Assembly (NCBI RefSeq): GCF_012516375.2
Contig: NZ_CP051204.2
Span: 7,192,001-7,256,000 of the forward strand
Length of the DNA stretch: 64,000 nucleotides
Origin: Chitinophaga oryzae
GTDB taxonomy: Bacteria > Bacteroidota > Bacteroidia > Chitinophagales > Chitinophagaceae
Reading direction: 5' to 3'
Position numbers and translations under genes: made by a program. The notes under the pieces are model-generated. The model searched no databases, was not told where the DNA came from, and saw nothing but the letters and a program-made list of their open reading frames with translations. Positions 1 through 64,000 of the stretch are shown here, in pieces (the first letter of the stretch is position 1; each line of letters opens with the position of its first letter).

Positions 1-487
1 CGCCCTGCGTGAGGCGCACACATTTGCCATCGATAATATCGATGGCAGGGATTACCTCAAAACGTTTGGCTGCAGGCTTTTCCAATGATAGTTCCATACG
101 GATGAAATTGATGCCGTCTTTTACAAAATAATTGCCCCGGGTGGTGTACCCGAGGCGGTGGTAAAAAGATACTGCCGTTTCACGGGCGTTGCACCAGAGG
201 AGCTGGATATTTTCTTTCCGGCAGATGTCTGCCAGGTGTGCCAGTATGGCTTTTCCATACCCTTTGCCCTGCGCTGCCGGCAATGTGGCCAGCTTGCGGA
301 ACTGCGCCTCTCCTTTTCCGGGAAACAGCGACACCACCGTCACCAGCTGTCCGCCGTCGAACACGCCGAAATGCAGGCCGTCGGCGTCATGGTCTACCGT
401 TACTGCCTCCAGCGTTGCGTTGGGATACAACACATCTCTGCGTATGCGTAACAGGGCGTCATCCACACTGATCCTTCTGATTTGCAT
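1..487 (-). CDS. hisA: GNAT acetyltransferase domain fused in frame to HisA (3' end outside window)
   Basis: Reading the minus strand from the ATG at 487 gives 162 uninterrupted codons to the window edge. Residues 1-135 look like a GNAT N-acetyltransferase: an acetyl-CoA loop motif QGKGYG near 73-78, preceded by QFRKLATLP, then FYHRLGY and a typical GNAT ending FIRMEL. After a short linker (EKPAAKRF) the frame continues into the unmistakable HisA start, VIPAIDIIDGKCVRLTQG (residues 145-162). HisA isomerises ProFAR to PRFAR in histidine synthesis. Only about 20 HisA residues are visible, so completeness of that half cannot be judged. Met131 could serve as an internal HisA start, but no stop separates the two parts. 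The gene starts 1 nt after the hisH stop, so the two are co-transcribed. The substrate of the GNAT half is unknown. Confidence 0.85.
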   Translation of the reverse strand, partial: MQIRRISVDDALLRIRRDVLYPNATLEAVTVDHDADGLHFGVFDGGQLVTVVSLFPGKGEAQFRKLATLPAAQGKGYGKAILAHLADICRKENIQLLWCNARETAVSFYHRLGYTTRGNYFVKDGINFIRMELSLEKPAAKRFEVIPAIDIIDGKCVRLTQG

Positions 488-488
488 T

Positions 489-1082
489 TTATAAGTTCAA
501 AAAGTTTTCGATGATACGGGCGCCGTGTTCCGCCGATTTTTCGGGGTGGAACTGCACCGCATAAAAATTATCTTTCTGCAACGCAGCACTGTAGTTGATC
601 ACATAATTGGTGATGGCCACCGTGTCTGCGCCCAGCGCTGCATAATAACTGTGCACGAAGTACATGTAGCTGTTTTCCGGCACATGCTCAAACATCACGC
701 TGTGCAGACCGGTAATGTTATTCCATCCTATCTGTGGTATCTTCAGCAGGTTTTCTACCGGAGAAGTGAAACGTTTCACTTCCACATCAAATACACCGAT
801 GCACGGCGTATCGTTCTCTTCCGAGTGGCGGCACAGCAACTGCATACCCAGGCAGATGCCCAGCACCGGCTGTTGCAGGCCGGCAATCAGCTTGTCGAGG
901 TTACGCTCCTGCAGGTACCGCATGGCAGTACTGGCTTCGCCTACCCCAGGGAAAATCACCCTGTCGGCCGACAGGATCTCTTCCGGATTATCCGTCACAA
1001 TACCGTTTACGCCCAAACGCTCCAGCGCAAACTGTACGGAGCGGATATTCCCGGCATTGTATTTTATGATAGCTGTTTTCAT
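489..1082 (-). CDS. hisH: Imidazole glycerol phosphate synthase, glutaminase subunit HisH
   Basis: This class-I glutamine amidotransferase supplies ammonia to HisF for the cyclisation that forms IGP and AICAR. The 197-residue length is normal. The catalytic triad is visible: Cys77 in LGICLGMQ, and His179 and Glu181 in VQFHPEK. The start MKTAIIKYNAGNIRSV matches the family. hisF should lie beyond the left edge, after hisA. The upstream neighbour is trpA, separated by a 103-bp inverted heptad repeat, so hisH is either read through from trp or has its own unseen promoter. No leader or terminator of the his type is visible here. Confidence 0.97.
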   Translation of the reverse strand: MKTAIIKYNAGNIRSVQFALERLGVNGIVTDNPEEILSADRVIFPGVGEASTAMRYLQERNLDKLIAGLQQPVLGICLGMQLLCRHSEENDTPCIGVFDVEVKRFTSPVENLLKIPQIGWNNITGLHSVMFEHVPENSYMYFVHSYYAALGADTVAITNYVINYSAALQKDNFYAVQFHPEKSAEHGARIIENFLNL

Positions 1083-1185
1083 AATTACGAATTAGGAATT
1101 ACGAATTACGAATGAAGAACTTCGAATCCGCATGGAGGCTTCAGCAGCCGCCAAATTCGTAATTCGTAATTCGTAATTCGTAATT
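1083..1185. repeat. Inverted repeat built from tandem 7-bp units, between trpA and hisH
   Basis: Two 31-bp arms (1083-1113 and 1155-1185) are reverse complements with one mismatch. Each arm is about four and a half copies of the heptad AATTACG. The loop of about 41 bp is unrelated sequence. The right arm abuts the trpA stop codon (TAG, 1186-1188) and the left arm abuts the hisH start codon, so the element fills the whole intergenic gap. It could fold in the transcript as a 3'-end or processing hairpin. There is no U-tract typical of a terminator. Confidence 0.85.
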
Positions 1186-1956
1186 CTATTTAATGGATCC
1201 TATAAAATTACGAACTGTATCGTCAATATCCTTGCCTTCTCCCAACGCTTTGATAAACGCGGTGCCGATAATAGCGCCGTTGGTATAACGGCAGGCGGCG
1301 TCGAAGGTGGCTTTGTCTTTAATGCCAAAACCGATGAGCACCGGGTTTTGCAGCTTCAGCTGCTGCAGTCTTTCGAAATAAGCCTGCTGGTGCGACATGT
1401 CTTTGTCTTTTCCGGTAGTAGAAGAAGAAGACACGGCATACAGGAAACCTTTGCTCAGGCTGTCCAGCTGGCGAATACGCTCATCGCTGGTTTCCGGGGT
1501 CACCAGGAAGATGAGGTTTACGTTGTTTTCTTCGAAGATGGTTTTGTACTCCGCCACGTATTCCGCCATGGGCAGATCGGGCAGGATAACGCCATCGACG
1601 CCTACTTCCGCACATTTCTTCACGAAGGCTTCCACGCCGTACAGCAATACCGGGTTGAAGTACCCCATCAGGATAACGGGGACGTGTATACGGTCCCGGA
1701 AGCCGGCCAGCTGTTCAAAGAGTTTGTGCACGCTCATGCCATTTTTCAACGCACGGGTACCGCTGTCCTGGATAACAGGGCCGTCGGCCAGCGGGTCGGA
1801 AAAAGGCATGCCCAGCTCGATGAGGTCTGCCCCGTGTTGCTGCAGGGCTGTCATCACCGGCAGGGTATCGTTCAGCTCCGGATACCCGGCGGTACAATAT
1901 ATATTCAGAACACCGTGTTGTTTGGCTGCAAACAATTGGTCAATACGGTTTTGCAT
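1186..1956 (-). CDS. trpA: Tryptophan synthase alpha chain
   Basis: TrpA cleaves indole-3-glycerol phosphate to indole and glyceraldehyde-3-phosphate and passes indole to TrpB. Its 256 residues fit the family. The active-site acids are visible as Glu47 and Asp58 in ELGMPFSDPLADGP, and the N-terminal YCTAGYP strand is present. The gene starts 8 nt after the trpB stop and is the last trp gene. A heptad inverted repeat follows its stop codon directly, then hisH. Confidence 0.98.
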   Translation of the reverse strand: MQNRIDQLFAAKQHGVLNIYCTAGYPELNDTLPVMTALQQHGADLIELGMPFSDPLADGPVIQDSGTRALKNGMSVHKLFEQLAGFRDRIHVPVILMGYFNPVLLYGVEAFVKKCAEVGVDGVILPDLPMAEYVAEYKTIFEENNVNLIFLVTPETSDERIRQLDSLSKGFLYAVSSSSTTGKDKDMSHQQAYFERLQQLKLQNPVLIGFGIKDKATFDAACRYTNGAIIGTAFIKALGEGKDIDDTVRNFIGSIK

Positions 1957-1964
1957 ACTCCAGA

Positions 1965-3173
1965 TTATTTATTCATGTGACGGATATAGGTATTCAGGTC
2001 TTTATCACCGCGGCCTGACAGGCATACCACCACCACATCGTCGGGGTTGAATGGCAGGTCTTTCAGTTTGGCCAGCGCATGGGCTGATTCCATGGCGGGG
2101 ATAATACCTTCCAGTTTGCACAGCTCATAGGCAGCGGCCAGGGCTTCATCGTCGGTGGCGTCGAGGAACATGGCGCGGCCTGTTTCGTACAGGTGCGCAT
2201 GCATGGGCCCGATGCCAGGATAATCCAGTCCGGCGGAGATAGAATACGGCTCTGTGATCTGGCCGTCTTCCGTTTGCATGAGCAGTGTTTTGGAGGCGTG
2301 GATAATACCTATTTTGCCCAGCTGGGTGGTAGCGGCAGAGTGACCGCTATGTACTCCTTTACCACCGGCTTCTACGGCTACCAGTTTCACTTCTTCTTCA
2401 TCGAGGTAATGGAAGAAAGCGCCGGCGGCGTTACTGCCGCCACCGATGCAGGCCACCACATAATCAGGAAGCCCGCTGCCGGTTTTTTCCTGCAGCTGCT
2501 TGCGGATCTCTTCGCTGATCACTGACTGGAGGCGGGCTACCATATCAGGATAAGGGTGTGGTCCGGCGGCGGTGCCGAGGATATAATGCGTGTCTACCGG
2601 GTTGTTGATCCAGTCACGGATCGCTTCGTTGGTAGCGTCTTTTAAGGTCTGACTGCCGCTGGTGGCTGCCACTACGGTGGCGCCCAGCATCTTCATGCGG
2701 GATACGTTGGGCGCCTGTCTTTCGATGTCGACGCTTCCCATGTACACCACGCATTCCATGCCCATCAGCGCACATACGGTGGCGGTGGCCACTCCATGCT
2801 GACCGGCGCCGGTTTCAGCGATGATACGTTTTTTGCCGAGCCGCTTTGCCAGCAGGATCTGCCCGATGGTGTTGTTTATCTTGTGTGCGCCGGTATGGTT
2901 CAGGTCTTCCCTTTTAAGGAAAATCTTCGCCTGGTATTTTTCAGAGAGGCGTTTGGCGAAGTACAGCGGTGAAGGGCGGCCTACATAATCACGCAGCAGG
3001 GCTTCGAACTCCTGCTGAAAGGCAGGATCACGGAGCACTTCCATATACTTGTGTTGCAGTTCGTCCACATTGGGGAACAGCATTTCAGGAACATAGGCGC
3101 CGCCAAATCTGCCGTAATAGCCGTTCTTGTCTATGTGATACCTGGATTTGCTGGTGTCAATTGCAATGTCCAT
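1965..3173 (-). CDS. trpB: Tryptophan synthase beta chain
   Basis: TrpB is the PLP enzyme that condenses indole with serine to give tryptophan, in an alpha2beta2 complex with TrpA. The 402 residues are full length. The PLP lysine is Lys98 in HTGAHKIN, and the phosphate-binding GGGSNAAG loop is present. [10 protein letters not shown] near residue 21 is the usual beginning of TrpB1-type chains. The gap to trpF is 21 nt and contains an A/T-rich 7-bp repeat. Confidence 0.98.
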
Positions 3174-3194
3174 GGAAAATATTTTTGAATTTAG

Positions 3195-3827
3195 TTATTT
3201 AGTTATTTTATGTATTCCGTCAATGAACAGCGTCACTTTCTCCATATTCTTAATGCCGGGAGCGTCTTCAAATTTGCTGTTGATGTCTACTGCAAAAAGC
3301 GCAGGCAGCTCCAGTTCACGGATGATGTCCGCATCTTCCGGGGTGATGCCGCCGCTGAGCAGGAAAGGGTGATCGAACGGGTATTGCTGCAGCAGTTCCC
3401 AGTTGAACCGCTCTCCGGTGCCGCCATACCCCTTTACGGAAGCGGTATCGAAGAGGAAATAATCCGTTACCGGTACATAAGGCGTCAGCAGTGTTTGCCA
3501 GTCTGCGTTGTCGCCTATACGAAAAGCTTTGATTACCGGCACGGTCTCCCGGATGGCCGCGCAGAAGGCCGGTGATTCATCGCCGTGCAGCTGCACCATG
3601 TCCAGCGCATAGTCTGCCACGGTACGCTGTATCTGTTCCGCCGTGGCGTTCACGAACACGCCTACTTTACGGATACCGGTGGTTTCCCGCACGGTACGGG
3701 CGTCTATCCTGTTGGCGGCGAAACGGGGTGATTTCTCGTAGAAGATAAACCCGGCGTAATCCACCTGGTTGTCAGTCAGTCCCTGTAAATCCGCCGCCCT
3801 GGTGATACCGCACACTTTAATACGCAT
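3195..3827 (-). CDS. trpF: Phosphoribosylanthranilate isomerase
   Basis: TrpF converts N-(5'-phosphoribosyl)anthranilate to CdRP, a reaction chemically parallel to that of HisA. The protein is 210 residues, a single TIM barrel. The catalytic Cys6 sits in MRIKVCGIT, and the phosphate-binding end reads LLSGGITPED and FAVDINSKFED. It is a free-standing gene, not fused to trpC as in enterobacteria. The stop codon lies inside an A/T-rich heptad repeat that shares a 13-bp stretch with the repeat at the hisD stop. Confidence 0.97.
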   Translation of the reverse strand: MRIKVCGITRAADLQGLTDNQVDYAGFIFYEKSPRFAANRIDARTVRETTGIRKVGVFVNATAEQIQRTVADYALDMVQLHGDESPAFCAAIRETVPVIKAFRIGDNADWQTLLTPYVPVTDYFLFDTASVKGYGGTGERFNWELLQQYPFDHPFLLSGGITPEDADIIRELELPALFAVDINSKFEDAPGIKNMEKVTLFIDGIHKITK

Positions 3828-3834
3828 GATGAGA

Positions 3835-4635
3835 TTATTTAGCCTGCAGGTCGTTTAATGTCTGTACAAAATTTTCGAAGGCGCGGGCAGGGTCTTCCTG
3901 TTTCATGAAGTGTTCTCCGATCAGGAAGCCCTGGAAGCCGGCGGCTTTCAGTGTGACGATGGCTGCCGGGTCGTTGATACCGCTTTCCGCCACTTTGATT
4001 TTATCGGCCGGAATTTTCGGCGCCAGTTCGCAGGAGCGGTTGAAGTCCACCTGGAAAGTGATCAGGTCGCGGTTGTTCACGCCCACGAGGTGGGTATGGT
4101 CCGTTACTTTCTCCAGCTGTGCTTCGCTGTGTACCTCCAGCAGCACTTCGAGGCCGAGGTTGTGTGCGAACCGGGAGAGGTGCGCTACCTGTGCAGCGTC
4201 GAGGCATTCTGCGATGAGCAGTATCACATCGGCGCCGATGGCTTTGGCTTCGAGGATCTGGTATTCATCGATCACAAAATCCTTGCGCAGGATGGGGATC
4301 TGGTTGAAGCTGCGTGCCTGTTGCAGATCGTCGGAAGAACCGCCGAAATATTTCTCGTCCGTCAGTACGGAGAGGCCGGAAGCGCCGTAGCGGGTATAGG
4401 CCGTGGTGACCTGCTGTACCGTTACTTCGCCGTTGATCAGCCCTTTGGAAGGAGAGCGCCGTTTGAATTCCGCGATGATGCCGGTTTTTTCCGGGTTCTG
4501 CAGGAAGCTGCGGAGCGACAACGGTTCACGGTCGAACACGGAGGTCTGCTGCAGTTCTTCTGCGCTGCGTTGTTGTTTGCGGGCCGCTACTTCCACCTGT
4601 TTATGGGCGACTATTTCTGCTAGTATGTTTTTCAT
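3835..4635 (-). CDS. trpC: Indole-3-glycerol phosphate synthase
   Basis: TrpC closes the indole ring by decarboxylative cyclisation of CdRP. The protein has 266 residues. The signature IIAEFKRRSPSKG (about 53-65) carries catalytic Glu56 and Lys58, and a second lysine is Lys118 in ILRKDF. VGVNNRDL and ESGI are the usual later strands. It is separated by only 7 nt from trpF and 5 nt from trpD, which indicates tight co-transcription. Confidence 0.98.
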   Translation of the reverse strand: MKNILAEIVAHKQVEVAARKQQRSAEELQQTSVFDREPLSLRSFLQNPEKTGIIAEFKRRSPSKGLINGEVTVQQVTTAYTRYGASGLSVLTDEKYFGGSSDDLQQARSFNQIPILRKDFVIDEYQILEAKAIGADVILLIAECLDAAQVAHLSRFAHNLGLEVLLEVHSEAQLEKVTDHTHLVGVNNRDLITFQVDFNRSCELAPKIPADKIKVAESGINDPAAIVTLKAAGFQGFLIGEHFMKQEDPARAFENFVQTLNDLQAK

Positions 4636-4640
4636 CAGCC

Positions 4641-5633
4641 TTATTGTAATTCAATCAGTTTTTTGAATGCTTTATGGGCATTACCGGATTCAAGGGATTC
4701 TACGGCGGCGGCAAAAGCGTCGTTGTAAGAGCCGTGTTTACCGAGGCTGTAGAGGCCCATGGCGGCGTTGGCCAGCACTACGGAGTTCTGTGCCCAGGTG
4801 CCTTCGCCTTTGAGTATTTTCATAAAGATCTTCGCGGCTTCTTCTACGGAGTTACCCCCGTAGATATCTTCCGGATGTACTTTGCGTTTGCCGAGCTGTT
4901 CCGGTGTCCAGTCCTGTTCTCCGTCATTGGTGATGACTTTGGTGTCGGCGGTGAGTGAAATCTCATCATAACCGTCGAGGCTGTGCACGATGACAAATTT
5001 TTTGTCGGTCTGCTGGAACAGGTAGTTGTACACGCGGGCCATTTCGAGGCTGTATACGCCGATCAGCTGGTGCTGGGCGAAAGCCGGGTTTACCAGCGGG
5101 CCAAGCATGTTAAAGAACGTGCGGATGCCGAGTGAGCGGCGGATACCGGCCACATTTTTAAGTGCCGGGTGGAACAGGGGCGCGTGCAGGAAACAGAGGC
5201 CTGCTTCTTCCAGCTCTGTGCGGAGTTTGGCGTCGTCGGCCTTGAACTTATAGCCTACCAGCTCCATGAGGTTGGAGGCGCCGCTGATGGAAGACACGCC
5301 ATAGTTGCCGTGTTTGGCCACTTTACCACCTGCGCCGGCCACGATAAAGCACGACAAGGTAGAAATATTAAAGGTATTTTTTGCATCTCCGCCGGTGCCC
5401 ACGATGTCCAGCACGTCGTAACCGTTCAGTTTTACCGGGATGCACAGCTCCAGCAGGGCGTCGCGGAAGCCCAGCAGTTCATCGATGGTGATGCTGCGCA
5501 TGAGGAACACGGTCATGAAGGCAGCGAGTTCACTCTCGTTGTACATGCCTTTGGAGATGTTGATCAGGATATCTTTAGCCCCTTCGCGGGTAAAGGTTTT
5601 ATGTTCGAACAGGTAGTTAAGTATCTTTTTCAT
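4641..5633 (-). CDS. trpD: Anthranilate phosphoribosyltransferase
   Basis: TrpD transfers phosphoribose from PRPP to anthranilate. The protein has 330 residues. The PRPP/Mg binding motif GTGGD is at 79-83 and KHGN at 107-110. The N-terminal helical domain (MKKILNYLFEHKTFT) is complete. It is not fused to a glutaminase domain, because trpG is a separate gene 54 nt upstream. Confidence 0.98.
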   Translation of the reverse strand: MKKILNYLFEHKTFTREGAKDILINISKGMYNESELAAFMTVFLMRSITIDELLGFRDALLELCIPVKLNGYDVLDIVGTGGDAKNTFNISTLSCFIVAGAGGKVAKHGNYGVSSISGASNLMELVGYKFKADDAKLRTELEEAGLCFLHAPLFHPALKNVAGIRRSLGIRTFFNMLGPLVNPAFAQHQLIGVYSLEMARVYNYLFQQTDKKFVIVHSLDGYDEISLTADTKVITNDGEQDWTPEQLGKRKVHPEDIYGGNSVEEAAKIFMKILKGEGTWAQNSVVLANAAMGLYSLGKHGSYNDAFAAAVESLESGNAHKAFKKLIELQ

Positions 5634-5687
5634 ACCAGGATGATGTATTTAAAATGAGCAAAGAGAAGTTGGAAAACGGCGGTGGTA

Positions 5688-6257
5688 TTATAACGCCAGC
5701 CAGTTTTTCAGTATCTGTTCTCCCTGTGGCGTGAGTACACTTTCCGGGTGGAACTGTACGCCGCTTACATCGTATTTGTTATGCTGAAGGGCCATGATAA
5801 AGCCTTCCTCGTCTTCTGCCGTCAGGGTAAAGTCTGCAGGGAGGGTGGCTTTGTCGATCACCCAGGAGTGATAACGGCCGGCCTGTATATCGCGGGGCAT
5901 GCCTTTGAAGAGGCGGCCTTCATCGGAGATGATTTTCACGTTGGTGGCCACGCCGTGGTACACTTCCCGGAGGTTGATGAGCGAGCCGCCGAAAGCCTGG
6001 CCGATGGCCTGTAAGCCGAGGCATACGCCGAAGATGGATTTGGACGGCGCATATTCTTTGATCAGCGGTAGCAGCAGGCCGGCTTCTTCCGGGATACCGG
6101 GACCGGGCGACAGGATGATCTTATCGTAGCCGTTCACTTTTTCGAGGGGTATTTCATCGTTACGGACAACAGTCACTTTGCCGTTGACCAGCTTTTCCAC
6201 GAGGTGAACGAGGTTATAGGTAAAAGAGTCGTAATTATCGAAAACGAGGATGTTCAT
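5688..6257 (-). CDS. trpG: Anthranilate synthase glutaminase subunit
   Basis: TrpG is the amidotransferase partner of TrpE and delivers ammonia for anthranilate formation. It has 189 residues. The triad is Cys79 (FGVCLGLQ), His170 and Glu172 (QFHPES). In some bacteria such a subunit also serves PabB, but no pab gene is nearby. It begins 1 nt after the trpE stop, so coupling with trpE is likely. Confidence 0.97.
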   Translation of the reverse strand: MNILVFDNYDSFTYNLVHLVEKLVNGKVTVVRNDEIPLEKVNGYDKIILSPGPGIPEEAGLLLPLIKEYAPSKSIFGVCLGLQAIGQAFGGSLINLREVYHGVATNVKIISDEGRLFKGMPRDIQAGRYHSWVIDKATLPADFTLTAEDEEGFIMALQHNKYDVSGVQFHPESVLTPQGEQILKNWLAL

Positions 6258-6258
6258 G

Positions 6259-7671
6259 TCAGATTTTTTGTGCCAGCAGGATGGCTTGTTTTAATGCATT
6301 GAGTTTATTGCCTACTTCCTCCAGTTCTGAAGAAGCCACTGATTTAGCCACTACGCCGGCGCCGGCCTGATAGTAAAGCGTGTTCATTTTACTGAGGATG
6401 GAGCGGATCATAATAGCGTGGTTGAAGTTGCCGTTAAAGCCCACCCAACCGATACAGCCGCCATAGAAGCCTCGCGGCGTAGGTTCCAGCGCATCAATGA
6501 TCTCCATGGCGCGGTACTTGGGCGCTCCGGAGAGGGTGCCTGCCGGAAAGGAAGAGGCCAGCAACGCAAAAGGATTGATGGCAGGGTCTACTTTCCCCTT
6601 CACTTCGCTCACCAGGTGGATCACGTGAGAGTAGTACTGTACCTGGCGGTAATTGGTCACTTCCACATTGGTGGCGTTTCTGCTGAGGTCATTGCGGGCA
6701 AGGTCTACCAGCATCACGTGTTCAGCATTTTCTTTCGGGTCCTGCAGCAGTTTATCGGCCAGTATTTTATCCTGCCGGTCATCGCCGGTACGGCGGAAAG
6801 TGCCTGCAATCGGATGGATAGCGGCAGTGCCGTCCTTGATCACTATTTGTGCTTCCGGAGAAGAACCCATTAATTTATAATCGCCGTAATCGAAGAAGAA
6901 GAGATAAGGGGAGGGATTGATAGAGCGGAGGGCGCGGTATACGTTGAATTCATCACCGGTGAAAGACCTTTTAAAGGCGCGGGAAAGGACCACCTGGAAG
7001 ACATCTCCGCGAAAACAGTGTTGTTTGCCCTGTTCCACCATCTGCATATATTCCGCGTCCGTCATGTTACTGGTTTCTTCCCCGGTGGTGGCGAAAGGAT
7101 AACCGGGAGAGTCCTTGTGGCGGATGAGTGATTCTACCAGGTCAAACTCACTGTCAAGGCCTTCTATCTGGTTTTCGCAGAGGTAAAGTTCATCTTTGAA
7201 GTGGTTGATGGCGATCACATATTGGTAAAACCGGTACCGCATCAGGGGTATCTGTGCGTTACCGCCTTTTTTATTTTTATCGAATTCGATGGTTTCAAAG
7301 AACTGTACCGAGTCAAACGTGCTGTATCCAAAGAGTGTCTGGGCAAGCGGTACGGGGTGGTTGCCGTTGAAGGTGAAGCTGCCGAGGAACTTCTGTAATT
7401 CGTCCAGTACCTTCTGGGTGTCTTTCAGCTCCTTTTTTTCCACCGGCAGATTGGGATATTTAAATTCGAAGTGGCTGGTGGAGGTAACTTCTATGCCCGC
7501 AATAGGCTTGATACAGATATAGGAATAGCTGTTTTCGCTGGCGCGGTAGTCCGTACTTTCCAGGAGGATAGAGCCGGGGAACTTGTCGCGCAACCGCAGA
7601 TAGATGCCCACTGGCGTGAAGATGTCCGCCAGCATCTGTTTGGATCTTGTTTTTACTTGAATGGTACGCAT
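6259..7671 (-). CDS. trpE: Anthranilate synthase component I
   Basis: TrpE makes anthranilate from chorismate and is the committed, feedback-inhibited step. The protein has 470 residues. An LLES motif at 36-39 matches the tryptophan-binding feedback site of TrpE and argues against PabB. The chorismate-binding domain shows LMGSSPEA, HPIAGTFRRTGDD, ARNDLSR and SGAPKYRAMEII. It is the first structural gene after the Trp-rich leader, with about 127 nt of leader RNA carrying a terminator hairpin between the leader stop and the trpE start. Confidence 0.98.
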   Translation of the reverse strand: MRTIQVKTRSKQMLADIFTPVGIYLRLRDKFPGSILLESTDYRASENSYSYICIKPIAGIEVTSTSHFEFKYPNLPVEKKELKDTQKVLDELQKFLGSFTFNGNHPVPLAQTLFGYSTFDSVQFFETIEFDKNKKGGNAQIPLMRYRFYQYVIAINHFKDELYLCENQIEGLDSEFDLVESLIRHKDSPGYPFATTGEETSNMTDAEYMQMVEQGKQHCFRGDVFQVVLSRAFKRSFTGDEFNVYRALRSINPSPYLFFFDYGDYKLMGSSPEAQIVIKDGTAAIHPIAGTFRRTGDDRQDKILADKLLQDPKENAEHVMLVDLARNDLSRNATNVEVTNYRQVQYYSHVIHLVSEVKGKVDPAINPFALLASSFPAGTLSGAPKYRAMEIIDALEPTPRGFYGGCIGWVGFNGNFNHAIMIRSILSKMNTLYYQAGAGVVAKSVASSELEEVGNKLNALKQAILLAQKI

Positions 7672-7721
7672 GATATTCAGGGTGAAAGTGTTTGCTGTTT
7701 GTTAGAAAAAGGATGTGCCTG

Positions 7722-7760
7722 AAAAGCCGAAAGGCCCGCTGTGTAACAGCGAGCCTTTCC
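7722..7760 (-). terminator. trp attenuator terminator hairpin
   Basis: On the minus strand an interrupted hairpin pairs GAAAGGC (7753-7759) with GCCTTTC (7729-7735) outside and an ACAGCG/CGCTGT stem inside, followed by CGGCTTTTC. The T-run is short, so it is a weak-looking but well-placed attenuator between leader peptide and trpE. Confidence 0.75.
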
Positions 7761-7797
7761 AAGTATATTTCAGACGAAACATGGCACTGTAACACAG
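7739..7797 (-). promoter_or_regulatory. trpL: Likely trp antiterminator pairing
   Basis: The 11 nt just after the leader stop codon (7797 to 7787, CTGTGTTACAG) can pair at 10 of 11 positions with the terminator's inner arm and loop (7749 to 7739, CTGTTACACAG). The two structures exclude each other. A ribosome stalled on the Trp codons would leave the first segment free and allow readthrough. A ribosome at the stop codon would cover it and permit termination. The mechanism is inferred from the classical attenuation model. Confidence 0.65.
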
Positions 7798-7798
7798 A

Positions 7799-7840
7799 TC
7801 AGGAATTGATTCCGTGCCACCACCAATGTTTATTTGTCAT
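7799..7840 (-). CDS. trpL: trp operon leader peptide with three consecutive Trp codons
   Basis: An ATG at 7840 opens a 13-codon frame reading MTNKHWWWHGINS and a TGA stop. Three tandem TGG codons in so short a frame directly before trpE are the mark of a tryptophan-sensing attenuator. The start lies about 20 nt downstream of a good Bacteroidota -7 element, so the transcript leader before the peptide is very short. Confidence 0.92.
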   Translation of the reverse strand: MTNKHWWWHGINS

Positions 7841-7859
7841 GATATTTTTCATAGCGAGA

Positions 7860-7891
7860 CAAAATTGGAACATTTTTATAACAAATGCAAA
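7860..7891 (-). promoter_or_regulatory. trp operon promoter (Bacteroidota type)
   Basis: The minus strand reads TTTG (7891-7888), a 20-nt spacer, then CAATTTTG (7867-7860), one base off the -7 consensus TAnnTTTG. The expected start point is about 10 nt before the trpL ATG. The -33 box touches the edge of the long inverted repeat that follows hisB. Confidence 0.7.
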
Positions 7892-8127
7892 TTTTTTTTC
7901 GCGGAGTTTCTCGCAAAGGCGCTAAGTTTTTTACCCATTGTTCTTAGAAAAATTAAGAACGCAAAGAGGAGCGAAGATTACATAATATTCACACAATACA
8001 AATATATAATATTATTATATAATGTATACTGTAATAAAATGGGATCATCTGATGTGATCTCCGCTCCTCTTTGCGTTCTTAATCTATCTTAAACGTGATC
8101 AAAAATCTTTGCGTCTCTGCGAGAAAA
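7888..8127. repeat. Long imperfect inverted repeat after hisB
   Basis: A perfect 22-bp inverted pair lies at 7952-7973 and 8062-8083, separated by 88 bp of very A/T-rich DNA. Outside it, a looser pair (about 7889-7914 and 8106-8127) contains GCGAGAAA/TTTCTCGC-like words and CTTTGCG. The element starts 8 bp after the hisB stop codon. It could end hisGDCB transcription or be a MITE-like interspersed repeat. No transposase or target duplication was recognised. Confidence 0.8.
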
Positions 8128-8135
8128 ACCACTCG

Positions 8136-9272
8136 CTATAATAACCCCTTGGTGCTTGGCAGCTGCATATTATACGGATTACGTTTTACCGCCATCCGGA
8201 TCGCTTTGGCGAAACATTTAAAGATCGCTTCTATCTTATGATGTTCGTTTTCGCCTTCCGCTTTGATGTTCAGGTTGGCTTTAGCCCCGTCGGAGAAGGA
8301 CTTAAAGAAGTGGAAGAACATCTCGGTGGGCATCTCTCCTATTTTCTCGCGTTTGAATTCCGCGTCCCATACCAGCCAGTTACGGCCGCCAAAGTCGATG
8401 CCTACCTGTGCCAGGCAGTCGTCCATTGGCAGGCAGAAGCCATACCGCTCGATGCCGCGTTTATCTCCCAGCGCTCTGGCGATAGCTTCACCGAGGGCGA
8501 TACCGGTATCTTCAATGGTATGATGTTCGTCAATATGCAGGTCGCCTTTGGCGGTGATGTCAAGGTCGATGGAGCCGTGACGGGCGATCTGGTCCAGCAT
8601 GTGGTCAAAGAAACCGAGACCGGTGTGTACGCTGGCTTTACCACTGCCATCCAGGTTGAGGCTGATGGTGATATCGGTTTCGTTTGTTTTTCGTACATGC
8701 GTTACCGTTCTAAGCCCCAGCTTCAGGAATTCATAGATACGGTTCCAGTCGGTAGACTCCAGTGCTATCACGGACTCCAGCGCCTGTACGGTATCGCTGA
8801 TCTCTGCGCCGCCGAGGTTATTGCCCTCGTTGAGCCAGATAGCCCTGGCGCCGAGGTTCTTGGCCAGCTGCACATCGGTGATGCGGTCGCCGATCACGAA
8901 AGAATTGGCCAGGTCGTAACCATCGGAGAAGAAGCGGGTGAGCATGCCGGTACCGGGCTTGCGTGTTGGCGCGTTGTCGGCGGGGAAACTGCGGTCAATG
9001 AAAATTTCGCTGAACGTCACGCCCTCGTTTTCGAACGCTTTCATGATCATATTCTGTGCAGGCCAGAACGTATCTTCCGGGAAGGAGGCGGTACCCAGCC
9101 CGTCCTGGTTGGTGACCATCACCAGCTCGTAGTCCAGCTCCGCCGCGATGCGGGCCATGTTTACAAATACTTTGGGATAAAACTCCACTTTATCCAGACT
9201 ATCGATCTGGTAGGTAGGCGGCACTTCTTTGATCAGGGTACCGTCGCGGTCTATAAAGAGCACTCGTTTCAT
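8136..9272 (-). CDS. hisB: Bifunctional histidinol-phosphatase / imidazoleglycerol-phosphate dehydratase
   Basis: The N-terminal HAD phosphatase domain (about 1-165) has the nucleophile motif DRDGT (Asp8, Asp10). The C-terminal IGP dehydratase domain (about 190-378) has the metal motifs [10 protein letters not shown] and NEHHKIEA. It carries out two histidine pathway steps. The cysteine-rich zinc loop of the E. coli phosphatase domain is missing: the corresponding stretch reads [16 protein letters not shown], with no Cys. The start overlaps the hisC stop by 4 nt, so translation is coupled. It is the last of the hisGDCB block. Confidence 0.97.
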
Positions 9273-10345
9273 GCAGATACCGGTGTTTCAGTTTTCAGGT
9301 TAAAAGATTTTAAGGCGTCGAGCAGTTGTACGTTTTCTGCCGGCGTGCCCACGGTGATGCGGAGGCAGCCCATGCAGAGCTCTACTTTGGAGCGGTCGCG
9401 TACCACGATGCCGTGTTCTGTCAGGTACTGATAGATGCCTTTGGCGTCAGTGGTCTGTACCAGGATGAAGTTGGCGTCGCTGGGATATACTTTGAGGACC
9501 TGCGGCAGTTGCTCCAGGCCGGCGGAGAGCAGGTCGCGCTCTACCACTACCTCGCGGATCCATTCATTCACGCGCGCCACGTTGTCCAGCGCCTGCAGCG
9601 CCAGTTCCTGCGTAGCCTGACTGATATTGTAAGGCGGTTTTACCTTGTTGAAAACGCTGATGATATCTTCACCGGCGAAAGCCATGCCTACGCGCAGGCC
9701 TGCCAGTCCCCATGCTTTGGACAGGGTTTGCAGCACCACAAGGTTAGGATATTCGGTCAGCTCCTGTATAAAGGATTTCTGGCGGGAGAAGTTGATATAC
9801 GCTTCATCGATCACCACGATGCCGTCGAAGTTATTCAGCAGCAGTTCTATATCTGACCGGTTGATGGAGTTGCCGGTAGGATTGTTGGGAGAGCAGATAA
9901 ACACCAGCTTGGTATTTTCATCGATGGCCTGTTGCAGTCCTTCGATGTCCAGCTGGAACTCAGGTGTGAGGCTTACTTTACGGATGGTCACATCATTGAT
10001 GTGGGCGCTCACTTCGTACATACCGTAGGTAGGCGGGCACAGCACCACGTTATCACGGCCGCCGGGATTGCAGAAAGCGCGGTACAGCAGATCGATAGGT
10101 TCGTCGCTGCCATTGCCGAGGAAGATATTCTGCGGCGGTACGCCTTTGATGTCGGCCAGTTTGTATTTCAGCGGCCACTGCATCGGATCGGGGTAGCGGT
10201 TATAATTCACCGGCAGCGGCGATCCGAAAGCGTTTTCATTGGCATCCAGGAACACGGACGCCTGTCCTTTGAATTCGTCCCTGGCGGAAGAGTATGGCAC
10301 CAGTCTTTTTATATTTTCCCTGAGCAGGGATTCCAGATTAAACAT
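9269..10345 (-). CDS. hisC: Histidinol-phosphate aminotransferase
   Basis: HisC is a fold-type I PLP aminotransferase acting on imidazole acetol phosphate. The protein has 358 residues. The Schiff-base lysine is Lys210 in [28 protein letters not shown] and VIDEAYINF are family motifs. It lies between hisD (24 nt upstream) and hisB (4-nt overlap). Confidence 0.97.
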
Positions 10346-10369
10346 TTTGATATTTTGATATTTGGGTAC

Positions 10370-11632
10370 TTAGTTATTTAGTCTGACAGTGACGGCGTTC
10401 CTGTGCGCATCCAGTCCTTCTGCCGCGGCCATGGCTTCGATAGTGGGACCGATTTGCTGAAGGCCCTGCGGTGTTATCTGCTGGAAGGTAATTTTCTTTA
10501 CGAAACTGTCCAAAGATACGCCGCTATATGCGGTAGCATAACCGTTGGTCGGCAGGGTATGGTTCGTGCCGGAGGCGTAGTCCCCCGCGCTTTCCGGTGT
10601 ATAGTTGCCAAGGAATACGGAGCCTGCGTTGGTGACTTTATCCGCCACGTTGAGCTCGTTACGGCAGGCCAGGATAAGATGTTCCGGCGCATACGCGTTG
10701 AGCATCTCCATAGCCGTATCAATATCCTGTACCAGTATCATTTTGCTATTGTCCAGGGCTGCGGTGGCAATAGACTTACGGGGCAGCTTGTCCAGCTGTG
10801 CCTGTAAGGCTTTTTCCACATCGGCCAGCACTTTTTCGCTGGTGGTGACCAGTACCACCTGGCTGTCCGGGCCGTGTTCCGCCTGGGAGAGCAGATCGGC
10901 CGCCACGAAAGCAGGCACGCAGCTCTCATCTGCCAGCACCGCCACTTCAGAAGGGCCTGCCGGCATATCGATGGCCACGCCTCTTTTGTTGACCAGCTGT
11001 TTGGCGCAGGTCACGTACTGGTTGCCCGGACCGAAGATTTTAAATACCCTGGGCACCGTTTCCGTACCATAAGCCATCGCGCCGATAGCCTGTACCCCGC
11101 CGATGGTAAACACCCGGGAGATGCCCACCAGTTGAGCCGTATACAGGATAGCCGGATGTAAGGACGGCGTACAGAGGACGATCTCCTTACAGCCCGCGAT
11201 AGTAGCGGGGATACCCAGCATAAGGATGGTGGAGAACAGCGGTGCGGAGCCGCCGGGGATATACAGTCCCACTTTTTCGATGCCGACCGGCTTGCGCCAG
11301 CACTGTACACCGGGCATGGTCTCTATGATCTGTGTTTTCTCCTGTTGTGCTTTGTGAAAGGTGATGATATTTTGGGCTGCCTGTTGGATCGCCGCTTTCA
11401 GCGCCGGTTCCAGCGCGGCCTCTGCTGCGGCGAACGCCGCCGGTTTTACCGCAAAATCGGTCAGTTCCACCTTGTCAAACTCGGCTGCATATTTTTTCAC
11501 TGCCTGGTCACCGTTCTCCTGCACATCGCGGAGAATAGCTTCCACTTTGGCTTCCAGTGCGGTGGTATCCATCACCGGGCGTTGCAGCAAAGTGTTCCAG
11601 GCAGCTTTATCGGGAAATTTTATTGTTTGCAT
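10370..11632 (-). CDS. hisD: Histidinol dehydrogenase
   Basis: HisD is a zinc- and NAD-dependent enzyme that oxidises histidinol to histidine. Its 420 residues are normal. Motifs visible are GLYIPGGSAPLFST, FGPGNQYVTCAK, GPSEVAVLAD, SQAEHGPDSQ and the C-terminal GTNHTLPT. It starts 18 nt after the hisG stop. Its own stop codon sits inside the A/T-rich repeat ACTAAATAACTAA, which also occurs at the trpF stop. Confidence 0.97.
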   Translation of the reverse strand: MQTIKFPDKAAWNTLLQRPVMDTTALEAKVEAILRDVQENGDQAVKKYAAEFDKVELTDFAVKPAAFAAAEAALEPALKAAIQQAAQNIITFHKAQQEKTQIIETMPGVQCWRKPVGIEKVGLYIPGGSAPLFSTILMLGIPATIAGCKEIVLCTPSLHPAILYTAQLVGISRVFTIGGVQAIGAMAYGTETVPRVFKIFGPGNQYVTCAKQLVNKRGVAIDMPAGPSEVAVLADESCVPAFVAADLLSQAEHGPDSQVVLVTTSEKVLADVEKALQAQLDKLPRKSIATAALDNSKMILVQDIDTAMEMLNAYAPEHLILACRNELNVADKVTNAGSVFLGNYTPESAGDYASGTNHTLPTNGYATAYSGVSLDSFVKKITFQQITPQGLQQIGPTIEAMAAAEGLDAHRNAVTVRLNN

Positions 11633-11650
11633 GTTTGTCGTCGCTTTTTA

Positions 11651-12505
11651 TCAGATCACCATTTTTTCGATGGGCACCACGAGAATACCTTGTGCGCCGG
11701 CGGCTTTCAGGTTTTCGATGATGTCCCAGAAATCATTTTCGTTGAGCACGGAGTGAACAGAGCTCCATCCTTCCTGCGCCAAAGGCAATACTGTAGGGCT
11801 TTTCATGCCCGGCAGCAGGCCGATGATCTCGTTGAGTTTTTCATTGGGCGCGTTGAGCAGGATGTATTTGGTGTTCTTGGCTCTTTTCACCGCCTGGATG
11901 CGGAACACCAGCTTGTCGAGCAACAGCTGTTGCTCCGGCTGCAGATTGTGACAGGCAGCGAGCACCGCTTCAGACTTAAGGACGGTCTCTACTTCTTTGA
12001 GGCCGTTCATAAAGAGGGTGGAACCGCTGCTGACGAGGTCGCAGATAGCGTCTGCAAGGCCGATGCCGGGGGCTATTTCCACCGATCCGCTGATCTCGTG
12101 GATCTCGGCTTTGATATCGTTGCGTTGCAGGAACTCCTGTACGATCACGGGGTAGCTGGTAGCGATGCGGGTGTTCTCCAGGTCTTTTACCGTAGTGTAC
12201 TCAAAGGATTTGGGCACCGCCATGGACAGGCGGCATTTGCCGAAGCCCAGTTTCTCAACGATGTTGACCTGTTTTTTCTTCTCCAGCACTACGTTTTCGC
12301 CGACGATACCAATATCCGCCACGCCGTCTTCTATATACTGCGGGATATCATCATCACGGAGGAAAAACACTTCCAGTGGGAAGTTGCTGGCTTCCGTTTT
12401 CAGTTTGTTAACACCATTGTTAATGTCGATGCCGCATTCCTTCAGCAATTTGATGGAATCATCGTGCAGGCGGCCGGATTTCTGGATGGCGATCTTTAGT
12501 TTCAT
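11651..12505 (-). CDS. hisG: ATP phosphoribosyltransferase, long form
   Basis: HisG catalyses the first step of histidine synthesis, PRPP plus ATP. At 284 residues it is the long form with a C-terminal regulatory domain (about 210-284), so it needs no HisZ and is expected to be feedback-inhibited by histidine. LKIAIQKSGRLHDDS at the start, the central substrate-binding region DAICDLVSSGSTL and the ending VVPIEKMV fit the family. It is the first structural gene after the His leader and terminator. Confidence 0.97.
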   Translation of the reverse strand: MKLKIAIQKSGRLHDDSIKLLKECGIDINNGVNKLKTEASNFPLEVFFLRDDDIPQYIEDGVADIGIVGENVVLEKKKQVNIVEKLGFGKCRLSMAVPKSFEYTTVKDLENTRIATSYPVIVQEFLQRNDIKAEIHEISGSVEIAPGIGLADAICDLVSSGSTLFMNGLKEVETVLKSEAVLAACHNLQPEQQLLLDKLVFRIQAVKRAKNTKYILLNAPNEKLNEIIGLLPGMKSPTVLPLAQEGWSSVHSVLNENDFWDIIENLKAAGAQGILVVPIEKMVI

Positions 12506-12511
12506 GATGTG

Positions 12512-12548
12512 CTAAAATAAAAAAGGGGCTTACCGTGTGGTAAGCCCC
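12512..12548 (-). terminator. his attenuator: intrinsic terminator
   Basis: A perfect 10-bp stem (GGGGCTTACC, 12525-12534, with GGTAAGCCCC, 12539-12548) with a 4-nt loop is followed on the minus strand by TTTTTTATTTT. It lies 7 nt before the hisG start codon, a textbook attenuator position. A 7-nt CTTACCG segment in the leader peptide frame (12608 to 12602) matches the 3' arm and might form an alternative pairing. That part is tentative. Confidence 0.92.
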
Positions 12549-12582
12549 TGATGATGAATCTAATATGGTTGTATACACATTA

Positions 12583-12645
12583 TCATCCCAGCCTACCTGT
12601 CCGGTAAGAATGATGGTGATGATGGATATGTACGTTGCTAATCAT
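12583..12645 (-). CDS. hisL: his operon leader peptide with a His run
   Basis: The ATG at 12645 opens a 20-codon frame beginning MISNV, then HIHHHHH (six His in seven codons), ending RTGRLG and TGA. Placement between a consensus promoter and a strong terminator upstream of hisG identifies it as the histidine-sensing leader peptide. Confidence 0.93.
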   Translation of the reverse strand: MISNVHIHHHHHSYRTGRLG

Positions 12646-12656
12646 AATGTCGGGTA

Positions 12657-12686
12657 CAAAAATAATAAGTAAATCGGGAAATCAAA
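12657..12686 (-). promoter_or_regulatory. his operon promoter (Bacteroidota type)
   Basis: The minus strand reads TTTG (12686-12683), an 18-nt spacer, then TATTTTTG (12664-12657), a perfect TAnnTTTG -7 element. The leader ATG is about 12 nt downstream. Confidence 0.75.
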
Positions 12687-12702
12687 CTTATTTTTTTGTT
12701 AA

Positions 12703-13221
12703 TCACCATTTAATTTTCAGGCCATATTCTTTTTTGAGTGTCAGCAGGGCTTCTGCGTTGCCGCGGGCGTCGTCCACGGGATGATGCGTGTGCCGGGTCT
12801 TCCGCAGATGTTTGAAGTTTTTAAAGGTATCGTTCATCAGTCCTTTATAGAGGCTGCCGAGGTTCTGGGAGCTGAAGCCGAAGGGGTTGCTGCCCGTGAA
12901 ATGATGAAAGTACCAACAGACAAACATCCAGTCAAAGCCGTTATTGTCGCTGATGAAGATGGGCCTGTCCTGGCAGTTCCTGCGCAGCCAGGCGGCAAAA
13001 TCTGACATCACTTTTTTGGGGTCATTGAATTGCAGGGTCTCTTCCCTTGTATGACCGGATACGGCCAGTGCTTCGGGAATATAATTCTCAGAAATGGGTT
13101 TTAACTGCCCGTAGAACGTGGTATCCAGGGCTTCGTTCACCAGTACGGCGCCGAAAGAGATCATGGAATAATCTCCGGGGATGGGGCCGTCTGATTCTAC
13201 ATCTACCATTATGTAAGCCAT
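12703..13221 (-). CDS. DEDDh-family 3'-5' exonuclease
   Basis: This is a small 172-residue RNase H-fold exonuclease. Exo I is DVESDGP (Asp7, Glu9), Exo II is SDNNGFDWMF and Exo III is HHPVDDARGNAEA with the DEDDh histidine. It resembles stand-alone DnaQ/RNase T-like proteins, which trim RNA or DNA 3' ends. The sequence alone does not say which. It is a single gene with its own promoter, and the his promoter lies just beyond its stop. Confidence 0.85.
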   Translation of the reverse strand: MAYIMVDVESDGPIPGDYSMISFGAVLVNEALDTTFYGQLKPISENYIPEALAVSGHTREETLQFNDPKKVMSDFAAWLRRNCQDRPIFISDNNGFDWMFVCWYFHHFTGSNPFGFSSQNLGSLYKGLMNDTFKNFKHLRKTRHTHHPVDDARGNAEALLTLKKEYGLKIKW

Positions 13222-13296
13222 AGGTGGATCGTATTAAGTTGTTAACAAATGTGCATCCGGGAACAGACAACCATGGCGGCACAGCGATGTGGCACA

Positions 13297-13328
13297 CAAA
13301 GATATCTCCCTGATGCGGGTTCATAAAA
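13297..13328 (-). promoter_or_regulatory. Probable promoter of the exonuclease gene
   Basis: The minus strand reads TTTT (13328-13325), 20 nt, then TATCTTTG (13304-13297), a perfect -7 element about 75 nt before the start codon. The -33 box has one mismatch. Confidence 0.5.
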
Positions 13329-13585
13329 ATATCGACGGAATAACTGAATGTAAGCGGGATGATAGCTGTGGGCTGGGGCTATGTTGGTTAATCCGGGAAC
13401 TTAAAAATCTGTTCCTCCGTTCAAATTATACGCAAATATAGAAAAAATTTCCATATTCTGTTATGCCGCCGCAGCCGGCTGCCATCTGTATTCAGGCTAA
13501 AAATTTCCCGGTGCGCCTGTTTTAGCGGCCACTTTCCCCATCCGGTTGATTTGCCGGCAGTTAGCATCCAACGGGCATTCGCGCC

Positions 13586-13614
13586 TTTGCAAACGATCTG
13601 TTAATGTATTTTTT
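13586..13614 (+). promoter_or_regulatory. Probable promoter of the umuD-like operon
   Basis: TTTG (13586-13589), a 17-nt spacer, then TATTTTTT (13607-13614), one base from the -7 consensus. The spacer is slightly short. Transcription would start within the first palindrome just downstream. Confidence 0.4.
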
Positions 13615-13617
13615 AAA

Positions 13618-13653
13618 CTAAATTATTTAGCTTTTATTTGCTAATAATATTAG
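13618..13653 (+). promoter_or_regulatory. Two palindromes, candidate damage-response operator
   Basis: CTAAATTATTTAG (13618-13630) is a perfect 6-bp inverted repeat around one base. CTAATAATATTAG (13641-13653) has 5-bp arms around three bases. They have similar CTAA/TTAG ends and lie 23 bp apart centre to centre, over the predicted start site of an operon coding for SOS-type proteins. Operator function is inferred. Confidence 0.45.
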
Positions 13654-13676
13654 TATTCATTTAAAGCGATAGTTGT

Positions 13677-14093
13677 ATGGAAGCATTGAAGTGGAGTGAG
13701 CCTAACATGACCCTGCCATATTTTGATACCGGTATTTCCGCGGGTCTTCCCTCACCTGCCCTGAACGAACAGGAAAACATTGATCTCTCCCGTATTATAT
13801 CCACCGACGCCCGCAATGCCTTTGTTGTACGGGTCAAAGGCGACAGCATGAGCGAAGCGCATATCCCGGACGGCTCGCTGGCCGTGGTGGACCGGTCCGT
13901 CCGGCCTTCTACCGGTGATATTATCGCCGGTACGCTCAACGGGGAGTTTACCATCAAACGGCTGGTAAAAGCGGGACGTAACTGGGTGCTCCATCCGGAG
14001 AATCCGTTTCACAAACCGATGGTCATCACGGAAGACGCGGATTTCCAGGTATGGGGTATTGTAACGGCGGTGATCATGGACATGCGTAAATAG
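13677..14093 (+). CDS. umuD: UmuD-like S24 autoprotease
   Basis: The protein has 138 residues, the size of UmuD, with no N-terminal DNA-binding domain, so it is not LexA. The likely self-cleavage site is Ala22-Gly23 (ISAGLPSPA). The catalytic Ser57 lies in KGDSM and Lys94 in TIKRL, at the same spacing as UmuD. In E. coli, RecA-stimulated cleavage yields UmuD', the partner of polymerase UmuC. Here no umuC follows. The next genes are an unknown protein and an SRAP protein. The palindromes at the promoter suggest damage control. Confidence 0.88.
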   Translation: MEALKWSEPNMTLPYFDTGISAGLPSPALNEQENIDLSRIISTDARNAFVVRVKGDSMSEAHIPDGSLAVVDRSVRPSTGDIIAGTLNGEFTIKRLVKAGRNWVLHPENPFHKPMVITEDADFQVWGIVTAVIMDMRK

Positions 14094-14097
14094 TGAA

Positions 14098-14595
14098 ATG
14101 CCGACTGTTATGCATCCTCCGTTAATGATATTTTCTGCGGCGCTGTTATCCGCGCTGCTACAGGAAGGATATGGCTTTTTTGTGCGCCAGTCCTGTGCTG
14201 TGGGCTTCTCCCCTGCCGATCCCCATATCCGGGAGGTCTTCCTGATCACGCCATATAAAGACATTGTCAGCGCCAACGCGCATTTCCAGCATATCCGGTT
14301 CGACCGGCGCAAGTATATCTACCAGACCAGTCACCCGGAAGAAAAAGAGAAACTGTACCAGGCGGCGGCACAGCCGGCAGGTTATAAAATATATGCCGCG
14401 CAGATAGACCCGGAACGCCAGATGCCCGATCTGCAACTGATACAGCATGTAAAACATTATATCAGCCAATACACCACCTGGCCCACAGACCATATCCGGA
14501 TCGAATACGGGCTGCAATACGGAGAATTATATCTCTCCCTGAAATATGGAGATGAAGAAATAAAAGTACCTTTACCCGCAATCGAAAGCTATTAA
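14098..14595 (+). CDS. Unrecognised protein in the umuD-SRAP cassette
   Basis: The protein has 165 residues and I recognise no domain. It starts 4 nt after the umuD stop and ends 4 nt before the SRAP gene, so it is part of the operon. The N-terminus (PPLMIFSAALLSALLQEGYGFFV) is moderately hydrophobic but lacks a clear signal peptide. The middle is charged, with many His, Tyr and Arg (RRKYIYQTSHPEEKEKLYQ). The C-terminal third looks like alternating beta strands. A role in DNA damage handling is inferred only from position. Met5 is a possible alternative start. Confidence 0.75.
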   Translation: MPTVMHPPLMIFSAALLSALLQEGYGFFVRQSCAVGFSPADPHIREVFLITPYKDIVSANAHFQHIRFDRRKYIYQTSHPEEKEKLYQAAAQPAGYKIYAAQIDPERQMPDLQLIQHVKHYISQYTTWPTDHIRIEYGLQYGELYLSLKYGDEEIKVPLPAIESY

Positions 14596-14599
14596 AATA

Positions 14600-15352
14600 A
14601 TGTGTTACGATATTGCGCTGAATGCCAACCTGCAAAAGATACTGAAGCGGGTACCGCTGCTGCAGACCGGCGTCAACCCGAATTTCGATTTTACCGCCAC
14701 CTATCATAAAATAGGCATGTCTTTTCCGCAGTGGCCTGTTGTTGTTGATAACGACGGGCTGCAGCTGGACCGGTTTACCTGGGGGCCTATCCCCAAACTG
14801 CTGGACACGGCAGAAAAGGTAAAACGGCAACGGCAGATGTATCTGAACGCCCGCAGCGAAAAAGTACCGGAAAGCGGCACCATGTGGAACGCTATCCGTC
14901 ACCAGCGCTGCCTGGTGCCTGTCACCGGTTTCTTCGAATACAGGCAGATACCCGGCTGGAAAAATAAAGTGCCTTACTTTATCCATTCCCGCGAGGAGGA
15001 CATTTTCTTCATCGCCGGATTATGGGCCTACTCCAACTCCTGGGACGTGGATAAACCGGAACGCATCCCCACCTTCACCCTGCTTACCCGGGCCGCCAAC
15101 CCCGTCATGAAACAGATACATAACGGGGGCGACAATGCCGGCAGAATGCCGCTGATGTTACCGGACGACCTGGCGCTGCAATGGGTTAAAAAAGATCTAA
15201 CGGAAACAGATATACGTAATATCATTCAGCACGAGTACCCCGCAGAAAAGCTGGAATACTGGCCGGTCAATTCCGTCCGGAAAGCCAAGCCCGACGATGA
15301 ATCTGTCATAGCAAGGGTTCAATATGAAAATTTACCGGCCATAGGAAATTGA
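14600..15352 (+). CDS. SRAP family protein (YedK/HMCES-like abasic-site sensor)
   Basis: SRAP proteins bind abasic sites in single-stranded DNA through a thiazolidine crosslink made by Cys2, which is exposed after Met removal. Here the start is MCYDIA, with Cys2 present. Other active-site parts are NARSEKV, the Glu in VTGFFEY, and the histidine in KQIHNGG followed by RMPLML. The short insertion between that His and RMP is common in my recollection of Bacteroidota members. It has 250 residues. It follows the UmuD-like gene, supporting an SOS-type unit. Its TGA stop is the first part of a perfect inverted repeat. Confidence 0.93.
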   Translation: MCYDIALNANLQKILKRVPLLQTGVNPNFDFTATYHKIGMSFPQWPVVVDNDGLQLDRFTWGPIPKLLDTAEKVKRQRQMYLNARSEKVPESGTMWNAIRHQRCLVPVTGFFEYRQIPGWKNKVPYFIHSREEDIFFIAGLWAYSNSWDVDKPERIPTFTLLTRAANPVMKQIHNGGDNAGRMPLMLPDDLALQWVKKDLTETDIRNIIQHEYPAEKLEYWPVNSVRKAKPDDESVIARVQYENLPAIGN

Positions 15353-15476
15353 TTTACGGATTTTGGAATTTTTTGATTTTGACATTTAAAATGCAGCGGA
15401 GACCGGCATTGTATAACAAAATATGATCTTCGTGAATAAATTCCAACATCAAAAAATTCCAAAATCCGTAAATCAA
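15349..15476. repeat. Perfect 29-bp inverted repeat starting at the SRAP stop codon
   Basis: Arms at 15349-15377 and 15448-15476 are exact reverse complements with a 70-bp loop. The left arm includes the SRAP stop codon, and the right arm ends 4 bp before the convergent propeller gene's stop. The outer part of the arm, TTGATTTACGGAT, recurs in the repeat at 54982-55074. It may serve as a bidirectional terminator. Confidence 0.9.
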
Positions 15477-15480
15477 ATAG

Positions 15481-17469
15481 TCACGGTGCCAGGCAGAAAG
15501 CAATAGATGCCGAAGCATCATACTGGCTTTGGCGACCCACGCCATTAATCACTGTTGACGCTACATACAGCGACTCCGCAAATGCCGCTACGCCCGGGCA
15601 GGCGCCCAGCATATCCGCCACACTTTTGGTGAAGGTTTCTGTATGCGATGTAGCCGGGAATAAAGCTCCGGAGCTGCCAAAATAACCGTGAGCCCCTTTG
15701 ATGATACCAAAAGACCAGGTGGCAAATCCCTGCGGGTGCGAAGCTGTCCAGTGCAGCTTCACGATATCCGCCGTATTGGTGTATTTCAGGTAACCGCAAT
15801 TCGGATCGGCCGGCGTAGTATTCAACAGTGGTATATCCATGCTGGCCACACACTGATCGTTATTCACCAGCAGCGCGTTACTCATGGAAGACAGCAGCAC
15901 ATGCGCGGCGTCATAGAACTCCAGCCGGAGCGTATGCGCACCGTTGGGAACAGACAGGCTGTTGAGCAAACAACCCAGATCCGGATTGTAATACACCAAC
16001 GCCGGATTGTGAATATTGTAAAAACCACTGATATCAGGCTTTTGCAGCTCGATGATATCGTAATGTCCGTTCACCGGGTTAAGGCGGAGATCATTCCAGG
16101 AATCAAACCGCGGACTGCCATCTATCAGTACTTTGTAGTAGCGTACGCTGTTGTTCCAGGCGTTGTAGTGATCGATGTTCACCGGCAGGGTACCACCGAA
16201 AGGAGAGTCTTTCGGGAACTGGAACGGGTAGGCGGGTTGTGAAGTAGTATCGGCCTTCCCTGCAGCAGTAATGAGGTTCCAGGGCACGTAACCGATGCCT
16301 TTGTACAACCAGTTGCCGGTGGTGGCGGTCAGGGTGTACTGGTCTACTTCATCGTTGCAGCACACGCAGTAGTTACCGGGCTGTATCACCGCAATGCTGG
16401 AAGGCCTTGCAGCAGTACCCCCGATAAATACGTTCGTGTTGCCGGCTGTTTTGGTGACATCTACCGCAGTGATCCGGTTAGCCGGGTCGCGTTCAGCCAC
16501 CAGCAGCCTGCTTTCGGTGTTATCGGCCCAGGTCAGGAAGAAGGGGGCGGTTAAACCGCCGGCGATGAGTGTTTTGGCGCGGGTAGCCAATATGATGCGG
16601 CTAATACCGCCGATGCCTTGTTCTGTGACATAGGCAGCGGAAAGATCGGCGGTGAGCGTTATGCCTACTGCAAATTGCAAACCACTGAACAACACGGTTT
16701 TGACGCCGGTATTCAAGTCTACGCGTACGAGGTTACCGGGATTGGCATATTCCACCACATAAGCCTGCATATGCGCTTCATCCAGCCACAGCTGCTGTGG
16801 TGCATTCAGCCCGGAACATACTACGGTGGCTGATGCGCGGTTGGCCGCGGCAAGGCTCACTCTTAATATATTGCCGGTACGTTCAGTCACGTAAGCCGTT
16901 TGTTCATTGGCTGTTACCGCAATATCTTCCGGCTGGTTATAGCCGCTGCCGATACGTTTGTAGATGGGATTCAGTTTGTAGGTCACCCACTGCACCTTGA
17001 GATTGTAACCGTAAGCGATCACTTTTAACTTGCAGTAGTTGCCTTCTTTGGTTTTCACGCAAAAGACATCACCGTTGACTAACTTATTGGAGGCGTCGTT
17101 ATTTCCGATGATGGGCGTACTGGTGTAGGTGTAGGATTGCAGGGAAGCTGCCGTTACGAGGTTAAAATCCGTTATGCCGAGATTGACAATGCGGGCAGTT
17201 CCTTGCGGCACCATCTGCCTTTTAACGCTGTCAATCTGCTCCCACCAGATATCGGCAGGGCCGCCCATGGCGACATTGGTACCGCTTTCACAGTCAAACG
17301 ACCAGGTGCCTTTTATATCGACGGTCCCCTGGGATACGATGGTAGCGGCGGCAGGAGAGAGATCAATAGTGGAGATGAACCCGCCGTATTCGACGAAAAT
17401 AAGCTGGTTCCTGTTTTTCAGGTAGCGCGAACCGATAGCGCCGGCCAGACTTGCTGCTAACTTTTTCAT
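15481..17469 (-). CDS. Beta-propeller repeat protein, function unknown
   Basis: From the preferred start (MKKLAASLAG) the protein has 662 residues. A start at 17490 adds seven. Residues about 175-400 contain repeated blades of the form AYVTE...GNILRVSL..., AYVVEYANPGNLVRVDL and AYVTEQG.GGISRI, like NHL or SMP-30 type propellers. The N-terminal 170 residues and the C-terminal part (about 430-660, with a WTASHPQGFATWSFGI segment) match nothing I recognise. There is no convincing signal peptide, lipobox or T9SS tag, so location is uncertain. It stands alone between an inverted repeat and the rha regulator. Confidence 0.75.
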   Translation of the reverse strand: MKKLAASLAGAIGSRYLKNRNQLIFVEYGGFISTIDLSPAAATIVSQGTVDIKGTWSFDCESGTNVAMGGPADIWWEQIDSVKRQMVPQGTARIVNLGITDFNLVTAASLQSYTYTSTPIIGNNDASNKLVNGDVFCVKTKEGNYCKLKVIAYGYNLKVQWVTYKLNPIYKRIGSGYNQPEDIAVTANEQTAYVTERTGNILRVSLAAANRASATVVCSGLNAPQQLWLDEAHMQAYVVEYANPGNLVRVDLNTGVKTVLFSGLQFAVGITLTADLSAAYVTEQGIGGISRIILATRAKTLIAGGLTAPFFLTWADNTESRLLVAERDPANRITAVDVTKTAGNTNVFIGGTAARPSSIAVIQPGNYCVCCNDEVDQYTLTATTGNWLYKGIGYVPWNLITAAGKADTTSQPAYPFQFPKDSPFGGTLPVNIDHYNAWNNSVRYYKVLIDGSPRFDSWNDLRLNPVNGHYDIIELQKPDISGFYNIHNPALVYYNPDLGCLLNSLSVPNGAHTLRLEFYDAAHVLLSSMSNALLVNNDQCVASMDIPLLNTTPADPNCGYLKYTNTADIVKLHWTASHPQGFATWSFGIIKGAHGYFGSSGALFPATSHTETFTKSVADMLGACPGVAAFAESLYVASTVINGVGRQSQYDASASIAFCLAP

Positions 17470-17652
17470 GATGTTGGGGTTTAAGCACAACGAGGTATTG
17501 CACAGGCGTACCTTGTAGTTTTGGGGTTTTGGGGTAAAGTGAACTGTATGCGTTTTCCGGAAACTGCGATACGAAATTACAGCTTCAGCAACATAAAAAG
17601 CGATCTGTAAATACGCATTCTTCGATTACGTATATACACGCAAACTATAATA

Positions 17653-18684
17653 TCATAGAGAAGCCCTTAAACGGAGCCGGAAAGGCACTTCCATATGCGC
17701 CACCGAACGTTCCAGCACCACGCGGGCAGCCAGTTCTCCCATCTTCTGGAAATCAGTGGAGATAGTGGTGATGCCATTCAGGATGATTCTTTTCAGCGGT
17801 GTTTCGTTGTAGGAAATAACGCCCACCTGTTCACCTACGGTCAACGATAAGGCATTGATCCTTTCTATCAGCTTTACCAGGTCGTCTTCCATCAGTGTTA
17901 TATACACTTCACCCGCATCAATTGGTTCGTCGGCAGCGTCGTGCAGGATCTTGTAAGAGAAGGCGTAATCCTGGCAAAAGCGGGTAAAGCCGGTCAGCAG
18001 TTCCGACGGGATATAACAATCATCCGGGAAGATGATCTTCAGCGTATGATATTTGCTTAACGCCGGACGCGCCTCCCGCAGGGCATTATAGATATCTTCT
18101 TCAAAATTTTCATACACCGCGCCAAAATCGCCGGTGATGCCATCTACTTTTTTATCCAGGATCACCAGTTTGTCTTTGGGTAATGTGTTGATGATCGCGT
18201 GCGCCTTCTCCCCTCTTTCTGTAAAATGGGGGATGATGACATAATAAGAATAATCTTCCCTTTTATTGGTCAGCAGCTTTTTAAACAACGTGTAGTCATT
18301 GTTGTAAATATAAAAGTCCACTACCACCTGGTTTCCGAGCGCTGCCATAAACGCATCGTACACAATTTTTTTGTGTGCGCTCAGTTTATTGAACAGCAGG
18401 AATATACGCGGGATGGCGGGCACTTCACTATCCGGGATAAAATATCCTTTACCGGGCACAGAGCCCAGCACGCCGGCTTTTTTAAGATAGCGGTATCCTT
18501 TCTCCGCCGTATCCCGTGAGATGTCGAGTTCAAAGCTCAGTTCATTGATAGAAGGCAACACGTCTGCAGGTTGGATCTGCCCGTTCTCCAGCCCTTTCAG
18601 GATAGAGTTGGCCAGCTGCAGGTATTTCGGTGTGGCCGAGTACTCATCTATCACAATCAGGTCTATTAGTCTTGGTGCTTTCAT
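17653..18684 (-). CDS. rhaR: GntR-type regulator with sugar-binding domain, probable rhamnose regulator
   Basis: An N-terminal GntR winged helix (about 15-80, PSINELSFELDISRDTAEKGYRYL) is joined to a periplasmic-binding-protein-like effector domain (about 90-343) resembling LacI/PBP1 sensors. The protein has 343 residues. It is the last gene of the rhamnose operon, 3 nt after the kinase, so it most likely controls this operon in response to rhamnose or rhamnulose. The symbol is given on context. A pair of palindromes upstream of the transporter is its best candidate site. Confidence 0.82.
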   Translation of the reverse strand: MKAPRLIDLIVIDEYSATPKYLQLANSILKGLENGQIQPADVLPSINELSFELDISRDTAEKGYRYLKKAGVLGSVPGKGYFIPDSEVPAIPRIFLLFNKLSAHKKIVYDAFMAALGNQVVVDFYIYNNDYTLFKKLLTNKREDYSYYVIIPHFTERGEKAHAIINTLPKDKLVILDKKVDGITGDFGAVYENFEEDIYNALREARPALSKYHTLKIIFPDDCYIPSELLTGFTRFCQDYAFSYKILHDAADEPIDAGEVYITLMEDDLVKLIERINALSLTVGEQVGVISYNETPLKRIILNGITTISTDFQKMGELAARVVLERSVAHMEVPFRLRLRASL

Positions 18685-18687
18685 AGC

Positions 18688-20019
18688 TTACAAAGTTTCG
18701 GCGTAGCGTTTCAGTTGTACCAGGTGAACGGGCACCGGTCCGGTATTCCAGCTGTCGTGTATCACCAGCGCGGCGCCCACAGCGGAGGCCTGGGATACTG
18801 TGGCGGCGTACACTTCCATCTCCGGGAAGGCTTTGGCCAGGAGGTGCATGTAGATGTTATTACGGGCAAAGCCGCCGTCCACGAACAGCCGCCGCACCGC
18901 CGTATGGCCCATCACCAACCGCGTGGCGTGGTATTGCTGTTTCACCAGCGATAGGACCAGGTGGTGATAGGCGGTGCTGCTGTTTTCATAACGCGACAGC
19001 GCCAAAATACTAAATTCCGGTGAGGATGCTAACCGTGCGGCTATCTGCGGATCGTACGGCAGTTCTTTAAAATGCTGCGGGTCTTCCCCGAAAAATGCCG
19101 CGATCTGCTGCACCGCCATTTCGTGGGCATGCCCGGCAAACAAACGCGACGACTTCACCGGGCGGCCGTCATAACGGAGATAACACAGACAGTCCTGCTG
19201 CAGCTCTTCCGTGGTGAGCGGTTCGTGGTTAAACGGATTCATACTGATGCACCAGGTGCCGGTAGACAGCAATATAAAAGGCTCCCGGAACTGCAGCAGG
19301 TAAGGGACCAGTGCAGCGGAGCTGTCATGTATGCCGATGCCTGCCTGTACGGTTTTATCCCCCAGCTGTACCTGCGTAGTGTGATGGGTGGGCGCTATCG
19401 GCGGCAACTTGCCGAGCCACCCTTCCCGGCTTACCCACGGATGATACTGTTGTCCGGCAAAGTCCCAGAGACCGGTATGGCAACCTATGCTGGTCATCTC
19501 CGAAAACGGCTCGTGGGAAAACAGGTAGCTCAGGAACTGCGGCAGATGCAGCACATAACGGGTACGGTTATACAGTGAGGGCAACTGGTGCTTTACGCGA
19601 TAGAGCTGCAGACCGGCATTGAGGCTGCCGAGGGCCGGCGAGGCTGTCTGGTGGGAGAACTGCTCCCGGTGGCCGGAGGAGCTGTAGAAGCGGGCCGACA
19701 GCTCTTCCGGGTATGGCTTCAGGTAATTGTACAGCGGGCCGGCGGGCTCGCCATTTTCATCGATATATACAAGACTGGCGCCATAGGCGGACACATTGAC
19801 GGCTTTTATTTCAACGTCCGTCATCGTCAGCACAGCAGCCAGCTGTTGACGCATATTATTTATCAGCAGCGGCAGGTCTTCGCAGGGATCGCCTGTATCA
19901 TCGGTAGTCTCCTGCATACAGGTTTGCTGCTCAAAGACAATATGGTATTGTTCATTGAGCAGCAACAGTTTTTTATTCGTTTTGCCTATATCAAAAACAG
20001 CTATAACGGGAACGGGCAT
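18688..20019 (-). CDS. rhaB: FGGY-family carbohydrate kinase, probable L-rhamnulokinase
   Basis: An FGGY kinase of 443 residues, shorter than typical E. coli RhaB. The N-terminal nucleotide-binding start IAVFDIGKTNKKLLLL is clear. Later motifs are GIHDSSAALVPYL and LLSTGTWCISMNPF, and near the end LFVDGGFARNN. It should phosphorylate L-rhamnulose to rhamnulose-1-phosphate for the aldolase. Neighbouring isomerase and aldolase set the substrate. FGGY sequence alone could also fit other sugars. Confidence 0.88.
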   Translation of the reverse strand: MPVPVIAVFDIGKTNKKLLLLNEQYHIVFEQQTCMQETTDDTGDPCEDLPLLINNMRQQLAAVLTMTDVEIKAVNVSAYGASLVYIDENGEPAGPLYNYLKPYPEELSARFYSSSGHREQFSHQTASPALGSLNAGLQLYRVKHQLPSLYNRTRYVLHLPQFLSYLFSHEPFSEMTSIGCHTGLWDFAGQQYHPWVSREGWLGKLPPIAPTHHTTQVQLGDKTVQAGIGIHDSSAALVPYLLQFREPFILLSTGTWCISMNPFNHEPLTTEELQQDCLCYLRYDGRPVKSSRLFAGHAHEMAVQQIAAFFGEDPQHFKELPYDPQIAARLASSPEFSILALSRYENSSTAYHHLVLSLVKQQYHATRLVMGHTAVRRLFVDGGFARNNIYMHLLAKAFPEMEVYAATVSQASAVGAALVIHDSWNTGPVPVHLVQLKRYAETL

Positions 20020-20048
20020 GTGGAATTTATTTAGGCGTCGGGCTGTGA

Positions 20049-21323
20049 TTACAGCCCGGTAGCGATGGTGGTTTTACCTCTCTCACCGACCAGCTGATCG
20101 CGTACTTTTTCTTTTCTGAAAACCGCCAGCGGGTCCAGCGCGCCACCGGTGCGGAGGCGGGCTTCTGCTATGAGGGGGCGCACATCCGTACGGAAAGCAT
20201 GTTGCAGTATTTCCTGCGCCAGTACGGTATCGTTGTTGTTTTGTGCGGCCGTGAGCCGGTCGCGGTCTACCAGCAGCGCCTGTGCATAAGCGATGCGGAT
20301 GGCCTCCACGGATTGCAGCAGGTCTTCCAGCGGGTCTTTCACATTATGACTGGCATCGATCATCCAGCCCAGGCCGGTGGCGTGTTCCATGTGGCGGGCG
20401 TCCATACCGTCTATCAGTTCGTTGAAGATGAGAAACAGCTGATAAGGGCGGATGCAGCCAACGGTAAGGTCGTCGTCCCCATATTTGGAATCGTTGAAAT
20501 GGAAGCCGCCCAGTTTGCCTTCGCGGAGCAGCAGCGCTACGATCTGTTCGATGTTGGCGTTGGGCAGATGATGCCCCAGGTCTACGAGGGTAAAGGCTTT
20601 AGGCCCCAGCCTGGAAGCATACAGCAGCGACTGGCCCCAGTCGCCCACGGTAGTGGAATAAAAGTTAGGTTCAAAAGCTTTGTATTCGATGAATAGTTTC
20701 CAGTCATCCGGCAATGCGTGGTAAATTTCGCCAAAGCTTTCCAGCGCATGGTCGAAAGCGCGGCGGAAATTCAGCTGGCCGGGGAAGCAGGAGCCATCGC
20801 TCAGCCAGATGGTGAGTGCTTTGGAGCCCAGTTCCCGGCCATAATGCATTACTTCCAGGTTATGGGCTATCGCCTGTTGACGTGTAGCCTTGTCCGTATG
20901 GGAGAGAGAGCCGAATTTATAGCTGTGTTCCTGGCCGGGCTGGTCCTGGAAGGTATTGGAATTCATGGCATCGAACTGCAGTCCCAGCTGGGAGGCTACG
21001 GCGCGTATATGTGCCGCATTGGAGGGAATGTCCCAGGGGATATGCAGGGATACCGCGCCGCTGCCGCGGTTGAGCGCGTGCAGGAGGCCGATGTCTTCCA
21101 GTTTTTCTTCCAGCGAGCGGGGCTCCCCGCCGCCGGGGAAGCGGCCGAAGCGGGTGCCGCCGGTGCCCAGCGCCCAGCTGGGGATAGCTACCTGGAAAGC
21201 GGTCAGTTTACCGATGATCTCTTCCGTATGTGGTATTTCCTGCCGGAGAAATTGAAGCCGGCGTTGGTGCGCCGCCGTGAGGGGCTCGTTACAGGCCGTG
21301 ATCCGATGTTGGTCTATCTGCAT
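20049..21323 (-). CDS. rhaI: L-rhamnose isomerase (RhaI type)
   Basis: A TIM-barrel isomerase of 424 residues that converts L-rhamnose to L-rhamnulose. It is the RhaI type found in Pseudomonas and Bacteroidota-like pathways rather than E. coli RhaA. Metal and substrate motifs visible include FIEYKAFEP, LVDLGHHLPN and GGFHFNDSKYGDDDL. The N-terminal region PSWALGTGGTRFGRFPGGGEPR is characteristic. It lies 29 nt upstream of the kinase gene in the operon. Confidence 0.92.
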   Translation of the reverse strand: MQIDQHRITACNEPLTAAHQRRLQFLRQEIPHTEEIIGKLTAFQVAIPSWALGTGGTRFGRFPGGGEPRSLEEKLEDIGLLHALNRGSGAVSLHIPWDIPSNAAHIRAVASQLGLQFDAMNSNTFQDQPGQEHSYKFGSLSHTDKATRQQAIAHNLEVMHYGRELGSKALTIWLSDGSCFPGQLNFRRAFDHALESFGEIYHALPDDWKLFIEYKAFEPNFYSTTVGDWGQSLLYASRLGPKAFTLVDLGHHLPNANIEQIVALLLREGKLGGFHFNDSKYGDDDLTVGCIRPYQLFLIFNELIDGMDARHMEHATGLGWMIDASHNVKDPLEDLLQSVEAIRIAYAQALLVDRDRLTAAQNNNDTVLAQEILQHAFRTDVRPLIAEARLRTGGALDPLAVFRKEKVRDQLVGERGKTTIATGL

Positions 21324-21338
21324 ACAAACGGTTTTTTG

Positions 21339-23459
21339 TTATCTGACAAAAGCGGCGGCGATACCGCCATCCACGTTGAGTACGTTGCCGGTGGACTTGT
21401 GAAGGAGGCCTCCGGCCAGGGCGAAGCACGCGTTGGCGATATCTTCCGGCAGGATGATCTCATTCAGCAGGGTACGTTTGGCATAGAAGGCGGGCAGTTC
21501 GGCTACGGTGATGCCGTATGCTTTGGCGCGGCCTTCCGCCCAGGCGCCTTCCCATATTTTACTATCGGAGATGACCGCATCCGGGTTGACAACGTTGACG
21601 CGTATACGATCTTTCCCCAGTTCTGCTGCGTTGAGCCTGCTAAGGTGCAGTTGCGCTGCTTTAGCCGAGCCATAGGCGGCATTATCCGGGCCGCTCATGA
21701 GGGCGTTTTTGCTGACGATGTTGATCACGTCGCCGCCGAGCTGTTGTTTTCTCATCACTTCCACGCCTGCCTGGGTAACGAGGAACTGTCCTTTTACGAG
21801 CACGTCGTAGAGTAGGTCCCAGTCCGCCTCCGTATGGGCTTCCAGCGGTTTGGAGATAGAGAGGCCTGCGCAGTTTACGATCAGGTCTACCCCGCCGAAG
21901 CTGAGGGCCGCCTGAGCGAAAGCCTGATGGATGGTGGCCGGGCGGGTAACGTCGAGCAGTGCGGCCGCAAATGCGTCTTTACCGACCTGCTGTTCAAATT
22001 CGCGGCCTGCGTTCTGCAGGCGGGCTTCATCGTTATCGCTGATCACTACCACGGCGCCTTCCGCCACAAACTTGCGGGCGATGGCTTTACCGATGCCGCC
22101 GGCGCTGCCGGTCACCAGAGCCACACGGCCGCTGAGCGCTTTGGGCTTCGGCATCCGTTGCAGTTTGGCTTCTTCCAGCAACCAGTATTCTATATTGAAA
22201 GCTTCCTGCCTTGGTAACGAAATATACTCAGAAATTGCTTCAGATCCACGCATTACATGGATAGCGTTGATATAAAATTCAGCGGCCACGCGGGCTGTCT
22301 GTTTGTCTTTGGCGAAGGAGAACATGCCGACGCCGGGCCACAGTATCACGACCGGGTTGGGATCGCGCATAGCGGGGCTGTTATCATGTTTGCACTGCTG
22401 ATAATATTCCGCGTACATGCGACGGTAGGCTTCAAACAGGGGAGCTATCCTGTTCTTTATGGCCGGCAGGTCATGGAGGTCCTCCTCCGGGGCGAGGTCC
22501 AGCACGAGGGGGGAGATTTTCGTCCGCAGGAAATGGTCGGGGCAACTGGTGCCCATGGGCGCCAGGCGGTGCAGGTCTTTCGCGTTGATGAATTCCATCA
22601 CGTCCGGCGCGTCCGTAAAATGGCCGACCATCGACTGGTAAGAAGACGCGAAGCCTCTCAATACCGGAGCCAGTGCGGCGGCCTGGCTGTGGCGTTGTTC
22701 CGCCGGCAGTTCCGGTATCGCGCGGCCACCGAATACGGCAGGTTGCTGCGCTACTTTCGCATCGATATAATCCGCCGCTTTGTCGATCACCTCCAGTGTG
22801 TTCAGGTAACATTCATACGCCGTATCGCCCCAGGTAAAGAGGCCGTGGGAGCCGAGAATGATGCCCCGGATCCCCGGGTTGTCGTGCAGGCATTTCCGTA
22901 GCTGCAGTCCCAGGTCGAAGCCAGGGCGCTGCCAGGGCACCCATCCGATGGCGCCTCCGAACAGTTCCTGCGTGATCTGTTGCCCGTTTTTCGCGGCAGC
23001 GATCGCAATCACCGCATCGGGGTGCAGGTGGTCGATATGTTTGAAGGGCAGGAACGCATGCAGCGGGGTATCGATGGATGGAGGCCGGGAGGCAGGATCA
23101 TACAAACAGAGGTTGAACAGCTCCACCATCTCGTCTTCAAAGGCGATGCCGCGGTATACGTTCTCCAGGTTGCGGAGGCGGTCAGTATATAACGCCGCGA
23201 GGCCGTTGCGTTTCAGGGTGCCGAGGTCGCCGCCGGAGCCCTTCACCCACATGACTTCCGTTTTGCTGCCGGTGAGCGGGTCCGGCACCACGGCTTTACA
23301 GGAAGTGTTGCCGCCGCCGTAATTGGTGAGGCGCAGATCGGCGCCCAGCAGATTGGAGCGGTATATCAGCAGCGCTACCTCATCGCCGGCCATAGCCGCC
23401 GCTGTAGCTTCATCCCATAAATAACTGACATTTTTAAACTGTGTTCTTTCCAGCGACAT
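21339..23459 (-). CDS. rhaD: Bifunctional rhamnulose-1-phosphate aldolase / short-chain dehydrogenase
   Basis: A 706-residue fusion. Residues about 1-400 are a class II aldolase domain with zinc-type histidines in HAFLPFKHIDHLHPDAV and GSHGLFTWG. Residues about 430-706 are an SDR domain with VTGSAGGIGKAIA and the catalytic Tyr/Lys in NAAYGSAKAA. It should split rhamnulose-1-phosphate to DHAP and L-lactaldehyde and oxidise or reduce the lactaldehyde in the same polypeptide. The same fusion is known as RhaE or RhaD-type in Bacillus and others. It sits 15 nt before rhaI. Confidence 0.93.
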   Translation of the reverse strand: MSLERTQFKNVSYLWDEATAAAMAGDEVALLIYRSNLLGADLRLTNYGGGNTSCKAVVPDPLTGSKTEVMWVKGSGGDLGTLKRNGLAALYTDRLRNLENVYRGIAFEDEMVELFNLCLYDPASRPPSIDTPLHAFLPFKHIDHLHPDAVIAIAAAKNGQQITQELFGGAIGWVPWQRPGFDLGLQLRKCLHDNPGIRGIILGSHGLFTWGDTAYECYLNTLEVIDKAADYIDAKVAQQPAVFGGRAIPELPAEQRHSQAAALAPVLRGFASSYQSMVGHFTDAPDVMEFINAKDLHRLAPMGTSCPDHFLRTKISPLVLDLAPEEDLHDLPAIKNRIAPLFEAYRRMYAEYYQQCKHDNSPAMRDPNPVVILWPGVGMFSFAKDKQTARVAAEFYINAIHVMRGSEAISEYISLPRQEAFNIEYWLLEEAKLQRMPKPKALSGRVALVTGSAGGIGKAIARKFVAEGAVVVISDNDEARLQNAGREFEQQVGKDAFAAALLDVTRPATIHQAFAQAALSFGGVDLIVNCAGLSISKPLEAHTEADWDLLYDVLVKGQFLVTQAGVEVMRKQQLGGDVINIVSKNALMSGPDNAAYGSAKAAQLHLSRLNAAELGKDRIRVNVVNPDAVISDSKIWEGAWAEGRAKAYGITVAELPAFYAKRTLLNEIILPEDIANACFALAGGLLHKSTGNVLNVDGGIAAAFVR

Positions 23460-23467
23460 ACAAATAT

Positions 23468-24523
23468 TTATTTAAGAGAATTTCCGTAACCAACGATTAA
23501 TACAGAAAGGAGGATAGTGAGATTACCGGCGATGATGGTAGCTTTGGCTTTTGTGCTGACGCCTTTCCACTCTTTCAGTACCAGTCCCCACAGGTTAGCG
23601 ATCAGGATGATAAAAGCCATGTGCAGTATCCAGGAGCTGGCGCCGTTGCCCAGTTTGCTTTCACCCATGCCATAAAAGAAAAACTGCAGGAACCAGGTCA
23701 CCCCCGCCAGCGCAGAGAAAAAGTAGTTGGCCGCCAGCGGGGTCTTTTTATCCGTATAATCCTTATAGGAGCGGTTGCGTACATTCAGCAGCAGGCACCA
23801 TACCAGGTTGGTGGTAAGGCCGCCCCAAAGGAGCACCACATAGGTAACGTTGTTCTGGTATAAAGGTTCAAGTCCGCGTGCCACCGCCATCTCCGCCATG
23901 CTCTTTCCCGCCTCTATGCCGTATACAAAGCAGGAACTGAGAATGCCCGAGATGACGCCTACTATCAGTCCCTTTATCACATTAAACTCTGCCACCGCTT
24001 TTTTCTTTTCTTCTTCCGGCAGTTCCTTTTCCTTCATCATGCCTGCTTTGCCGCAGATACAGATGCCCACGAGGCATACCAGCATGCCTGCCAATACCAC
24101 CTGCCCCCAGGTACTGCCGATCATGTCCGACAACGATGTTTTCCCGGCCGCAGGCGCTATGTTATAGTATATTGCCGGCACCAGTGCGCCGAACAGCGAG
24201 CAGCAGCCCAGCATCACCGAGTTACCGAGCGACATGCCCAGGTAACGGATGCCCAGCCCATAGGTGAGGCCGCCGATGCCCCAGAGGAGCCCGAACATAT
24301 AGGTGGCTCCCAGTGTGCTCCAGGACGCCTGCGCTATCAGTTCAGCGAACCCCGGCAGGGTGAGCCATGCCGCTAACGGGGGTGCTATCAGCCAGGAGAA
24401 CAGGCCGCCGGCGAGCCAATACGATTCCCATTGCCAGCCTTTTACTTTCTTGAAGGGCATGTAGAAACTGCCCGAGGCGAAGCCGCCTATGAAGTGGAAT
24501 ATAATACCTGCGATTACAGCCAT
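23468..24523 (-). CDS. rhaT: L-rhamnose/proton symporter RhaT
   Basis: A 351-residue inner-membrane protein with about ten hydrophobic segments, beginning FIGGFASGSFYMPFKKVKGWQWESYW, the characteristic RhaT N-terminus. It imports L-rhamnose with protons. It is the first gene of the operon, starts 8 nt upstream of the aldolase fusion, and follows the region with the candidate operator. Confidence 0.93.
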   Translation of the reverse strand: MAVIAGIIFHFIGGFASGSFYMPFKKVKGWQWESYWLAGGLFSWLIAPPLAAWLTLPGFAELIAQASWSTLGATYMFGLLWGIGGLTYGLGIRYLGMSLGNSVMLGCCSLFGALVPAIYYNIAPAAGKTSLSDMIGSTWGQVVLAGMLVCLVGICICGKAGMMKEKELPEEEKKKAVAEFNVIKGLIVGVISGILSSCFVYGIEAGKSMAEMAVARGLEPLYQNNVTYVVLLWGGLTTNLVWCLLLNVRNRSYKDYTDKKTPLAANYFFSALAGVTWFLQFFFYGMGESKLGNGASSWILHMAFIILIANLWGLVLKEWKGVSTKAKATIIAGNLTILLSVLIVGYGNSLK

Positions 24524-24662
24524 GTGGAATTTTTGTATCTGTTTTTTACTAAAGTAGATAAATCAGCGGGCCGGGCTGTCATGGACTGTTATGGGGCGGT
24601 ATAAATTCACTGTGGCACTACATTCCGGCCTTTTTACACAATACTGCAATTTTCAAAAAAAT

Positions 24663-24697
24663 GATCCCCGGAGGATCACCTGGATCGGTTTTCGATC
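24663..24697. promoter_or_regulatory. Two phased palindromes, candidate rhamnose operator
   Basis: GATCC-5-GGATC (24663-24677) and GATCG-5-CGATC (24683-24697) share a GATCN-5-NGATC pattern, with centres 20 bp apart, about two helical turns. They lie 140-175 bp upstream of rhaT. Side-by-side sites on one face of the helix suit a dimeric GntR/LacI-type regulator such as the one at the end of the operon. Function is inferred. Confidence 0.5.
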
Positions 24698-24815
24698 ATT
24701 TACAAGTGGTTAACATTTAAGGAAATGGATTGACGGATATTGCGGAATATTAACAAAAACAACCGGATAATGTTTGTCCGCTGGTAAAAACGTAAACGCA
24801 GGAAAACTTTCAAAT

Positions 24816-24844
24816 CGAGCTGTCAAGTAATCCTTGACAGCTCG
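24816..24844. repeat. Perfect 12-bp hairpin
   Basis: CGAGCTGTCAAG and CTTGACAGCTCG are separated by 5 nt. There is no T-run on either side, so it is not a standard terminator. It marks the change to A/T-rich DNA before the Fic gene and may be a boundary or a remnant of inserted DNA. Confidence 0.6.
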
Positions 24845-25019
24845 CATAAGAAATTAAAAACCAATAAATTAAATACAACAAAAGTAAACATGTTGCTAAA
24901 AGCAGAGTAAAATATGGTCGATTTGTCAAAACAAAATTACTTTGCAGAAATGCACCATATAACTCATGTTCATAAAAAATAAGCACATGGTTCATCTTTC
25001 GTCATTAAACAACAAACAT

Positions 25020-25997
25020 ATGCTTATCTATCAAACACAGGATGGACAAACGTCTATTGATGTCAAACTGGAAGATGACACAATATGGCTTACTCAGGTT
25101 CAGATGGTTGAGTTATTTCAACAAACTAAACAAAACATTAGCCTTCACATCAACAACATTTACAAGGAGGAAGAATTAGAAAAAACCGCTACAATCAAAG
25201 AATCATTGATTACACGAGCGGAAGGCACCCGACAAGTAACCAAACAAACCAATTTTTACTCTCTTGACGTCGTCATTTCAGTAGGTTATCGTGTTAAATC
25301 ACGTCGAGGCACCCAATTCAGGATCTGGGCCAACAAGGTGCTTAAAGATTATCTGGTACAAGGCTATGCCTTGAACGAGCAACGGCTGAAAGAACAGAGC
25401 GAGCAACTGACGTCGCTCAAAAACACCATCCGGCTATTGGGGAACGTAATGGAAAGTCAGCCCCTGCAAGCTGACGAAGCAACCGGTCTGTTGAGGGTCT
25501 TAACTGACTATGCCTATGCATTGGACGTATTAGACAAATACGACCATCAACAACTCGCTATAGCGGAAACTACTACTAATGCTATCTTTCAGATCACCTA
25601 CTCAACCGCCATGGAAGCGATTCACGGCCTGAAAGACAAGTTTGGAGGCAGCAGTTTATTTGGTAACGAGAAAGATGATTCATTTCGCAGCTCACTGACT
25701 ACCATCTATCAAACCTTCGATGGCAAGGAACTATATCCCAGCATTGAAGAAAAAGCAGCGCACCTGTTATATTTTGTAATTAAAAACCATTCTTTTTCAG
25801 ATGGCAACAAACGGATTGCTGCTTTTCTCTTCATATGGTTTATGGAGAAAAACAATCTGCTTTACAAGCCCGATGGTTCAAAGCGTATTGCAGACAATGC
25901 ACTCGTAGCATTGACATTAATGATTGCAGAAAGTAAAGCGGACGAGATGGACATGATGATCAAAGTAGTGGTTAACCTCATCAATATTTTGAACTAG
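25020..25997 (+). CDS. RhuM-type protein with C-terminal Fic/Doc domain
   Basis: Residues 1-110 resemble RhuM-family proteins (LIYQTQDGQTSIDVKLEDDTIWLTQVQMVELF, then YSLDVVISVGYRVKSRRGTQFRIWANKVL). The C-terminal half is a Fic/Doc domain with the catalytic loop HSFSDGNKRIAAF near residues 255-268. Fic enzymes transfer AMP or other phospho-groups to proteins and many act as toxins. No inhibitory helix motif or antitoxin gene was recognised nearby. The start at 25020 fits the family. In-frame ATGs at 24966 and 24987 are alternatives. The gene is clearly richer in A/T than its neighbours, suggesting recent acquisition. Confidence 0.85.
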   Translation: MLIYQTQDGQTSIDVKLEDDTIWLTQVQMVELFQQTKQNISLHINNIYKEEELEKTATIKESLITRAEGTRQVTKQTNFYSLDVVISVGYRVKSRRGTQFRIWANKVLKDYLVQGYALNEQRLKEQSEQLTSLKNTIRLLGNVMESQPLQADEATGLLRVLTDYAYALDVLDKYDHQQLAIAETTTNAIFQITYSTAMEAIHGLKDKFGGSSLFGNEKDDSFRSSLTTIYQTFDGKELYPSIEEKAAHLLYFVIKNHSFSDGNKRIAAFLFIWFMEKNNLLYKPDGSKRIADNALVALTLMIAESKADEMDMMIKVVVNLINILN

Positions 25998-26028
25998 CTT
26001 TCTCTTATATATATCTGTATTTGGACAA

Positions 26029-26607
26029 TTACTCCCCTTCCACCAACATCTGTTTCCGCAGGTTCATGATCGCGTAACGTACCCTGCCTAAGGCGGTATT
26101 GATACTGATACCAATCGTTTGGGCCATCTCTTTGTAACTCAGGTCTGCATAATATCGCAAGATCACCGCTTCGCGCTGCACCGGCGGCAGCTGGTCCAGC
26201 ATAGCGCCGATCTCCTGGTTGGTCTCATGCGTGATCAGGTGATGTTCGGCGCTGTGTTCCATCAGGTCCAGGCTGTCACCCATCTCATCATTATAGGGAG
26301 CTACCATCGTTTTACCCCAGGCGCTGGCTTTACGGAAATGGCTGATACAGCAGTTGTGGGCAATCCGTACCGCCCAGGCCAGGAAACGGTTGTTGTCGGC
26401 ATATTGCCCGCTATGCAGGGCGTTGACAATCTTGATGAATACTTCCTGAAAAATATCTTCTGCCAGATCGCGGTTGCGTACCAGCAGCACGATAGTGGTA
26501 TATAATCTGTTTTTATGACGATGTACCAGCGTGGTGAACGCATGGTTATCGCCGTCTACGTACAGGCGAATCAACTCGTGGTCGGTAAAATCAGAATACT
26601 TGTTCAT
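26029..26607 (-). CDS. ECF RNA polymerase sigma factor
   Basis: A 192-residue sigma-70 family ECF factor. Region 2 is about 10-80 (HRHKNRLYTTIVLLVRNRDLAEDIFQEVFIKI) and region 4 about 125-180 (QLPPVQREAVILRYYADLSYKEMAQTIGISINTALGRVRYA). No anti-sigma gene adjoins it. It follows the T9SS surface cluster after a hairpin and is convergent with the Fic gene. It may control that cluster or genes elsewhere. Which of these is not visible in the sequence. Confidence 0.93.
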   Translation of the reverse strand: MNKYSDFTDHELIRLYVDGDNHAFTTLVHRHKNRLYTTIVLLVRNRDLAEDIFQEVFIKIVNALHSGQYADNNRFLAWAVRIAHNCCISHFRKASAWGKTMVAPYNDEMGDSLDLMEHSAEHHLITHETNQEIGAMLDQLPPVQREAVILRYYADLSYKEMAQTIGISINTALGRVRYAIMNLRKQMLVEGE

Positions 26608-26646
26608 ACACAGGTTTCAAGCGTTAAAAAAATAGGTTCAGGAAAC

Positions 26647-26668
26647 GGTCTCCCTCGACAGGGAGACC
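26647..26668. terminator. Hairpin between collagen-like lipoprotein and sigma gene
   Basis: A perfect 9-bp stem (GGTCTCCCT with AGGGAGACC) with a 4-nt loop. On the minus strand a T-run (TATTTTTTT) comes about 15 nt later, which is further than usual. It probably ends or weakens the long upstream transcript before the sigma gene. Confidence 0.5.
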
Positions 26669-26704
26669 ATAGTTTCTATATGCTGGAGGCTATGAGTAAA
26701 TAAC

Positions 26705-27295
26705 CTAGTCTTGCAGGTTCAGCGCCTGCCGAACCTGGCTATAATTTTTCCAGTCCAGACTGCCGGCGGAACGGGCAGACACGCCACCCGGCACGATCAC
26801 GTAACGGTACTGATAACGTTTACCAGCGGTAGTTGTCTGGGTACTGGGATTACCATTGGAAATAAGATTGATGGATTTGGAAGCAGCCACGTAACGGATC
26901 AGCGTGCCAAACTCATCGGTGTAGGGCAACAGCACGATGCTCTGCTGGGAAGCCGTCCCGAGATTGATATACACGTTCACCAGCGCATTGGCCAATACGG
27001 CAGAATCCAGTTTAGGTGCATTGATAGCGGCAGCGTACAACACCGTGTCTACCGTGCCATCAGGATTGGTCACTGTCTGCGCGCCCTGAAAACGAACATC
27101 CAGCCAGCCGGAATAAATAACGTTGGCAGATCCCGGATCGCCCGGATCACCTTTAGGGCCCTGCGGGCCCTGTGTGCCATTGGAACCGGCAGGACCGGCA
27201 GGCCCCTGCGGACCGTCTTTAGAGCAGGACATGAAGCATACTACAACAGAAAGAATAAGTGCATAGGGCATGCAGCGCAATACTTGTTTCATCAT
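26705..27295 (-). CDS. Collagen-like lipoprotein
   Basis: A 196-residue predicted lipoprotein with lipobox FMSC (Cys24). Residues about 28-57 are ten Gly-X-Y triplets (GPQGPAGPAG...), the pattern of a collagen triple helix. The remaining 140 residues are a beta-rich domain (SGWLDVRF ... LPYTDEFGTLIRYVAASKSINL). It is the last gene of the T9SS-type surface run and starts 38 nt after a PorP/SprF gene. A short trimeric stalk on the cell surface is a reasonable reading, but the function is unknown. Confidence 0.85.
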   Translation of the reverse strand: MMKQVLRCMPYALILSVVVCFMSCSKDGPQGPAGPAGSNGTQGPQGPKGDPGDPGSANVIYSGWLDVRFQGAQTVTNPDGTVDTVLYAAAINAPKLDSAVLANALVNVYINLGTASQQSIVLLPYTDEFGTLIRYVAASKSINLISNGNPSTQTTTAGKRYQYRYVIVPGGVSARSAGSLDWKNYSQVRQALNLQD

Positions 27296-27333
27296 TACAA
27301 TTTGAGTTTAAGTGTTTATTTTGATTGATATTT

Positions 27334-28362
27334 CTACCATACATTCCGCGGACAGGTGTCCCCGTATTTGTTTCCCAGCAGGAATCCGATCATGATCTCA
27401 TGCGATCCCTTGCTGACAGTGTTCAGCGTCGACGCCGTATAGTCATACGAGTAACCGATATTGAAAGTGGAATTGATGTTCACCCCGAACATGCCCGCCA
27501 CGCCGTCATGCAGGCGATATGACGCCCCGGCCCAGAAACGGTCGCGGAACATCATGCGCGCATTAACATCCACGCTTACCGGCATAGCCGTAATGAACTT
27601 CACCATCACAGAAGGCAGCACGTTGATATCATCGTTGATCCATAAGCGGTAACCTGTCGTGAAGAAGAGGTGTGGCACCAGCTTCCCCTGGTACAGGCTG
27701 TCGCCCGCCAGCTTGCCGTTATCGAAACCGATTTTCTGCGGGATGATATTCTGTGCGGAAGCCCCCGCAAAGAAATCAGCGGCATACAGCCACAGGCCAG
27801 CGCCGATGTCCGGGCGCCAGCGGTTCAGGATACCCGTGCCGTTGATGGCGGGATCGTTAGGGTCCAGGAAACCTACCTTGCCGGCATCGAGGCTCACCTG
27901 CTGCATACCGAGCGACAAACCGGCACTCAGGCTCATCGTGGGCGACAGGTTGATATGATGCGCATAAGCGGCGCTGATGGCGAAGCGGTTGAGCGGGCCG
28001 GCCTTGTCATTCAGGATGGTCAGGCCTGCGCCGGGGTGCGGCGGAGGTGTCGTATAGTCGCGCCAGTAGGCTTTGCCCCGCGGGTTTTCTCCCTGCATCT
28101 CAAAACCTGTAGGCGAAGCACTGCTGTAATCCGATTTGCGCAACGGCCCGTGCACCGTCAGGTAGGTGGTCACCGGCGCACCATTCAATCCCGCCCATTG
28201 ATGCCGGTGGCTCAGGCGCAGGTCCCAGTAGTTTTCTATTCCTGCCACAGCAGGATTGATGATGAAAGGATTCATGATATACTGTGTGTAGTGCGGCTGT
28301 TGCTGTGCCTGCACCCACATCGCCATCAATCCTATCAGACCAGTTAACACAAACTTTTTCAT
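27334..28362 (-). CDS. PorP/SprF family type IX secretion membrane protein
   Basis: A 342-residue outer-membrane beta-barrel with a signal peptide (GLMAMWVQAQ) followed by QPHYTQYIMNPFIINPAVAGIENYWDLRLSHRHQWAG, the family signature. It ends in barrel-like strands (FNIGYSYDYT ... GSHEIMIGFLLG). SprF of Flavobacterium johnsoniae is needed for export of the type-B tagged adhesin SprB, so this protein probably handles one of the two type-B proteins encoded upstream. It is one of two paralogues in this run. Confidence 0.92.
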   Translation of the reverse strand: MKKFVLTGLIGLMAMWVQAQQQPHYTQYIMNPFIINPAVAGIENYWDLRLSHRHQWAGLNGAPVTTYLTVHGPLRKSDYSSASPTGFEMQGENPRGKAYWRDYTTPPPHPGAGLTILNDKAGPLNRFAISAAYAHHINLSPTMSLSAGLSLGMQQVSLDAGKVGFLDPNDPAINGTGILNRWRPDIGAGLWLYAADFFAGASAQNIIPQKIGFDNGKLAGDSLYQGKLVPHLFFTTGYRLWINDDINVLPSVMVKFITAMPVSVDVNARMMFRDRFWAGASYRLHDGVAGMFGVNINSTFNIGYSYDYTASTLNTVSKGSHEIMIGFLLGNKYGDTCPRNVW

Positions 28363-28396
28363 GACTCAATGTTTTAGGTTAAAAACAGGCCCGCTC

Positions 28397-30388
28397 CTAT
28401 TTCTTCAGTATCGTGAAGATGGTCCTTCTGTTCTGCTGTCTTCCTTCCGGGTTGTCAGATCCATCCGGCAGCGTATTCGGCGCTATCGGCATGGTGGCGC
28501 CATAACCTTTGTAGGTGAGGCGGCGCGCCTCGATTCCTTTTTCCACGAGATAGTCTACGCAACTTTTGGCGCGTGCTTCAGACAACCTTTGGTTGTAGCG
28601 TTTGCCACCTTTGCTGTCGGTATGGGCCGCCAGTTCAATCTCCATTTCGGGGTTCTCCTGCAGTAGTGTTACCAGTTTATCCAGCGACGCAGAGGATTCG
28701 GGTTTCAACGTGGCTTTATCATAGTCGTAGTACACATTTTCAAGCGTTACCGGCGACGGTGGCGTCACAATTGGGGTAAGGCACAGCGCCGGCGCGGTAA
28801 TAGCGGCGGTATCTTCATTTTGCGGCAGGTCGATATGTTGCGTTCCCTGCGTATAACCCACGGCGTTAGCAATGGCTACCAGCGGTTGATATTCATCCAG
28901 CGTAAAGGCATAGCTGCCATCGGCGCCGGTGCTGCGGGTGGTGACCACCTGGTGGCTAACGGTATCGATGATACGCACTTCTGCTCCCGCTACAGGCGTG
29001 TTACTGTTACACGCCACTACAACACCGCTCAGCTGCCGCGCAGGACGGGTTTTATGCAGGAAGAAAAGTTCGAGGCAACATTCCGCCGCCCTGTCTGTAC
29101 CCAGCAGCACATCGTCGAGCAGATTACGGTTGTTGCTCCTGCTGGCGAAATAAATGTCATCTTTAACGGAGTTGACCGGATAGCCCATATTCACCGGCGC
29201 CTGAAAGTTGCCCGGCTCTCCTTTGCTGCTAAAGAAATCATAGCCGCCCATGCCGGTCCTTCCATCGGTAGAAAACACCAGCGTGCGGGTAGCCGCATGA
29301 TAGTAGGGCGCCTGTTCATTATCCGCCGTATTGATCACCTCACCGAGATTAGCGGTGCTCACAGGCTTGCCGGTTTCATCCAGGGTGGCGTACCACAGGT
29401 CAAACCCTCCCTGGCCGCCGGGGCGGTCGCTGGAATACAGCAGGTGTTTGCCGTCAGGCAATACAAAAGGCTGCTGTGTATTGCTGCCCGGCACATTGAT
29501 CACCGCATCCAGCGCTACCGGCTCGCTCCAGCCGTCGCCGCTTTTACGGGACACCCAGAGGGAAGTAACTTTTTTACCATGATCTATCTGCCAGCGGGTA
29601 AGAAACAACTGCTGCCCGTCGGGCGTGATGCTGACAGCTCCCTGGTGCAGGGATTCAGGCTGAGCCACCGGCAGCAGTTTAATATTGGCAGCCTGTCCGT
29701 CTGTATAATCGGCGGTGTACACCCTGTTGACGAAACCTTTGTTTTTGGCAGGGTCCGGACGGGTGGAGGTAAACAGCAACGCACCATCGGCCGTCCATAG
29801 CGGCGCGTAGCTGGCGCCGGTGGTATTCAGTGCCGCCGGCGCTTTGCGTATTTCATAGAGGGAAAGGTCAGACCGTTTCAATTGAGCATTGACAAATGCG
29901 AGGTTATTCACTTCCCGTTCGGCAGCTGCACTGTAACCATCTTTGGAGCCGTAGCCCTGCAGAAAATTGCGGAACGCTTTCTCTGCGTCTTCATATTTAC
30001 CGAGGGCACGGAGGGAAACAGCATAATAATAGGCTGCCAGCGGGAAATTTTTCGCGTCGGCTTCGAGCGCCGCTTCGTAATGCGGCGCCGCCTTCTCGTA
30101 GTTATGCAGGTTGCGGTAGCTCTCCGCCAGTTTGTATACCGCCTGCTGCGCGCTGCTTACCGGCACCGTCGTTCTACGGCTGGCATTCACCGCCGCATAA
30201 GGTTTATAGGAGTCCTGCCGGAAAGATTTGTTCCGGGTGCCGAGGTATTTTTCATAATACTGCACCGCCGAACTATAGTCTTCCTTTTTATAGTATTGAT
30301 CGGCCGCTTTCAGGTAATCGTAGGTAAACTGCGCCTGTAGTGTCATAGCGGCCAGTAAAACGGATGCGGTAAATAATATTTTTTTCAT
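28397..30388 (-). CDS. OmpA-family protein with TPR and PD40 repeats (PorE-like)
   Basis: A 663-residue protein with signal peptide (VLLAAMTLQAQ). Residues about 20-150 are TPR helices (ADQYYKKEDYSSAVQYYEKYL). About 185-410 hold PD40/WD40-like beta repeats (GKHLLYSSDRPGGQGGFDLWYA). About 440-520 is a carboxypeptidase-regulatory-like fold. The C-terminal OmpA domain (about 545-663) has LAAHTDSKGGKRYNQRLSEARA for peptidoglycan binding. This layout is that of PorE and similar T9SS-associated anchors. Flanked by two PorP/SprF genes, it probably fixes the surface proteins to the cell wall. Confidence 0.92.
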   Translation of the reverse strand: MKKILFTASVLLAAMTLQAQFTYDYLKAADQYYKKEDYSSAVQYYEKYLGTRNKSFRQDSYKPYAAVNASRRTTVPVSSAQQAVYKLAESYRNLHNYEKAAPHYEAALEADAKNFPLAAYYYAVSLRALGKYEDAEKAFRNFLQGYGSKDGYSAAAEREVNNLAFVNAQLKRSDLSLYEIRKAPAALNTTGASYAPLWTADGALLFTSTRPDPAKNKGFVNRVYTADYTDGQAANIKLLPVAQPESLHQGAVSITPDGQQLFLTRWQIDHGKKVTSLWVSRKSGDGWSEPVALDAVINVPGSNTQQPFVLPDGKHLLYSSDRPGGQGGFDLWYATLDETGKPVSTANLGEVINTADNEQAPYYHAATRTLVFSTDGRTGMGGYDFFSSKGEPGNFQAPVNMGYPVNSVKDDIYFASRSNNRNLLDDVLLGTDRAAECCLELFFLHKTRPARQLSGVVVACNSNTPVAGAEVRIIDTVSHQVVTTRSTGADGSYAFTLDEYQPLVAIANAVGYTQGTQHIDLPQNEDTAAITAPALCLTPIVTPPSPVTLENVYYDYDKATLKPESSASLDKLVTLLQENPEMEIELAAHTDSKGGKRYNQRLSEARAKSCVDYLVEKGIEARRLTYKGYGATMPIAPNTLPDGSDNPEGRQQNRRTIFTILKK

Positions 30389-30415
30389 GAGATGTCTGTT
30401 ACATGTAGAGATGAA

Positions 30416-31420
30416 TTACAAACGCGGGCATACAAATTCCACTTCCGGTGTCTTCACTTTCCTCCGTCCGATAAAAGTGAGCGACACTTCGAAGCTGTTG
30501 GAACCGCGGGCCATCTTGCTCAGGTCTGAGGTATTGATATCATAGCTCACACCCAGCATCATGCTCTTGTAAATAAAACCGGCATGGGTGGTGAAGGCAT
30601 CTTTTAAGCGATAGTTCAGGCCCAGCAGAAAATCCGTTTCGGGCGCCGCTTTCAGCTGTCCATAGGCGCCGATCATTTTCTCCTGTGCCGGTCCCTGTGC
30701 CATAAACAGGAAGTTGGGCGTAATACTCAGGATATCCGACAACGTTAGCTTCACACCACCATGCACATTAAAGCGCATCGGGAAACGGGCATCACCGGCA
30801 GCAGCGAACTGGTCCTGCGGGCGGGTGAGATGTATTACGGAAAAACCGCCGTAGATATTGAACTTCTTACCGGGCGTGGCGTCGTAATAGAGTGCGCCGG
30901 CGCCGGCATCAAAAGAAAGCGAGGATGTCCGGGTGAGCACGTCCGTCACCGGGTTACCGGGGTTATAACCGGTTACCGGGTTCCACTGCTCACCGAAGGT
31001 GAGCTTGGAAGGATCGAAACGGCGCTGGATAAACCCCAGCTGCAGCCCGAAGTTGAGCTGGTGATAATGCGCGGCGTCCAGCTTCACACCGGTGTAAGCG
31101 GCGCTTATATAACCGGTGGTATAGTTGTACCCGCCATCACCGGCAGCCTGGTTCAGCACACTGGCGCCGAAGTTGATATTTTTGGCGGTCGGCACTTCGG
31201 CCGTGATACCGTATGTTTTAAACGGGCTGATATTTCCCCATTGCGTGCGGTATATCGCAGCTATCCGGTAGTCTCCGTCAAAAGCGCCGGTCAGCGCCGG
31301 GTTGAGCCACGACGGATAGGTATAGTACTGCGAGAAATGCGGGTCAGCCTGGGCCATCGCCCTGGAGCAGGCGAAGAGGGCTGTCACTGACATGAGCCAT
31401 GTTGCAATTTTTATTCTCAT
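30416..31420 (-). CDS. PorP/SprF family type IX secretion membrane protein
   Basis: A 334-residue barrel protein with signal peptide (TALFACSRAMAQ) and the family start ADPHFSQYYTYPSWLNPALTGAFDGDYRIAAIYRTQW. It is diverged from the paralogue at 27334-28362. It begins 32 nt after the stop of the PKD-rich type-B protein, the same adjacency as SprB-SprF, so that protein is its likely partner. Confidence 0.93.
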   Translation of the reverse strand: MRIKIATWLMSVTALFACSRAMAQADPHFSQYYTYPSWLNPALTGAFDGDYRIAAIYRTQWGNISPFKTYGITAEVPTAKNINFGASVLNQAAGDGGYNYTTGYISAAYTGVKLDAAHYHQLNFGLQLGFIQRRFDPSKLTFGEQWNPVTGYNPGNPVTDVLTRTSSLSFDAGAGALYYDATPGKKFNIYGGFSVIHLTRPQDQFAAAGDARFPMRFNVHGGVKLTLSDILSITPNFLFMAQGPAQEKMIGAYGQLKAAPETDFLLGLNYRLKDAFTTHAGFIYKSMMLGVSYDINTSDLSKMARGSNSFEVSLTFIGRRKVKTPEVEFVCPRL

Positions 31421-31452
31421 TTTGTGTCCGTGTTTTATGTGAATAATGTTCG

Positions 31453-34400
31453 TTATCGGATGATGGCTACATACCCTGACAGCGGCGCAAACCCGTTACG
31501 CAGGGTGATGACGTAATAGTAGGTGCCGACCGGCAGCGGGTTGCCTTTAAAGCTGCCGTCCCATGGCTGTGGATAACCGGTGGACTGGTACACCCGTTGG
31601 CCATAGCGGTTGAAGACCTCCACTTTGCTGTCCGGATAGTCGCTCAGGTTATAGATCACCCATTTATCATTGATATTATCGCCGTTGGGAGAGAACGCAT
31701 TCGGCGGCAGCACCGGTTTCAGCACTTTGACAGACAGCTGGTCTTTAGCAGTACAGTTGTGTTTACCGGTAGCAGTCAGCGTGTATACCTGGTCGTGCAT
31801 AGCCGGGATAGAGGGCGACAGCAGCGTCGGGTTCGGGAAATCGGCCGCTGGTTCCCACCGGAACTTCAGGTTCACGGAATCATTGGCCGTAGGCCTGAAA
31901 GTGATCACCGTTCCCTGCGGCACTACAAAAGACTGTCCGGCATCGATCACGGGTTGCAGGTACACCACCACTTTGCTGGTGAACGGTGCTGACGTGCAGC
32001 CCGCGGCGTTGGTCACTTTCAGTTTTACGCCGTATTCACCGGGCTCGGTATATTTCTTCACCGGGTTCTGCGCACTGGAAACAGAACCATCGCCAAACTC
32101 CCATGCCCAGGTGGTGATATTGCTTTTAGCGTCGGTACTCTGGTCGGTGAACGTGTTGTCTGTTCCCTGACATAAGGTGTCCGGAGATACTTTGAAAGAA
32201 GCGACCGGCTGGCCGAAGAAGGCTTCCATGCGCTTGGTGGCGCTGGCGCTGCAACCGAAGGAGGATGTGGCGGTCAATACTACATCAAACGGACCATAGG
32301 CGGTATAGTTATGCAGCGGGTCTTTCAGCGCGGAGGTAGCGCTGCCATCTCCAAAGTTCCACTGCCATGTAAGCGTTGACTTATCAGTAATTGTGCTCAG
32401 GTTGGTGAACTGCGCACTGCCTTCCGGCATACATATCGCCGCCGGCAACCGGAAGTTCACTTCAGGCAGCGGATGCACGCCCACCGTCATGGAGGCGGTA
32501 TCACTCAGGCACTGATGATCGCTGACAGCCACCAGTTTCACAGTGTAACTGCCCTCGGCGGTATACACCACGTTAAACGGTGTGTTGTTATTGACCTGTG
32601 TCTGCTGCCCTTTACCATCGTCCCATTTCCAGGTACTGATGACGCCACCGGTAATGGTGGACTGGTCAGTGATCAGGGCTGGCTGGCCAAGGCAGACATT
32701 GGCCGTAGCGGTAAAGGTGGCCGTGGGTTTAGGATATACCACCACGTCTGCCGCCACGGAGTCCGCACAGCCCGTGCTGGTATTGAACACATACCAGATT
32801 TTATGCGTGCCTGCTCCCGCCACGGAAGGCGTGAAATTACCGGAAGAATCGGTCGCCGGGCCTTTGTAGTAGCCCTTGCCGGTTACCCCGTTCTGTACGG
32901 TCGCATTGGCCACTTTGATACTTCCTTTCACGTTTACGCATACCCCGTTTACCGGTGCATATGCCAGTTGTGGTTTCAGCTTGAAGCTGGCAGTGACGGT
33001 CGTATCTTTCGTACAGCCTTTATCGGTAGTTACCTTGTATTTGATCGTATAGGTGCCAAACTTCGTATAGGCATGCGTAGGCGACGCCAGCAGCGAAGTG
33101 TTAGGATTGGCGGGCGTAGCGCCTGCGTCGCCAAAATCCCAGCTGTGGCCGGCCAGCGTTTGCGCATCGGGTACCGTGGCGGTACTGGTAAACTGCACCA
33201 CACCATTTACCGGCAGGCAATCGCCGGGGAAAGTAAATGCGGCATATGGCTTCGCGTATACCGTAATGGTTTTGGTAACGGTGTCACTGATACACAGATC
33301 GCTCACCTTTACCATATGCTTAACGGTATAGGATTTATGGCCGCCATATGTCATAGACTCCGGCGCGTTGGTAGTGGCTTTCTTTACAGAATCGTTGCCA
33401 AAGTCCCAGTACCATTCTTTCAGCGGGGTTGTCCCACCGTAGGTGGAATTATCTGTCAGCTTCACGGGCGCGCCTTCGCACAGCGACGGCACATCGCTCG
33501 TGAAATCAGCCACCGGTTTGGCTACAGCCTTCACCTGGAAAGAGGTGTCGCCCACGCAACCATCGGTGGAGATCACCGTCAGTTTCACGTTGGCCTGTCC
33601 CGGCTGGAAAGCATGGTGCACTTCGATGCCGCTGTCCAGCGCCGGGCCGGGGAACTCCCATTTCCAGCGGTCGATCTTATAATCGGGCTGATTGTTTTGT
33701 CCTTTGAAGATGGCGCTGTCCAGCGTACAACCCGAATAGGCATAGCTGGATATCGCACGGGGCTTAGGCTTCACGGAAATGGTATATCCCACCTTTTCTG
33801 TATTGGTACAGTTCTCAATGGAAGGATGGGTAGACATTACCGTAATATCAAATTCCCCGGTATTGGTGAATTTATAGGATCCGGGCAAGGTGTATTTATA
33901 GTATGTGATGCCGTTGATCACCACGGTGGCGGCGGGCACCGGCGCATTTACGGTCACATCTGTATTGGGTGTAATGGCCGCTCCCAGCAGGCTCAGTTTC
34001 CACACCATTTTGGTGGGCTTGTAAGCCATCAGGATAGACAGTTGCACCGGTGTTTGTGTACAGGTAAAATCATTGGTGGCTTTAGATGTATCGTACTCGT
34101 TGTGAATAGAACCCACTGCGTTCAGGTTATTGATCAGCGTACCGGCGTTGTAGCCATAACTTTCTACGCTGCCAAGACCGTAGGTGGTGGCGGTAAAGGC
34201 GGAATCGCTGGTCACAATACATTGTGCCTGCGCCGCGCTCCAGCGTTTCACCACCACAGAATAACCGGAGAGGTTGGGGTGCAGATAGGAGGTATTGAAC
34301 ACCGGGCTACCGTCGATCAACAACGATCCGATACCGCCGGTGGGGATAATCAGCGTGAGGTAGTTGACCGTAATAAACTCCCGGTTGTTACGGTAAAAAC

Positions 34401-35589
34401 CTGTTCTTTTAACAGCCTGTTCTATCGGGCTGAGGTACACCATCTCCGGATCTCCCAGCGGATCACTGTTGCCGCAGGAACCGGAAGACGGCATATATTG
34501 GGCTACCAGTATAGGTTTATCGGCTTCGATATAATCAGCGGTATTACTGTTGTACTCATAGTAAGAGTTGGCAATCAACGGGCCCATGACCGCGCCATTC
34601 TTTTTCACCACGGTAGCGGGATCTTTCACCACCACCTTATACATGGATGTCTGGTTGGAGGTAGGCGTATTGGAATGAGAATAGGGCGCCGTCAGGTAAC
34701 GTTTACCCCATGCCTGGAAAGGGAACACCTGCTGGATATTGTTATCACCGCTGCCGCCGCTGTTGGTACACGACTGCGACGTACGGCTGCTGCCGGAGAA
34801 AACGGCCACGGGATAACATTCCCCGGCGGAATTACCGATAGACTTAACGGTCGTACCGGTGAGCTCCCGTCCTTTGGAACCTGACAGCGCACCGCCTACC
34901 AGCTGGTAGATATCGCCGCGGTTGAGGGTAACGGTAAACGGAACGCCCGGCGCACGGCCGTTACGGGTCAATACCGAAGGGGTGATTTCCACTACGGTAT
35001 TGTTTTGGTTGGCTACCACAAACATCCAGGAAAAACAGTCAGAGGCATAATCCTGCTGACTGTTAACCGAGATATAGGAATAGCCCCACGTTTCTTCCGG
35101 CATCAGCATGGTGGCGCCGGAAGAGGCGCTGCCGAAGATGTGTGCATAGGCTACGATCGGCACATTACTGTGAATATGGATCGATTTATTGGTGAAGGTA
35201 CCTTCACCGCCGGTGCCGCCGAACGAAGGCGGCGGTGAATACAAACGGGCGTCGTTGGCGCCTGTTTTTGGGATCAGGTCTGTTGCTATGACCGTATTGG
35301 CGGGAATGGTATAGGTCCGGGTCCAGGCGGTGCCGGTGATACTCACTGTTACCGTAGCGGCCTGTTCGGCGCTCAGGTACAGGATCATCTCCTGTGAATT
35401 ACCGCCTCCCGGCTCCATGAACTGGTGATGTCCGTAGCCAACCCAGAAGTCTTTCCCTTTGTTGGAAAGATTCTGGGCGTGCGAACTAAAGGCTACGAAC
35501 TGCAACACTAACACAGATATGGCCATGAGACATCGCTGTAGCCGTTGGCTACCAGGATGATTGGTTATTTTGGTAAACATCTTGTACAA
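31453..35589 (-). CDS. PKD-repeat surface protein with T9SS type-B sorting domain
   Basis: A 1378-residue exported protein with signal peptide (VLQFVAFSSHAQ). Residues about 45-370 form an IgGFc-binding-like domain (GKDFWVGYGHHQFM ... VPIVAYAHIFGSASSGATM). Six PKD-like modules span about 620-1230 (for example WYWDFGNDS, WQWNFGDGS, WAWEFGDGS). The last 85 residues are a gliding-motility/type-B T9SS tag (NAFSPNGDNINDKW ... FNRYGQRVYQS ... WDGSFKGNPLPVGTYYYVI). It shares the IgGFc-like domain with the giant neighbour upstream. Likely a cell-surface adhesin. The ligand is unknown. Confidence 0.93.
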   Translation of the reverse strand: MYKMFTKITNHPGSQRLQRCLMAISVLVLQFVAFSSHAQNLSNKGKDFWVGYGHHQFMEPGGGNSQEMILYLSAEQAATVTVSITGTAWTRTYTIPANTVIATDLIPKTGANDARLYSPPPSFGGTGGEGTFTNKSIHIHSNVPIVAYAHIFGSASSGATMLMPEETWGYSYISVNSQQDYASDCFSWMFVVANQNNTVVEITPSVLTRNGRAPGVPFTVTLNRGDIYQLVGGALSGSKGRELTGTTVKSIGNSAGECYPVAVFSGSSRTSQSCTNSGGSGDNNIQQVFPFQAWGKRYLTAPYSHSNTPTSNQTSMYKVVVKDPATVVKKNGAVMGPLIANSYYEYNSNTADYIEADKPILVAQYMPSSGSCGNSDPLGDPEMVYLSPIEQAVKRTGFYRNNREFITVNYLTLIIPTGGIGSLLIDGSPVFNTSYLHPNLSGYSVVVKRWSAAQAQCIVTSDSAFTATTYGLGSVESYGYNAGTLINNLNAVGSIHNEYDTSKATNDFTCTQTPVQLSILMAYKPTKMVWKLSLLGAAITPNTDVTVNAPVPAATVVINGITYYKYTLPGSYKFTNTGEFDITVMSTHPSIENCTNTEKVGYTISVKPKPRAISSYAYSGCTLDSAIFKGQNNQPDYKIDRWKWEFPGPALDSGIEVHHAFQPGQANVKLTVISTDGCVGDTSFQVKAVAKPVADFTSDVPSLCEGAPVKLTDNSTYGGTTPLKEWYWDFGNDSVKKATTNAPESMTYGGHKSYTVKHMVKVSDLCISDTVTKTITVYAKPYAAFTFPGDCLPVNGVVQFTSTATVPDAQTLAGHSWDFGDAGATPANPNTSLLASPTHAYTKFGTYTIKYKVTTDKGCTKDTTVTASFKLKPQLAYAPVNGVCVNVKGSIKVANATVQNGVTGKGYYKGPATDSSGNFTPSVAGAGTHKIWYVFNTSTGCADSVAADVVVYPKPTATFTATANVCLGQPALITDQSTITGGVISTWKWDDGKGQQTQVNNNTPFNVVYTAEGSYTVKLVAVSDHQCLSDTASMTVGVHPLPEVNFRLPAAICMPEGSAQFTNLSTITDKSTLTWQWNFGDGSATSALKDPLHNYTAYGPFDVVLTATSSFGCSASATKRMEAFFGQPVASFKVSPDTLCQGTDNTFTDQSTDAKSNITTWAWEFGDGSVSSAQNPVKKYTEPGEYGVKLKVTNAAGCTSAPFTSKVVVYLQPVIDAGQSFVVPQGTVITFRPTANDSVNLKFRWEPAADFPNPTLLSPSIPAMHDQVYTLTATGKHNCTAKDQLSVKVLKPVLPPNAFSPNGDNINDKWVIYNLSDYPDSKVEVFNRYGQRVYQSTGYPQPWDGSFKGNPLPVGTYYYVITLRNGFAPLSGYVAIIR

Positions 35590-35607
35590 TTTTTCATCTT
35601 GAAATGA

Positions 35608-35949
35608 TTATTGTTTGATGATCATCTTTGAGGTCCTTGTCCCATCTTCAAATAAGGCCCGCAACATATAAGGACCTTGTCCCAGTCCTGAAACCTGCAC
35701 CAGGTTGTCTTTCCCCGGCGCGGCTATTCTCTTCACCTGCCTGCCGTCCAGCGCATAGATCACCAGCTCACGCAGGTTTTTCACAGATTTCACGCGCACG
35801 GACACAGAGGCCGGGTTAGGATAGGCAGTGATAGACCGGGCGCTGTTGACCAGGCTGTCTATTCCCTGCCGGCAGCTGGTAGCTGCTGCACGGGGAAACG
35901 CCCCATGCAGCAACGCAGCTGTAATTATGAAAGCAAGCAAGTACTTCAT
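35608..35949 (-). CDS. Small exported protein consisting mainly of a T9SS type-A sorting domain
   Basis: From the ATG at 35949 the protein has 113 residues: a signal peptide (KYLLAFIITAALLHGAFPRAAA), a 15-residue spacer, and a type-A sorting domain (ITAYPNPASVSVRV ... ELVIYALDGRQVKRIAAPG ... GPYMLRALFEDGTRTSKMIIKQ). No cargo domain is present. The longer frame opening at 36087 runs into the upstream gene and is rejected. It sits 17 nt after the giant gene and 18 nt before the PKD protein gene. It may be a decoy or maturation partner, or a remnant of a larger protein. Confidence 0.8.
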   Translation of the reverse strand: MKYLLAFIITAALLHGAFPRAAATSCRQGIDSLVNSARSITAYPNPASVSVRVKSVKNLRELVIYALDGRQVKRIAAPGKDNLVQVSGLGQGPYMLRALFEDGTRTSKMIIKQ

Positions 35950-35966
35950 CACCTTACATTTTCGGG

Positions 35967-38900
35967 TTATCGGATCAGGTTGATCACTCCTTTCTTCTCC
36001 AGGGTGGAACCGTCTTTCAGTACAAGGTGACATACATAGATGTATACCCCTGAAGGCAAGGTTTTGCCTTTGTAAGTACCGTCCCATCCCATATCCTGGC
36101 TGTTGGACTCAAACACTTTTTCTCCCCACTGATCGAATATGGCGATGTGTAATTTGTTGATGATATAGCCATATACTTTCAGCACGTCATTCTTGCCATC
36201 GTTGTTCGGCGTGAACGTATTGGGGATGTAGATACCATCCGGCAGGGTTTTGCCTTCGGCCGGATCGGAGATTTTGTCTTCGCAACCTCTCACCTTCACA
36301 AGGAGCTTCACGCTCTGGGAAGGCTGCAGGCCGCTGATCACATGCTCCAGTCCTTCTCTGCCGGAAGACGGCTGCGTCCAGGTAAGGCCTCCGTCAGTGG
36401 ACACTTCGTAGCTGGTAGCATTAGGCACCGCAGCCCATTTAAAGCGGATCAGGTTTACGCCCACAGTATCCACTTTCACGACAGGCGTCGTCAGCAATGG
36501 CAGCACATGTACGACCACTTTGGCACGGGTAGCGCCCGGACAGCCATGGTTGATGGCTTCGAGATAGTAGGTGCCGCTGACAGTGACGGCGGTGATCGTG
36601 TATACGTTGCCGGTAAACAGCAGGTTACCCCCTGCAGGAGCGTCGTACCAGTTGTACAGTACGCCTGCCTCCGGATCTTTCACGGCCAGCGAAGCGTCGC
36701 TGCCGCTGCACACCGTCAGGGAGTCTTTCACCACTGCGGCTACGCCCGGCGTATACACTTCCACATCTTTCGTGGTATCGCCGATACACCCTTCCGCAGC
36801 AACAATGCTGAGCTTCACTTTATGGATGCCGGGATATTTAAACTGTTTGGTGGTATCCTTCCGGTAAGCGTAGGTAGTATCCCCAAAATTCCAGTTCCAG
36901 GTGCTGATGCCCACGTTATTGCTCGTAGTGGCGCTGCCCGTGAACTGGGCCACGTCGCCCACACAACCGGAGTAGTTGCTGGTGAAGTTCACCACCGGCG
37001 CAGGTATTACCTTCATGGTAAGAATGGCCTCAAAAGTGTTATTACAGCTTTCGATGTCCGGATGTGAGATCTGGATCGGCACGTGGTAAGTGCCCGGCGC
37101 AGAGAACACATATTCATCCGGCAGCACGAAACGGTAGTAAGTGCGTTCGTTGGCGATCAGCGAATCTTTCGGCACCGGGTTGTTCTGGACCACGTCCACC
37201 GCAGGTGTCAGGTTCTTCACGGCGCTCAGCTTCCACGTGAGTTTGGTAGGTTTCACCGGTATCAGCATGGAGAAACGGAACGGCGTTTTCACGCAGGTGT
37301 AAGTGTTGTTGCTGCCGCTTGACGGGTTCAGCACGTTGCTGAAAGCCGGCAGGATATTGAGGTTCTTTACGAGTGTTCCGGCATTGTAACCGTAGCTTTC
37401 CACGCTGCCAAGACCGTAGGTGATAGCGGTGAAGGCCGAGTCGGCGACAACATTACATTGTGCGGCGTCAGCATCCCACCGTTTTATCACCACCGTGTAA
37501 CCCTGGTAGTTAGGATGCGGATAAGTATGGTCAAACACGTTGCTGCCGTCGATCCGTAAAGAACTCAATCCGCCTGTTGGTATGATGAGGGTAAGATAGT
37601 TGGTGTTGATAGACTCAACGGTGTTGCGGTACAAACCGACTTGTTTGATACCTTGTTCCAGCGGGCTGACATAGATCATTTCCGGATCCCCGTCGCCGTT
37701 TGTATTGTCACAGGAGCCGCTGGATGACATATACTGCGCTACCATCACCGGCTGATTGGCTTCGATGTAGTCAGCGGTATTGCTTTCAAACTGGTAGAAG
37801 CGGTTGTTGATCAGGCCTGTCAACGTTATGCCGTTTCGTTTCACTACCGTGGCCGGGTCTTTTACCAGCACGCGGAAGATGTTGGTCATAAAGCTGGCAG
37901 CGTCATCGTCGATGGAAGTCGGCGCTGTCAGGTATTTTTTACCCCACGCCTGTGACGGGAAATTCTGCTGGATCAGGTTATCGCCGGAAGAACCGGTGCT
38001 GTTACCGCATCCGATGCCTGTGCGGCTGCTGCCGGAGAAGAAAGCTACCGGGAAGCATTTACCGTCGCTGTTGACGATGGAGCGTACATGGGAGCCGGAC
38101 ACGTCGTATCCGTCAGAACCGGCTTGCAGTGCGCCCAGTACCTGGTACACCTCACCTTTGTTCAGCGTCACGGTAAACGTCTGGTTGGCAGGTCTGCCGG
38201 ACAACGTAGGCACGCTCGGCGTGATTTCCAGGGTGGTATTGTCATAATCCGCCACCACATAGAACCAGGAGTAGGTATCTGTAGAATAATTCTGCCTGGA
38301 GGTGAGGGCATAATAATCGTAACCATAAGTACCTACCGGCAGCAGCATGGAGGCGCCGGAAGAGGCGCTGCCATAAATATGCGCATAGGCTACAATGGGC
38401 ACGTCGCTTTCGATGCTGATACCTCTGTCGGACCAGCCTTCTTCCAGCAGACGGGCATCGTTCATACCGCCTTTGGGCAGCGTTTCCGTGGTGATGGTTT
38501 TATTGGCCGGAATATGATAGGTACGTTCCCACGCGGTACCATTCACTCTGACGGTTACGTTAGAGGAATCTTTCGCATTCAGGTACAGTACCATCTGCTG
38601 GCTGTTGTCACCGGTGAAGAACTGGTGATGGCCGTAGCCCACCCAGAAGCGGGTGCCTCTGTTGGAGCTGTCTGCCGGCTGCAGCTGCTGCGGTGCAGAA
38701 GTGCCGCCATTCAGGCCGGTGAACTTATCGAAATAATGCAGGGTGCTGTCGGTGATCACGTTGGTGATGTCGTTCACCTTGCTGAGCGAATCTGTCTTCC
38801 ATTTGTCCGTGCTGTCGGTCATCGCCAGCCGGATATCTTTCTGCCGCTTGATATATCCCTGCCATGGGTCCAGGTAGAACTGCTGGATATTGAAGTTGTA

Positions 38901-41900
38901 CACGCCGCTGGCCGGGGTAACGTCCACGTCTGTATAGAAATACATGAAGTCTGTTCCCGGGGCGATATTCGGTGGTTTCACACCTGAATAACGGCGCACG
39001 GTCATATTGGAGGGCAAGGTGGCATCGTTCCAGGTGACCTTCGTCACGGTATCGGTACCAAACATGAACGTCTGGGTAACACCTGCTGCCGGAGCTGCCG
39101 GGAAAGCAGGTAATGCCGGCGGTACGGAGGTAGGCAGGAACTCATAGGCGCCCATGTCCGGCACGCCTTCCTGCAATGTTACCGGCCTCGGTTTACCGTC
39201 GATGTCTTTATCGTTGCCCGCTACCTGTACGCCACGGCCATGGATAGCCCATACTTCCGGATCGGTGAGCACCGGATGCAGGTCAGCCGGACTAACAAAG
39301 GCGGGTTTATACACCAGTGAATTGGCATCCAGACCGCTACCGGTACGGTAAGCCGCCAGTGTGCCGTAAGAGGTGCCCGGTGTATTTTGTCTTACCAACA
39401 CAGAACCTCTTGTATACAGCGTGTTGTAATCGCTGTTCAGGAAGTTCGGATTGGCTACGTACATCGTACGGCCGGTATCGGCGGCGAAGATGTTATTTCT
39501 CACTTTCACCGGTGATGCAGAAGACGACGTATGCGAGAAATAAGCTGCATAGTTGTTGCCGCTGCTGGTGGAGGTATTGAGAATACTGTTGTTGAGATAA
39601 TTGAGGTTATTGCCGGACTCACTGTAAACACCATACGAATTGCTGGCGGTGGTATGAATGCTCACCACGTTGTTGTTCACACTTATCCGGTTGGAATATG
39701 TCAGCGTAATACCTCTCAGCTCACCGGTATTGGCGGTGCGGGCGTAGATCTCGTTGCCGGTCACGCGGCCCGGAGCACCTGCTCCCGGCTGGCAGTAAGT
39801 AAGGTAGATCGCATATCCTTTGGAACCGGTATTATTGATATTGACTTTATTCCCCACAAGGGCAATGGCGGTATCGCAATCATCCGCATAGATACCGTAC
39901 GCAGTACCCGCCAGGGTGCCGCTCAGGGTGATGGTGTTCTTTTGTGCCACCAGCCTGTTGACATACTCGGCATAGATACCGTAACTATAGGAACGGGTAA
40001 TGGTATTGCTGTCGACAGTCACGCCGGGAGACATATTGTCGCCGTAGCTGTTCAGCCAGTACACGCCGTTACCACCTTCGGTGATGGTATTACCGGTGAT
40101 CACGTTACCCTGGCCAAGACAGTTATTGGCGTATACGCCGGCGCTGTTGGTGCCGGAAGAAGTTGTTACCGGCAATGTAATGGCACAAAGCTGCAGGCTG
40201 TCGAAGGAAGCTTTCTTCGCAAACTCTACTGCCCTTGCATATGTAGTGCCGGTTGGTTTGAAGGTGATCTTTCTCCAGGTCACATAATCCACGCTGTCGA
40301 GCTTCAGCACGTAGTTCCGTGCGGAAGTACCTGCATAGGTAAGGACCACGTCTGCCGCATTACCGGAGGCGCTGCTGAAGGTCACCCTGTTCACGGCGGA
40401 GGCGCCGGGGATATGCCGCATGGTCAGCTGTTCGGTATATGTACCGTTGGCAGCGAGGAACAGCACCGGTCCTGCGATACCGCATTCCAGTTTGGATACG
40501 GCAGCGGCGAAGGACTGGAAGTTGGTGGTACTGGAAGGCTGCGCCGGGTTGATGGTGTAAGTGCCTGCCAGTAACGGATCATTCAGGTTCACTTTCACGG
40601 GCGTGGAGTATACTGTGTCCCTGTTGCTGCACACCACGGCGCAACGGTAGTATTTCTCGGCGCCGGCGATGGTATTGTAAACGCTCACATACTGGGTGTC
40701 GCTCACATATTTCCATGGACCCGCAGCATTGGCGGATACCTGCCACTGATAGGTCTGATGACCGCCCTTGCTGTTGCCCACGAGGTCCAGCTTGATGGCG
40801 GTGCCCATACAAATCGGCGTAGTCGGGTCTACCGTAGCGTTGCCGGCTACCGGCGGAGAAGTACATTCCGGGATGTTGATTTCAAAAGCACCCATATCCG
40901 GCGTGGTGGTGCTGCGGGTAACACCCAGGATATCTTTGGTAACACCTGCCGGGCGGCCGCTGTTATCCAGCGGAGAAATTACCGGCGCGAAATTACCGGC
41001 GGAAGGGTCCGCAAATACCGGCTCTACAGCGAGGGAGTTACTATCCAGTTTGGCCCCTGCACGCCAGTCGGCCAGTGTAGCGTAGTTGGTGCCGTTGTTA
41101 CCGGTATAGGCGGTAGAACGGCTGCTCTTCACGAAGATATCGTTGTAATCGGATTTGAACTCTGCAGAAGCGGCAATAGAGATACCTGTCCTGCTGCCAC
41201 CGCCTGCGCGGCTGATATCGAGAATATTATCGAGGAACTGAACGCCGGCCACCGTGCTGGACTGGTAAATACCGGTGGCTTCTGCGCTGCCGGTATTAAC
41301 GGCATCGTTCAGTGCGACTGTATTATGGTAATACAGCGTAAAGTCGCTGCTGTAGTTATAGAATCCACGCTGGGTACCATTGCCGCGGATATCATAGATC
41401 ACGTTGTTGATGATCTTCGCCGGGTTGGCAGCCGTAGCGTCGGCGCTGGTGAACTCAATACCATAGAAGGAGTTGGTCGTGCCGGTGGCGCCGTTAAAGA
41501 GACCGTGGATACGGTTGTTGCTGACAATGTTGCCATCACCTTTGCTGCTCACGCTAACGCCATAGTTGGAGTAAGACACGCTGCTGCGTGCGGTGCGGAA
41601 GATGTCGTTTTGGTCTACGATGGTATTTTCCGCATTGGACAGGTACACGCCGTAGGAATAGAACTCGCTGATGGCGTTGCTGTCAATACGGTTGCCCGCC
41701 GGAGAGCCCGTTGAAGCGCCGTAGATGATCACGCCGTAATAACCGCCGTCGATCTTATTGCCGCGTACCAGGTTACTGTCGCAAAGGTTGTTGGTACCGC
41801 TGCTGGTGCTGGCATCTGCGCCGTTGATCACTACGCCGGCCACGCTGGAGCTGGAAGAGGTATTATCCGTCAGGATGCGGCTATGGGTAATCCTGTTCTT

Positions 41901-44900
41901 GTCCGCATTGGCCAGCAGTTGTACGCCGTAGCCATAAGAACCGCCACGGGCGTCGATCACAAGATTATCGAAAGTGAAATAGTCCGCGCCACGCAGTTTG
42001 ATCACGGCTCTTTCATTATCATCATCCGATGCGAACTTGATCGTGTTGCCATTACCGTTAAAAGTAACGGTATTGACAGCGGACATACCAGCGATGGAAT
42101 CGAGGACCAGCTGTTCGGCGTAAGGGCCGGAGCCGGCTACTACGTTGAATACCACCGGGCCTGCTATACCGCATTCCATCGCCGCTTTGGCAGCGTTAAA
42201 GCTGACAAAGTTAGTGGCGCCGGACGGTGCTCCCTTGTTGATGGTATAGGTACCACCAGGGAAAGCCGGGTTCACGGTGAGCAGTACCGGCGCACTGTAG
42301 GCTGTGTTGCCGCTGCAGGTGACTGCCACGCGGTAATACAGGGTAGCCGTCGATGTTATCGTGGTATCCGGATTGGTCATCGGGTTGCCGATGTTGGAAT
42401 AGGGGCCTCCTGCTGCACTGGCTGTTTGCCACTGGTAGCTCTGTCCCAGGCCGATGCTGTTGTTGATCAGGCTGAGTGACACCTTACGGTTGATACATAC
42501 CGGTGTGGTGCTCACGGTAGCCTCGCCGGGCGTGGGGGGCGCTGTACACGGACCGGGCGTAAACTCATAGGCGCCGATGTCCGGTGTGGTGGTGCTGCGG
42601 GTATTGCTGTTAATATCGACAGTGATGCCCGCCGGCAGCCCTTTGTTATCCACAGAAGCGCTGGTAGGCTGGTAGTTACCGGAAGCCACGCCTGCAAACA
42701 ACGGGTTGGAGGCCAGCGAAGCAGTATCCTGCAGGGAAGCGGTCTTCCAGTCAAGCAGTGAGCCGCGGTTAGCATTATAATAACCGGTAAAGCTGGTGCC
42801 GCCGGGTGCGGCCATATAATACAGGTTATTATTGGCATGGATAGTACCGGTGGTGGCACCGAAATATACAGCGTATTTGCTGCCGCCGCCACCACGGGTA
42901 ACCGCGATGAGGTTGTTGACAAATTCAATACCATCCGCTTTGGAGGTCTGATAGAAACCACGCGCCGTATAGGTGGTGGTGCTGGTAGAAGTACCGTCCA
43001 GCGCAATGGTATTATGGAAATACCATACGTTGTCGGAGCTGGAGTTGTAGATACCGTAAGCATCTCCCCTGCCGGTGAAGTTATAGATCAGGTTGTTGGA
43101 CACCACATTTTCCAGTTGAGACAACGCGTCCGTACCGGAAAAATAAATACCATAGCTGGCGCTCACGCTGGTGGGCGCGCCGCCAAAGGGATTACTGATG
43201 CGGTTGCGGGTAATATTGGCTTTGGTATTCAGGTTAGAGAAATTAATACCATAGAAGGTCGACACCGTAGCACGGGCCGGCCTGCTGATGATATTATTCT
43301 CTACTAACGTGTTAAATGATCCGCTGGCGTTCACCCCGGAGTTGTAGAATTCTGTGATCGTATTGTTGGTGATCTTATTGCTCATATTGGCCATAGTACT
43401 GCTTCCGGTGAGCACAATACCATAATAGCCACCCACAATTTTGTTGGAGGTGAAAGTATTGTTGTCGCACCTGGCATCACCGGAGGTGGTAGGTGATGAG
43501 TAGGAGCTGCTGATCACGATACCGGCATAGGCGGTACTGCTGGTAGATGTTGAATCCACCAGGATAGTGGAGTTCTTAATGGTATTAAAATCTGCGTCGT
43601 TGGTCAGGAAAACGCCCCAGCCATAACCGGAAGAACCGGTGCCGGTAGCTTTTATCACCAGGTTGTTAAAGGTGAAATAGTCGGCGTTATCCAGCTGGAT
43701 TACTCCCCTGTTGGCAGAGGTGCCGGCGAACTGCAGCGTGTCACCGTTACCGTTAAAGGTAATGGTATTGGTGGCAGAAGCGCCGGGTACGGGCTTCAGT
43801 AACAGCTGCTCCGTATAGGGGCCGCTGTTAGCCACCACGTTAAATGTCACGGGACCGCTGATACCGCATTTGAGATAGTTGTAAGCATCGTTGAAGGAAG
43901 CAAAGTTGGTACCTCCCGTAGGCGCTCCCTTATTGATGGTAAACGTACCGGACACCAGGGTGGGCGATGTTACGTTTACGCTGGCAGAGGTAGCGGACTG
44001 TGTGCTGGTAGTACAGGTAACGATGCAACGGTACCAGGTGGAGGCAGACTGCGTAGTAGTCAGCATGCTCTTGGTGGCTCCTGCGATGTTGGTCCAGGTA
44101 GTATTGTTGGCAGACTGCTGCCATTGATAAGTCAGCCCGGAAGCCACGGTGGCGCCGGTCAGCCGCAGATCAAAGGTACCGTTCAGACATACGGTGCTCA
44201 TACTGGAAACTGCGGTGCCTGCGGTGGGTGTACCGGTACAGGGCGTGGCAGGTATCCAGGAGAAGGTAATGTTCGGACGGGTGGTCATCGTACCGGTGTT
44301 GTCGGTTTCTATGGTACCGCAGAGGTTATTTTCGTTATCGGCGCGATAGGTATGCGAGCCGTTAAACGCCAATCCGGTGGTGAAGGCCACTTCGGGATTG
44401 TTGGAATAGAAGGTACCGGGATCGGTGACCGTAGCGCCGCTGCACACTTCCACCACAATGTTGTCTGTTCCGTTCCAGAAAAAGTTATTGCTGAAGGGAA
44501 AGTTGTTCACACCACTGAGGATGGTATAGTCCGCCGGGGTGCGTACCACGGTGGTGCCGGGCACCCAGGAGGTTTCATCGAGGGAGCTCACGGTAGTGCC
44601 GCCGATGCTGATCCCGTATCTTTCGATCACATCGGCAGTATTCAGGTTTTTAACGACGAACTTGATACCGGTAATATATCCCGGGGCCATACCGGCAGCG
44701 GAGAGCTCCGCTGCGGTAAACAGGTACTGTGCCCTGTTGCCTTCGAAATAGTCCTGTAACGGACAGGGATACCCGATATCGCTGTTCCCCGTGGTCCCGG
44801 TGCCGATGTTGATATCGGTCTGCGCCAGCAGACGACTGCTCAACATCAGCAGCATTCCGGCCACGAGGATGGTTTTGTGAATAAACGAAAGCGTATAATT

Positions 44901-44906
44901 TCTCAT
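35967..44906 (-). CDS. Giant T9SS type-B surface protein with three repeated beta-helix modules
   Basis: From the chosen start (MRNYTLSFIHKT) the protein has 2979 residues with signal peptide ending SSRLLAQ. The frame is open to 45026 but that overlaps the upstream gene. After about 225 residues come three homologous modules of about 560 residues (roughly 225-785, 785-1345, 1345-1925). Each has an Ig-like part (TYQWQ ... YYRC) then a right-handed beta-helix opening GTYTINKGAPSG.TNF.SF and CGIAGPV.FNV. An IgGFc-binding-like domain follows (about 2085-2400), then a PKD module (WNWNFGDTTY), an Ig-like module and a type-B sorting domain (NTFTPNNDGKNDV ... FDQWGEKVFES). A likely adhesin or polysaccharide-binding surface fibre. 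Confidence 0.92.
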   Translation of the reverse strand: MRNYTLSFIHKTILVAGMLLMLSSRLLAQTDINIGTGTTGNSDIGYPCPLQDYFEGNRAQYLFTAAELSAAGMAPGYITGIKFVVKNLNTADVIERYGISIGGTTVSSLDETSWVPGTTVVRTPADYTILSGVNNFPFSNNFFWNGTDNIVVEVCSGATVTDPGTFYSNNPEVAFTTGLAFNGSHTYRADNENNLCGTIETDNTGTMTTRPNITFSWIPATPCTGTPTAGTAVSSMSTVCLNGTFDLRLTGATVASGLTYQWQQSANNTTWTNIAGATKSMLTTTQSASTWYRCIVTCTTSTQSATSASVNVTSPTLVSGTFTINKGAPTGGTNFASFNDAYNYLKCGISGPVTFNVVANSGPYTEQLLLKPVPGASATNTITFNGNGDTLQFAGTSANRGVIQLDNADYFTFNNLVIKATGTGSSGYGWGVFLTNDADFNTIKNSTILVDSTSTSSTAYAGIVISSSYSSPTTSGDARCDNNTFTSNKIVGGYYGIVLTGSSTMANMSNKITNNTITEFYNSGVNASGSFNTLVENNIISRPARATVSTFYGINFSNLNTKANITRNRISNPFGGAPTSVSASYGIYFSGTDALSQLENVVSNNLIYNFTGRGDAYGIYNSSSDNVWYFHNTIALDGTSTSTTTYTARGFYQTSKADGIEFVNNLIAVTRGGGGSKYAVYFGATTGTIHANNNLYYMAAPGGTSFTGYYNANRGSLLDWKTASLQDTASLASNPLFAGVASGNYQPTSASVDNKGLPAGITVDINSNTRSTTTPDIGAYEFTPGPCTAPPTPGEATVSTTPVCINRKVSLSLINNSIGLGQSYQWQTASAAGGPYSNIGNPMTNPDTTITSTATLYYRVAVTCSGNTAYSAPVLLTVNPAFPGGTYTINKGAPSGATNFVSFNAAKAAMECGIAGPVVFNVVAGSGPYAEQLVLDSIAGMSAVNTVTFNGNGNTIKFASDDDNERAVIKLRGADYFTFDNLVIDARGGSYGYGVQLLANADKNRITHSRILTDNTSSSSSVAGVVINGADASTSSGTNNLCDSNLVRGNKIDGGYYGVIIYGASTGSPAGNRIDSNAISEFYSYGVYLSNAENTIVDQNDIFRTARSSVSYSNYGVSVSSKGDGNIVSNNRIHGLFNGATGTTNSFYGIEFTSADATAANPAKIINNVIYDIRGNGTQRGFYNYSSDFTLYYHNTVALNDAVNTGSAEATGIYQSSTVAGVQFLDNILDISRAGGGSRTGISIAASAEFKSDYNDIFVKSSRSTAYTGNNGTNYATLADWRAGAKLDSNSLAVEPVFADPSAGNFAPVISPLDNSGRPAGVTKDILGVTRSTTTPDMGAFEINIPECTSPPVAGNATVDPTTPICMGTAIKLDLVGNSKGGHQTYQWQVSANAAGPWKYVSDTQYVSVYNTIAGAEKYYRCAVVCSNRDTVYSTPVKVNLNDPLLAGTYTINPAQPSSTTNFQSFAAAVSKLECGIAGPVLFLAANGTYTEQLTMRHIPGASAVNRVTFSSASGNAADVVLTYAGTSARNYVLKLDSVDYVTWRKITFKPTGTTYARAVEFAKKASFDSLQLCAITLPVTTSSGTNSAGVYANNCLGQGNVITGNTITEGGNGVYWLNSYGDNMSPGVTVDSNTITRSYSYGIYAEYVNRLVAQKNTITLSGTLAGTAYGIYADDCDTAIALVGNKVNINNTGSKGYAIYLTYCQPGAGAPGRVTGNEIYARTANTGELRGITLTYSNRISVNNNVVSIHTTASNSYGVYSESGNNLNYLNNSILNTSTSSGNNYAAYFSHTSSSASPVKVRNNIFAADTGRTMYVANPNFLNSDYNTLYTRGSVLVRQNTPGTSYGTLAAYRTGSGLDANSLVYKPAFVSPADLHPVLTDPEVWAIHGRGVQVAGNDKDIDGKPRPVTLQEGVPDMGAYEFLPTSVPPALPAFPAAPAAGVTQTFMFGTDTVTKVTWNDATLPSNMTVRRYSGVKPPNIAPGTDFMYFYTDVDVTPASGVYNFNIQQFYLDPWQGYIKRQKDIRLAMTDSTDKWKTDSLSKVNDITNVITDSTLHYFDKFTGLNGGTSAPQQLQPADSSNRGTRFWVGYGHHQFFTGDNSQQMVLYLNAKDSSNVTVRVNGTAWERTYHIPANKTITTETLPKGGMNDARLLEEGWSDRGISIESDVPIVAYAHIYGSASSGASMLLPVGTYGYDYYALTSRQNYSTDTYSWFYVVADYDNTTLEITPSVPTLSGRPANQTFTVTLNKGEVYQVLGALQAGSDGYDVSGSHVRSIVNSDGKCFPVAFFSGSSRTGIGCGNSTGSSGDNLIQQNFPSQAWGKKYLTAPTSIDDDAASFMTNIFRVLVKDPATVVKRNGITLTGLINNRFYQFESNTADYIEANQPVMVAQYMSSSGSCDNTNGDGDPEMIYVSPLEQGIKQVGLYRNTVESINTNYLTLIIPTGGLSSLRIDGSNVFDHTYPHPNYQGYTVVIKRWDADAAQCNVVADSAFTAITYGLGSVESYGYNAGTLVKNLNILPAFSNVLNPSSGSNNTYTCVKTPFRFSMLIPVKPTKLTWKLSAVKNLTPAVDVVQNNPVPKDSLIANERTYYRFVLPDEYVFSAPGTYHVPIQISHPDIESCNNTFEAILTMKVIPAPVVNFTSNYSGCVGDVAQFTGSATTSNNVGISTWNWNFGDTTYAYRKDTTKQFKYPGIHKVKLSIVAAEGCIGDTTKDVEVYTPGVAAVVKDSLTVCSGSDASLAVKDPEAGVLYNWYDAPAGGNLLFTGNVYTITAVTVSGTYYLEAINHGCPGATRAKVVVHVLPLLTTPVVKVDTVGVNLIRFKWAAVPNATSYEVSTDGGLTWTQPSSGREGLEHVISGLQPSQSVKLLVKVRGCEDKISDPAEGKTLPDGIYIPNTFTPNNDGKNDVLKVYGYIINKLHIAIFDQWGEKVFESNSQDMGWDGTYKGKTLPSGVYIYVCHLVLKDGSTLEKKGVINLIR

Positions 44907-44949
44907 ATAGAAAAACATTTGCTGGTTTTCAGAAGGGGTTAATCTTTTA

Positions 44950-46251
44950 TCAGAACACCCAGGTGATCCATGATTTACCGTCTTTGGCGCTGACCATGTC
45001 ATAGGTGGTGGCGCCTGTCTGTACAAGGAAGAAACCTGTCTGTTCCGCCATCAGCGCACGCGTACGCAACAACGGCGTAGGGTCCGGCGGCGGGTCGCCA
45101 AACATGCCCCCGTCGTTGAAGATCACACGGCCATCACTGGTGAAGGTGGGGGTAGCGTGCAGTACGCCATACATCAGCGTGGGCTGGCCTTCGTCCGGCA
45201 CGATGATGCCAAAGGCATCGATACCGGAACCCGGACCGGCTGCTTCAGGCCAGAAAGTGGCTGCGATGTAATCCGGCAGCGTATGCAGCCCGTAAGCGTC
45301 ATCCACCCCGTTGACATGGAAGCCTCTTTCAGCAATCCAGTAACGGCGCTGATTAAGCGCATACTGGTACCAGCGCCTGGGCGCAGCCGCGTCTATGGCC
45401 AGCGGCCTTACTGTTTCGGAGATACTGGCAGGCTGCCCGTTGATGGTGCCTTTAACGGCGCCGTCTTCAAACCTGATGTTATCGAAGTGGCTGATAGTAG
45501 TGGTACCATCGGAAAACGCCGGCGACAGGGCAATGCCTTTAGCCGTATAGTAGTAACCGGTAGTTGCGGTTTTTACCTGTCCGCCTGCCACCCAGGTAAA
45601 GGTGATGCGGTGGGTCAGCGTATTGACATCCACATCGTAGCGCCCCGTACCGGTGGTCAGCTTATGGAAATAGGTAAGTATGTTCCGAACGCTGTCGATG
45701 CTACGGTTGATATGCTGCTGGTAATAATCTGCCTGTTCCTGCTGAGTGGCCTTTACCAATATGGCCCGGCTCCTGTTGAAACGGCCGGTCAGTACCATCG
45801 TGTCGCCGGTCATGCCGTTGATGGCAAACTCGAAGTCCGATCCCAGCCCTCTGCCGTATTCGCCGCCGTTCTCGCCCGCATCGGGATCACAGAGCACGTG
45901 CAGGTAAGAGTAGGTATCGAACAGTAGGCTCGGCTGCTGTAATGCTTTAAGCCGCCAGCTGCTTTCTTTGGCAGTGACAGTGGAAGAAGCTTCAAAGTCG
46001 CTGTACATCTGTACCCGGTTCGAGTCGTTGAACCGGAAATAAAAGCTGTACACCGACTTGGGAGAGCCGCCCGGATACACCATGGCTTTCCAGCCGTAAG
46101 GTGCGTGGGTCAGTATCTGCTGATATCGCTGTAAGGTGTCGTTGAGACGCTCATCCGGCGATTTGCTAAACAGCGGGTCCGATTCTTTCCTGCAGGAACA
46201 GAACCCTGCAAGGACCAGTAATAAGTACAAAAGTTTCTTTCTCATACCCAA
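44950..46251 (-). CDS. DUF4302 lipoprotein
   Basis: A 433-residue predicted lipoprotein (LLVLAGFCSCRKE near residues 12-22). The N-terminal part (SPDERLNDTLQRYQQILTHAPYGWKAMVYP) is the signature of DUF4302 proteins, which are found beside SusC/SusD and zinc-peptidase lipoprotein genes. Biochemical function is unknown. It starts 4 nt after the metallopeptidase stop and is followed 43 nt later by the giant surface protein, tying uptake and surface genes into one unit. Confidence 0.85.
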   Translation of the reverse strand: MGMRKKLLYLLLVLAGFCSCRKESDPLFSKSPDERLNDTLQRYQQILTHAPYGWKAMVYPGGSPKSVYSFYFRFNDSNRVQMYSDFEASSTVTAKESSWRLKALQQPSLLFDTYSYLHVLCDPDAGENGGEYGRGLGSDFEFAINGMTGDTMVLTGRFNRSRAILVKATQQEQADYYQQHINRSIDSVRNILTYFHKLTTGTGRYDVDVNTLTHRITFTWVAGGQVKTATTGYYYTAKGIALSPAFSDGTTTISHFDNIRFEDGAVKGTINGQPASISETVRPLAIDAAAPRRWYQYALNQRRYWIAERGFHVNGVDDAYGLHTLPDYIAATFWPEAAGPGSGIDAFGIIVPDEGQPTLMYGVLHATPTFTSDGRVIFNDGGMFGDPPPDPTPLLRTRALMAEQTGFFLVQTGATTYDMVSAKDGKSWITWVF

Positions 46252-46255
46252 GTGG

Positions 46256-47155
46256 TTAATACAATAGCTTGTTGATTTCTCTTCTGGTGCGGGATTGCAG
46301 GCTGTAAAAATCGATGTGCCATACGGTCTGGTAGTAGCTGACCACCATGGCTTCCTTGCGGCGGAGCCGCGCTTTGGCTTCTGCCTGCGGCGTACCGTTG
46401 ATACTGTATCCCGGAGGTATGCTGTTCACGATCTTGTCGAATCCGGCCCTGCCTTCTACGAGCATGGTAGATATCATCTCCACAAAATCTTCATCGTAAC
46501 CGGACATGGCATAAGGTGTTACAAAGCCGTCCCTGCGGGCGGACATATCATCGATATTGTTCCAGTTGGCCGTATACAGACCGGCGGATATGCGTTTGAA
46601 CTCCACCGGGTACATCACTGTCTGGTGCAGGATATGGCCAAATTCATGTTCAATGACATGGAACATCTGTTTTACGTTGGCAGAGTCGCCGGGTTTATAA
46701 TTGGGCATGTCGCGGGTAACGAAATCGTTGACGAGGTACAGCACTACTTTGCGGCCGCCTTCCGCGGTACCCAGCGTGATGGTGCCGTTTTCGTTCCAGC
46801 TGGCGCTACCGCTGAGGATAAAATACTTCGGGCAGTAGCGGCGGAAGAACAACTCACCGGCTTCCGCGATATAAGTGCTCATCCATACTTTTTTAATAGC
46901 GCTCATCACCGGGATGATCTTGTCCTCACGGGGAGGCACCAACGTTTTATTCAGTTCAAATTCAAACTGGTCCCATTTGTATTTTACGGCGATATTATAG
47001 GGTACGGTAAGCGTATCAAAAAGCCAACGGTCCAGCGGGCCTTTCACCCAGGTGTCGCCTCCCAGTCCGGGGATGTCGTCTACCTTGCCCAGGTCATCCT
47101 TCTTGCTGCATGACATCAGCAGCAGAAAGGACAAAGCGAGAAGAAAAAGTTTCAT
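46256..47155 (-). CDS. Zinc metallopeptidase lipoprotein (SusD-associated, Mx1 type)
   Basis: A 299-residue lipoprotein, lipobox LMSC (Cys16). The zinc motif HEFGH occurs in VIEHEFGHILHQ near residues 160-172, followed by a downstream DEDFVEMISTML segment that could supply the third ligand. It matches the substrate-import-associated zinc metallohydrolase family encoded next to SusC/SusD pairs. A likely job is trimming a peptide or protein ligand at the cell surface before import. The substrate is not known. Confidence 0.9.
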   Translation of the reverse strand: MKLFLLALSFLLLMSCSKKDDLGKVDDIPGLGGDTWVKGPLDRWLFDTLTVPYNIAVKYKWDQFEFELNKTLVPPREDKIIPVMSAIKKVWMSTYIAEAGELFFRRYCPKYFILSGSASWNENGTITLGTAEGGRKVVLYLVNDFVTRDMPNYKPGDSANVKQMFHVIEHEFGHILHQTVMYPVEFKRISAGLYTANWNNIDDMSARRDGFVTPYAMSGYDEDFVEMISTMLVEGRAGFDKIVNSIPPGYSINGTPQAEAKARLRRKEAMVVSYYQTVWHIDFYSLQSRTRREINKLLY

Positions 47156-47182
47156 ATGCAGCGATTTTGGTTTGGTTGATTA

Positions 47183-48670
47183 TTATCTTGGATTTAATGC
47201 GATGCCGGAGGTGGTGGCGGATTGAGGTATCTGGAACAACCATTGCTTATCTCCGGGCTTCAGCTCCAGCACCTCTCCTTCACGGGTGGTATGCACCACC
47301 GTCATTTTATAGCGCTGCAGGTCAAACCAGCGCATACCTTCCTGCAGGTACTCTGCTCTTTTGAAGTCGAGAATGGTATGAACCAGGCCGTCCTTTTCAT
47401 TGCTGATACCGTAGAAGCTCCGGATGGAGGAAGTGGTGATGGTGTGAACAGCCGGATCGTAGTTCCGGATACGCTTGCTGGCAAAGAGGTTAAGATCTTT
47501 CAGTGTGGCAGCCGTCTTTCCCAGGTGGGCATTGGCTTCCGCCCGGTTGAACAACACCTCTTCGGTGGTGAACAAAGGCACCATTACATAAGGCTGTCCG
47601 ATAGTTGCATTAACAGAAGACTTCACAAAGTATTCCGTCAGCTTGGGCACGAAATAGTTCTGGGAGCCGGTGTAATACACCGGGTAAGCCCAGCGGCCGC
47701 CGGTTACGTTGTACCCGAGAATCTGTATCTGTTTGGCATAGTCCAGGTCATAGCGGTACTGGCCCACGCTGCGGCCATAGAGGGACTGTGTTTCCACGAG
47801 TAACAGGTTGGCGTTCTCTTTGGCGTTGGCGTAAAGGTCGAAGATCTGTTCGGGTGACAGGCTGCTGTAAGAAGTGTTCCAGCCGCGCATATTGTTGGCC
47901 ACATCGTTGTTGGCAAAGGCCATGTCGGCATATTGCACCACCTTCGCATAGTCTTTTTTGTAGAGATAGAAACGGGTAGCGAAAGCATAGGCAGCGCTGC
48001 GGTTGAAATGGTAACGCGGTACTTTGTATGCATCATCGCTGATCAACGGCAGGCCTTCCAGCAGGTCTTTCTCCACCATATCATACACATAGGCCACGGT
48101 CTTGCGCTCGTACTGTTTGATCACCACGGTTTCCGGAACGGTCACATAAGGGATGCCGGGATCATTGGCAGCGGTAGCTGCATCGTACATCCGGGAGAAG
48201 ATGTTCACCAGCATGAAGTGTGCATAGGCACGGGCTACCAGCGCCTCTCCCCGTTGTGTGGTGTACGCTTTTTTATCGGAGGCTTTATCGCAGGCCTGCA
48301 ATGCCTGGTTGGCAGCGGCAATGGCCACATAACAGGCCGTCCAGTAAGCTTCGGGAGAATCCTGTTCGATGGACTGGATATCCCGGAAGAAGTATGCGTC
48401 CTGGTTGGGGCGGCTGATGACACCGGCGCCTTTGTCGGACACGTTGTCTGTCATCGCTTCGCACATGGTGACATAGGACGACTGCGGGTAAGCGGTCCCC
48501 AGCAGTTTAGATACCTTGTCGGGCGTGCTGAGGTCTGTCCAGGTGCTGTCAGGCACCTGCTCAAGGTACTTGCGGCAGCCGCCCAGTGAGAGCAGGCCTA
48601 CCGTCAGCGCAGCTGTCACAAAGGGTCTTATAAAACGTGTAGTCGAAACAGTTATATATCTCAGTTCCAT
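47183..48670 (-). CDS. SusD/RagB family surface lipoprotein
   Basis: From the ATG at 48670 the protein has 495 residues with lipobox LGGC (Cys32). The start at 48691 would overlap the SusC gene. It has the usual SusD pattern: CRKYLEQVPDSTWTDL, TPR-like helices with RGEALVARAYAHFMLVNIFSRMY, and a C-terminal KRAEYLQEGMRWFDLQRYKM. SusD proteins cap the SusC barrel and bind the ligand. With the adjacent zinc peptidase, a peptide or protein ligand is more likely than a sugar, but this is inference. Confidence 0.94.
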   Translation of the reverse strand: MELRYITVSTTRFIRPFVTAALTVGLLSLGGCRKYLEQVPDSTWTDLSTPDKVSKLLGTAYPQSSYVTMCEAMTDNVSDKGAGVISRPNQDAYFFRDIQSIEQDSPEAYWTACYVAIAAANQALQACDKASDKKAYTTQRGEALVARAYAHFMLVNIFSRMYDAATAANDPGIPYVTVPETVVIKQYERKTVAYVYDMVEKDLLEGLPLISDDAYKVPRYHFNRSAAYAFATRFYLYKKDYAKVVQYADMAFANNDVANNMRGWNTSYSSLSPEQIFDLYANAKENANLLLVETQSLYGRSVGQYRYDLDYAKQIQILGYNVTGGRWAYPVYYTGSQNYFVPKLTEYFVKSSVNATIGQPYVMVPLFTTEEVLFNRAEANAHLGKTAATLKDLNLFASKRIRNYDPAVHTITTSSIRSFYGISNEKDGLVHTILDFKRAEYLQEGMRWFDLQRYKMTVVHTTREGEVLELKPGDKQWLFQIPQSATTSGIALNPR

Positions 48671-48680
48671 AGGTCCATTT

Positions 48681-51600
48681 TTAAATACCAACTTTTATTG
48701 ACAGGGTGAATTGCTTCTGAATAGGCTGGGCTACGCCGCCGGAGTTAAAAAATTCCGGGTCCTGGCCATGCAGGTTCTTATCGGCATAGATGAGCCAGGG
48801 GTTGATAGCGGCGCCGCTCACCGACATGCTGTTGAAACCAACACGGCGGATGAGGGAAACGGGCAGCTGATAAGTCAGTGATACGGTTTTCAACCGGATA
48901 AAATCACCTTTAGCCACCCGTTCAGTGGAATAGTTGTAGTTGTTGTACGGATAAGCGCCCCGGATCAGTGTTTGCTCATAGGCATCCAGGATGGAAGGCA
49001 CGCGGGTGGTCCCTTCATCTCCCGGCATTACCCAGCGGTCGTAAAACTCTTTGGGCATGGCATCCAGATCGGAATAGGCGGTTTTAAAAGCCGGGTACAA
49101 GCGGATTTTGTTTCCCCATTGATAGGTAAAGAAGACATTGAGTGAAAGGGCTTTATAGCGGAAAGTATTGGAGAAACCGCCGGTCACCGGGGGATCTACC
49201 GGTCCTTCATACACCAGTTGGGCTGTTTTGAGGTCCTGCAGGTTAACATCGGGACTTACCACACCATCCTGGTTGATGAAGGAGGGCATGCCTGTTTTCG
49301 GAGAAAGGCCTTTGTACTGTAAGGAAAACAGGCTATGCACCGGGTATCCTTCTTTGTTGCCGCCTTCCGCTACTACCAGATCAAAAATGGCCGGGATGTT
49401 CTTGGCATTGGTGATCTTATTGGTATTGTAACCGAAGGTGATGTTGGCTTTCCAACCCCAGTCCTTTTTACGCACCACATCCCCTCCGATCAGCAGTTCC
49501 ACTCCTTTGGAAGTCATATCGGCATAGTTGGCCGCTTTGTACATTTCGCCACCTATGCCGGATGTTTTGATAATACTGATAAGATCGAAGCTCTTGCGGG
49601 TGTAGAAATCCAGTGAGATATTGAGCCGGTTGTTGAAAAAACCGCCGTCCAGTCCGAGGTTGGTAGTATAGAGCTTTTCCCAGGTGAGATCATCATTTTG
49701 CAGGTGCGCGAGGGCGATCACAGATTCCACTTCATTGAGGTGCGGCCTGCGGGTGTTGATAGTCTGGAAAACGATATTGGAATTGGTAGCGGGGCCCATG
49801 CTGGCGGTCAGACCGTAGCTGGCGCGCAGCGTGAGGTAGTTGAGCCAGTTCACTTTCTGCAGGAAGGGTTCCTGCTCCATGTTCCACGAACCGGCCACGC
49901 TCCAGGTGGGCAGCCAGCGGGCTTTGCGGGATTGTCCCAGCCTGTTGGAGCCGTCGTAACGACCGGTAGCGGTGAGGTTGTATTTGTTGTTGTAGGCATA
50001 GGTGCCGGAAGCATAAAAGGCCGCGAAGCGGTCATAGTCGCGGCCCATGCCGTAGTAAGGGAAATTGGACTCGATGGTCTGCTTGAGGATACGGTAATCG
50101 ACAAACGGTGTTCCTCCGTTTTCGTACTGATAGCCGTAGCCTGTGTTGGATGCGTTCTGCCGGTCGGCATACTTCACCTGTTGTCCTACCAGCAGGTTGA
50201 TGTTATGCTTCTGTGCAAACGTGTCGGCATAGGTAAGGCCGTTACGGAAATCGAAGTTCATCAGCTGGTCTTCCGTGCGGTTGTAGAAACCGCCGGCGGG
50301 CAGTACGATGACGGGCTGCGCGTCCGGATCATCAGGATTGCGGTAGAGGAATTTGTTGTTCCGCGCAATGGTGGCGTTGCCGGCGGCGCGGTATGCGTTG
50401 GCCATGTTGGCGTTCTCCGTGATCTGGTGTTCGCGGGAGGATTTTACATAGCGGATGGCGCCGGTAAATTCGTAACGGATGTTACGGGTGAGCCTCCAGC
50501 CGAGATCGCCCTGGAGGCGCAGGTCCATCATGTTCAGGTTGAGGGAGTTGTTGCGCAGCTCGTTGATGATGTTGAACGGTGCGAAGTTTCTCCGGAAGTA
50601 CTCGAGGTGGCCATTCTGATCATAGGCGGTGAGGGTACGGCTGGTATTGAGCGAGTAGCTGAACGGGTTGATGTCAAAGTCACGGTCATATTGTCCTTCC
50701 ACCGGATTACTGCTGCGGGTTAGTGCTCCCGGCGCTTTTTGCTGACGCACAGATGCCAAAGCGGAGAAACCGGCGGTCAGCCGGTCAGAGAATTTATAGG
50801 TATTACGGTAATTGAGGGTATAGCGGTTTACTTTATCGGCGAGTGTCCAGCCATTGTCACTGTAGAAGCTGGTGGAGAAATAGGACTGTGATTTATCGGT
50901 ACCGGAAGAGATGCTGAGCGAATGTTCCTGAACAAAGTTGTTGCGGAACAGCAGGCCAAACCAATCGGTATTGGCGTTGGCATAGCGCAGCAGGAAGGCT
51001 TTCATGGCGGCAGGATCGTTCTGCACGGGGAAATTGCCGTCACCGTCTGCATCCAGTGATTCGTAAAGTTTGCCGAAAACGCCGATATCACCACGGGAAA
51101 GGATATCCGAAGTGAGGATGCCTTTACGTTCCAACTCCGCCAGCACAGACATCTGCTGGCCGGAGTTCATGATATTGAAATTGTTATAGTTCGGTTTCAG
51201 CTGGGTGCTGAAGTTGCCGCTGTAGGCAATAACGGGTTTGCCTGCACGACCTTTTTTGGTGGTGATCACCACGACGCCGTTCATCGCGCGGGCGCCGTAC
51301 AATGCGGTAGCGGCGGCGTCTTTCAGGATATCAAAACTTTCAATATCATTGGCGTTGAGGCCGGCCACCGCCGAACCCAGCAAAGTGGTGGGATCTCCGC
51401 TGGACAGCTGATCGTTGGAGATGTTCACCACATCTTCCAGCACCACGCCGTCTACCACCCAGAGCGGTTTGTTGTCGCCGTTGATGGAAGTAGCGCCGCG
51501 CACCCTTACTTTCGGCGCGGTGCCGAAGGTACCGGACACGTTCTGTATGGCGACACCGGCTACGCGGCCTTCGAGCATACGGCTGACATCTGTTATCCCG

Positions 51601-52325
51601 TCAATTTTTACATCGTCGCCTTTGAGGCGGGTAGCCGCTCCGGAGAATTTACTTTTATCGATGCTTTGAAAGCCGGTGACCACCACTTCCTGGAGGCGGG
51701 TGGGTTTTTCTTTCATAACGATGGTGAGGTTGCCGCTTTTGAATTCGCTGGAGTGAACTTCTTCCATTTTATACCCGGTGAAGTTGAACACCAGTACAGC
51801 GTCGCCGGGCACTCTGCGGATTTCAAATTCACCTTTCGCGTTGGTGGTGGTACCCCTGGAAGATCCTTTCACGATGATGGTCACACCAGGCAACGGTTCT
51901 TTCTTTTCAGAGGTTACCACACCTTTCACGTCCGTGAAGCGCGGCGTGACCTGCCGTGTAGTACTGACAGTAGCGAGGGCAGGTACTTTCCGGGAGGCGT
52001 CGTGTTTAATGACGATACGATCGTAGATAACGCTATAGGACAGGGCGTAGGGCGTTAATATTTTGTGCAGCAGATCACCGACTTTTTCATTACGGGCGGA
52101 GATGCTGATTTTGTTGGCATTCAGTACTTCGCTGCCTACGTATACAAAAGATACTTCCGCGAGGTTGCTGATTTTCTCCAGTGCATCTTTCAGTACCACA
52201 TCGTGCAGGTGGAGGGTTATTTTTTTGTCGAGCGCATCCTGGAGATCCACGGCGCCCGCCTGCAGGTGGAACAGCGACAGGAAGAGCGTCAGACAACAAA
52301 TGTAGTATCGGGTTTTACTATGCAT
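48681..52325 (-). CDS. SusC/RagA TonB-dependent receptor with STN domain
   Basis: A 1214-residue outer-membrane receptor. After the signal peptide comes an STN domain (about 28-108), which links such receptors to FecR/sigma signalling. Then a carboxypeptidase-regulatory-like domain (about 130-195, VKGVVTSEKKEPLPGVTIIVKG), a plug (about 215-345, with ILKDAAATALYGARAMNGVVVITTKKG) and a 22-strand barrel. The ECF sigma and FecR genes directly upstream fit the STN domain. It forms the import pore with the next gene's SusD. Confidence 0.96.
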   Translation of the reverse strand: MHSKTRYYICCLTLFLSLFHLQAGAVDLQDALDKKITLHLHDVVLKDALEKISNLAEVSFVYVGSEVLNANKISISARNEKVGDLLHKILTPYALSYSVIYDRIVIKHDASRKVPALATVSTTRQVTPRFTDVKGVVTSEKKEPLPGVTIIVKGSSRGTTTNAKGEFEIRRVPGDAVLVFNFTGYKMEEVHSSEFKSGNLTIVMKEKPTRLQEVVVTGFQSIDKSKFSGAATRLKGDDVKIDGITDVSRMLEGRVAGVAIQNVSGTFGTAPKVRVRGATSINGDNKPLWVVDGVVLEDVVNISNDQLSSGDPTTLLGSAVAGLNANDIESFDILKDAAATALYGARAMNGVVVITTKKGRAGKPVIAYSGNFSTQLKPNYNNFNIMNSGQQMSVLAELERKGILTSDILSRGDIGVFGKLYESLDADGDGNFPVQNDPAAMKAFLLRYANANTDWFGLLFRNNFVQEHSLSISSGTDKSQSYFSTSFYSDNGWTLADKVNRYTLNYRNTYKFSDRLTAGFSALASVRQQKAPGALTRSSNPVEGQYDRDFDINPFSYSLNTSRTLTAYDQNGHLEYFRRNFAPFNIINELRNNSLNLNMMDLRLQGDLGWRLTRNIRYEFTGAIRYVKSSREHQITENANMANAYRAAGNATIARNNKFLYRNPDDPDAQPVIVLPAGGFYNRTEDQLMNFDFRNGLTYADTFAQKHNINLLVGQQVKYADRQNASNTGYGYQYENGGTPFVDYRILKQTIESNFPYYGMGRDYDRFAAFYASGTYAYNNKYNLTATGRYDGSNRLGQSRKARWLPTWSVAGSWNMEQEPFLQKVNWLNYLTLRASYGLTASMGPATNSNIVFQTINTRRPHLNEVESVIALAHLQNDDLTWEKLYTTNLGLDGGFFNNRLNISLDFYTRKSFDLISIIKTSGIGGEMYKAANYADMTSKGVELLIGGDVVRKKDWGWKANITFGYNTNKITNAKNIPAIFDLVVAEGGNKEGYPVHSLFSLQYKGLSPKTGMPSFINQDGVVSPDVNLQDLKTAQLVYEGPVDPPVTGGFSNTFRYKALSLNVFFTYQWGNKIRLYPAFKTAYSDLDAMPKEFYDRWVMPGDEGTTRVPSILDAYEQTLIRGAYPYNNYNYSTERVAKGDFIRLKTVSLTYQLPVSLIRRVGFNSMSVSGAAINPWLIYADKNLHGQDPEFFNSGGVAQPIQKQFTLSIKVGI

Positions 52326-52742
52326 ATTGAATAAATGTTTGTTTCATTCCGGGTAATAGGAATCCCTATCCGGCTTTGCTGGAAAACCGGGCAATAAAGG
52401 GCCTTCTGCTGTGCAGTTCATTTTTTAGTGTCTATAAGACAATTATTATTAACCAGACGAGAAAGAAGCGATATGATTCATAATAGCAATTTAGTTTGGT
52501 TGTGAAATGAAAAAATATCGGGAATGTATTGGCAATAGGGGCCCTGTTGAAAGAATACAGGCGTATTCCATCAATGGCAGATAACCAGGGATGAGAACCA
52601 TTTCCAGGCTAAAAGTTACACAGGATAGCTTACCAGCAATACAACTTTTATTTCTCTAAGTAAGTCAGGTCTTCAGCTACAAAACAAGTATTCCATCTTG
52701 CATTTGATTTTGGTTAACGGTATTTTCTTCTTTAATCGGTTA
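52326..52742. other. 417-bp intergenic region between fecR and susC
   Basis: This is the only large gap in the sigma-to-lipoprotein run, so a susC promoter probably lies here, likely used by the neighbouring ECF sigma factor. I found no clear housekeeping-type TTTG/TAnnTTTG pair, no gene and no repeat. Confidence 0.5.
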
Positions 52743-53741
52743 TTAGTGGCAATTGCCATCAACTATAACATATCCGTTTCCGTTAGCATCCTTTTTAATG
52801 CTGGCGTTCAAGGTCACGGCAATGATTGTGAGTGTTTCCTGCAGATCATCGGTGGTATTAAAGTCGCCAAAGAAGCTACAGCGTTCCATTTTTTTGTCGG
52901 CGCTGACCGGCACGTTGTAAAAGCGTTGCAGGTCGTTGAGCACTGCGGACAATGGCTGTCCTTTATAGGTAAATTTTCCGCTCTGTTTCTGCCGGAAAAA
53001 GCGTGCATCGTCTGTAGCGTCTATCAATTCCAGTCCCCGGGAAGCGGCATGGTAAACTGCGCTCTTGTTGGCGCCGAGCACCAGTTGATGCTGCGGACTG
53101 GTTTCACCGGTACGGGTATTTACCTGTACGCTGCCGGATACCACCACTACTTTCGCGACACCGTTGTTACGGGCTTCCATGTTGAAAGAGGTGCCCAGTA
53201 CGGTGGTGTTGATCAGGGCTGAGGATATCACAAACGGATGTTTACTGTTCTGTTTTACGTCGAAGAAGGCTTCACCGTTGAGTTGCAGCGTTCTGTTTTT
53301 TTTTCCGAAGTTTTCGGGATAGGTGATGCTGGAACTTTTTTCCAGGTATACCATAGATCCGTCGGGCAATGTCACTGTTTTATGTTGGTTGCCGCTGCTC
53401 ATCACCAGTTGTTTCACCTGCTGGCGTACCAGCAGGTACCAGGATGCGCCGGCGAGTAGTACTACGGCTGCAGCAGCAGCTATTTTTCTTCCGTATAGGG
53501 CGAAGATACCCGGCTGCGAAATGCCTGCACGGCGATGTATTTTTTTCAGCAGTCGGGCTGATAACCGTTCGTCCAGTAAATTCTTTATTTCAGGGCCTTC
53601 CGCCTGAAAGTACTCTTTGGCTACCGCTTCCAGGTCAGACAGATCGTTTTCTTCCAGGTACTGTAGCATCCATTCCTGCTCTGTGGCAGACCAGTTCTCC
53701 GTATGTAGCAGTTGTCTGAGGTATTCCTTTCTGTTGTGCAC
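52743..53741 (-). CDS. FecR-family anti-sigma factor
   Basis: A 332-residue protein with a cytoplasmic N-terminus (about 1-85), one membrane segment (about 87-105, AAAAAVVLLAGASWYLLV) and a periplasmic FecR domain (about 115-225, VTLPDGSMVYLEKSSSITYPENF) plus a C-terminal STN-like part. FecR proteins sense the loaded TonB receptor through its STN domain and release the ECF sigma factor. It lies between sigma and susC genes, the classic order. Confidence 0.95.
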   Translation of the reverse strand: MHNRKEYLRQLLHTENWSATEQEWMLQYLEENDLSDLEAVAKEYFQAEGPEIKNLLDERLSARLLKKIHRRAGISQPGIFALYGRKIAAAAAVVLLAGASWYLLVRQQVKQLVMSSGNQHKTVTLPDGSMVYLEKSSSITYPENFGKKNRTLQLNGEAFFDVKQNSKHPFVISSALINTTVLGTSFNMEARNNGVAKVVVVSGSVQVNTRTGETSPQHQLVLGANKSAVYHAASRGLELIDATDDARFFRQKQSGKFTYKGQPLSAVLNDLQRFYNVPVSADKKMERCSFFGDFNTTDDLQETLTIIAVTLNASIKKDANGNGYVIVDGNCH

Positions 53742-53846
53742 TATCGTGACGGTTTAATTTAAATACGCAGGTTGATAAAAAGTGGGGGGGTAATTCCCGG
53801 AGAAAAAACATATTTATTTTATCCTAATTCATTTCTTATCAGAAAC

Positions 53847-54446
53847 TTAATTGGAAGCGTTGTGACAGGTAAAGAAAAAAAGGAAAAGAACGATGTATTT
53901 ATGGTCACCATTGCGGAGCATATAGTCATTTAATTTGACCATAGCGGCAGAGAGATGTTCTTTAACGGTGTTGCGGGAAATATTGAGTTCGCTGGCGACT
54001 TCATCATAGGTTTTGCCTTCCAGCTTGCAGCGGGTAACAATCGTTCTTTTTTTGGGAGATAACTGGGCGATGGCCTGCTCAAGCAGGCTGTACTGTTCCT
54101 CGTCCATGTTTTTCCGGTCAATCATCATATGATCTTCCGGCCCGAGGTCCAGCAGGTTTTTATGCAGCGCCTGCTCTTTGAGTTTTTTGCGCACCCAGCT
54201 GACCGAGAGGTTGAAGCTGATCACAAACAGCCAGCCGCCTACCGACTGCTCCGCCTGTATCTCCTGGCGTTTCTCCCACAACCTGGCAAACACTTCCTGT
54301 AAGATGTCTTCCGCAACGGCAGCATCTTTTACAAACTTGAGGATATTGCGGTATACGGCCTGATGATAGTTCCGATATAGGCTGTCAAAAGCGCTCACGT
54401 CGTTGTTCCGGAGCCGTAAAACCAATTCAGCATCTGTTATGTTCAT
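53847..54446 (-). CDS. ECF RNA polymerase sigma factor (FecI-like)
   Basis: A 199-residue sigma factor. Region 2 is about 12-75 (FDSLYRNYHQAVYRNILKFVKDAAVAEDILQEVFARLW) and region 4 about 125-180 (QLSPKKRTIVTRCKLEGKTYDEVASELNISRNTVKEHLSAA). It heads the FecR-SusC-SusD cluster and should activate the susC promoter when ligand is bound. The 105-nt gap to fecR contains no obvious terminator. The upstream 242 bp is very A/T-rich. Confidence 0.95.
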   Translation of the reverse strand: MNITDAELVLRLRNNDVSAFDSLYRNYHQAVYRNILKFVKDAAVAEDILQEVFARLWEKRQEIQAEQSVGGWLFVISFNLSVSWVRKKLKEQALHKNLLDLGPEDHMMIDRKNMDEEQYSLLEQAIAQLSPKKRTIVTRCKLEGKTYDEVASELNISRNTVKEHLSAAMVKLNDYMLRNGDHKYIVLFLFFFTCHNASN

Positions 54447-54688
54447 ATCTTTTCTTTTATATAAATCATACCGTGGAATACAATTTATATGGCTAAGAAA
54501 AAGCCAGGTTTCTCATACAATGGCCATTCATTCGACCGTATAAATTAGTAACAAATATTATTATTTAATAATTAAATTCGTATTAGTTATAATTATAAAT
54601 TATTATATACATAGTTAGAATTAATAGCAAAAATCGTTGCGAAAATACGGCGTGTCTTTTGGGGGGTTACCAGTAAAAACGATCCGAT

Positions 54689-54988
54689 ATGACTACGCAG
54701 CACACACCCATAGGACCCCTGCGTGAAGATGATATTCAACCGGACGAAGTCATCAATCATCAACAGGAACCGGTGCCTCAGCGGGGCAACCAGGATGAGC
54801 AGTCACGCAGTACAGATGCTTCTGAAGATATTCTGAACGAAGAAGAAGACGATCTTGAAATAGACGAATTAATGGAGGAAGAAGACAGAAGGGATACCGC
54901 AGCAGAGGCGGCGGAAAAGCAGCAGGAACGGGAGGAAGAGGAGGAAGACGAGATCACTGATGAAGCGGCGCATTTACGAATTTATTGA
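54689..54988 (+). CDS. Small, very acidic protein of unknown function
   Basis: The protein has 99 residues, with about a third Asp or Glu. The second half (EEEDDLEIDELMEEEDRRD and EREEEEEDEITDE) is almost wholly charged. No signal peptide or known domain is seen, and it is probably disordered. It is divergent from the sigma gene. Its TGA stop lies inside the left arm of a perfect 33-bp inverted repeat. It might be a nucleic-acid mimic or a chaperone-like acidic tail protein, but nothing here proves that. Confidence 0.65.
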   Translation: MTTQHTPIGPLREDDIQPDEVINHQQEPVPQRGNQDEQSRSTDASEDILNEEEDDLEIDELMEEEDRRDTAAEAAEKQQEREEEEEDEITDEAAHLRIY

Positions 54989-55074
54989 TTTACGGATGTT
55001 GGAATTTATTTGACTATTGAGCATTTTAAAATAGCCAGATGGTCAAATAAATTCCAACATCCGTAAATCAATAA
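54982..55074. repeat. Perfect 33-bp inverted repeat over the stop codon of the acidic-protein gene
   Basis: Arms 54982-55014 and 55042-55074 are exact reverse complements with a 27-nt loop. The outer core TTGATTTACGGAT, then one variable base and TTGGAATTT, is shared with the repeat at 15349-15476. In both loci the TGA of the core is the stop codon of the plus-strand gene and the other side is the end of a convergent gene. Confidence 0.92.
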
Positions 55075-55085
55075 TTTCAAAATTT

Positions 55086-56225
55086 CTATTTTCTCAGCAA
55101 TGCCGTGGCACACCACAACACGGGCGCTTGTCCGTGCATGTCACCGGTAATACGGCCGCGGTCGAGATAATACTGCCGGTCATTCTTTTTATTGGTGCCT
55201 TCACATACCTCCCGTACATCCGCGTTGTCATCGATATACTTCACCAGCGCCAGCCAGGCCTTGCGCGCCGCAGGGCCATAAGTGGCCGCATCCAGCCAGC
55301 CGTTCTTTACACCGGTGATCATGGCGAAAGTAAACATACCTGTAGCGGAAGTCTCCGGCCATGCTTCCGGATCATCGATCAACTGGCGCCACATGCCATC
55401 CGGCGCCTGGTACTTCAGCAGGGATGCCATCATGATTTTGTATCCTTTCATGATACGCTCCCGGTCGGGATTGTCTTTGGACAGGGAACGCAGCAGTTCG
55501 CTCATACCTGCCGCCATCCAGCCGTCGCCGCGGCCCCAGAAATAAGGCACGTCCGGCGCATGATAAAAAAGGCCGTTAGGCTGCTGTAAGGAATCCAGAT
55601 AAACGACCATCTCCTTTGCGGCACGGTCAATGTATGCCTTATCGCCGGTTGCACGGTAAGCCTGCGACTGCACAGCGGTAATCATAAACATATCGTCAAT
55701 CCACATACGCGTTTGCCAGGTCAGCCCCCGGTCGGCATATCCCTGGGATTGCGGCTTTACGTGCGGACCTTCCGGTGTGCCCCACTGCTTGTCAGCAATG
55801 GCTTTTCCCATGTCCAGGTAACGTTTGTCTTTTGTCTGTATATACAGCTCCAGTGGTACCGCGCCGAAAACGGTGTGGTCTACATGGTCGGCAGCCGGCA
55901 CCAACGCGGCTTCTGTGGTAAAGAAAGGCTCAAAACGCTGAGCCAGCTTGTCGGTCAGCGCCTTGTCGCCGCTTTCTTGTGCAAACGTTAGCGCACCATA
56001 CCACGTGCAAACTTCCGGATAGGTGATTTTCTTCGGCGACGTAGGCTTTCCGAAGTTAGGGTGCGGCGAGGCGACAAAACGCTCCGCCACTCTTTTACCG
56101 ATTTCTTTCGGCGTACTTCCCTTGGGAAAATGTGTCAGGTCCGCAGCGGCGGATTTTTTCTGTGCTGTAGCCATTCCTGTGTTGAACACCAGCAGTGTCA
56201 ACAGGCCTGCCATCATTGTTTTCAT
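55086..56225 (-). CDS. GH105/GH88-like unsaturated glycuronyl hydrolase
   Basis: From the ATG at 56225 (MKTMMAGLLTLLVF) the protein has 379 residues with a signal peptide ending MATAQ. The (alpha/alpha)6 barrel motifs VDHTVFGAVPLELY, GLTWQTRMWIDDMFM (catalytic Asp region), PYFWGRGDGWMAAGMSELL and the late DRGRITGDMHGQAPVLW fit GH105, enzymes that remove unsaturated uronic acids left by polysaccharide lyases, for example from rhamnogalacturonan. The frame stays open to 56936 through repeats, but that extension is low-complexity artefact. It lies beyond the repeat mosaic from a SusC/SusD locus and may belong to it. Confidence 0.9.
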   Translation of the reverse strand: MKTMMAGLLTLLVFNTGMATAQKKSAAADLTHFPKGSTPKEIGKRVAERFVASPHPNFGKPTSPKKITYPEVCTWYGALTFAQESGDKALTDKLAQRFEPFFTTEAALVPAADHVDHTVFGAVPLELYIQTKDKRYLDMGKAIADKQWGTPEGPHVKPQSQGYADRGLTWQTRMWIDDMFMITAVQSQAYRATGDKAYIDRAAKEMVVYLDSLQQPNGLFYHAPDVPYFWGRGDGWMAAGMSELLRSLSKDNPDRERIMKGYKIMMASLLKYQAPDGMWRQLIDDPEAWPETSATGMFTFAMITGVKNGWLDAATYGPAARKAWLALVKYIDDNADVREVCEGTNKKNDRQYYLDRGRITGDMHGQAPVLWCATALLRK

Positions 56226-56350
56226 ATAGTGGATTGTTTTTCTCTGTATCAGTGACTGTATTTTATAACGGGAAAAGCTATACGACGGGTGCGTCGTCAT
56301 GTTCTGCCAAAATACACATTTCCGGTTACAATTTTTTTGCTGTAAAAACG

Positions 56351-56507
56351 CTGTGAAACGCGTGAAATACCGTGAAATCTTGTGAAATTCAAGAAACCCC
56401 GTGAAATACCGCGAAATCCCACGAAATCCATGAAATCCACGAAATCCATGAAACCCACGAAATCCATGAAACCCATGAAACCCATGAAACCCATGAAACC
56501 CATGAAA
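56351..56507. repeat. Tandem 9-bp repeat array, degenerate to perfect
   Basis: About 16-17 copies of a 9-bp unit. The left end is degenerate (GTGAAATAC, GTGAAATCT) and the right end has five or six exact CCCATGAAA units that run into a palindrome at 56508. The graded decay suggests growth from the palindrome side. Confidence 0.85.
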
Positions 56508-56640
56508 CCCAGGGCTCACGCCCTGGGCTACGATGTTATCCAGGCATTTTTTGCAGCTCGACTTGTATGGAGGCCTATAGACTACCATATTGCGGATAAC
56601 AGACCCGAATGACATCGTAGCCCCGGGCGTGAGCCCGGGG
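56508..56640. repeat. Pair of inverted REP-like palindromes
   Basis: Copy 1 (56508-56539) has stem CCCAGGGC/GCCCTGGG, loop TCAC and tail CTACGATGTTAT. Copy 2 (56609-56640), in opposite orientation, has stem CCCCGGGC/GCCCGGGG and the same tail sequence. The A-T to C-G change occurs on both sides of the stem. A short GTTATCC/GGATAAC pair lies inside. This resembles REP doublets (BIMEs). Confidence 0.85.
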
Positions 56641-56659
56641 AATCTAAATGCGTAACGTC

Positions 56660-56755
56660 GAATACGCGTGACGTCGAATACGCGTGACGCCGAATACGCG
56701 TGACGCCGAATACGCGTGACGCCGAATACGCGTGACGTGGAATACGCGTGACGCG
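56660..56755. repeat. Six tandem 16-bp repeats
   Basis: Units GAATACGCGTGACGCC repeat six times, differing only in the last two bases (TC, CC, CC, CC, TG, CG). Each contains the palindrome ACGCGT. The period is not a multiple of three, which argues against a coding role. Confidence 0.92.
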
Positions 56756-56945
56756 GAACATGCAACATGGAACGCGGAACGCGGAACATGGAACATGCAA
56801 CAGGCAACATGGAACACGGCACACGGAACATGCAACATGCAACAGGCAACACGAACAGGCAACACGAAACACGGAACACGGGACACGGGACACAAAAAAC
56901 GCGAACACTGAACATGGAACATGCAACACGAAACACGCGAACACC
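56756..56945. repeat. Degenerate heptamer repeat array
   Basis: About 25 units of GAACATG, GAACACG, CAACATG and CAACAGG types follow directly from the 16-bp array. The array ends about 30 bp before the stop of the DUF4998 gene. Confidence 0.85.
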
Positions 56946-56975
56946 AATCCGGCAATCAGGCCTATGGAGCCTTCA

Positions 56976-57698
56976 TTATTGCACCGCCCGCGTTTCATAA
57001 GCAGTATAAAATGTGTCGATCGCTATCTTCACCGGTTTATAGGCGGTCCTGAAGCGGAAGGATGTGCCTGCCTTGTAATCCGGCAGTTTCAGTGAGGCGC
57101 GGAACTCCAGCGGATCGCGCGGGTTTTCCGGTACACTGTCAGCTCGCTGCACCACTTTCGTTTCCATACCGGCGGAATTAGTATATAATACCTCCACATA
57201 TTGTACCTGATTATTCACACCAAACCACCAGATGGTCGCTTCGTTTTTAGCCGCGTCATATTTGGCCGCCCGCACGGGCCGGTTAGACAGCGTGGAGATA
57301 TAGGCGTCGCCGTAAGCGTTACCTATCGCCTCTTCCTTTACGGACGAATGCCCCGCATTGTCGTAGGTATACACCTGGAAAGTGTATATATTTTCCGGCA
57401 GCTTATCCAGTATCAGCCGGATTGTATCGGTACCGCCTGTACGTTTTACGGCCACTTCCGTTGAATCCCTCCGCTGGTTCCAGTATACGCGGCACATCGT
57501 GATCTTGGGGTCGGATACCAGGTACCAGGATAACAATACCCTGTTCTTTCCCGGGAATACTTCCAGGAAATCCACCTTACCGGTATAGATAATCTCCCCT
57601 CCGTCCAGGAACTGCCTATAGGTATCGTCCATTTTACTGCAGGCTGTCAGTAGCAATACCATCGCCGGCAGCAGCCACCGGGCTTTTATATTTTTCAT
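56976..57698 (-). CDS. DUF4998 lipoprotein of a SusC/SusD locus
   Basis: A 240-residue lipoprotein with lipobox LTAC (Cys20). The segment GGEIIYTGKVDFLEVFPGKNRVLLSWYLVSDPKITMCRVYW is the DUF4998 signature. Fibronectin-like strands follow (YTFQVYTYDNAGHSS). Such proteins accompany SusC/SusD and probably bind glycan at the surface. It starts 14 nt after the upstream gene's stop and is the last gene of the locus before the repeat mosaic. Confidence 0.85.
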   Translation of the reverse strand: MKNIKARWLLPAMVLLLTACSKMDDTYRQFLDGGEIIYTGKVDFLEVFPGKNRVLLSWYLVSDPKITMCRVYWNQRRDSTEVAVKRTGGTDTIRLILDKLPENIYTFQVYTYDNAGHSSVKEEAIGNAYGDAYISTLSNRPVRAAKYDAAKNEATIWWFGVNNQVQYVEVLYTNSAGMETKVVQRADSVPENPRDPLEFRASLKLPDYKAGTSFRFRTAYKPVKIAIDTFYTAYETRAVQ

Positions 57699-57712
57699 GA
57701 TAACTGTTTTGA

Positions 57713-58936
57713 TTATTTTTTGATTTGTCCCCAGATAGCGATTTCACTGATGTGAAGATGCCCGATAATACCGTCAACAGCCGCCCAGCTATCGATGTGT
57801 TTCCAGGCAATGTACCGTACCGCCGGCGCACCGATCGGCAGTTCATACTCCTGCCCCGCCGCGGCAGCATCGATGTCTTCGTTGGAATTCTGGCCCAGTG
57901 GCAAGCCGGAAGGCTTCTCCATGACCTGATGGTCCAGCTTCACCCAGCTGTTCACATCTGTGGGGGTATTGGTGCCCCACAATTCCCATTCATGCGGATT
58001 GCCATGGTTGTAGATATAGGCCGCCTGCCGCTGCCAGATCTTGTAGCGGCTGATCACCGCCTTTACGCCAAGGTCTATCGGTATCCAGACAGGCACATCT
58101 TTGTTTTCCGTGGTATGATACCCTTCGTTGCCAATGATGCCGTTCCACATGTTATCAATGGGCCAGGATGACAGGTTGCCCGGCTCTACGATCTGTACGC
58201 CGGGCGTTTTCGGCAATGGCGCCACCTGCGGTATGGGATACTTTTTCTTCATAGCGCTGGCGAACTTCGACTTGTCCAGCTCTTCTTCGTATATAGGTGT
58301 CAGTTCAAACCGGAGGGTATCGCTTTTATTGTCCCAGCGGTCTCTGATATAGATGCCGAACTGCTGCTTCACCGGCTGCAGCCCGCGCACGGTGAATTTG
58401 CCGGAGTCGAGCCCGTAATAAAAGTTATTCACATTACGCCACTCCCTGGCGGCAGGATCATAAAGCAGCGTAACGATCACAATCTTGCCCTTATCTTCAT
58501 TGCTGAATTTCACCTGCAGTCCGCCGAAAGCCTCCGCCACCTCCAGCGATTTATATACTTTCCAGATAGCCGGCGGCAGTGGTTTCACCTTGATCTGCAC
58601 AGGCGAAGAAGCCACCTCTGCGCGGCTAACGGCATAAAGCGTTACGGTATGTTCCGCGGTATCACCGAAACCTTCCACCCGCACCGATCTTCTGAAATAG
58701 GAAGATTTCGCCTCTTTCTTTACGCCATTGATCTCAAATTCAGCCCGCACATAGGAGAGGTTTTGATCGTCCGGAAGGGAATAGGAAATTTCCGCCGCTC
58801 CCGCCATAGCCACAGCGGTGGGGTTCCTGATCGGATTAGGAGGCGTTTTATCGCCGGAAATTGGTCCTATATGGTCCTGTTTACAGGCACTGAGGGTAGC
58901 CAGCATAATACACAAGAGAATATGAAAACGTTTCAT
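57713..58936 (-). CDS. DUF4959/DUF5000-domain surface lipoprotein
   Basis: From the ATG at 58936 (MKRFHILLCIMLATLSAC) the protein has 407 residues, lipobox LSAC (Cys18). The longer frame to 59029 overlaps susD and is rejected. Two fibronectin-like beta regions (about 35-250) precede a C-terminal discoidin-like domain (about 265-407, SSWPIDNMWNGIIGNEGYHT ... WELWGTNTPTD). This DUF4959-DUF5126-DUF5000 order is common next to SusD genes, where the discoidin-like domain is thought to bind carbohydrate. Confidence 0.87.
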   Translation of the reverse strand: MKRFHILLCIMLATLSACKQDHIGPISGDKTPPNPIRNPTAVAMAGAAEISYSLPDDQNLSYVRAEFEINGVKKEAKSSYFRRSVRVEGFGDTAEHTVTLYAVSRAEVASSPVQIKVKPLPPAIWKVYKSLEVAEAFGGLQVKFSNEDKGKIVIVTLLYDPAAREWRNVNNFYYGLDSGKFTVRGLQPVKQQFGIYIRDRWDNKSDTLRFELTPIYEEELDKSKFASAMKKKYPIPQVAPLPKTPGVQIVEPGNLSSWPIDNMWNGIIGNEGYHTTENKDVPVWIPIDLGVKAVISRYKIWQRQAAYIYNHGNPHEWELWGTNTPTDVNSWVKLDHQVMEKPSGLPLGQNSNEDIDAAAAGQEYELPIGAPAVRYIAWKHIDSWAAVDGIIGHLHISEIAIWGQIKK

Positions 58937-58965
58937 TTCAGTAAGTTTTAGCATCATGAAAAATT

Positions 58966-60885
58966 TTACCACCCGGGATTCTGTACCAGGTTTTTGTTGA
59001 TGATCATCTCCCCGTTTTCTATTGGCCACAGGTAATCACGCATGCCGAAGCGCTGGTTGAACAACAGGACTTCCTTGTAATAGGAGGGCGCGGCATTCTG
59101 TGTGATGTCCCAGCCTTTGATCGGGTTGTTGAGCGCCACATGGGCGGTCTTCCACCGCCTCAGGTCCCAGAAACGCTGGCCTTCGAAACACAACTCTATG
59201 CCCCTCTCCTGCTGGATAATCTCTCGCAGGCCTTCTTTGGTGGTATATTTCACCGGATTTTTGGAGAAGTTGGTCCAGGATTCTTCTATGGATCTGAGTC
59301 CTGCCCTCGCCCGTACGAGGTTGATCCACTGCGTGGTAGCTGCGCCCGGACCGTCTACTTCATTAAGCGCTTCCGAATACAGCAGGTAAAGATCAGCGAG
59401 CCGCATTTCGGGCCACGGATAAGCAACCAGCCCACTGGTGATGTTACCATCGGTAGCTGCGCTGCTTTCTATGTTGACCGTTTTCTTCACCCAGTAGCCG
59501 GTCACGGAGTAGTTGCTGATACCTCTTCTGGAGGCGATTTCCGTAGCGCGGGCTTTCACGAAATACAGGGCGCTGTCTTTGTTGTAGTTCAGTATCCAGT
59601 TGCCAAACCATACAGCGCGGTCAAAGGCTACGTCAGCGTAGAAACGCGGTTCACGGTCATAATGCAGCTCCACGGTCTGCTCACCGGTGCGGATGTAATA
59701 TTTATCGGCAGCAGCAGCGGTACGCAGGGTATAACGTTTACTGTAATCCCAGGTCCTGTCTTCGGTAATGGGCACCCCGTTTTTGCTGTAAAACATTTCT
59801 ATCATTTTCAGCGTGGGCGCGATGATGCCTTTAGGACCGGAAGTGCTGGCGCCATTGGCGATCAGCGGCATAGACCAGCGTTGTATATCGCCGGCGGTGC
59901 TGTTGGTATTGGGCCAGATCACCTCTGTATTGTTCTGTTTATCGGTCATGGCTGCACGGATATCCAGCTGCGTCTGTAACGTGTCGTTGATCTTATAGCC
60001 GAAGTTACCGGGGAAGTGATACAGCGTGTAACCATTCGCGTGACAAAGCTCGATCGCTTCCTTACAGGCCTGCGCCGCCCTGGCCCATTTTTCGGCGCTG
60101 TAGCTGGCGGGAAACAACTGTACACCACGGTTGTCCACCATACGGCTGTAATCGGGGTTGCCGTTGAAGAAGGGACTGGCGGCGGTTACCAGCACTTTGG
60201 CTTTCAGCGCCAGTGCGATGCATTTGGTGATCCTTCCGAGTTCGGTGTTCTCGGTGCCTTCCAGTTTAGCCGGCAGGAACTCGTTGCCCGCAGCTTCATC
60301 CAGCAATTGCACAATGTAGTTGATACAGGTATCTATCGGTTGACGGTATACCTGTACTTCTTCGGAGCCTGCCGATACCGGCAGGTTTTCTTTGATCAGG
60401 GGGATAGGTCCGTAGCAGCGGAGCAGGAAGAAATGGTAATAGGCTTTCAGGAATTTTACCTCTGCGGTCCACCGCTCCCGCTCGTACGGCCGTAACTCTC
60501 TCACCTTACCGATATTGGCAAGGAAAGTGTTACAGTCGCGGATGCCTGTAAAAAGTGAAGTACCGCGGGCGGTGCCGCTCCAGTAGTTGGCCAGCGGACT
60601 GGTCATGCTTTGCAGTCCTCTGGCGATATTGAAATTGGTAGGGTCCACATCGCGGATGGGGTCATCATACCATACTTCATCAGCCCCGTTGAAAGCTACG
60701 TTATCGTTGAAATGCCCGTTCCGGGGCATATAGGAGAAACAGGTGAACAGGTATTTCTCTGCGGAAGAGCGCAGGGTAAAAGCATTGTCGATCGTAGGCA
60801 CGTTGTCCGGCACCACATCGAGATATTTGCTGCAGGAACACAAAACACCTGTCCATACCAGCGCGATCATTATTTTATATCTCAT
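58966..60885 (-). CDS. SusD/RagB family surface lipoprotein
   Basis: From the ATG at 60885 (MRYKIMIALVWTGVLCSC) the protein has 639 residues with the lipid Cys at 18. The 60987 start adds unlikely residues and overlaps SusC. It has typical SusD elements: CSKYLDVVPDNVPTIDNAF, ERWTAEVKFLKAYYHFFLLRCYGPIPLI and the C-terminal ERGIELCFEGQRFWDLRRWKTA. It pairs with the SusC gene just upstream for glycan capture. Confidence 0.95.
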   Translation of the reverse strand: MRYKIMIALVWTGVLCSCSKYLDVVPDNVPTIDNAFTLRSSAEKYLFTCFSYMPRNGHFNDNVAFNGADEVWYDDPIRDVDPTNFNIARGLQSMTSPLANYWSGTARGTSLFTGIRDCNTFLANIGKVRELRPYERERWTAEVKFLKAYYHFFLLRCYGPIPLIKENLPVSAGSEEVQVYRQPIDTCINYIVQLLDEAAGNEFLPAKLEGTENTELGRITKCIALALKAKVLVTAASPFFNGNPDYSRMVDNRGVQLFPASYSAEKWARAAQACKEAIELCHANGYTLYHFPGNFGYKINDTLQTQLDIRAAMTDKQNNTEVIWPNTNSTAGDIQRWSMPLIANGASTSGPKGIIAPTLKMIEMFYSKNGVPITEDRTWDYSKRYTLRTAAAADKYYIRTGEQTVELHYDREPRFYADVAFDRAVWFGNWILNYNKDSALYFVKARATEIASRRGISNYSVTGYWVKKTVNIESSAATDGNITSGLVAYPWPEMRLADLYLLYSEALNEVDGPGAATTQWINLVRARAGLRSIEESWTNFSKNPVKYTTKEGLREIIQQERGIELCFEGQRFWDLRRWKTAHVALNNPIKGWDITQNAAPSYYKEVLLFNQRFGMRDYLWPIENGEMIINKNLVQNPGW

Positions 60886-60905
60886 GATTATATTTTTAGT
60901 CGTTA

Positions 60906-63900
60906 TCAGAAGCCCACCATCAAACCAAAGTTGACTACCCGCTGGATGGGATACCCAAGGCCCTTGCCGCCCATTTCGATGTCCCACAGCCTGAACTTTG
61001 AGAAAGTGACCAGGTTGGTGGCATTGGCATACACCCGCAGGTTAGACATATGGATACGTTTTATAAGGTGCTGTGGCACCGTGTACCCCAGTTCCACCTG
61101 TTTGAGGCGGAGGAAGGCGCCGTTGCGCATGAACCAGGTGCTGCTTTGGGTGCTGTTGGTATTGAGCACAGGGCTGAGGCGGGGCCAGAGGGCGTACAGG
61201 TTGCGGTCCTCCTCCGACCAGTGGCTGTCTGCATATGCTTTCAGCAGCTGTGTTTCAGAGGTGACAGCGCTGTTGTCGTCCACATCGATGAAAGGAGAGG
61301 TAGCGTTTACATCAATCCAGAAAGACGACCGCGCAGAGCCCTGGAAGAAAGCGGAGAAGTCCACGCCTTTGTATTTAGCGCTGAAGCCGAAGCCGTAGAT
61401 GATTTCCGGCGTGGTCGGGTAACCGATGGGCACCATATCGCTGGGCGTAATTTGCCCGTCGCCGTTCACATCGCGGAATTTGATATCGCCGCCCATGGTT
61501 TTGAAATTGCCGAAAGCTTGTTGTGGGGAGCTTCTTACTTCTTCATCATCGATAAAGAGACGTTCCGCGATATATCCCCAGCGTTGGGAAATCGGGTAGC
61601 CTACATGGTAGCGGTACCACTCGTCGTAACGCGGTTCTTCGTACGCTTTGAACTTGTTGCGGGCGAAGGTGAAGTTACCGCGCATGGTCAGGAAAAATTC
61701 CCTGCCGATGTTGGTATTAAAATCAGCGGTGAAGTCGAAAGCATTGGACTGCGCCTTGCCCACATTGGCTTTGGGCGTAGCCTGAAGGCCCATGGTTTTG
61801 GGCGTGGAGGCCCTGTCCATGAGGATATTGTAACGTTGTTCCGTGAAATACTCCGCGATGATGTCCAGTTTGTTGAACAGGCTGATCTCCAGCCCGAAAG
61901 TGGAGTTCCTGGCCGTTTCCCAGGTGATAGCCTGGTTGTCATACCGGCCGATGGAGATGCCCGGGCGGTTATAGCCGCCGTTTACGCCAAAGGTAGCGCC
62001 ACGTTTACTGTCGTTCATGTTGACGTTGGAGAGGTAAAAGAAGCGGTCGTCTTCATTGCCGATCGCGTCATTGCCTACAAGGCCATAATTGGCTCTGACC
62101 TTGAGTTTGGTGATGACCTTTTCCAGCGGCTGGAAGAATTTTTCGTTGGAAACGAACCAGGCTGCTCCTGCGGAGGGGAAGAAGCCGTAGCGTTCCGTTT
62201 TATAAAAACGTTCGGAGCCGTTATAGCCGAAGTTAAATTCCCCGAAGAAGCGGTTGTCGTAAGAATAGGTAACGCGGCCGGACAAGCCCAGGTTGCGGGA
62301 CGGCAGTGATTTCTGCAGCAGGTTGACACTGGGGTTGGAAATATCGTCGATGGTCTGGAGGTTGTTGCGGGCAATGAAGATGAGCATACCAGCGAGGCCA
62401 TGTTTATCAAAAGTCCGGTTATAGTCAACCGCAGATTCCAGGTAGAAGGTAGACGCCACGGTCCTTTTACCGGGTACATAGTTCAGGTAATCTGTACCCT
62501 GGTCAGGGTTGATGTCGCGCAATACATAGGTGTTGCTGAGTTTATCGTAGTTATTGGCGGCATACCAGAAGGGCGTGTACTGGCGGGACACATCGAAGTA
62601 AGCCTGGCGGTTGGTATTCATCATGGCGCGGACAGACAGTCCTTTGGTGATGAAAGAAGACAGGTCTTGTTTTAGTTCGAACTGTGCCAGCATCAGGGAG
62701 CGGGAATATTGTTTATACCCTTTCACCATGTCGGCGTAGGGATTAAGGTATTCGCCGTTGTTGAAGTTACCAAACAGCGGGTGGGCAACGAACTGGTGGG
62801 CGTCGTCGGCCGGGTAGTAAGCGGGGAAGAGTACCTGGTTGGACCAGATCATTTTCTGATAAAGTTTTTCACCGCCGTCGATGGGACCTTTGTATTCGTC
62901 GAAGGTGCCATGGAGACGGACCATGGCGGAAGTAGATTTCGTCACCCGTATGTTGACGTTGGAGCGCAGCGTATAGGTAGTGAGGTCGATGTTGTTGTTA
63001 AAGTTATTACGGCCGTCTACGTTGAGGATACCGTTGTCTTTCGTATAGCCGCCGGAGACAAAGTAGGTCGCTATTTGTCCGCCGCCGCTGAGGTTGAAGT
63101 TAGCGCGTTTGTTGACCGTCTGTTTTTTAAAGAGCATTTCTTTCCAGTTGGTGGTAGGAAATACGTCTCTGTTTGTACCGGCTTTAGTGTTGTCTATTTT
63201 ACTTTGCGGGTAGGTAACCGGCGCCAGCGGGTTGCGGGTGAGCACTGCTTCGTTGTTCAGTTCCATATAAGTGATGGGGTCTGCCAGCTCCACATCGCGG
63301 GTAGGTGCGGAGATAGAGTTTTCGAGGCGCAGGTTAAATCTGGCCTTCCCTTCTTTCCCTTCCTTGGTGGTGACGAGGATGACGCCGTTGGCGCCCCTGG
63401 CGCCGTAAAGGGCGTTGGCCGTTGCGTCTTTCATGATGGAGAAACTGGCGATATCGTCTGTCGTAAGGCGGGCCAGTTCTGTGACATCGTATTCGATACC
63501 ATCGATGAGGATGAGCGGACTTTTTTTGTAGCCGAAGGTGGTGGCGCCGCGGATGAAAAATTCTGCGTTGTCCATGCCGGGCTCGCCGCTGCGCTGATAA
63601 GCGATGACGCCGGCGAGGCGGCCTGCCAGTGCGGTGGTGAGATTGCTGGAGGGCACTTTCAGTTCACCCGGATTGATGGTGGTGATGGAACCGATGACGG
63701 ACGCCTTTTTCTGTTTGCCATAGGCTACCACGACGGTTTCATTCAGCTGACTGGAAGATGTTTTCAGTTGTACGTTGATGACACCGCGGGCGTTGAGTGG
63801 CAATTCCTGTGGCGTATACCCTACCATCGTATAGACGATGACGGTAGTGTTGTCCGGTACGGCGAGAATGTAGCGGCCGTTCATGTCGGTGGTGGTTCCG

Positions 63901-64000
63901 ATGTTCGGGCTGTTTTTCACCAGCACGGTAACGCCGGGCATAGGTGCGCCGGAGGTATCGGTCACCAGTCCGCGGACTTCTTTTCGGATTTTTTCCGTGA
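60906..64000 (-). CDS. SusC/RagA TonB-linked receptor (5' end outside window)
   Basis: The frame is open to the right edge, and the residues before the first internal start read RKEVRGLVTDTSGA, so the N-terminus continues outside. Visible are a carboxypeptidase-regulatory-like domain, the plug (ILIDGIEYDVTELARLTTDDIASFSIMKDATANALYGARGANGVILVTTKEG) and the full barrel ending RVVNFGLMVGF. Whether an STN domain precedes is not visible. With SusD and two accessory lipoproteins downstream it is a polysaccharide-utilisation locus. Confidence 0.95.
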   Translation of the reverse strand, partial: TEKIRKEVRGLVTDTSGAPMPGVTVLVKNSPNIGTTTDMNGRYILAVPDNTTVIVYTMVGYTPQELPLNARGVINVQLKTSSSQLNETVVVAYGKQKKASVIGSITTINPGELKVPSSNLTTALAGRLAGVIAYQRSGEPGMDNAEFFIRGATTFGYKKSPLILIDGIEYDVTELARLTTDDIASFSIMKDATANALYGARGANGVILVTTKEGKEGKARFNLRLENSISAPTRDVELADPITYMELNNEAVLTRNPLAPVTYPQSKIDNTKAGTNRDVFPTTNWKEMLFKKQTVNKRANFNLSGGGQIATYFVSGGYTKDNGILNVDGRNNFNNNIDLTTYTLRSNVNIRVTKSTSAMVRLHGTFDEYKGPIDGGEKLYQKMIWSNQVLFPAYYPADDAHQFVAHPLFGNFNNGEYLNPYADMVKGYKQYSRSLMLAQFELKQDLSSFITKGLSVRAMMNTNRQAYFDVSRQYTPFWYAANNYDKLSNTYVLRDINPDQGTDYLNYVPGKRTVASTFYLESAVDYNRTFDKHGLAGMLIFIARNNLQTIDDISNPSVNLLQKSLPSRNLGLSGRVTYSYDNRFFGEFNFGYNGSERFYKTERYGFFPSAGAAWFVSNEKFFQPLEKVITKLKVRANYGLVGNDAIGNEDDRFFYLSNVNMNDSKRGATFGVNGGYNRPGISIGRYDNQAITWETARNSTFGLEISLFNKLDIIAEYFTEQRYNILMDRASTPKTMGLQATPKANVGKAQSNAFDFTADFNTNIGREFFLTMRGNFTFARNKFKAYEEPRYDEWYRYHVGYPISQRWGYIAERLFIDDEEVRSSPQQAFGNFKTMGGDIKFRDVNGDGQITPSDMVPIGYPTTPEIIYGFGFSAKYKGVDFSAFFQGSARSSFWIDVNATSPFIDVDDNSAVTSETQLLKAYADSHWSEEDRNLYALWPRLSPVLNTNSTQSSTWFMRNGAFLRLKQVELGYTVPQHLIKRIHMSNLRVYANATNLVTFSKFRLWDIEMGGKGLGYPIQRVVNFGLMVGF

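What the first reader, a model, noticed from the sequence alone, without database searches (positions are those of the whole stretch)
26705..52325. 25.6-kb gene run joining SusCD uptake to T9SS adhesin export and anchoring
From susC to the collagen-like lipoprotein eleven genes follow on one strand with gaps of 45 nt or less. The run starts after a sigma/FecR pair and ends at a hairpin. It combines ligand import, a zinc peptidase, two type-B tagged adhesins, two PorP/SprF translocon partners and an OmpA anchor. One STN-type receptor signal could switch on the whole surface machine, for example for capture and digestion of prey or host protein. I know the separate parts but not this combined unit.
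Basis: partly seen in the sequence, partly recalled or inferred. Interest (0 to 1): 0.72.

Follow-up and report, generated by a model that had tools for sequence, protein, structure and literature searches.

The report
SusCD importer operon carrying T9SS adhesins
In soil bacteria of the genus Chitinophaga, a nutrient-import operon contains, in its middle, a set of genes for displaying giant sticky proteins on the cell surface; the arrangement is kept in many species of the genus, which suggests that catching and importing a substrate are switched on together.

Summary
Eleven genes from susC to a collagen-like lipoprotein run on one strand with gaps of 10-38 nt, behind an ECF sigma/FecR pair and before a hairpin supported by covariation. 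The window is Chitinophaga. In 79 genomes of its genus, 62 of 64 giant adhesin genes have the zinc-peptidase gene about 9 kb upstream on the same strand. In 18 of 20 giant loci read in full the ten core genes keep order and strand.

Two things change the reading. Each half also lives alone: susC-susD-peptidase-DUF4302 (core order of the Capnocytophaga/Riemerella iron capture system) and the adhesin-PorP-PorE block. And the collagen-like lipoprotein goes with the uptake half: in 17 of 81 adhesin-free genus loci (a lower bound) it follows DUF4302 at about 2 kb from the peptidase, so the adhesin block sits inside that operon type. Elsewhere the same slot holds a lone PorP gene, or PorP-PorE-PorP with a secreted M43 protease and two other type B proteins.

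Best reading: a SusCD importer whose sigma/anti-sigma switch also drives a T9SS type B display module. Co-transcription, regulation and ligand are inferred; prey capture is unsupported. New variant of known kinds.

The parts
53847..54446 (-). ECF sigma factor (199 aa)
   Evidence: Sigma70_r2/r4_2 over cut-off
52743..53741 (-). FecR-type anti-sigma factor (332 aa)
   Evidence: FecR + FecR_C over cut-off
48681..52325 (-). SusC/RagA TonB-linked porin with STN-like N-terminal extension (1214 aa)
   Evidence: TIGR04056 639.6 bits, cut-off 368; STN only 14.5 bits
47183..48670 (-). SusD-like lipoprotein (ATG at 48670; longest ORF to 48691)
   Evidence: SusD-like_3, SusD_RagB over cut-off
46256..47155 (-). 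Zinc metallohydrolase lipoprotein, Peptidase_Mx1 / LP_HExxH_w_tonB (299 aa), motif HEFGH
   Evidence: PF15890 269 bits, TIGR04549 303 bits; HExxH in the 17 copies listed
44950..46245 (-). DUF4302 lipoprotein (431 aa), predicted lipocalin-like parts
35967..44918 (-). Giant T9SS adhesin (about 2983 aa): beta-helix regions, IgGFc_binding, PKD, Ig_7, type B CTD
   Evidence: TIGR04131 59.8 bits, cut-off 35
35608..35949 (-). 113-aa protein, signal peptide plus T9SS type A tail; accessory
   Evidence: TIGR04183 34.5 bits on the 159-aa ORF; found in 5 of 18 joined loci
31453..35580 (-). Second T9SS adhesin (1375 aa): IgGFc_binding, PKD repeats, type B CTD
   Evidence: TIGR04131 71 bits
30416..31420 (-). 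PorP/SprF shuttle 1 (334 aa), predicted partner of the giant
   Evidence: TIGR03519 190 bits; pairing inferred
28397..30388 (-). PorE-like TPR-PD40-CarboxypepD-OmpA protein (663 aa), no lipobox seen by eye
   Evidence: (NF052230 298 bits, cut-off 600)
27334..28362 (-). PorP/SprF shuttle 2 (342 aa), predicted partner of the second adhesin
   Evidence: TIGR03519 265 bits; stand-alone pairs
26705..27295 (-). Collagen-like lipoprotein (196 aa); last gene of the run, family shared with the uptake half
   Evidence: aligned in 15 loci; follows DUF4302 in adhesin-free loci
26647..26668 (-). Terminator-like hairpin, 9 pairs, loop of 4
   Evidence: covariation
26029..26607 (-). Second ECF sigma gene after the hairpin
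   Evidence: present in 13 of 18 joined loci
52326..52742 (-). 417-nt FecR-susC gap, the likely promoter region of the run

Best explanation
A SusCD uptake operon of the iron-capture-system layout (SusC, SusD, HExxH metallohydrolase, DUF4302, with a collagen-like lipoprotein as last gene) that carries a T9SS type B adhesin-display module between DUF4302 and the collagen-like gene. Proposed working: ligand on SusC signals through its STN-like extension to FecR, which frees the ECF sigma factor; it transcribes the run from the FecR-susC gap to the hairpin. The core T9SS (SprA encoded elsewhere) exports both adhesins; shuttle PORP1 takes the giant and PORP2 the second adhesin, and the PorE-like protein ties them to the cell wall as static anchors. 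The adhesins hold a macromolecule, matrix or cell at the surface; the lipoprotein peptidase and DUF4302 release or present a product; SusCD imports it with TonB. Shown: anatomy, conservation, nesting, hairpin, co-occurrence of SusC extension and FecR. Inferred: co-transcription, signalling, shuttle pairing, surface position, ligand.
For: 62 of 64 giants in 79 genus genomes have Mx1 8632-9674 bp upstream of their IgGFc domain on the same strand; 64 of 68 shorter IgGFc genes lie within 6 kb downstream of a giant. Ten core genes in order on one strand in 18 of 20 giant loci read (one cut in susC by its contig end). DUF4302-giant gap 18-52 nt in 13 of 16 loci. A collagen-like gene lies 15-25 kb downstream of Mx1 in 62 of 62 joined loci, and within 3.5 kb (1982-2197 bp) in at least 17 of 81 adhesin-free ones (the list it uses is capped); 15 of those 17 and two g15 loci, fetched because of it, read SusC-SusD-Mx1-DUF4302-collagen-like. 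The slot holds PORP2 alone in G137, and in G284 PORP1-PORE-PORP2, a type A-tailed Peptidase_M43 and two type B proteins with SprB repeats. SusC extension with adjacent FecR: 22 both, 18 neither, 0 mixed. G033 lost most of susC, susD, DUF4302 and half of Mx1 but keeps sigma, FecR, susC start, adhesins and collagen-like gene. SprA in the genome. PorE-PorP-type B complex and proposed static anchoring are published (PMC9143113, PMC12618676).
Against: No transcript, protein or ligand data. Both halves occur alone, and 64 of 81 adhesin-free Mx1 loci show no listed collagen-like gene nearby; G000b and G010 have none. Gaps before the giant of 239-434 nt (G284, G148, G226) or 836 nt (G061) leave room for a promoter there. 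STN is below the Pfam cut-off. Two joined loci (G066a, G001a) have no sigma/FecR. G024b has both adhesins with no uptake genes. Promoter scans were near chance level and decide nothing.
Confidence: 0.6

Rival explanations
1. Co-expression without joint function: the adhesin block landed behind a regulated promoter and is kept there because both are needed in the same habitat, while adhesion and import act on different things.
For: Both modules occur without each other in many genomes. Three of five adhesin-block gene trees do not group all joined loci.
Against: The same slot is used by different T9SS gene sets, and the union persists in 62 of 64 giant loci although giants are only 48-68% identical to the window's outside its closest relative.
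Confidence: 0.25
2. Two transcription units: an internal promoter near the DUF4302 end drives the adhesin block; the neighbourhood is only genomic.
For: Longer gaps before the giant in G061, G284, G148, G226.
Against: 18-52 nt gap in 13 of 16 loci; the adhesin block is followed by a collagen-like gene of the kind that ends adhesin-free uptake operons.
Confidence: 0.15
3. Iron piracy: the uptake half is an iron capture system and the adhesins hold iron-bearing proteins or cells.
For: PMC5429918 (passages) equates a Riemerella SusC-RagB-zinc metallohydrolase run with icsC-D-E; log2 fold change 3.06-3.81 in low iron. 16 of 16 named loci, 7 of them Capnocytophaga, show SusC-SusD-Mx1-DUF4302.
Against: In B. 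thetaiotaomicron a DUF4302 gene (BT3961) and the nearby SusCD pair (BT3958-59) are listed with negative fold change in the iron table (PMC10434189). Soil bacteria; C. canimorsus itself is not among the loci; icsF = DUF4302 is inferred from order only; the original ICS paper was not available.
Confidence: 0.2
4. Gliding: the adhesins are mobile SprB-like gliding adhesins, and the importer is incidental.
For: [quoted passage not shown] SprB repeats in the alternative cargo of G284.
Against: PMC12618676 (discussion) says mobile substrates are not encoded with a PorE-like gene, whereas this locus has one.
Confidence: 0.1

Closest known systems
Iron capture system (ICS, icsA/C-H) of Capnocytophaga canimorsus and its Riemerella homologue
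   Same: SusC, SusD and TIGR04549-type zinc metallohydrolase in the same order; DUF4302 follows in Capnocytophaga loci
   Different: Chitinophaga loci add a collagen-like lipoprotein and the T9SS adhesin block; iron link untested
PorE-PorP-PG1035 complex (P. gingivalis) and Fjoh_3952-3951-3950 type static type B adhesin operons (F. johnsoniae)
   Same: Type B CTD adhesin, PorP/SprF shuttle, PorE-like protein side by side
   Different: Two adhesins and two shuttles, embedded in a SusCD operon; PorE-like protein scores below the PorE cut-off and shows no lipobox
Polysaccharide utilization loci (Sus-like)
   Same: SusC/SusD pair with ECF sigma/FecR control
   Different: No glycoside hydrolase or lyase family found in the run; a peptidase instead
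SprB-SprF gliding adhesin pair
   Same: Giant type B protein with SprF-family partner
   Different: PorE-like gene present, suggesting static anchoring

Membership tests
ICS-type SusCD uptake operon | SusC-SusD followed by TIGR04549 zinc metallohydrolase | tested here: met
   TIGR04056 and TIGR04549 over cut-off, order as in Capnocytophaga loci
ICS-type SusCD uptake operon | icsF, icsG, icsH homologues | tested here: inconclusive
   DUF4302 has the position of icsF; no ics sequences were at hand; icsG/H not identified
ICS-type SusCD uptake operon | Iron-limited induction and iron uptake from transferrin | not testable with these tools
   needs experiment
T9SS type B display module (PorE-PorP-type B) | Type B CTD on the cargo | tested here: met
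   TIGR04131 over cut-off on both adhesins
T9SS type B display module (PorE-PorP-type B) | PorP/SprF-family shuttle adjacent | tested here: met
   TIGR03519 over cut-off on both
T9SS type B display module (PorE-PorP-type B) | PorE model NF052230 over its cut-off | tested here: not met
   298.2 bits, cut-off 600; so PorE-like, not PorE
Polysaccharide utilization locus | SusC/SusD pair | tested here: met
Polysaccharide utilization locus | Carbohydrate-active enzyme in the run | tested here: not met
   Pfam scan of the run's genes shows no glycoside hydrolase or lyase family over cut-off; beta-helix regions of the giant are of unknown activity
FecIRA-type cell-surface signalling | ECF sigma plus FecR anti-sigma | tested here: met
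FecIRA-type cell-surface signalling | STN domain on the receptor | tested here: inconclusive
   14.5 bits, cut-off 28.4; extension co-occurs with FecR in 22 of 22 loci that have either

The most novel reading that the evidence does not exclude
The gap between DUF4302 and the collagen-like gene of ICS-like SusCD operons is a loading slot for interchangeable T9SS display modules (giant pair with PORP1-PORE-PORP2; the same three genes with a secreted M43 protease and SprB-repeat proteins; lone PORP2), giving a modular capture-and-import machine in which one TonB-receptor signal turns on both the surface proteins and the importer that uses what they catch.
Probability: 0.3. Interest if true: 0.8.

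Novelty: new variant of a known kind. Interest (0 to 1): 0.6.

Why it matters
TonB-dependent import and T9SS surface display are usually studied as separate systems in Bacteroidota (general knowledge). A conserved operon that nests one in the other makes a direct test possible: whether substrate sensing by a SusC receptor controls which adhesins the cell shows. It also offers a function hypothesis for type B adhesins, IgGFc_binding domains and DUF4302, and a set of natural variants (adhesin-free, uptake-deleted, swapped cargo) for comparison.
Full report
What is there. The window is bases 7192001-7256000 of a single-contig 8.36-Mb genome. The nearest Mx1 homologue is 96% identical, from Chitinophaga varians, so the organism is a Chitinophaga. 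On the - strand follow: ECF sigma, FecR, SusC, SusD, Peptidase_Mx1 lipoprotein, DUF4302 lipoprotein, a 2983-aa adhesin, a 113-aa type A tail protein, a 1375-aa adhesin, PorP/SprF, a PorE-like protein, a second PorP/SprF, a collagen-like lipoprotein, a hairpin, and a second ECF sigma gene. Gaps inside the run from susC are 10-38 nt; FecR and susC are 417 nt apart.

Conservation in the genus. I searched 79 genomes for Peptidase_Mx1 (77 of 79 with a match) and IgGFc_binding (52 of 79). Giants (open frame above 1450 aa) number 64 in 48 genomes; 62 of 64 have Mx1 upstream on the same strand, 8632-9674 bp from their IgGFc domain; 64 of 68 shorter IgGFc genes lie within 6 kb downstream of a giant (Mx1 rows of at least 178 bits). 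The reverse does not hold: 81 of 143 Mx1 genes have no giant. I read 17 of the 64 giant loci in full, and 3 loci of another genus, g71. A g71 contig has the length of the Longitalea arenae contig listed, so g71 is probably Longitalea. In 18 of these 20 (15 genus, 3 g71) the ten core genes are present, on one strand and in order, with G284 cut in susC by its contig end. The two exceptions are G033 and G024b. DUF4302-to-giant gaps are 18-52 nt in 13 of 16 loci; G061 has 836, G284 239, and G078 overlaps by the start chosen; G148 and G226 have 434 and 285 by ORF starts.

Exceptions. G033 has sigma, FecR and the start of susC, then a frame that runs into the C-terminal half of Mx1 with the HExxH residues replaced, then the complete adhesin block, collagen-like gene and second sigma gene; SusD and DUF4302 are gone. 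The adhesins there still lie behind the susC promoter region after loss of the importer. G024b has the two adhesins without uptake genes.

The halves apart. PF15890 is in 25 of 395 phylum genomes and 50 of 244 family genomes. The adhesin block or part of it occurs without Mx1 and DUF4302 in 10 of 10 loci that I picked in other genera from the capped list because they had a giant (G081, G092, G137, G145, G190, G194, G231, G233, G243, G290). Four Chitinophaga genomes (G007, G009, G026, G028) have only the second adhesin and PORP2.

Nesting. Of 62 joined loci 62 have a listed copy 15-25 kb downstream of Mx1; of 81 adhesin-free Mx1 genes at least 17 have one 1982-2197 bp downstream, 14 of them in genomes without any giant. 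I fetched 15 of these 17: all 15 read SusC-SusD-Mx1-DUF4302-collagen-like with no adhesin gene; two g15 loci (G190, G260) show the same with sigma and FecR. Other adhesin-free loci, such as G000b and G010, have no collagen-like gene. So the adhesin block occupies the place between DUF4302 and the collagen-like gene of one operon type. In G137 only PORP2 lies there, while the giant, second adhesin, PORP1 and PorE-like genes lie on another contig without PORP2 in the stretch read. In a second G284 locus the slot holds PORP1-PORE-PORP2, then a Peptidase_M43 protein with a type A tail and two type B proteins with SprB repeats.

History. A concatenated tree of SusD, Mx1 and DUF4302 puts most joined loci (with G137 and both G284 loci) in one clade (100/100) and the 15 adhesin-free genus loci in another (100/100), but joined G148 and G226 fall beside the latter with support 87.8/83. 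Giant and second-adhesin trees group g71 with adhesin-only G145 (1.00) and Chitinophaga with adhesin-only G190 and G024b (0.83 and 0.97); the PORP2 tree also separates g71 from Chitinophaga. Against this, PORP1 and PORE trees group g71 with the Chitinophaga joined loci (0.98 and 0.99). One joining with later exchange or loss, or several joinings, both remain possible.

Regulation. In 50 SusC rows beside Mx1, the SusC N-terminal extension and an adjacent upstream FecR go together: among 40 with more than 2 kb upstream, 22 have both, 18 neither, 0 one only; of the other 10, nine have both and one (G665) is cut. Among the 18, G508 has a split SusC and L210 has a sigma gene but no FecR upstream. 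The loci are related, so this is not 40 independent cases. It supports FecIRA-like signalling although Pfam STN is sub-threshold. The hairpin after the collagen-like gene is conserved with compensatory changes: 99% of cells paired against 88.9% in shuffles. A T-run follows within 2 nt in G066b, G044, G016 and G017 and later in the window. The hairpin marks the likely end of the run; the second sigma gene beyond it is in 13 of the 18 joined loci, and absent in the two without sigma/FecR and in g71 (the G148 and G226 'SIG2' rows are the upstream sigma gene).

Comparison. PMC9143113 (abstract and discussion read) shows a PorE-PorP-type B complex; PMC12618676 (abstract, discussion, one results section) reports cognate shuttle pairs and five F. 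johnsoniae operons with PorE homologue, type B substrate and SprF-like protein, and proposes static anchoring. PMC5429918 (passages) describes the ICS and its Riemerella homologue, raised in low iron; PMC10434189 (passages) lists a DUF4302 gene and a SusCD pair of B. thetaiotaomicron with negative fold change. The original ICS paper is known to me only by recall. Ten searches of the held library listed no paper that describes the union.

Verdict. What it captures and whether one promoter drives it are open.

Noticed in passing
window 24966-25997 (+): 343-aa protein joining a RhuM domain and a Fic domain.
   Followed up: no
window 55086-63998 (-): A polysaccharide-type locus directly upstream: SusC, SusD, DUF4959/5126/5000, DUF4998 and GH88.
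   Followed up: partly
window about 54976-55090: Long near-perfect inverted repeat of about 30 nt per arm between the GH88 gene and the sigma gene (by eye).
   Followed up: no
G000:C1 7590024-7590716, L125: Second Mx1 operon in the same genome with sigma, FecR, SusC, SusD and two DUF4302 genes, no adhesins.
   Followed up: partly
L137-L138 (G081) and L143-L144 (G243): A different SusC/SusD locus with an alginate-lyase-like and an esterase-like gene (judged by eye) ends about 470-490 nt before the giant in two other genera.
   Followed up: partly
L101-L102 (G033): Natural deletion joins the start of susC to the end of Mx1; the adhesin block stays complete.
   Followed up: partly
G148:C39, G226:C40 and G284:C145: A collagen-like gene lies about 5.7-5.9 kb upstream of Mx1 instead of downstream.
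   Followed up: no
L236 (G284:C198): Alternative cargo in the same slot: Peptidase_M43 with type A tail and two type B proteins with SprB repeats.
   Followed up: partly
window 35608-35949 (-): 113-aa protein that is little more than a signal peptide and a T9SS type A tail; in 5 of 18 joined loci.
   Followed up: partly
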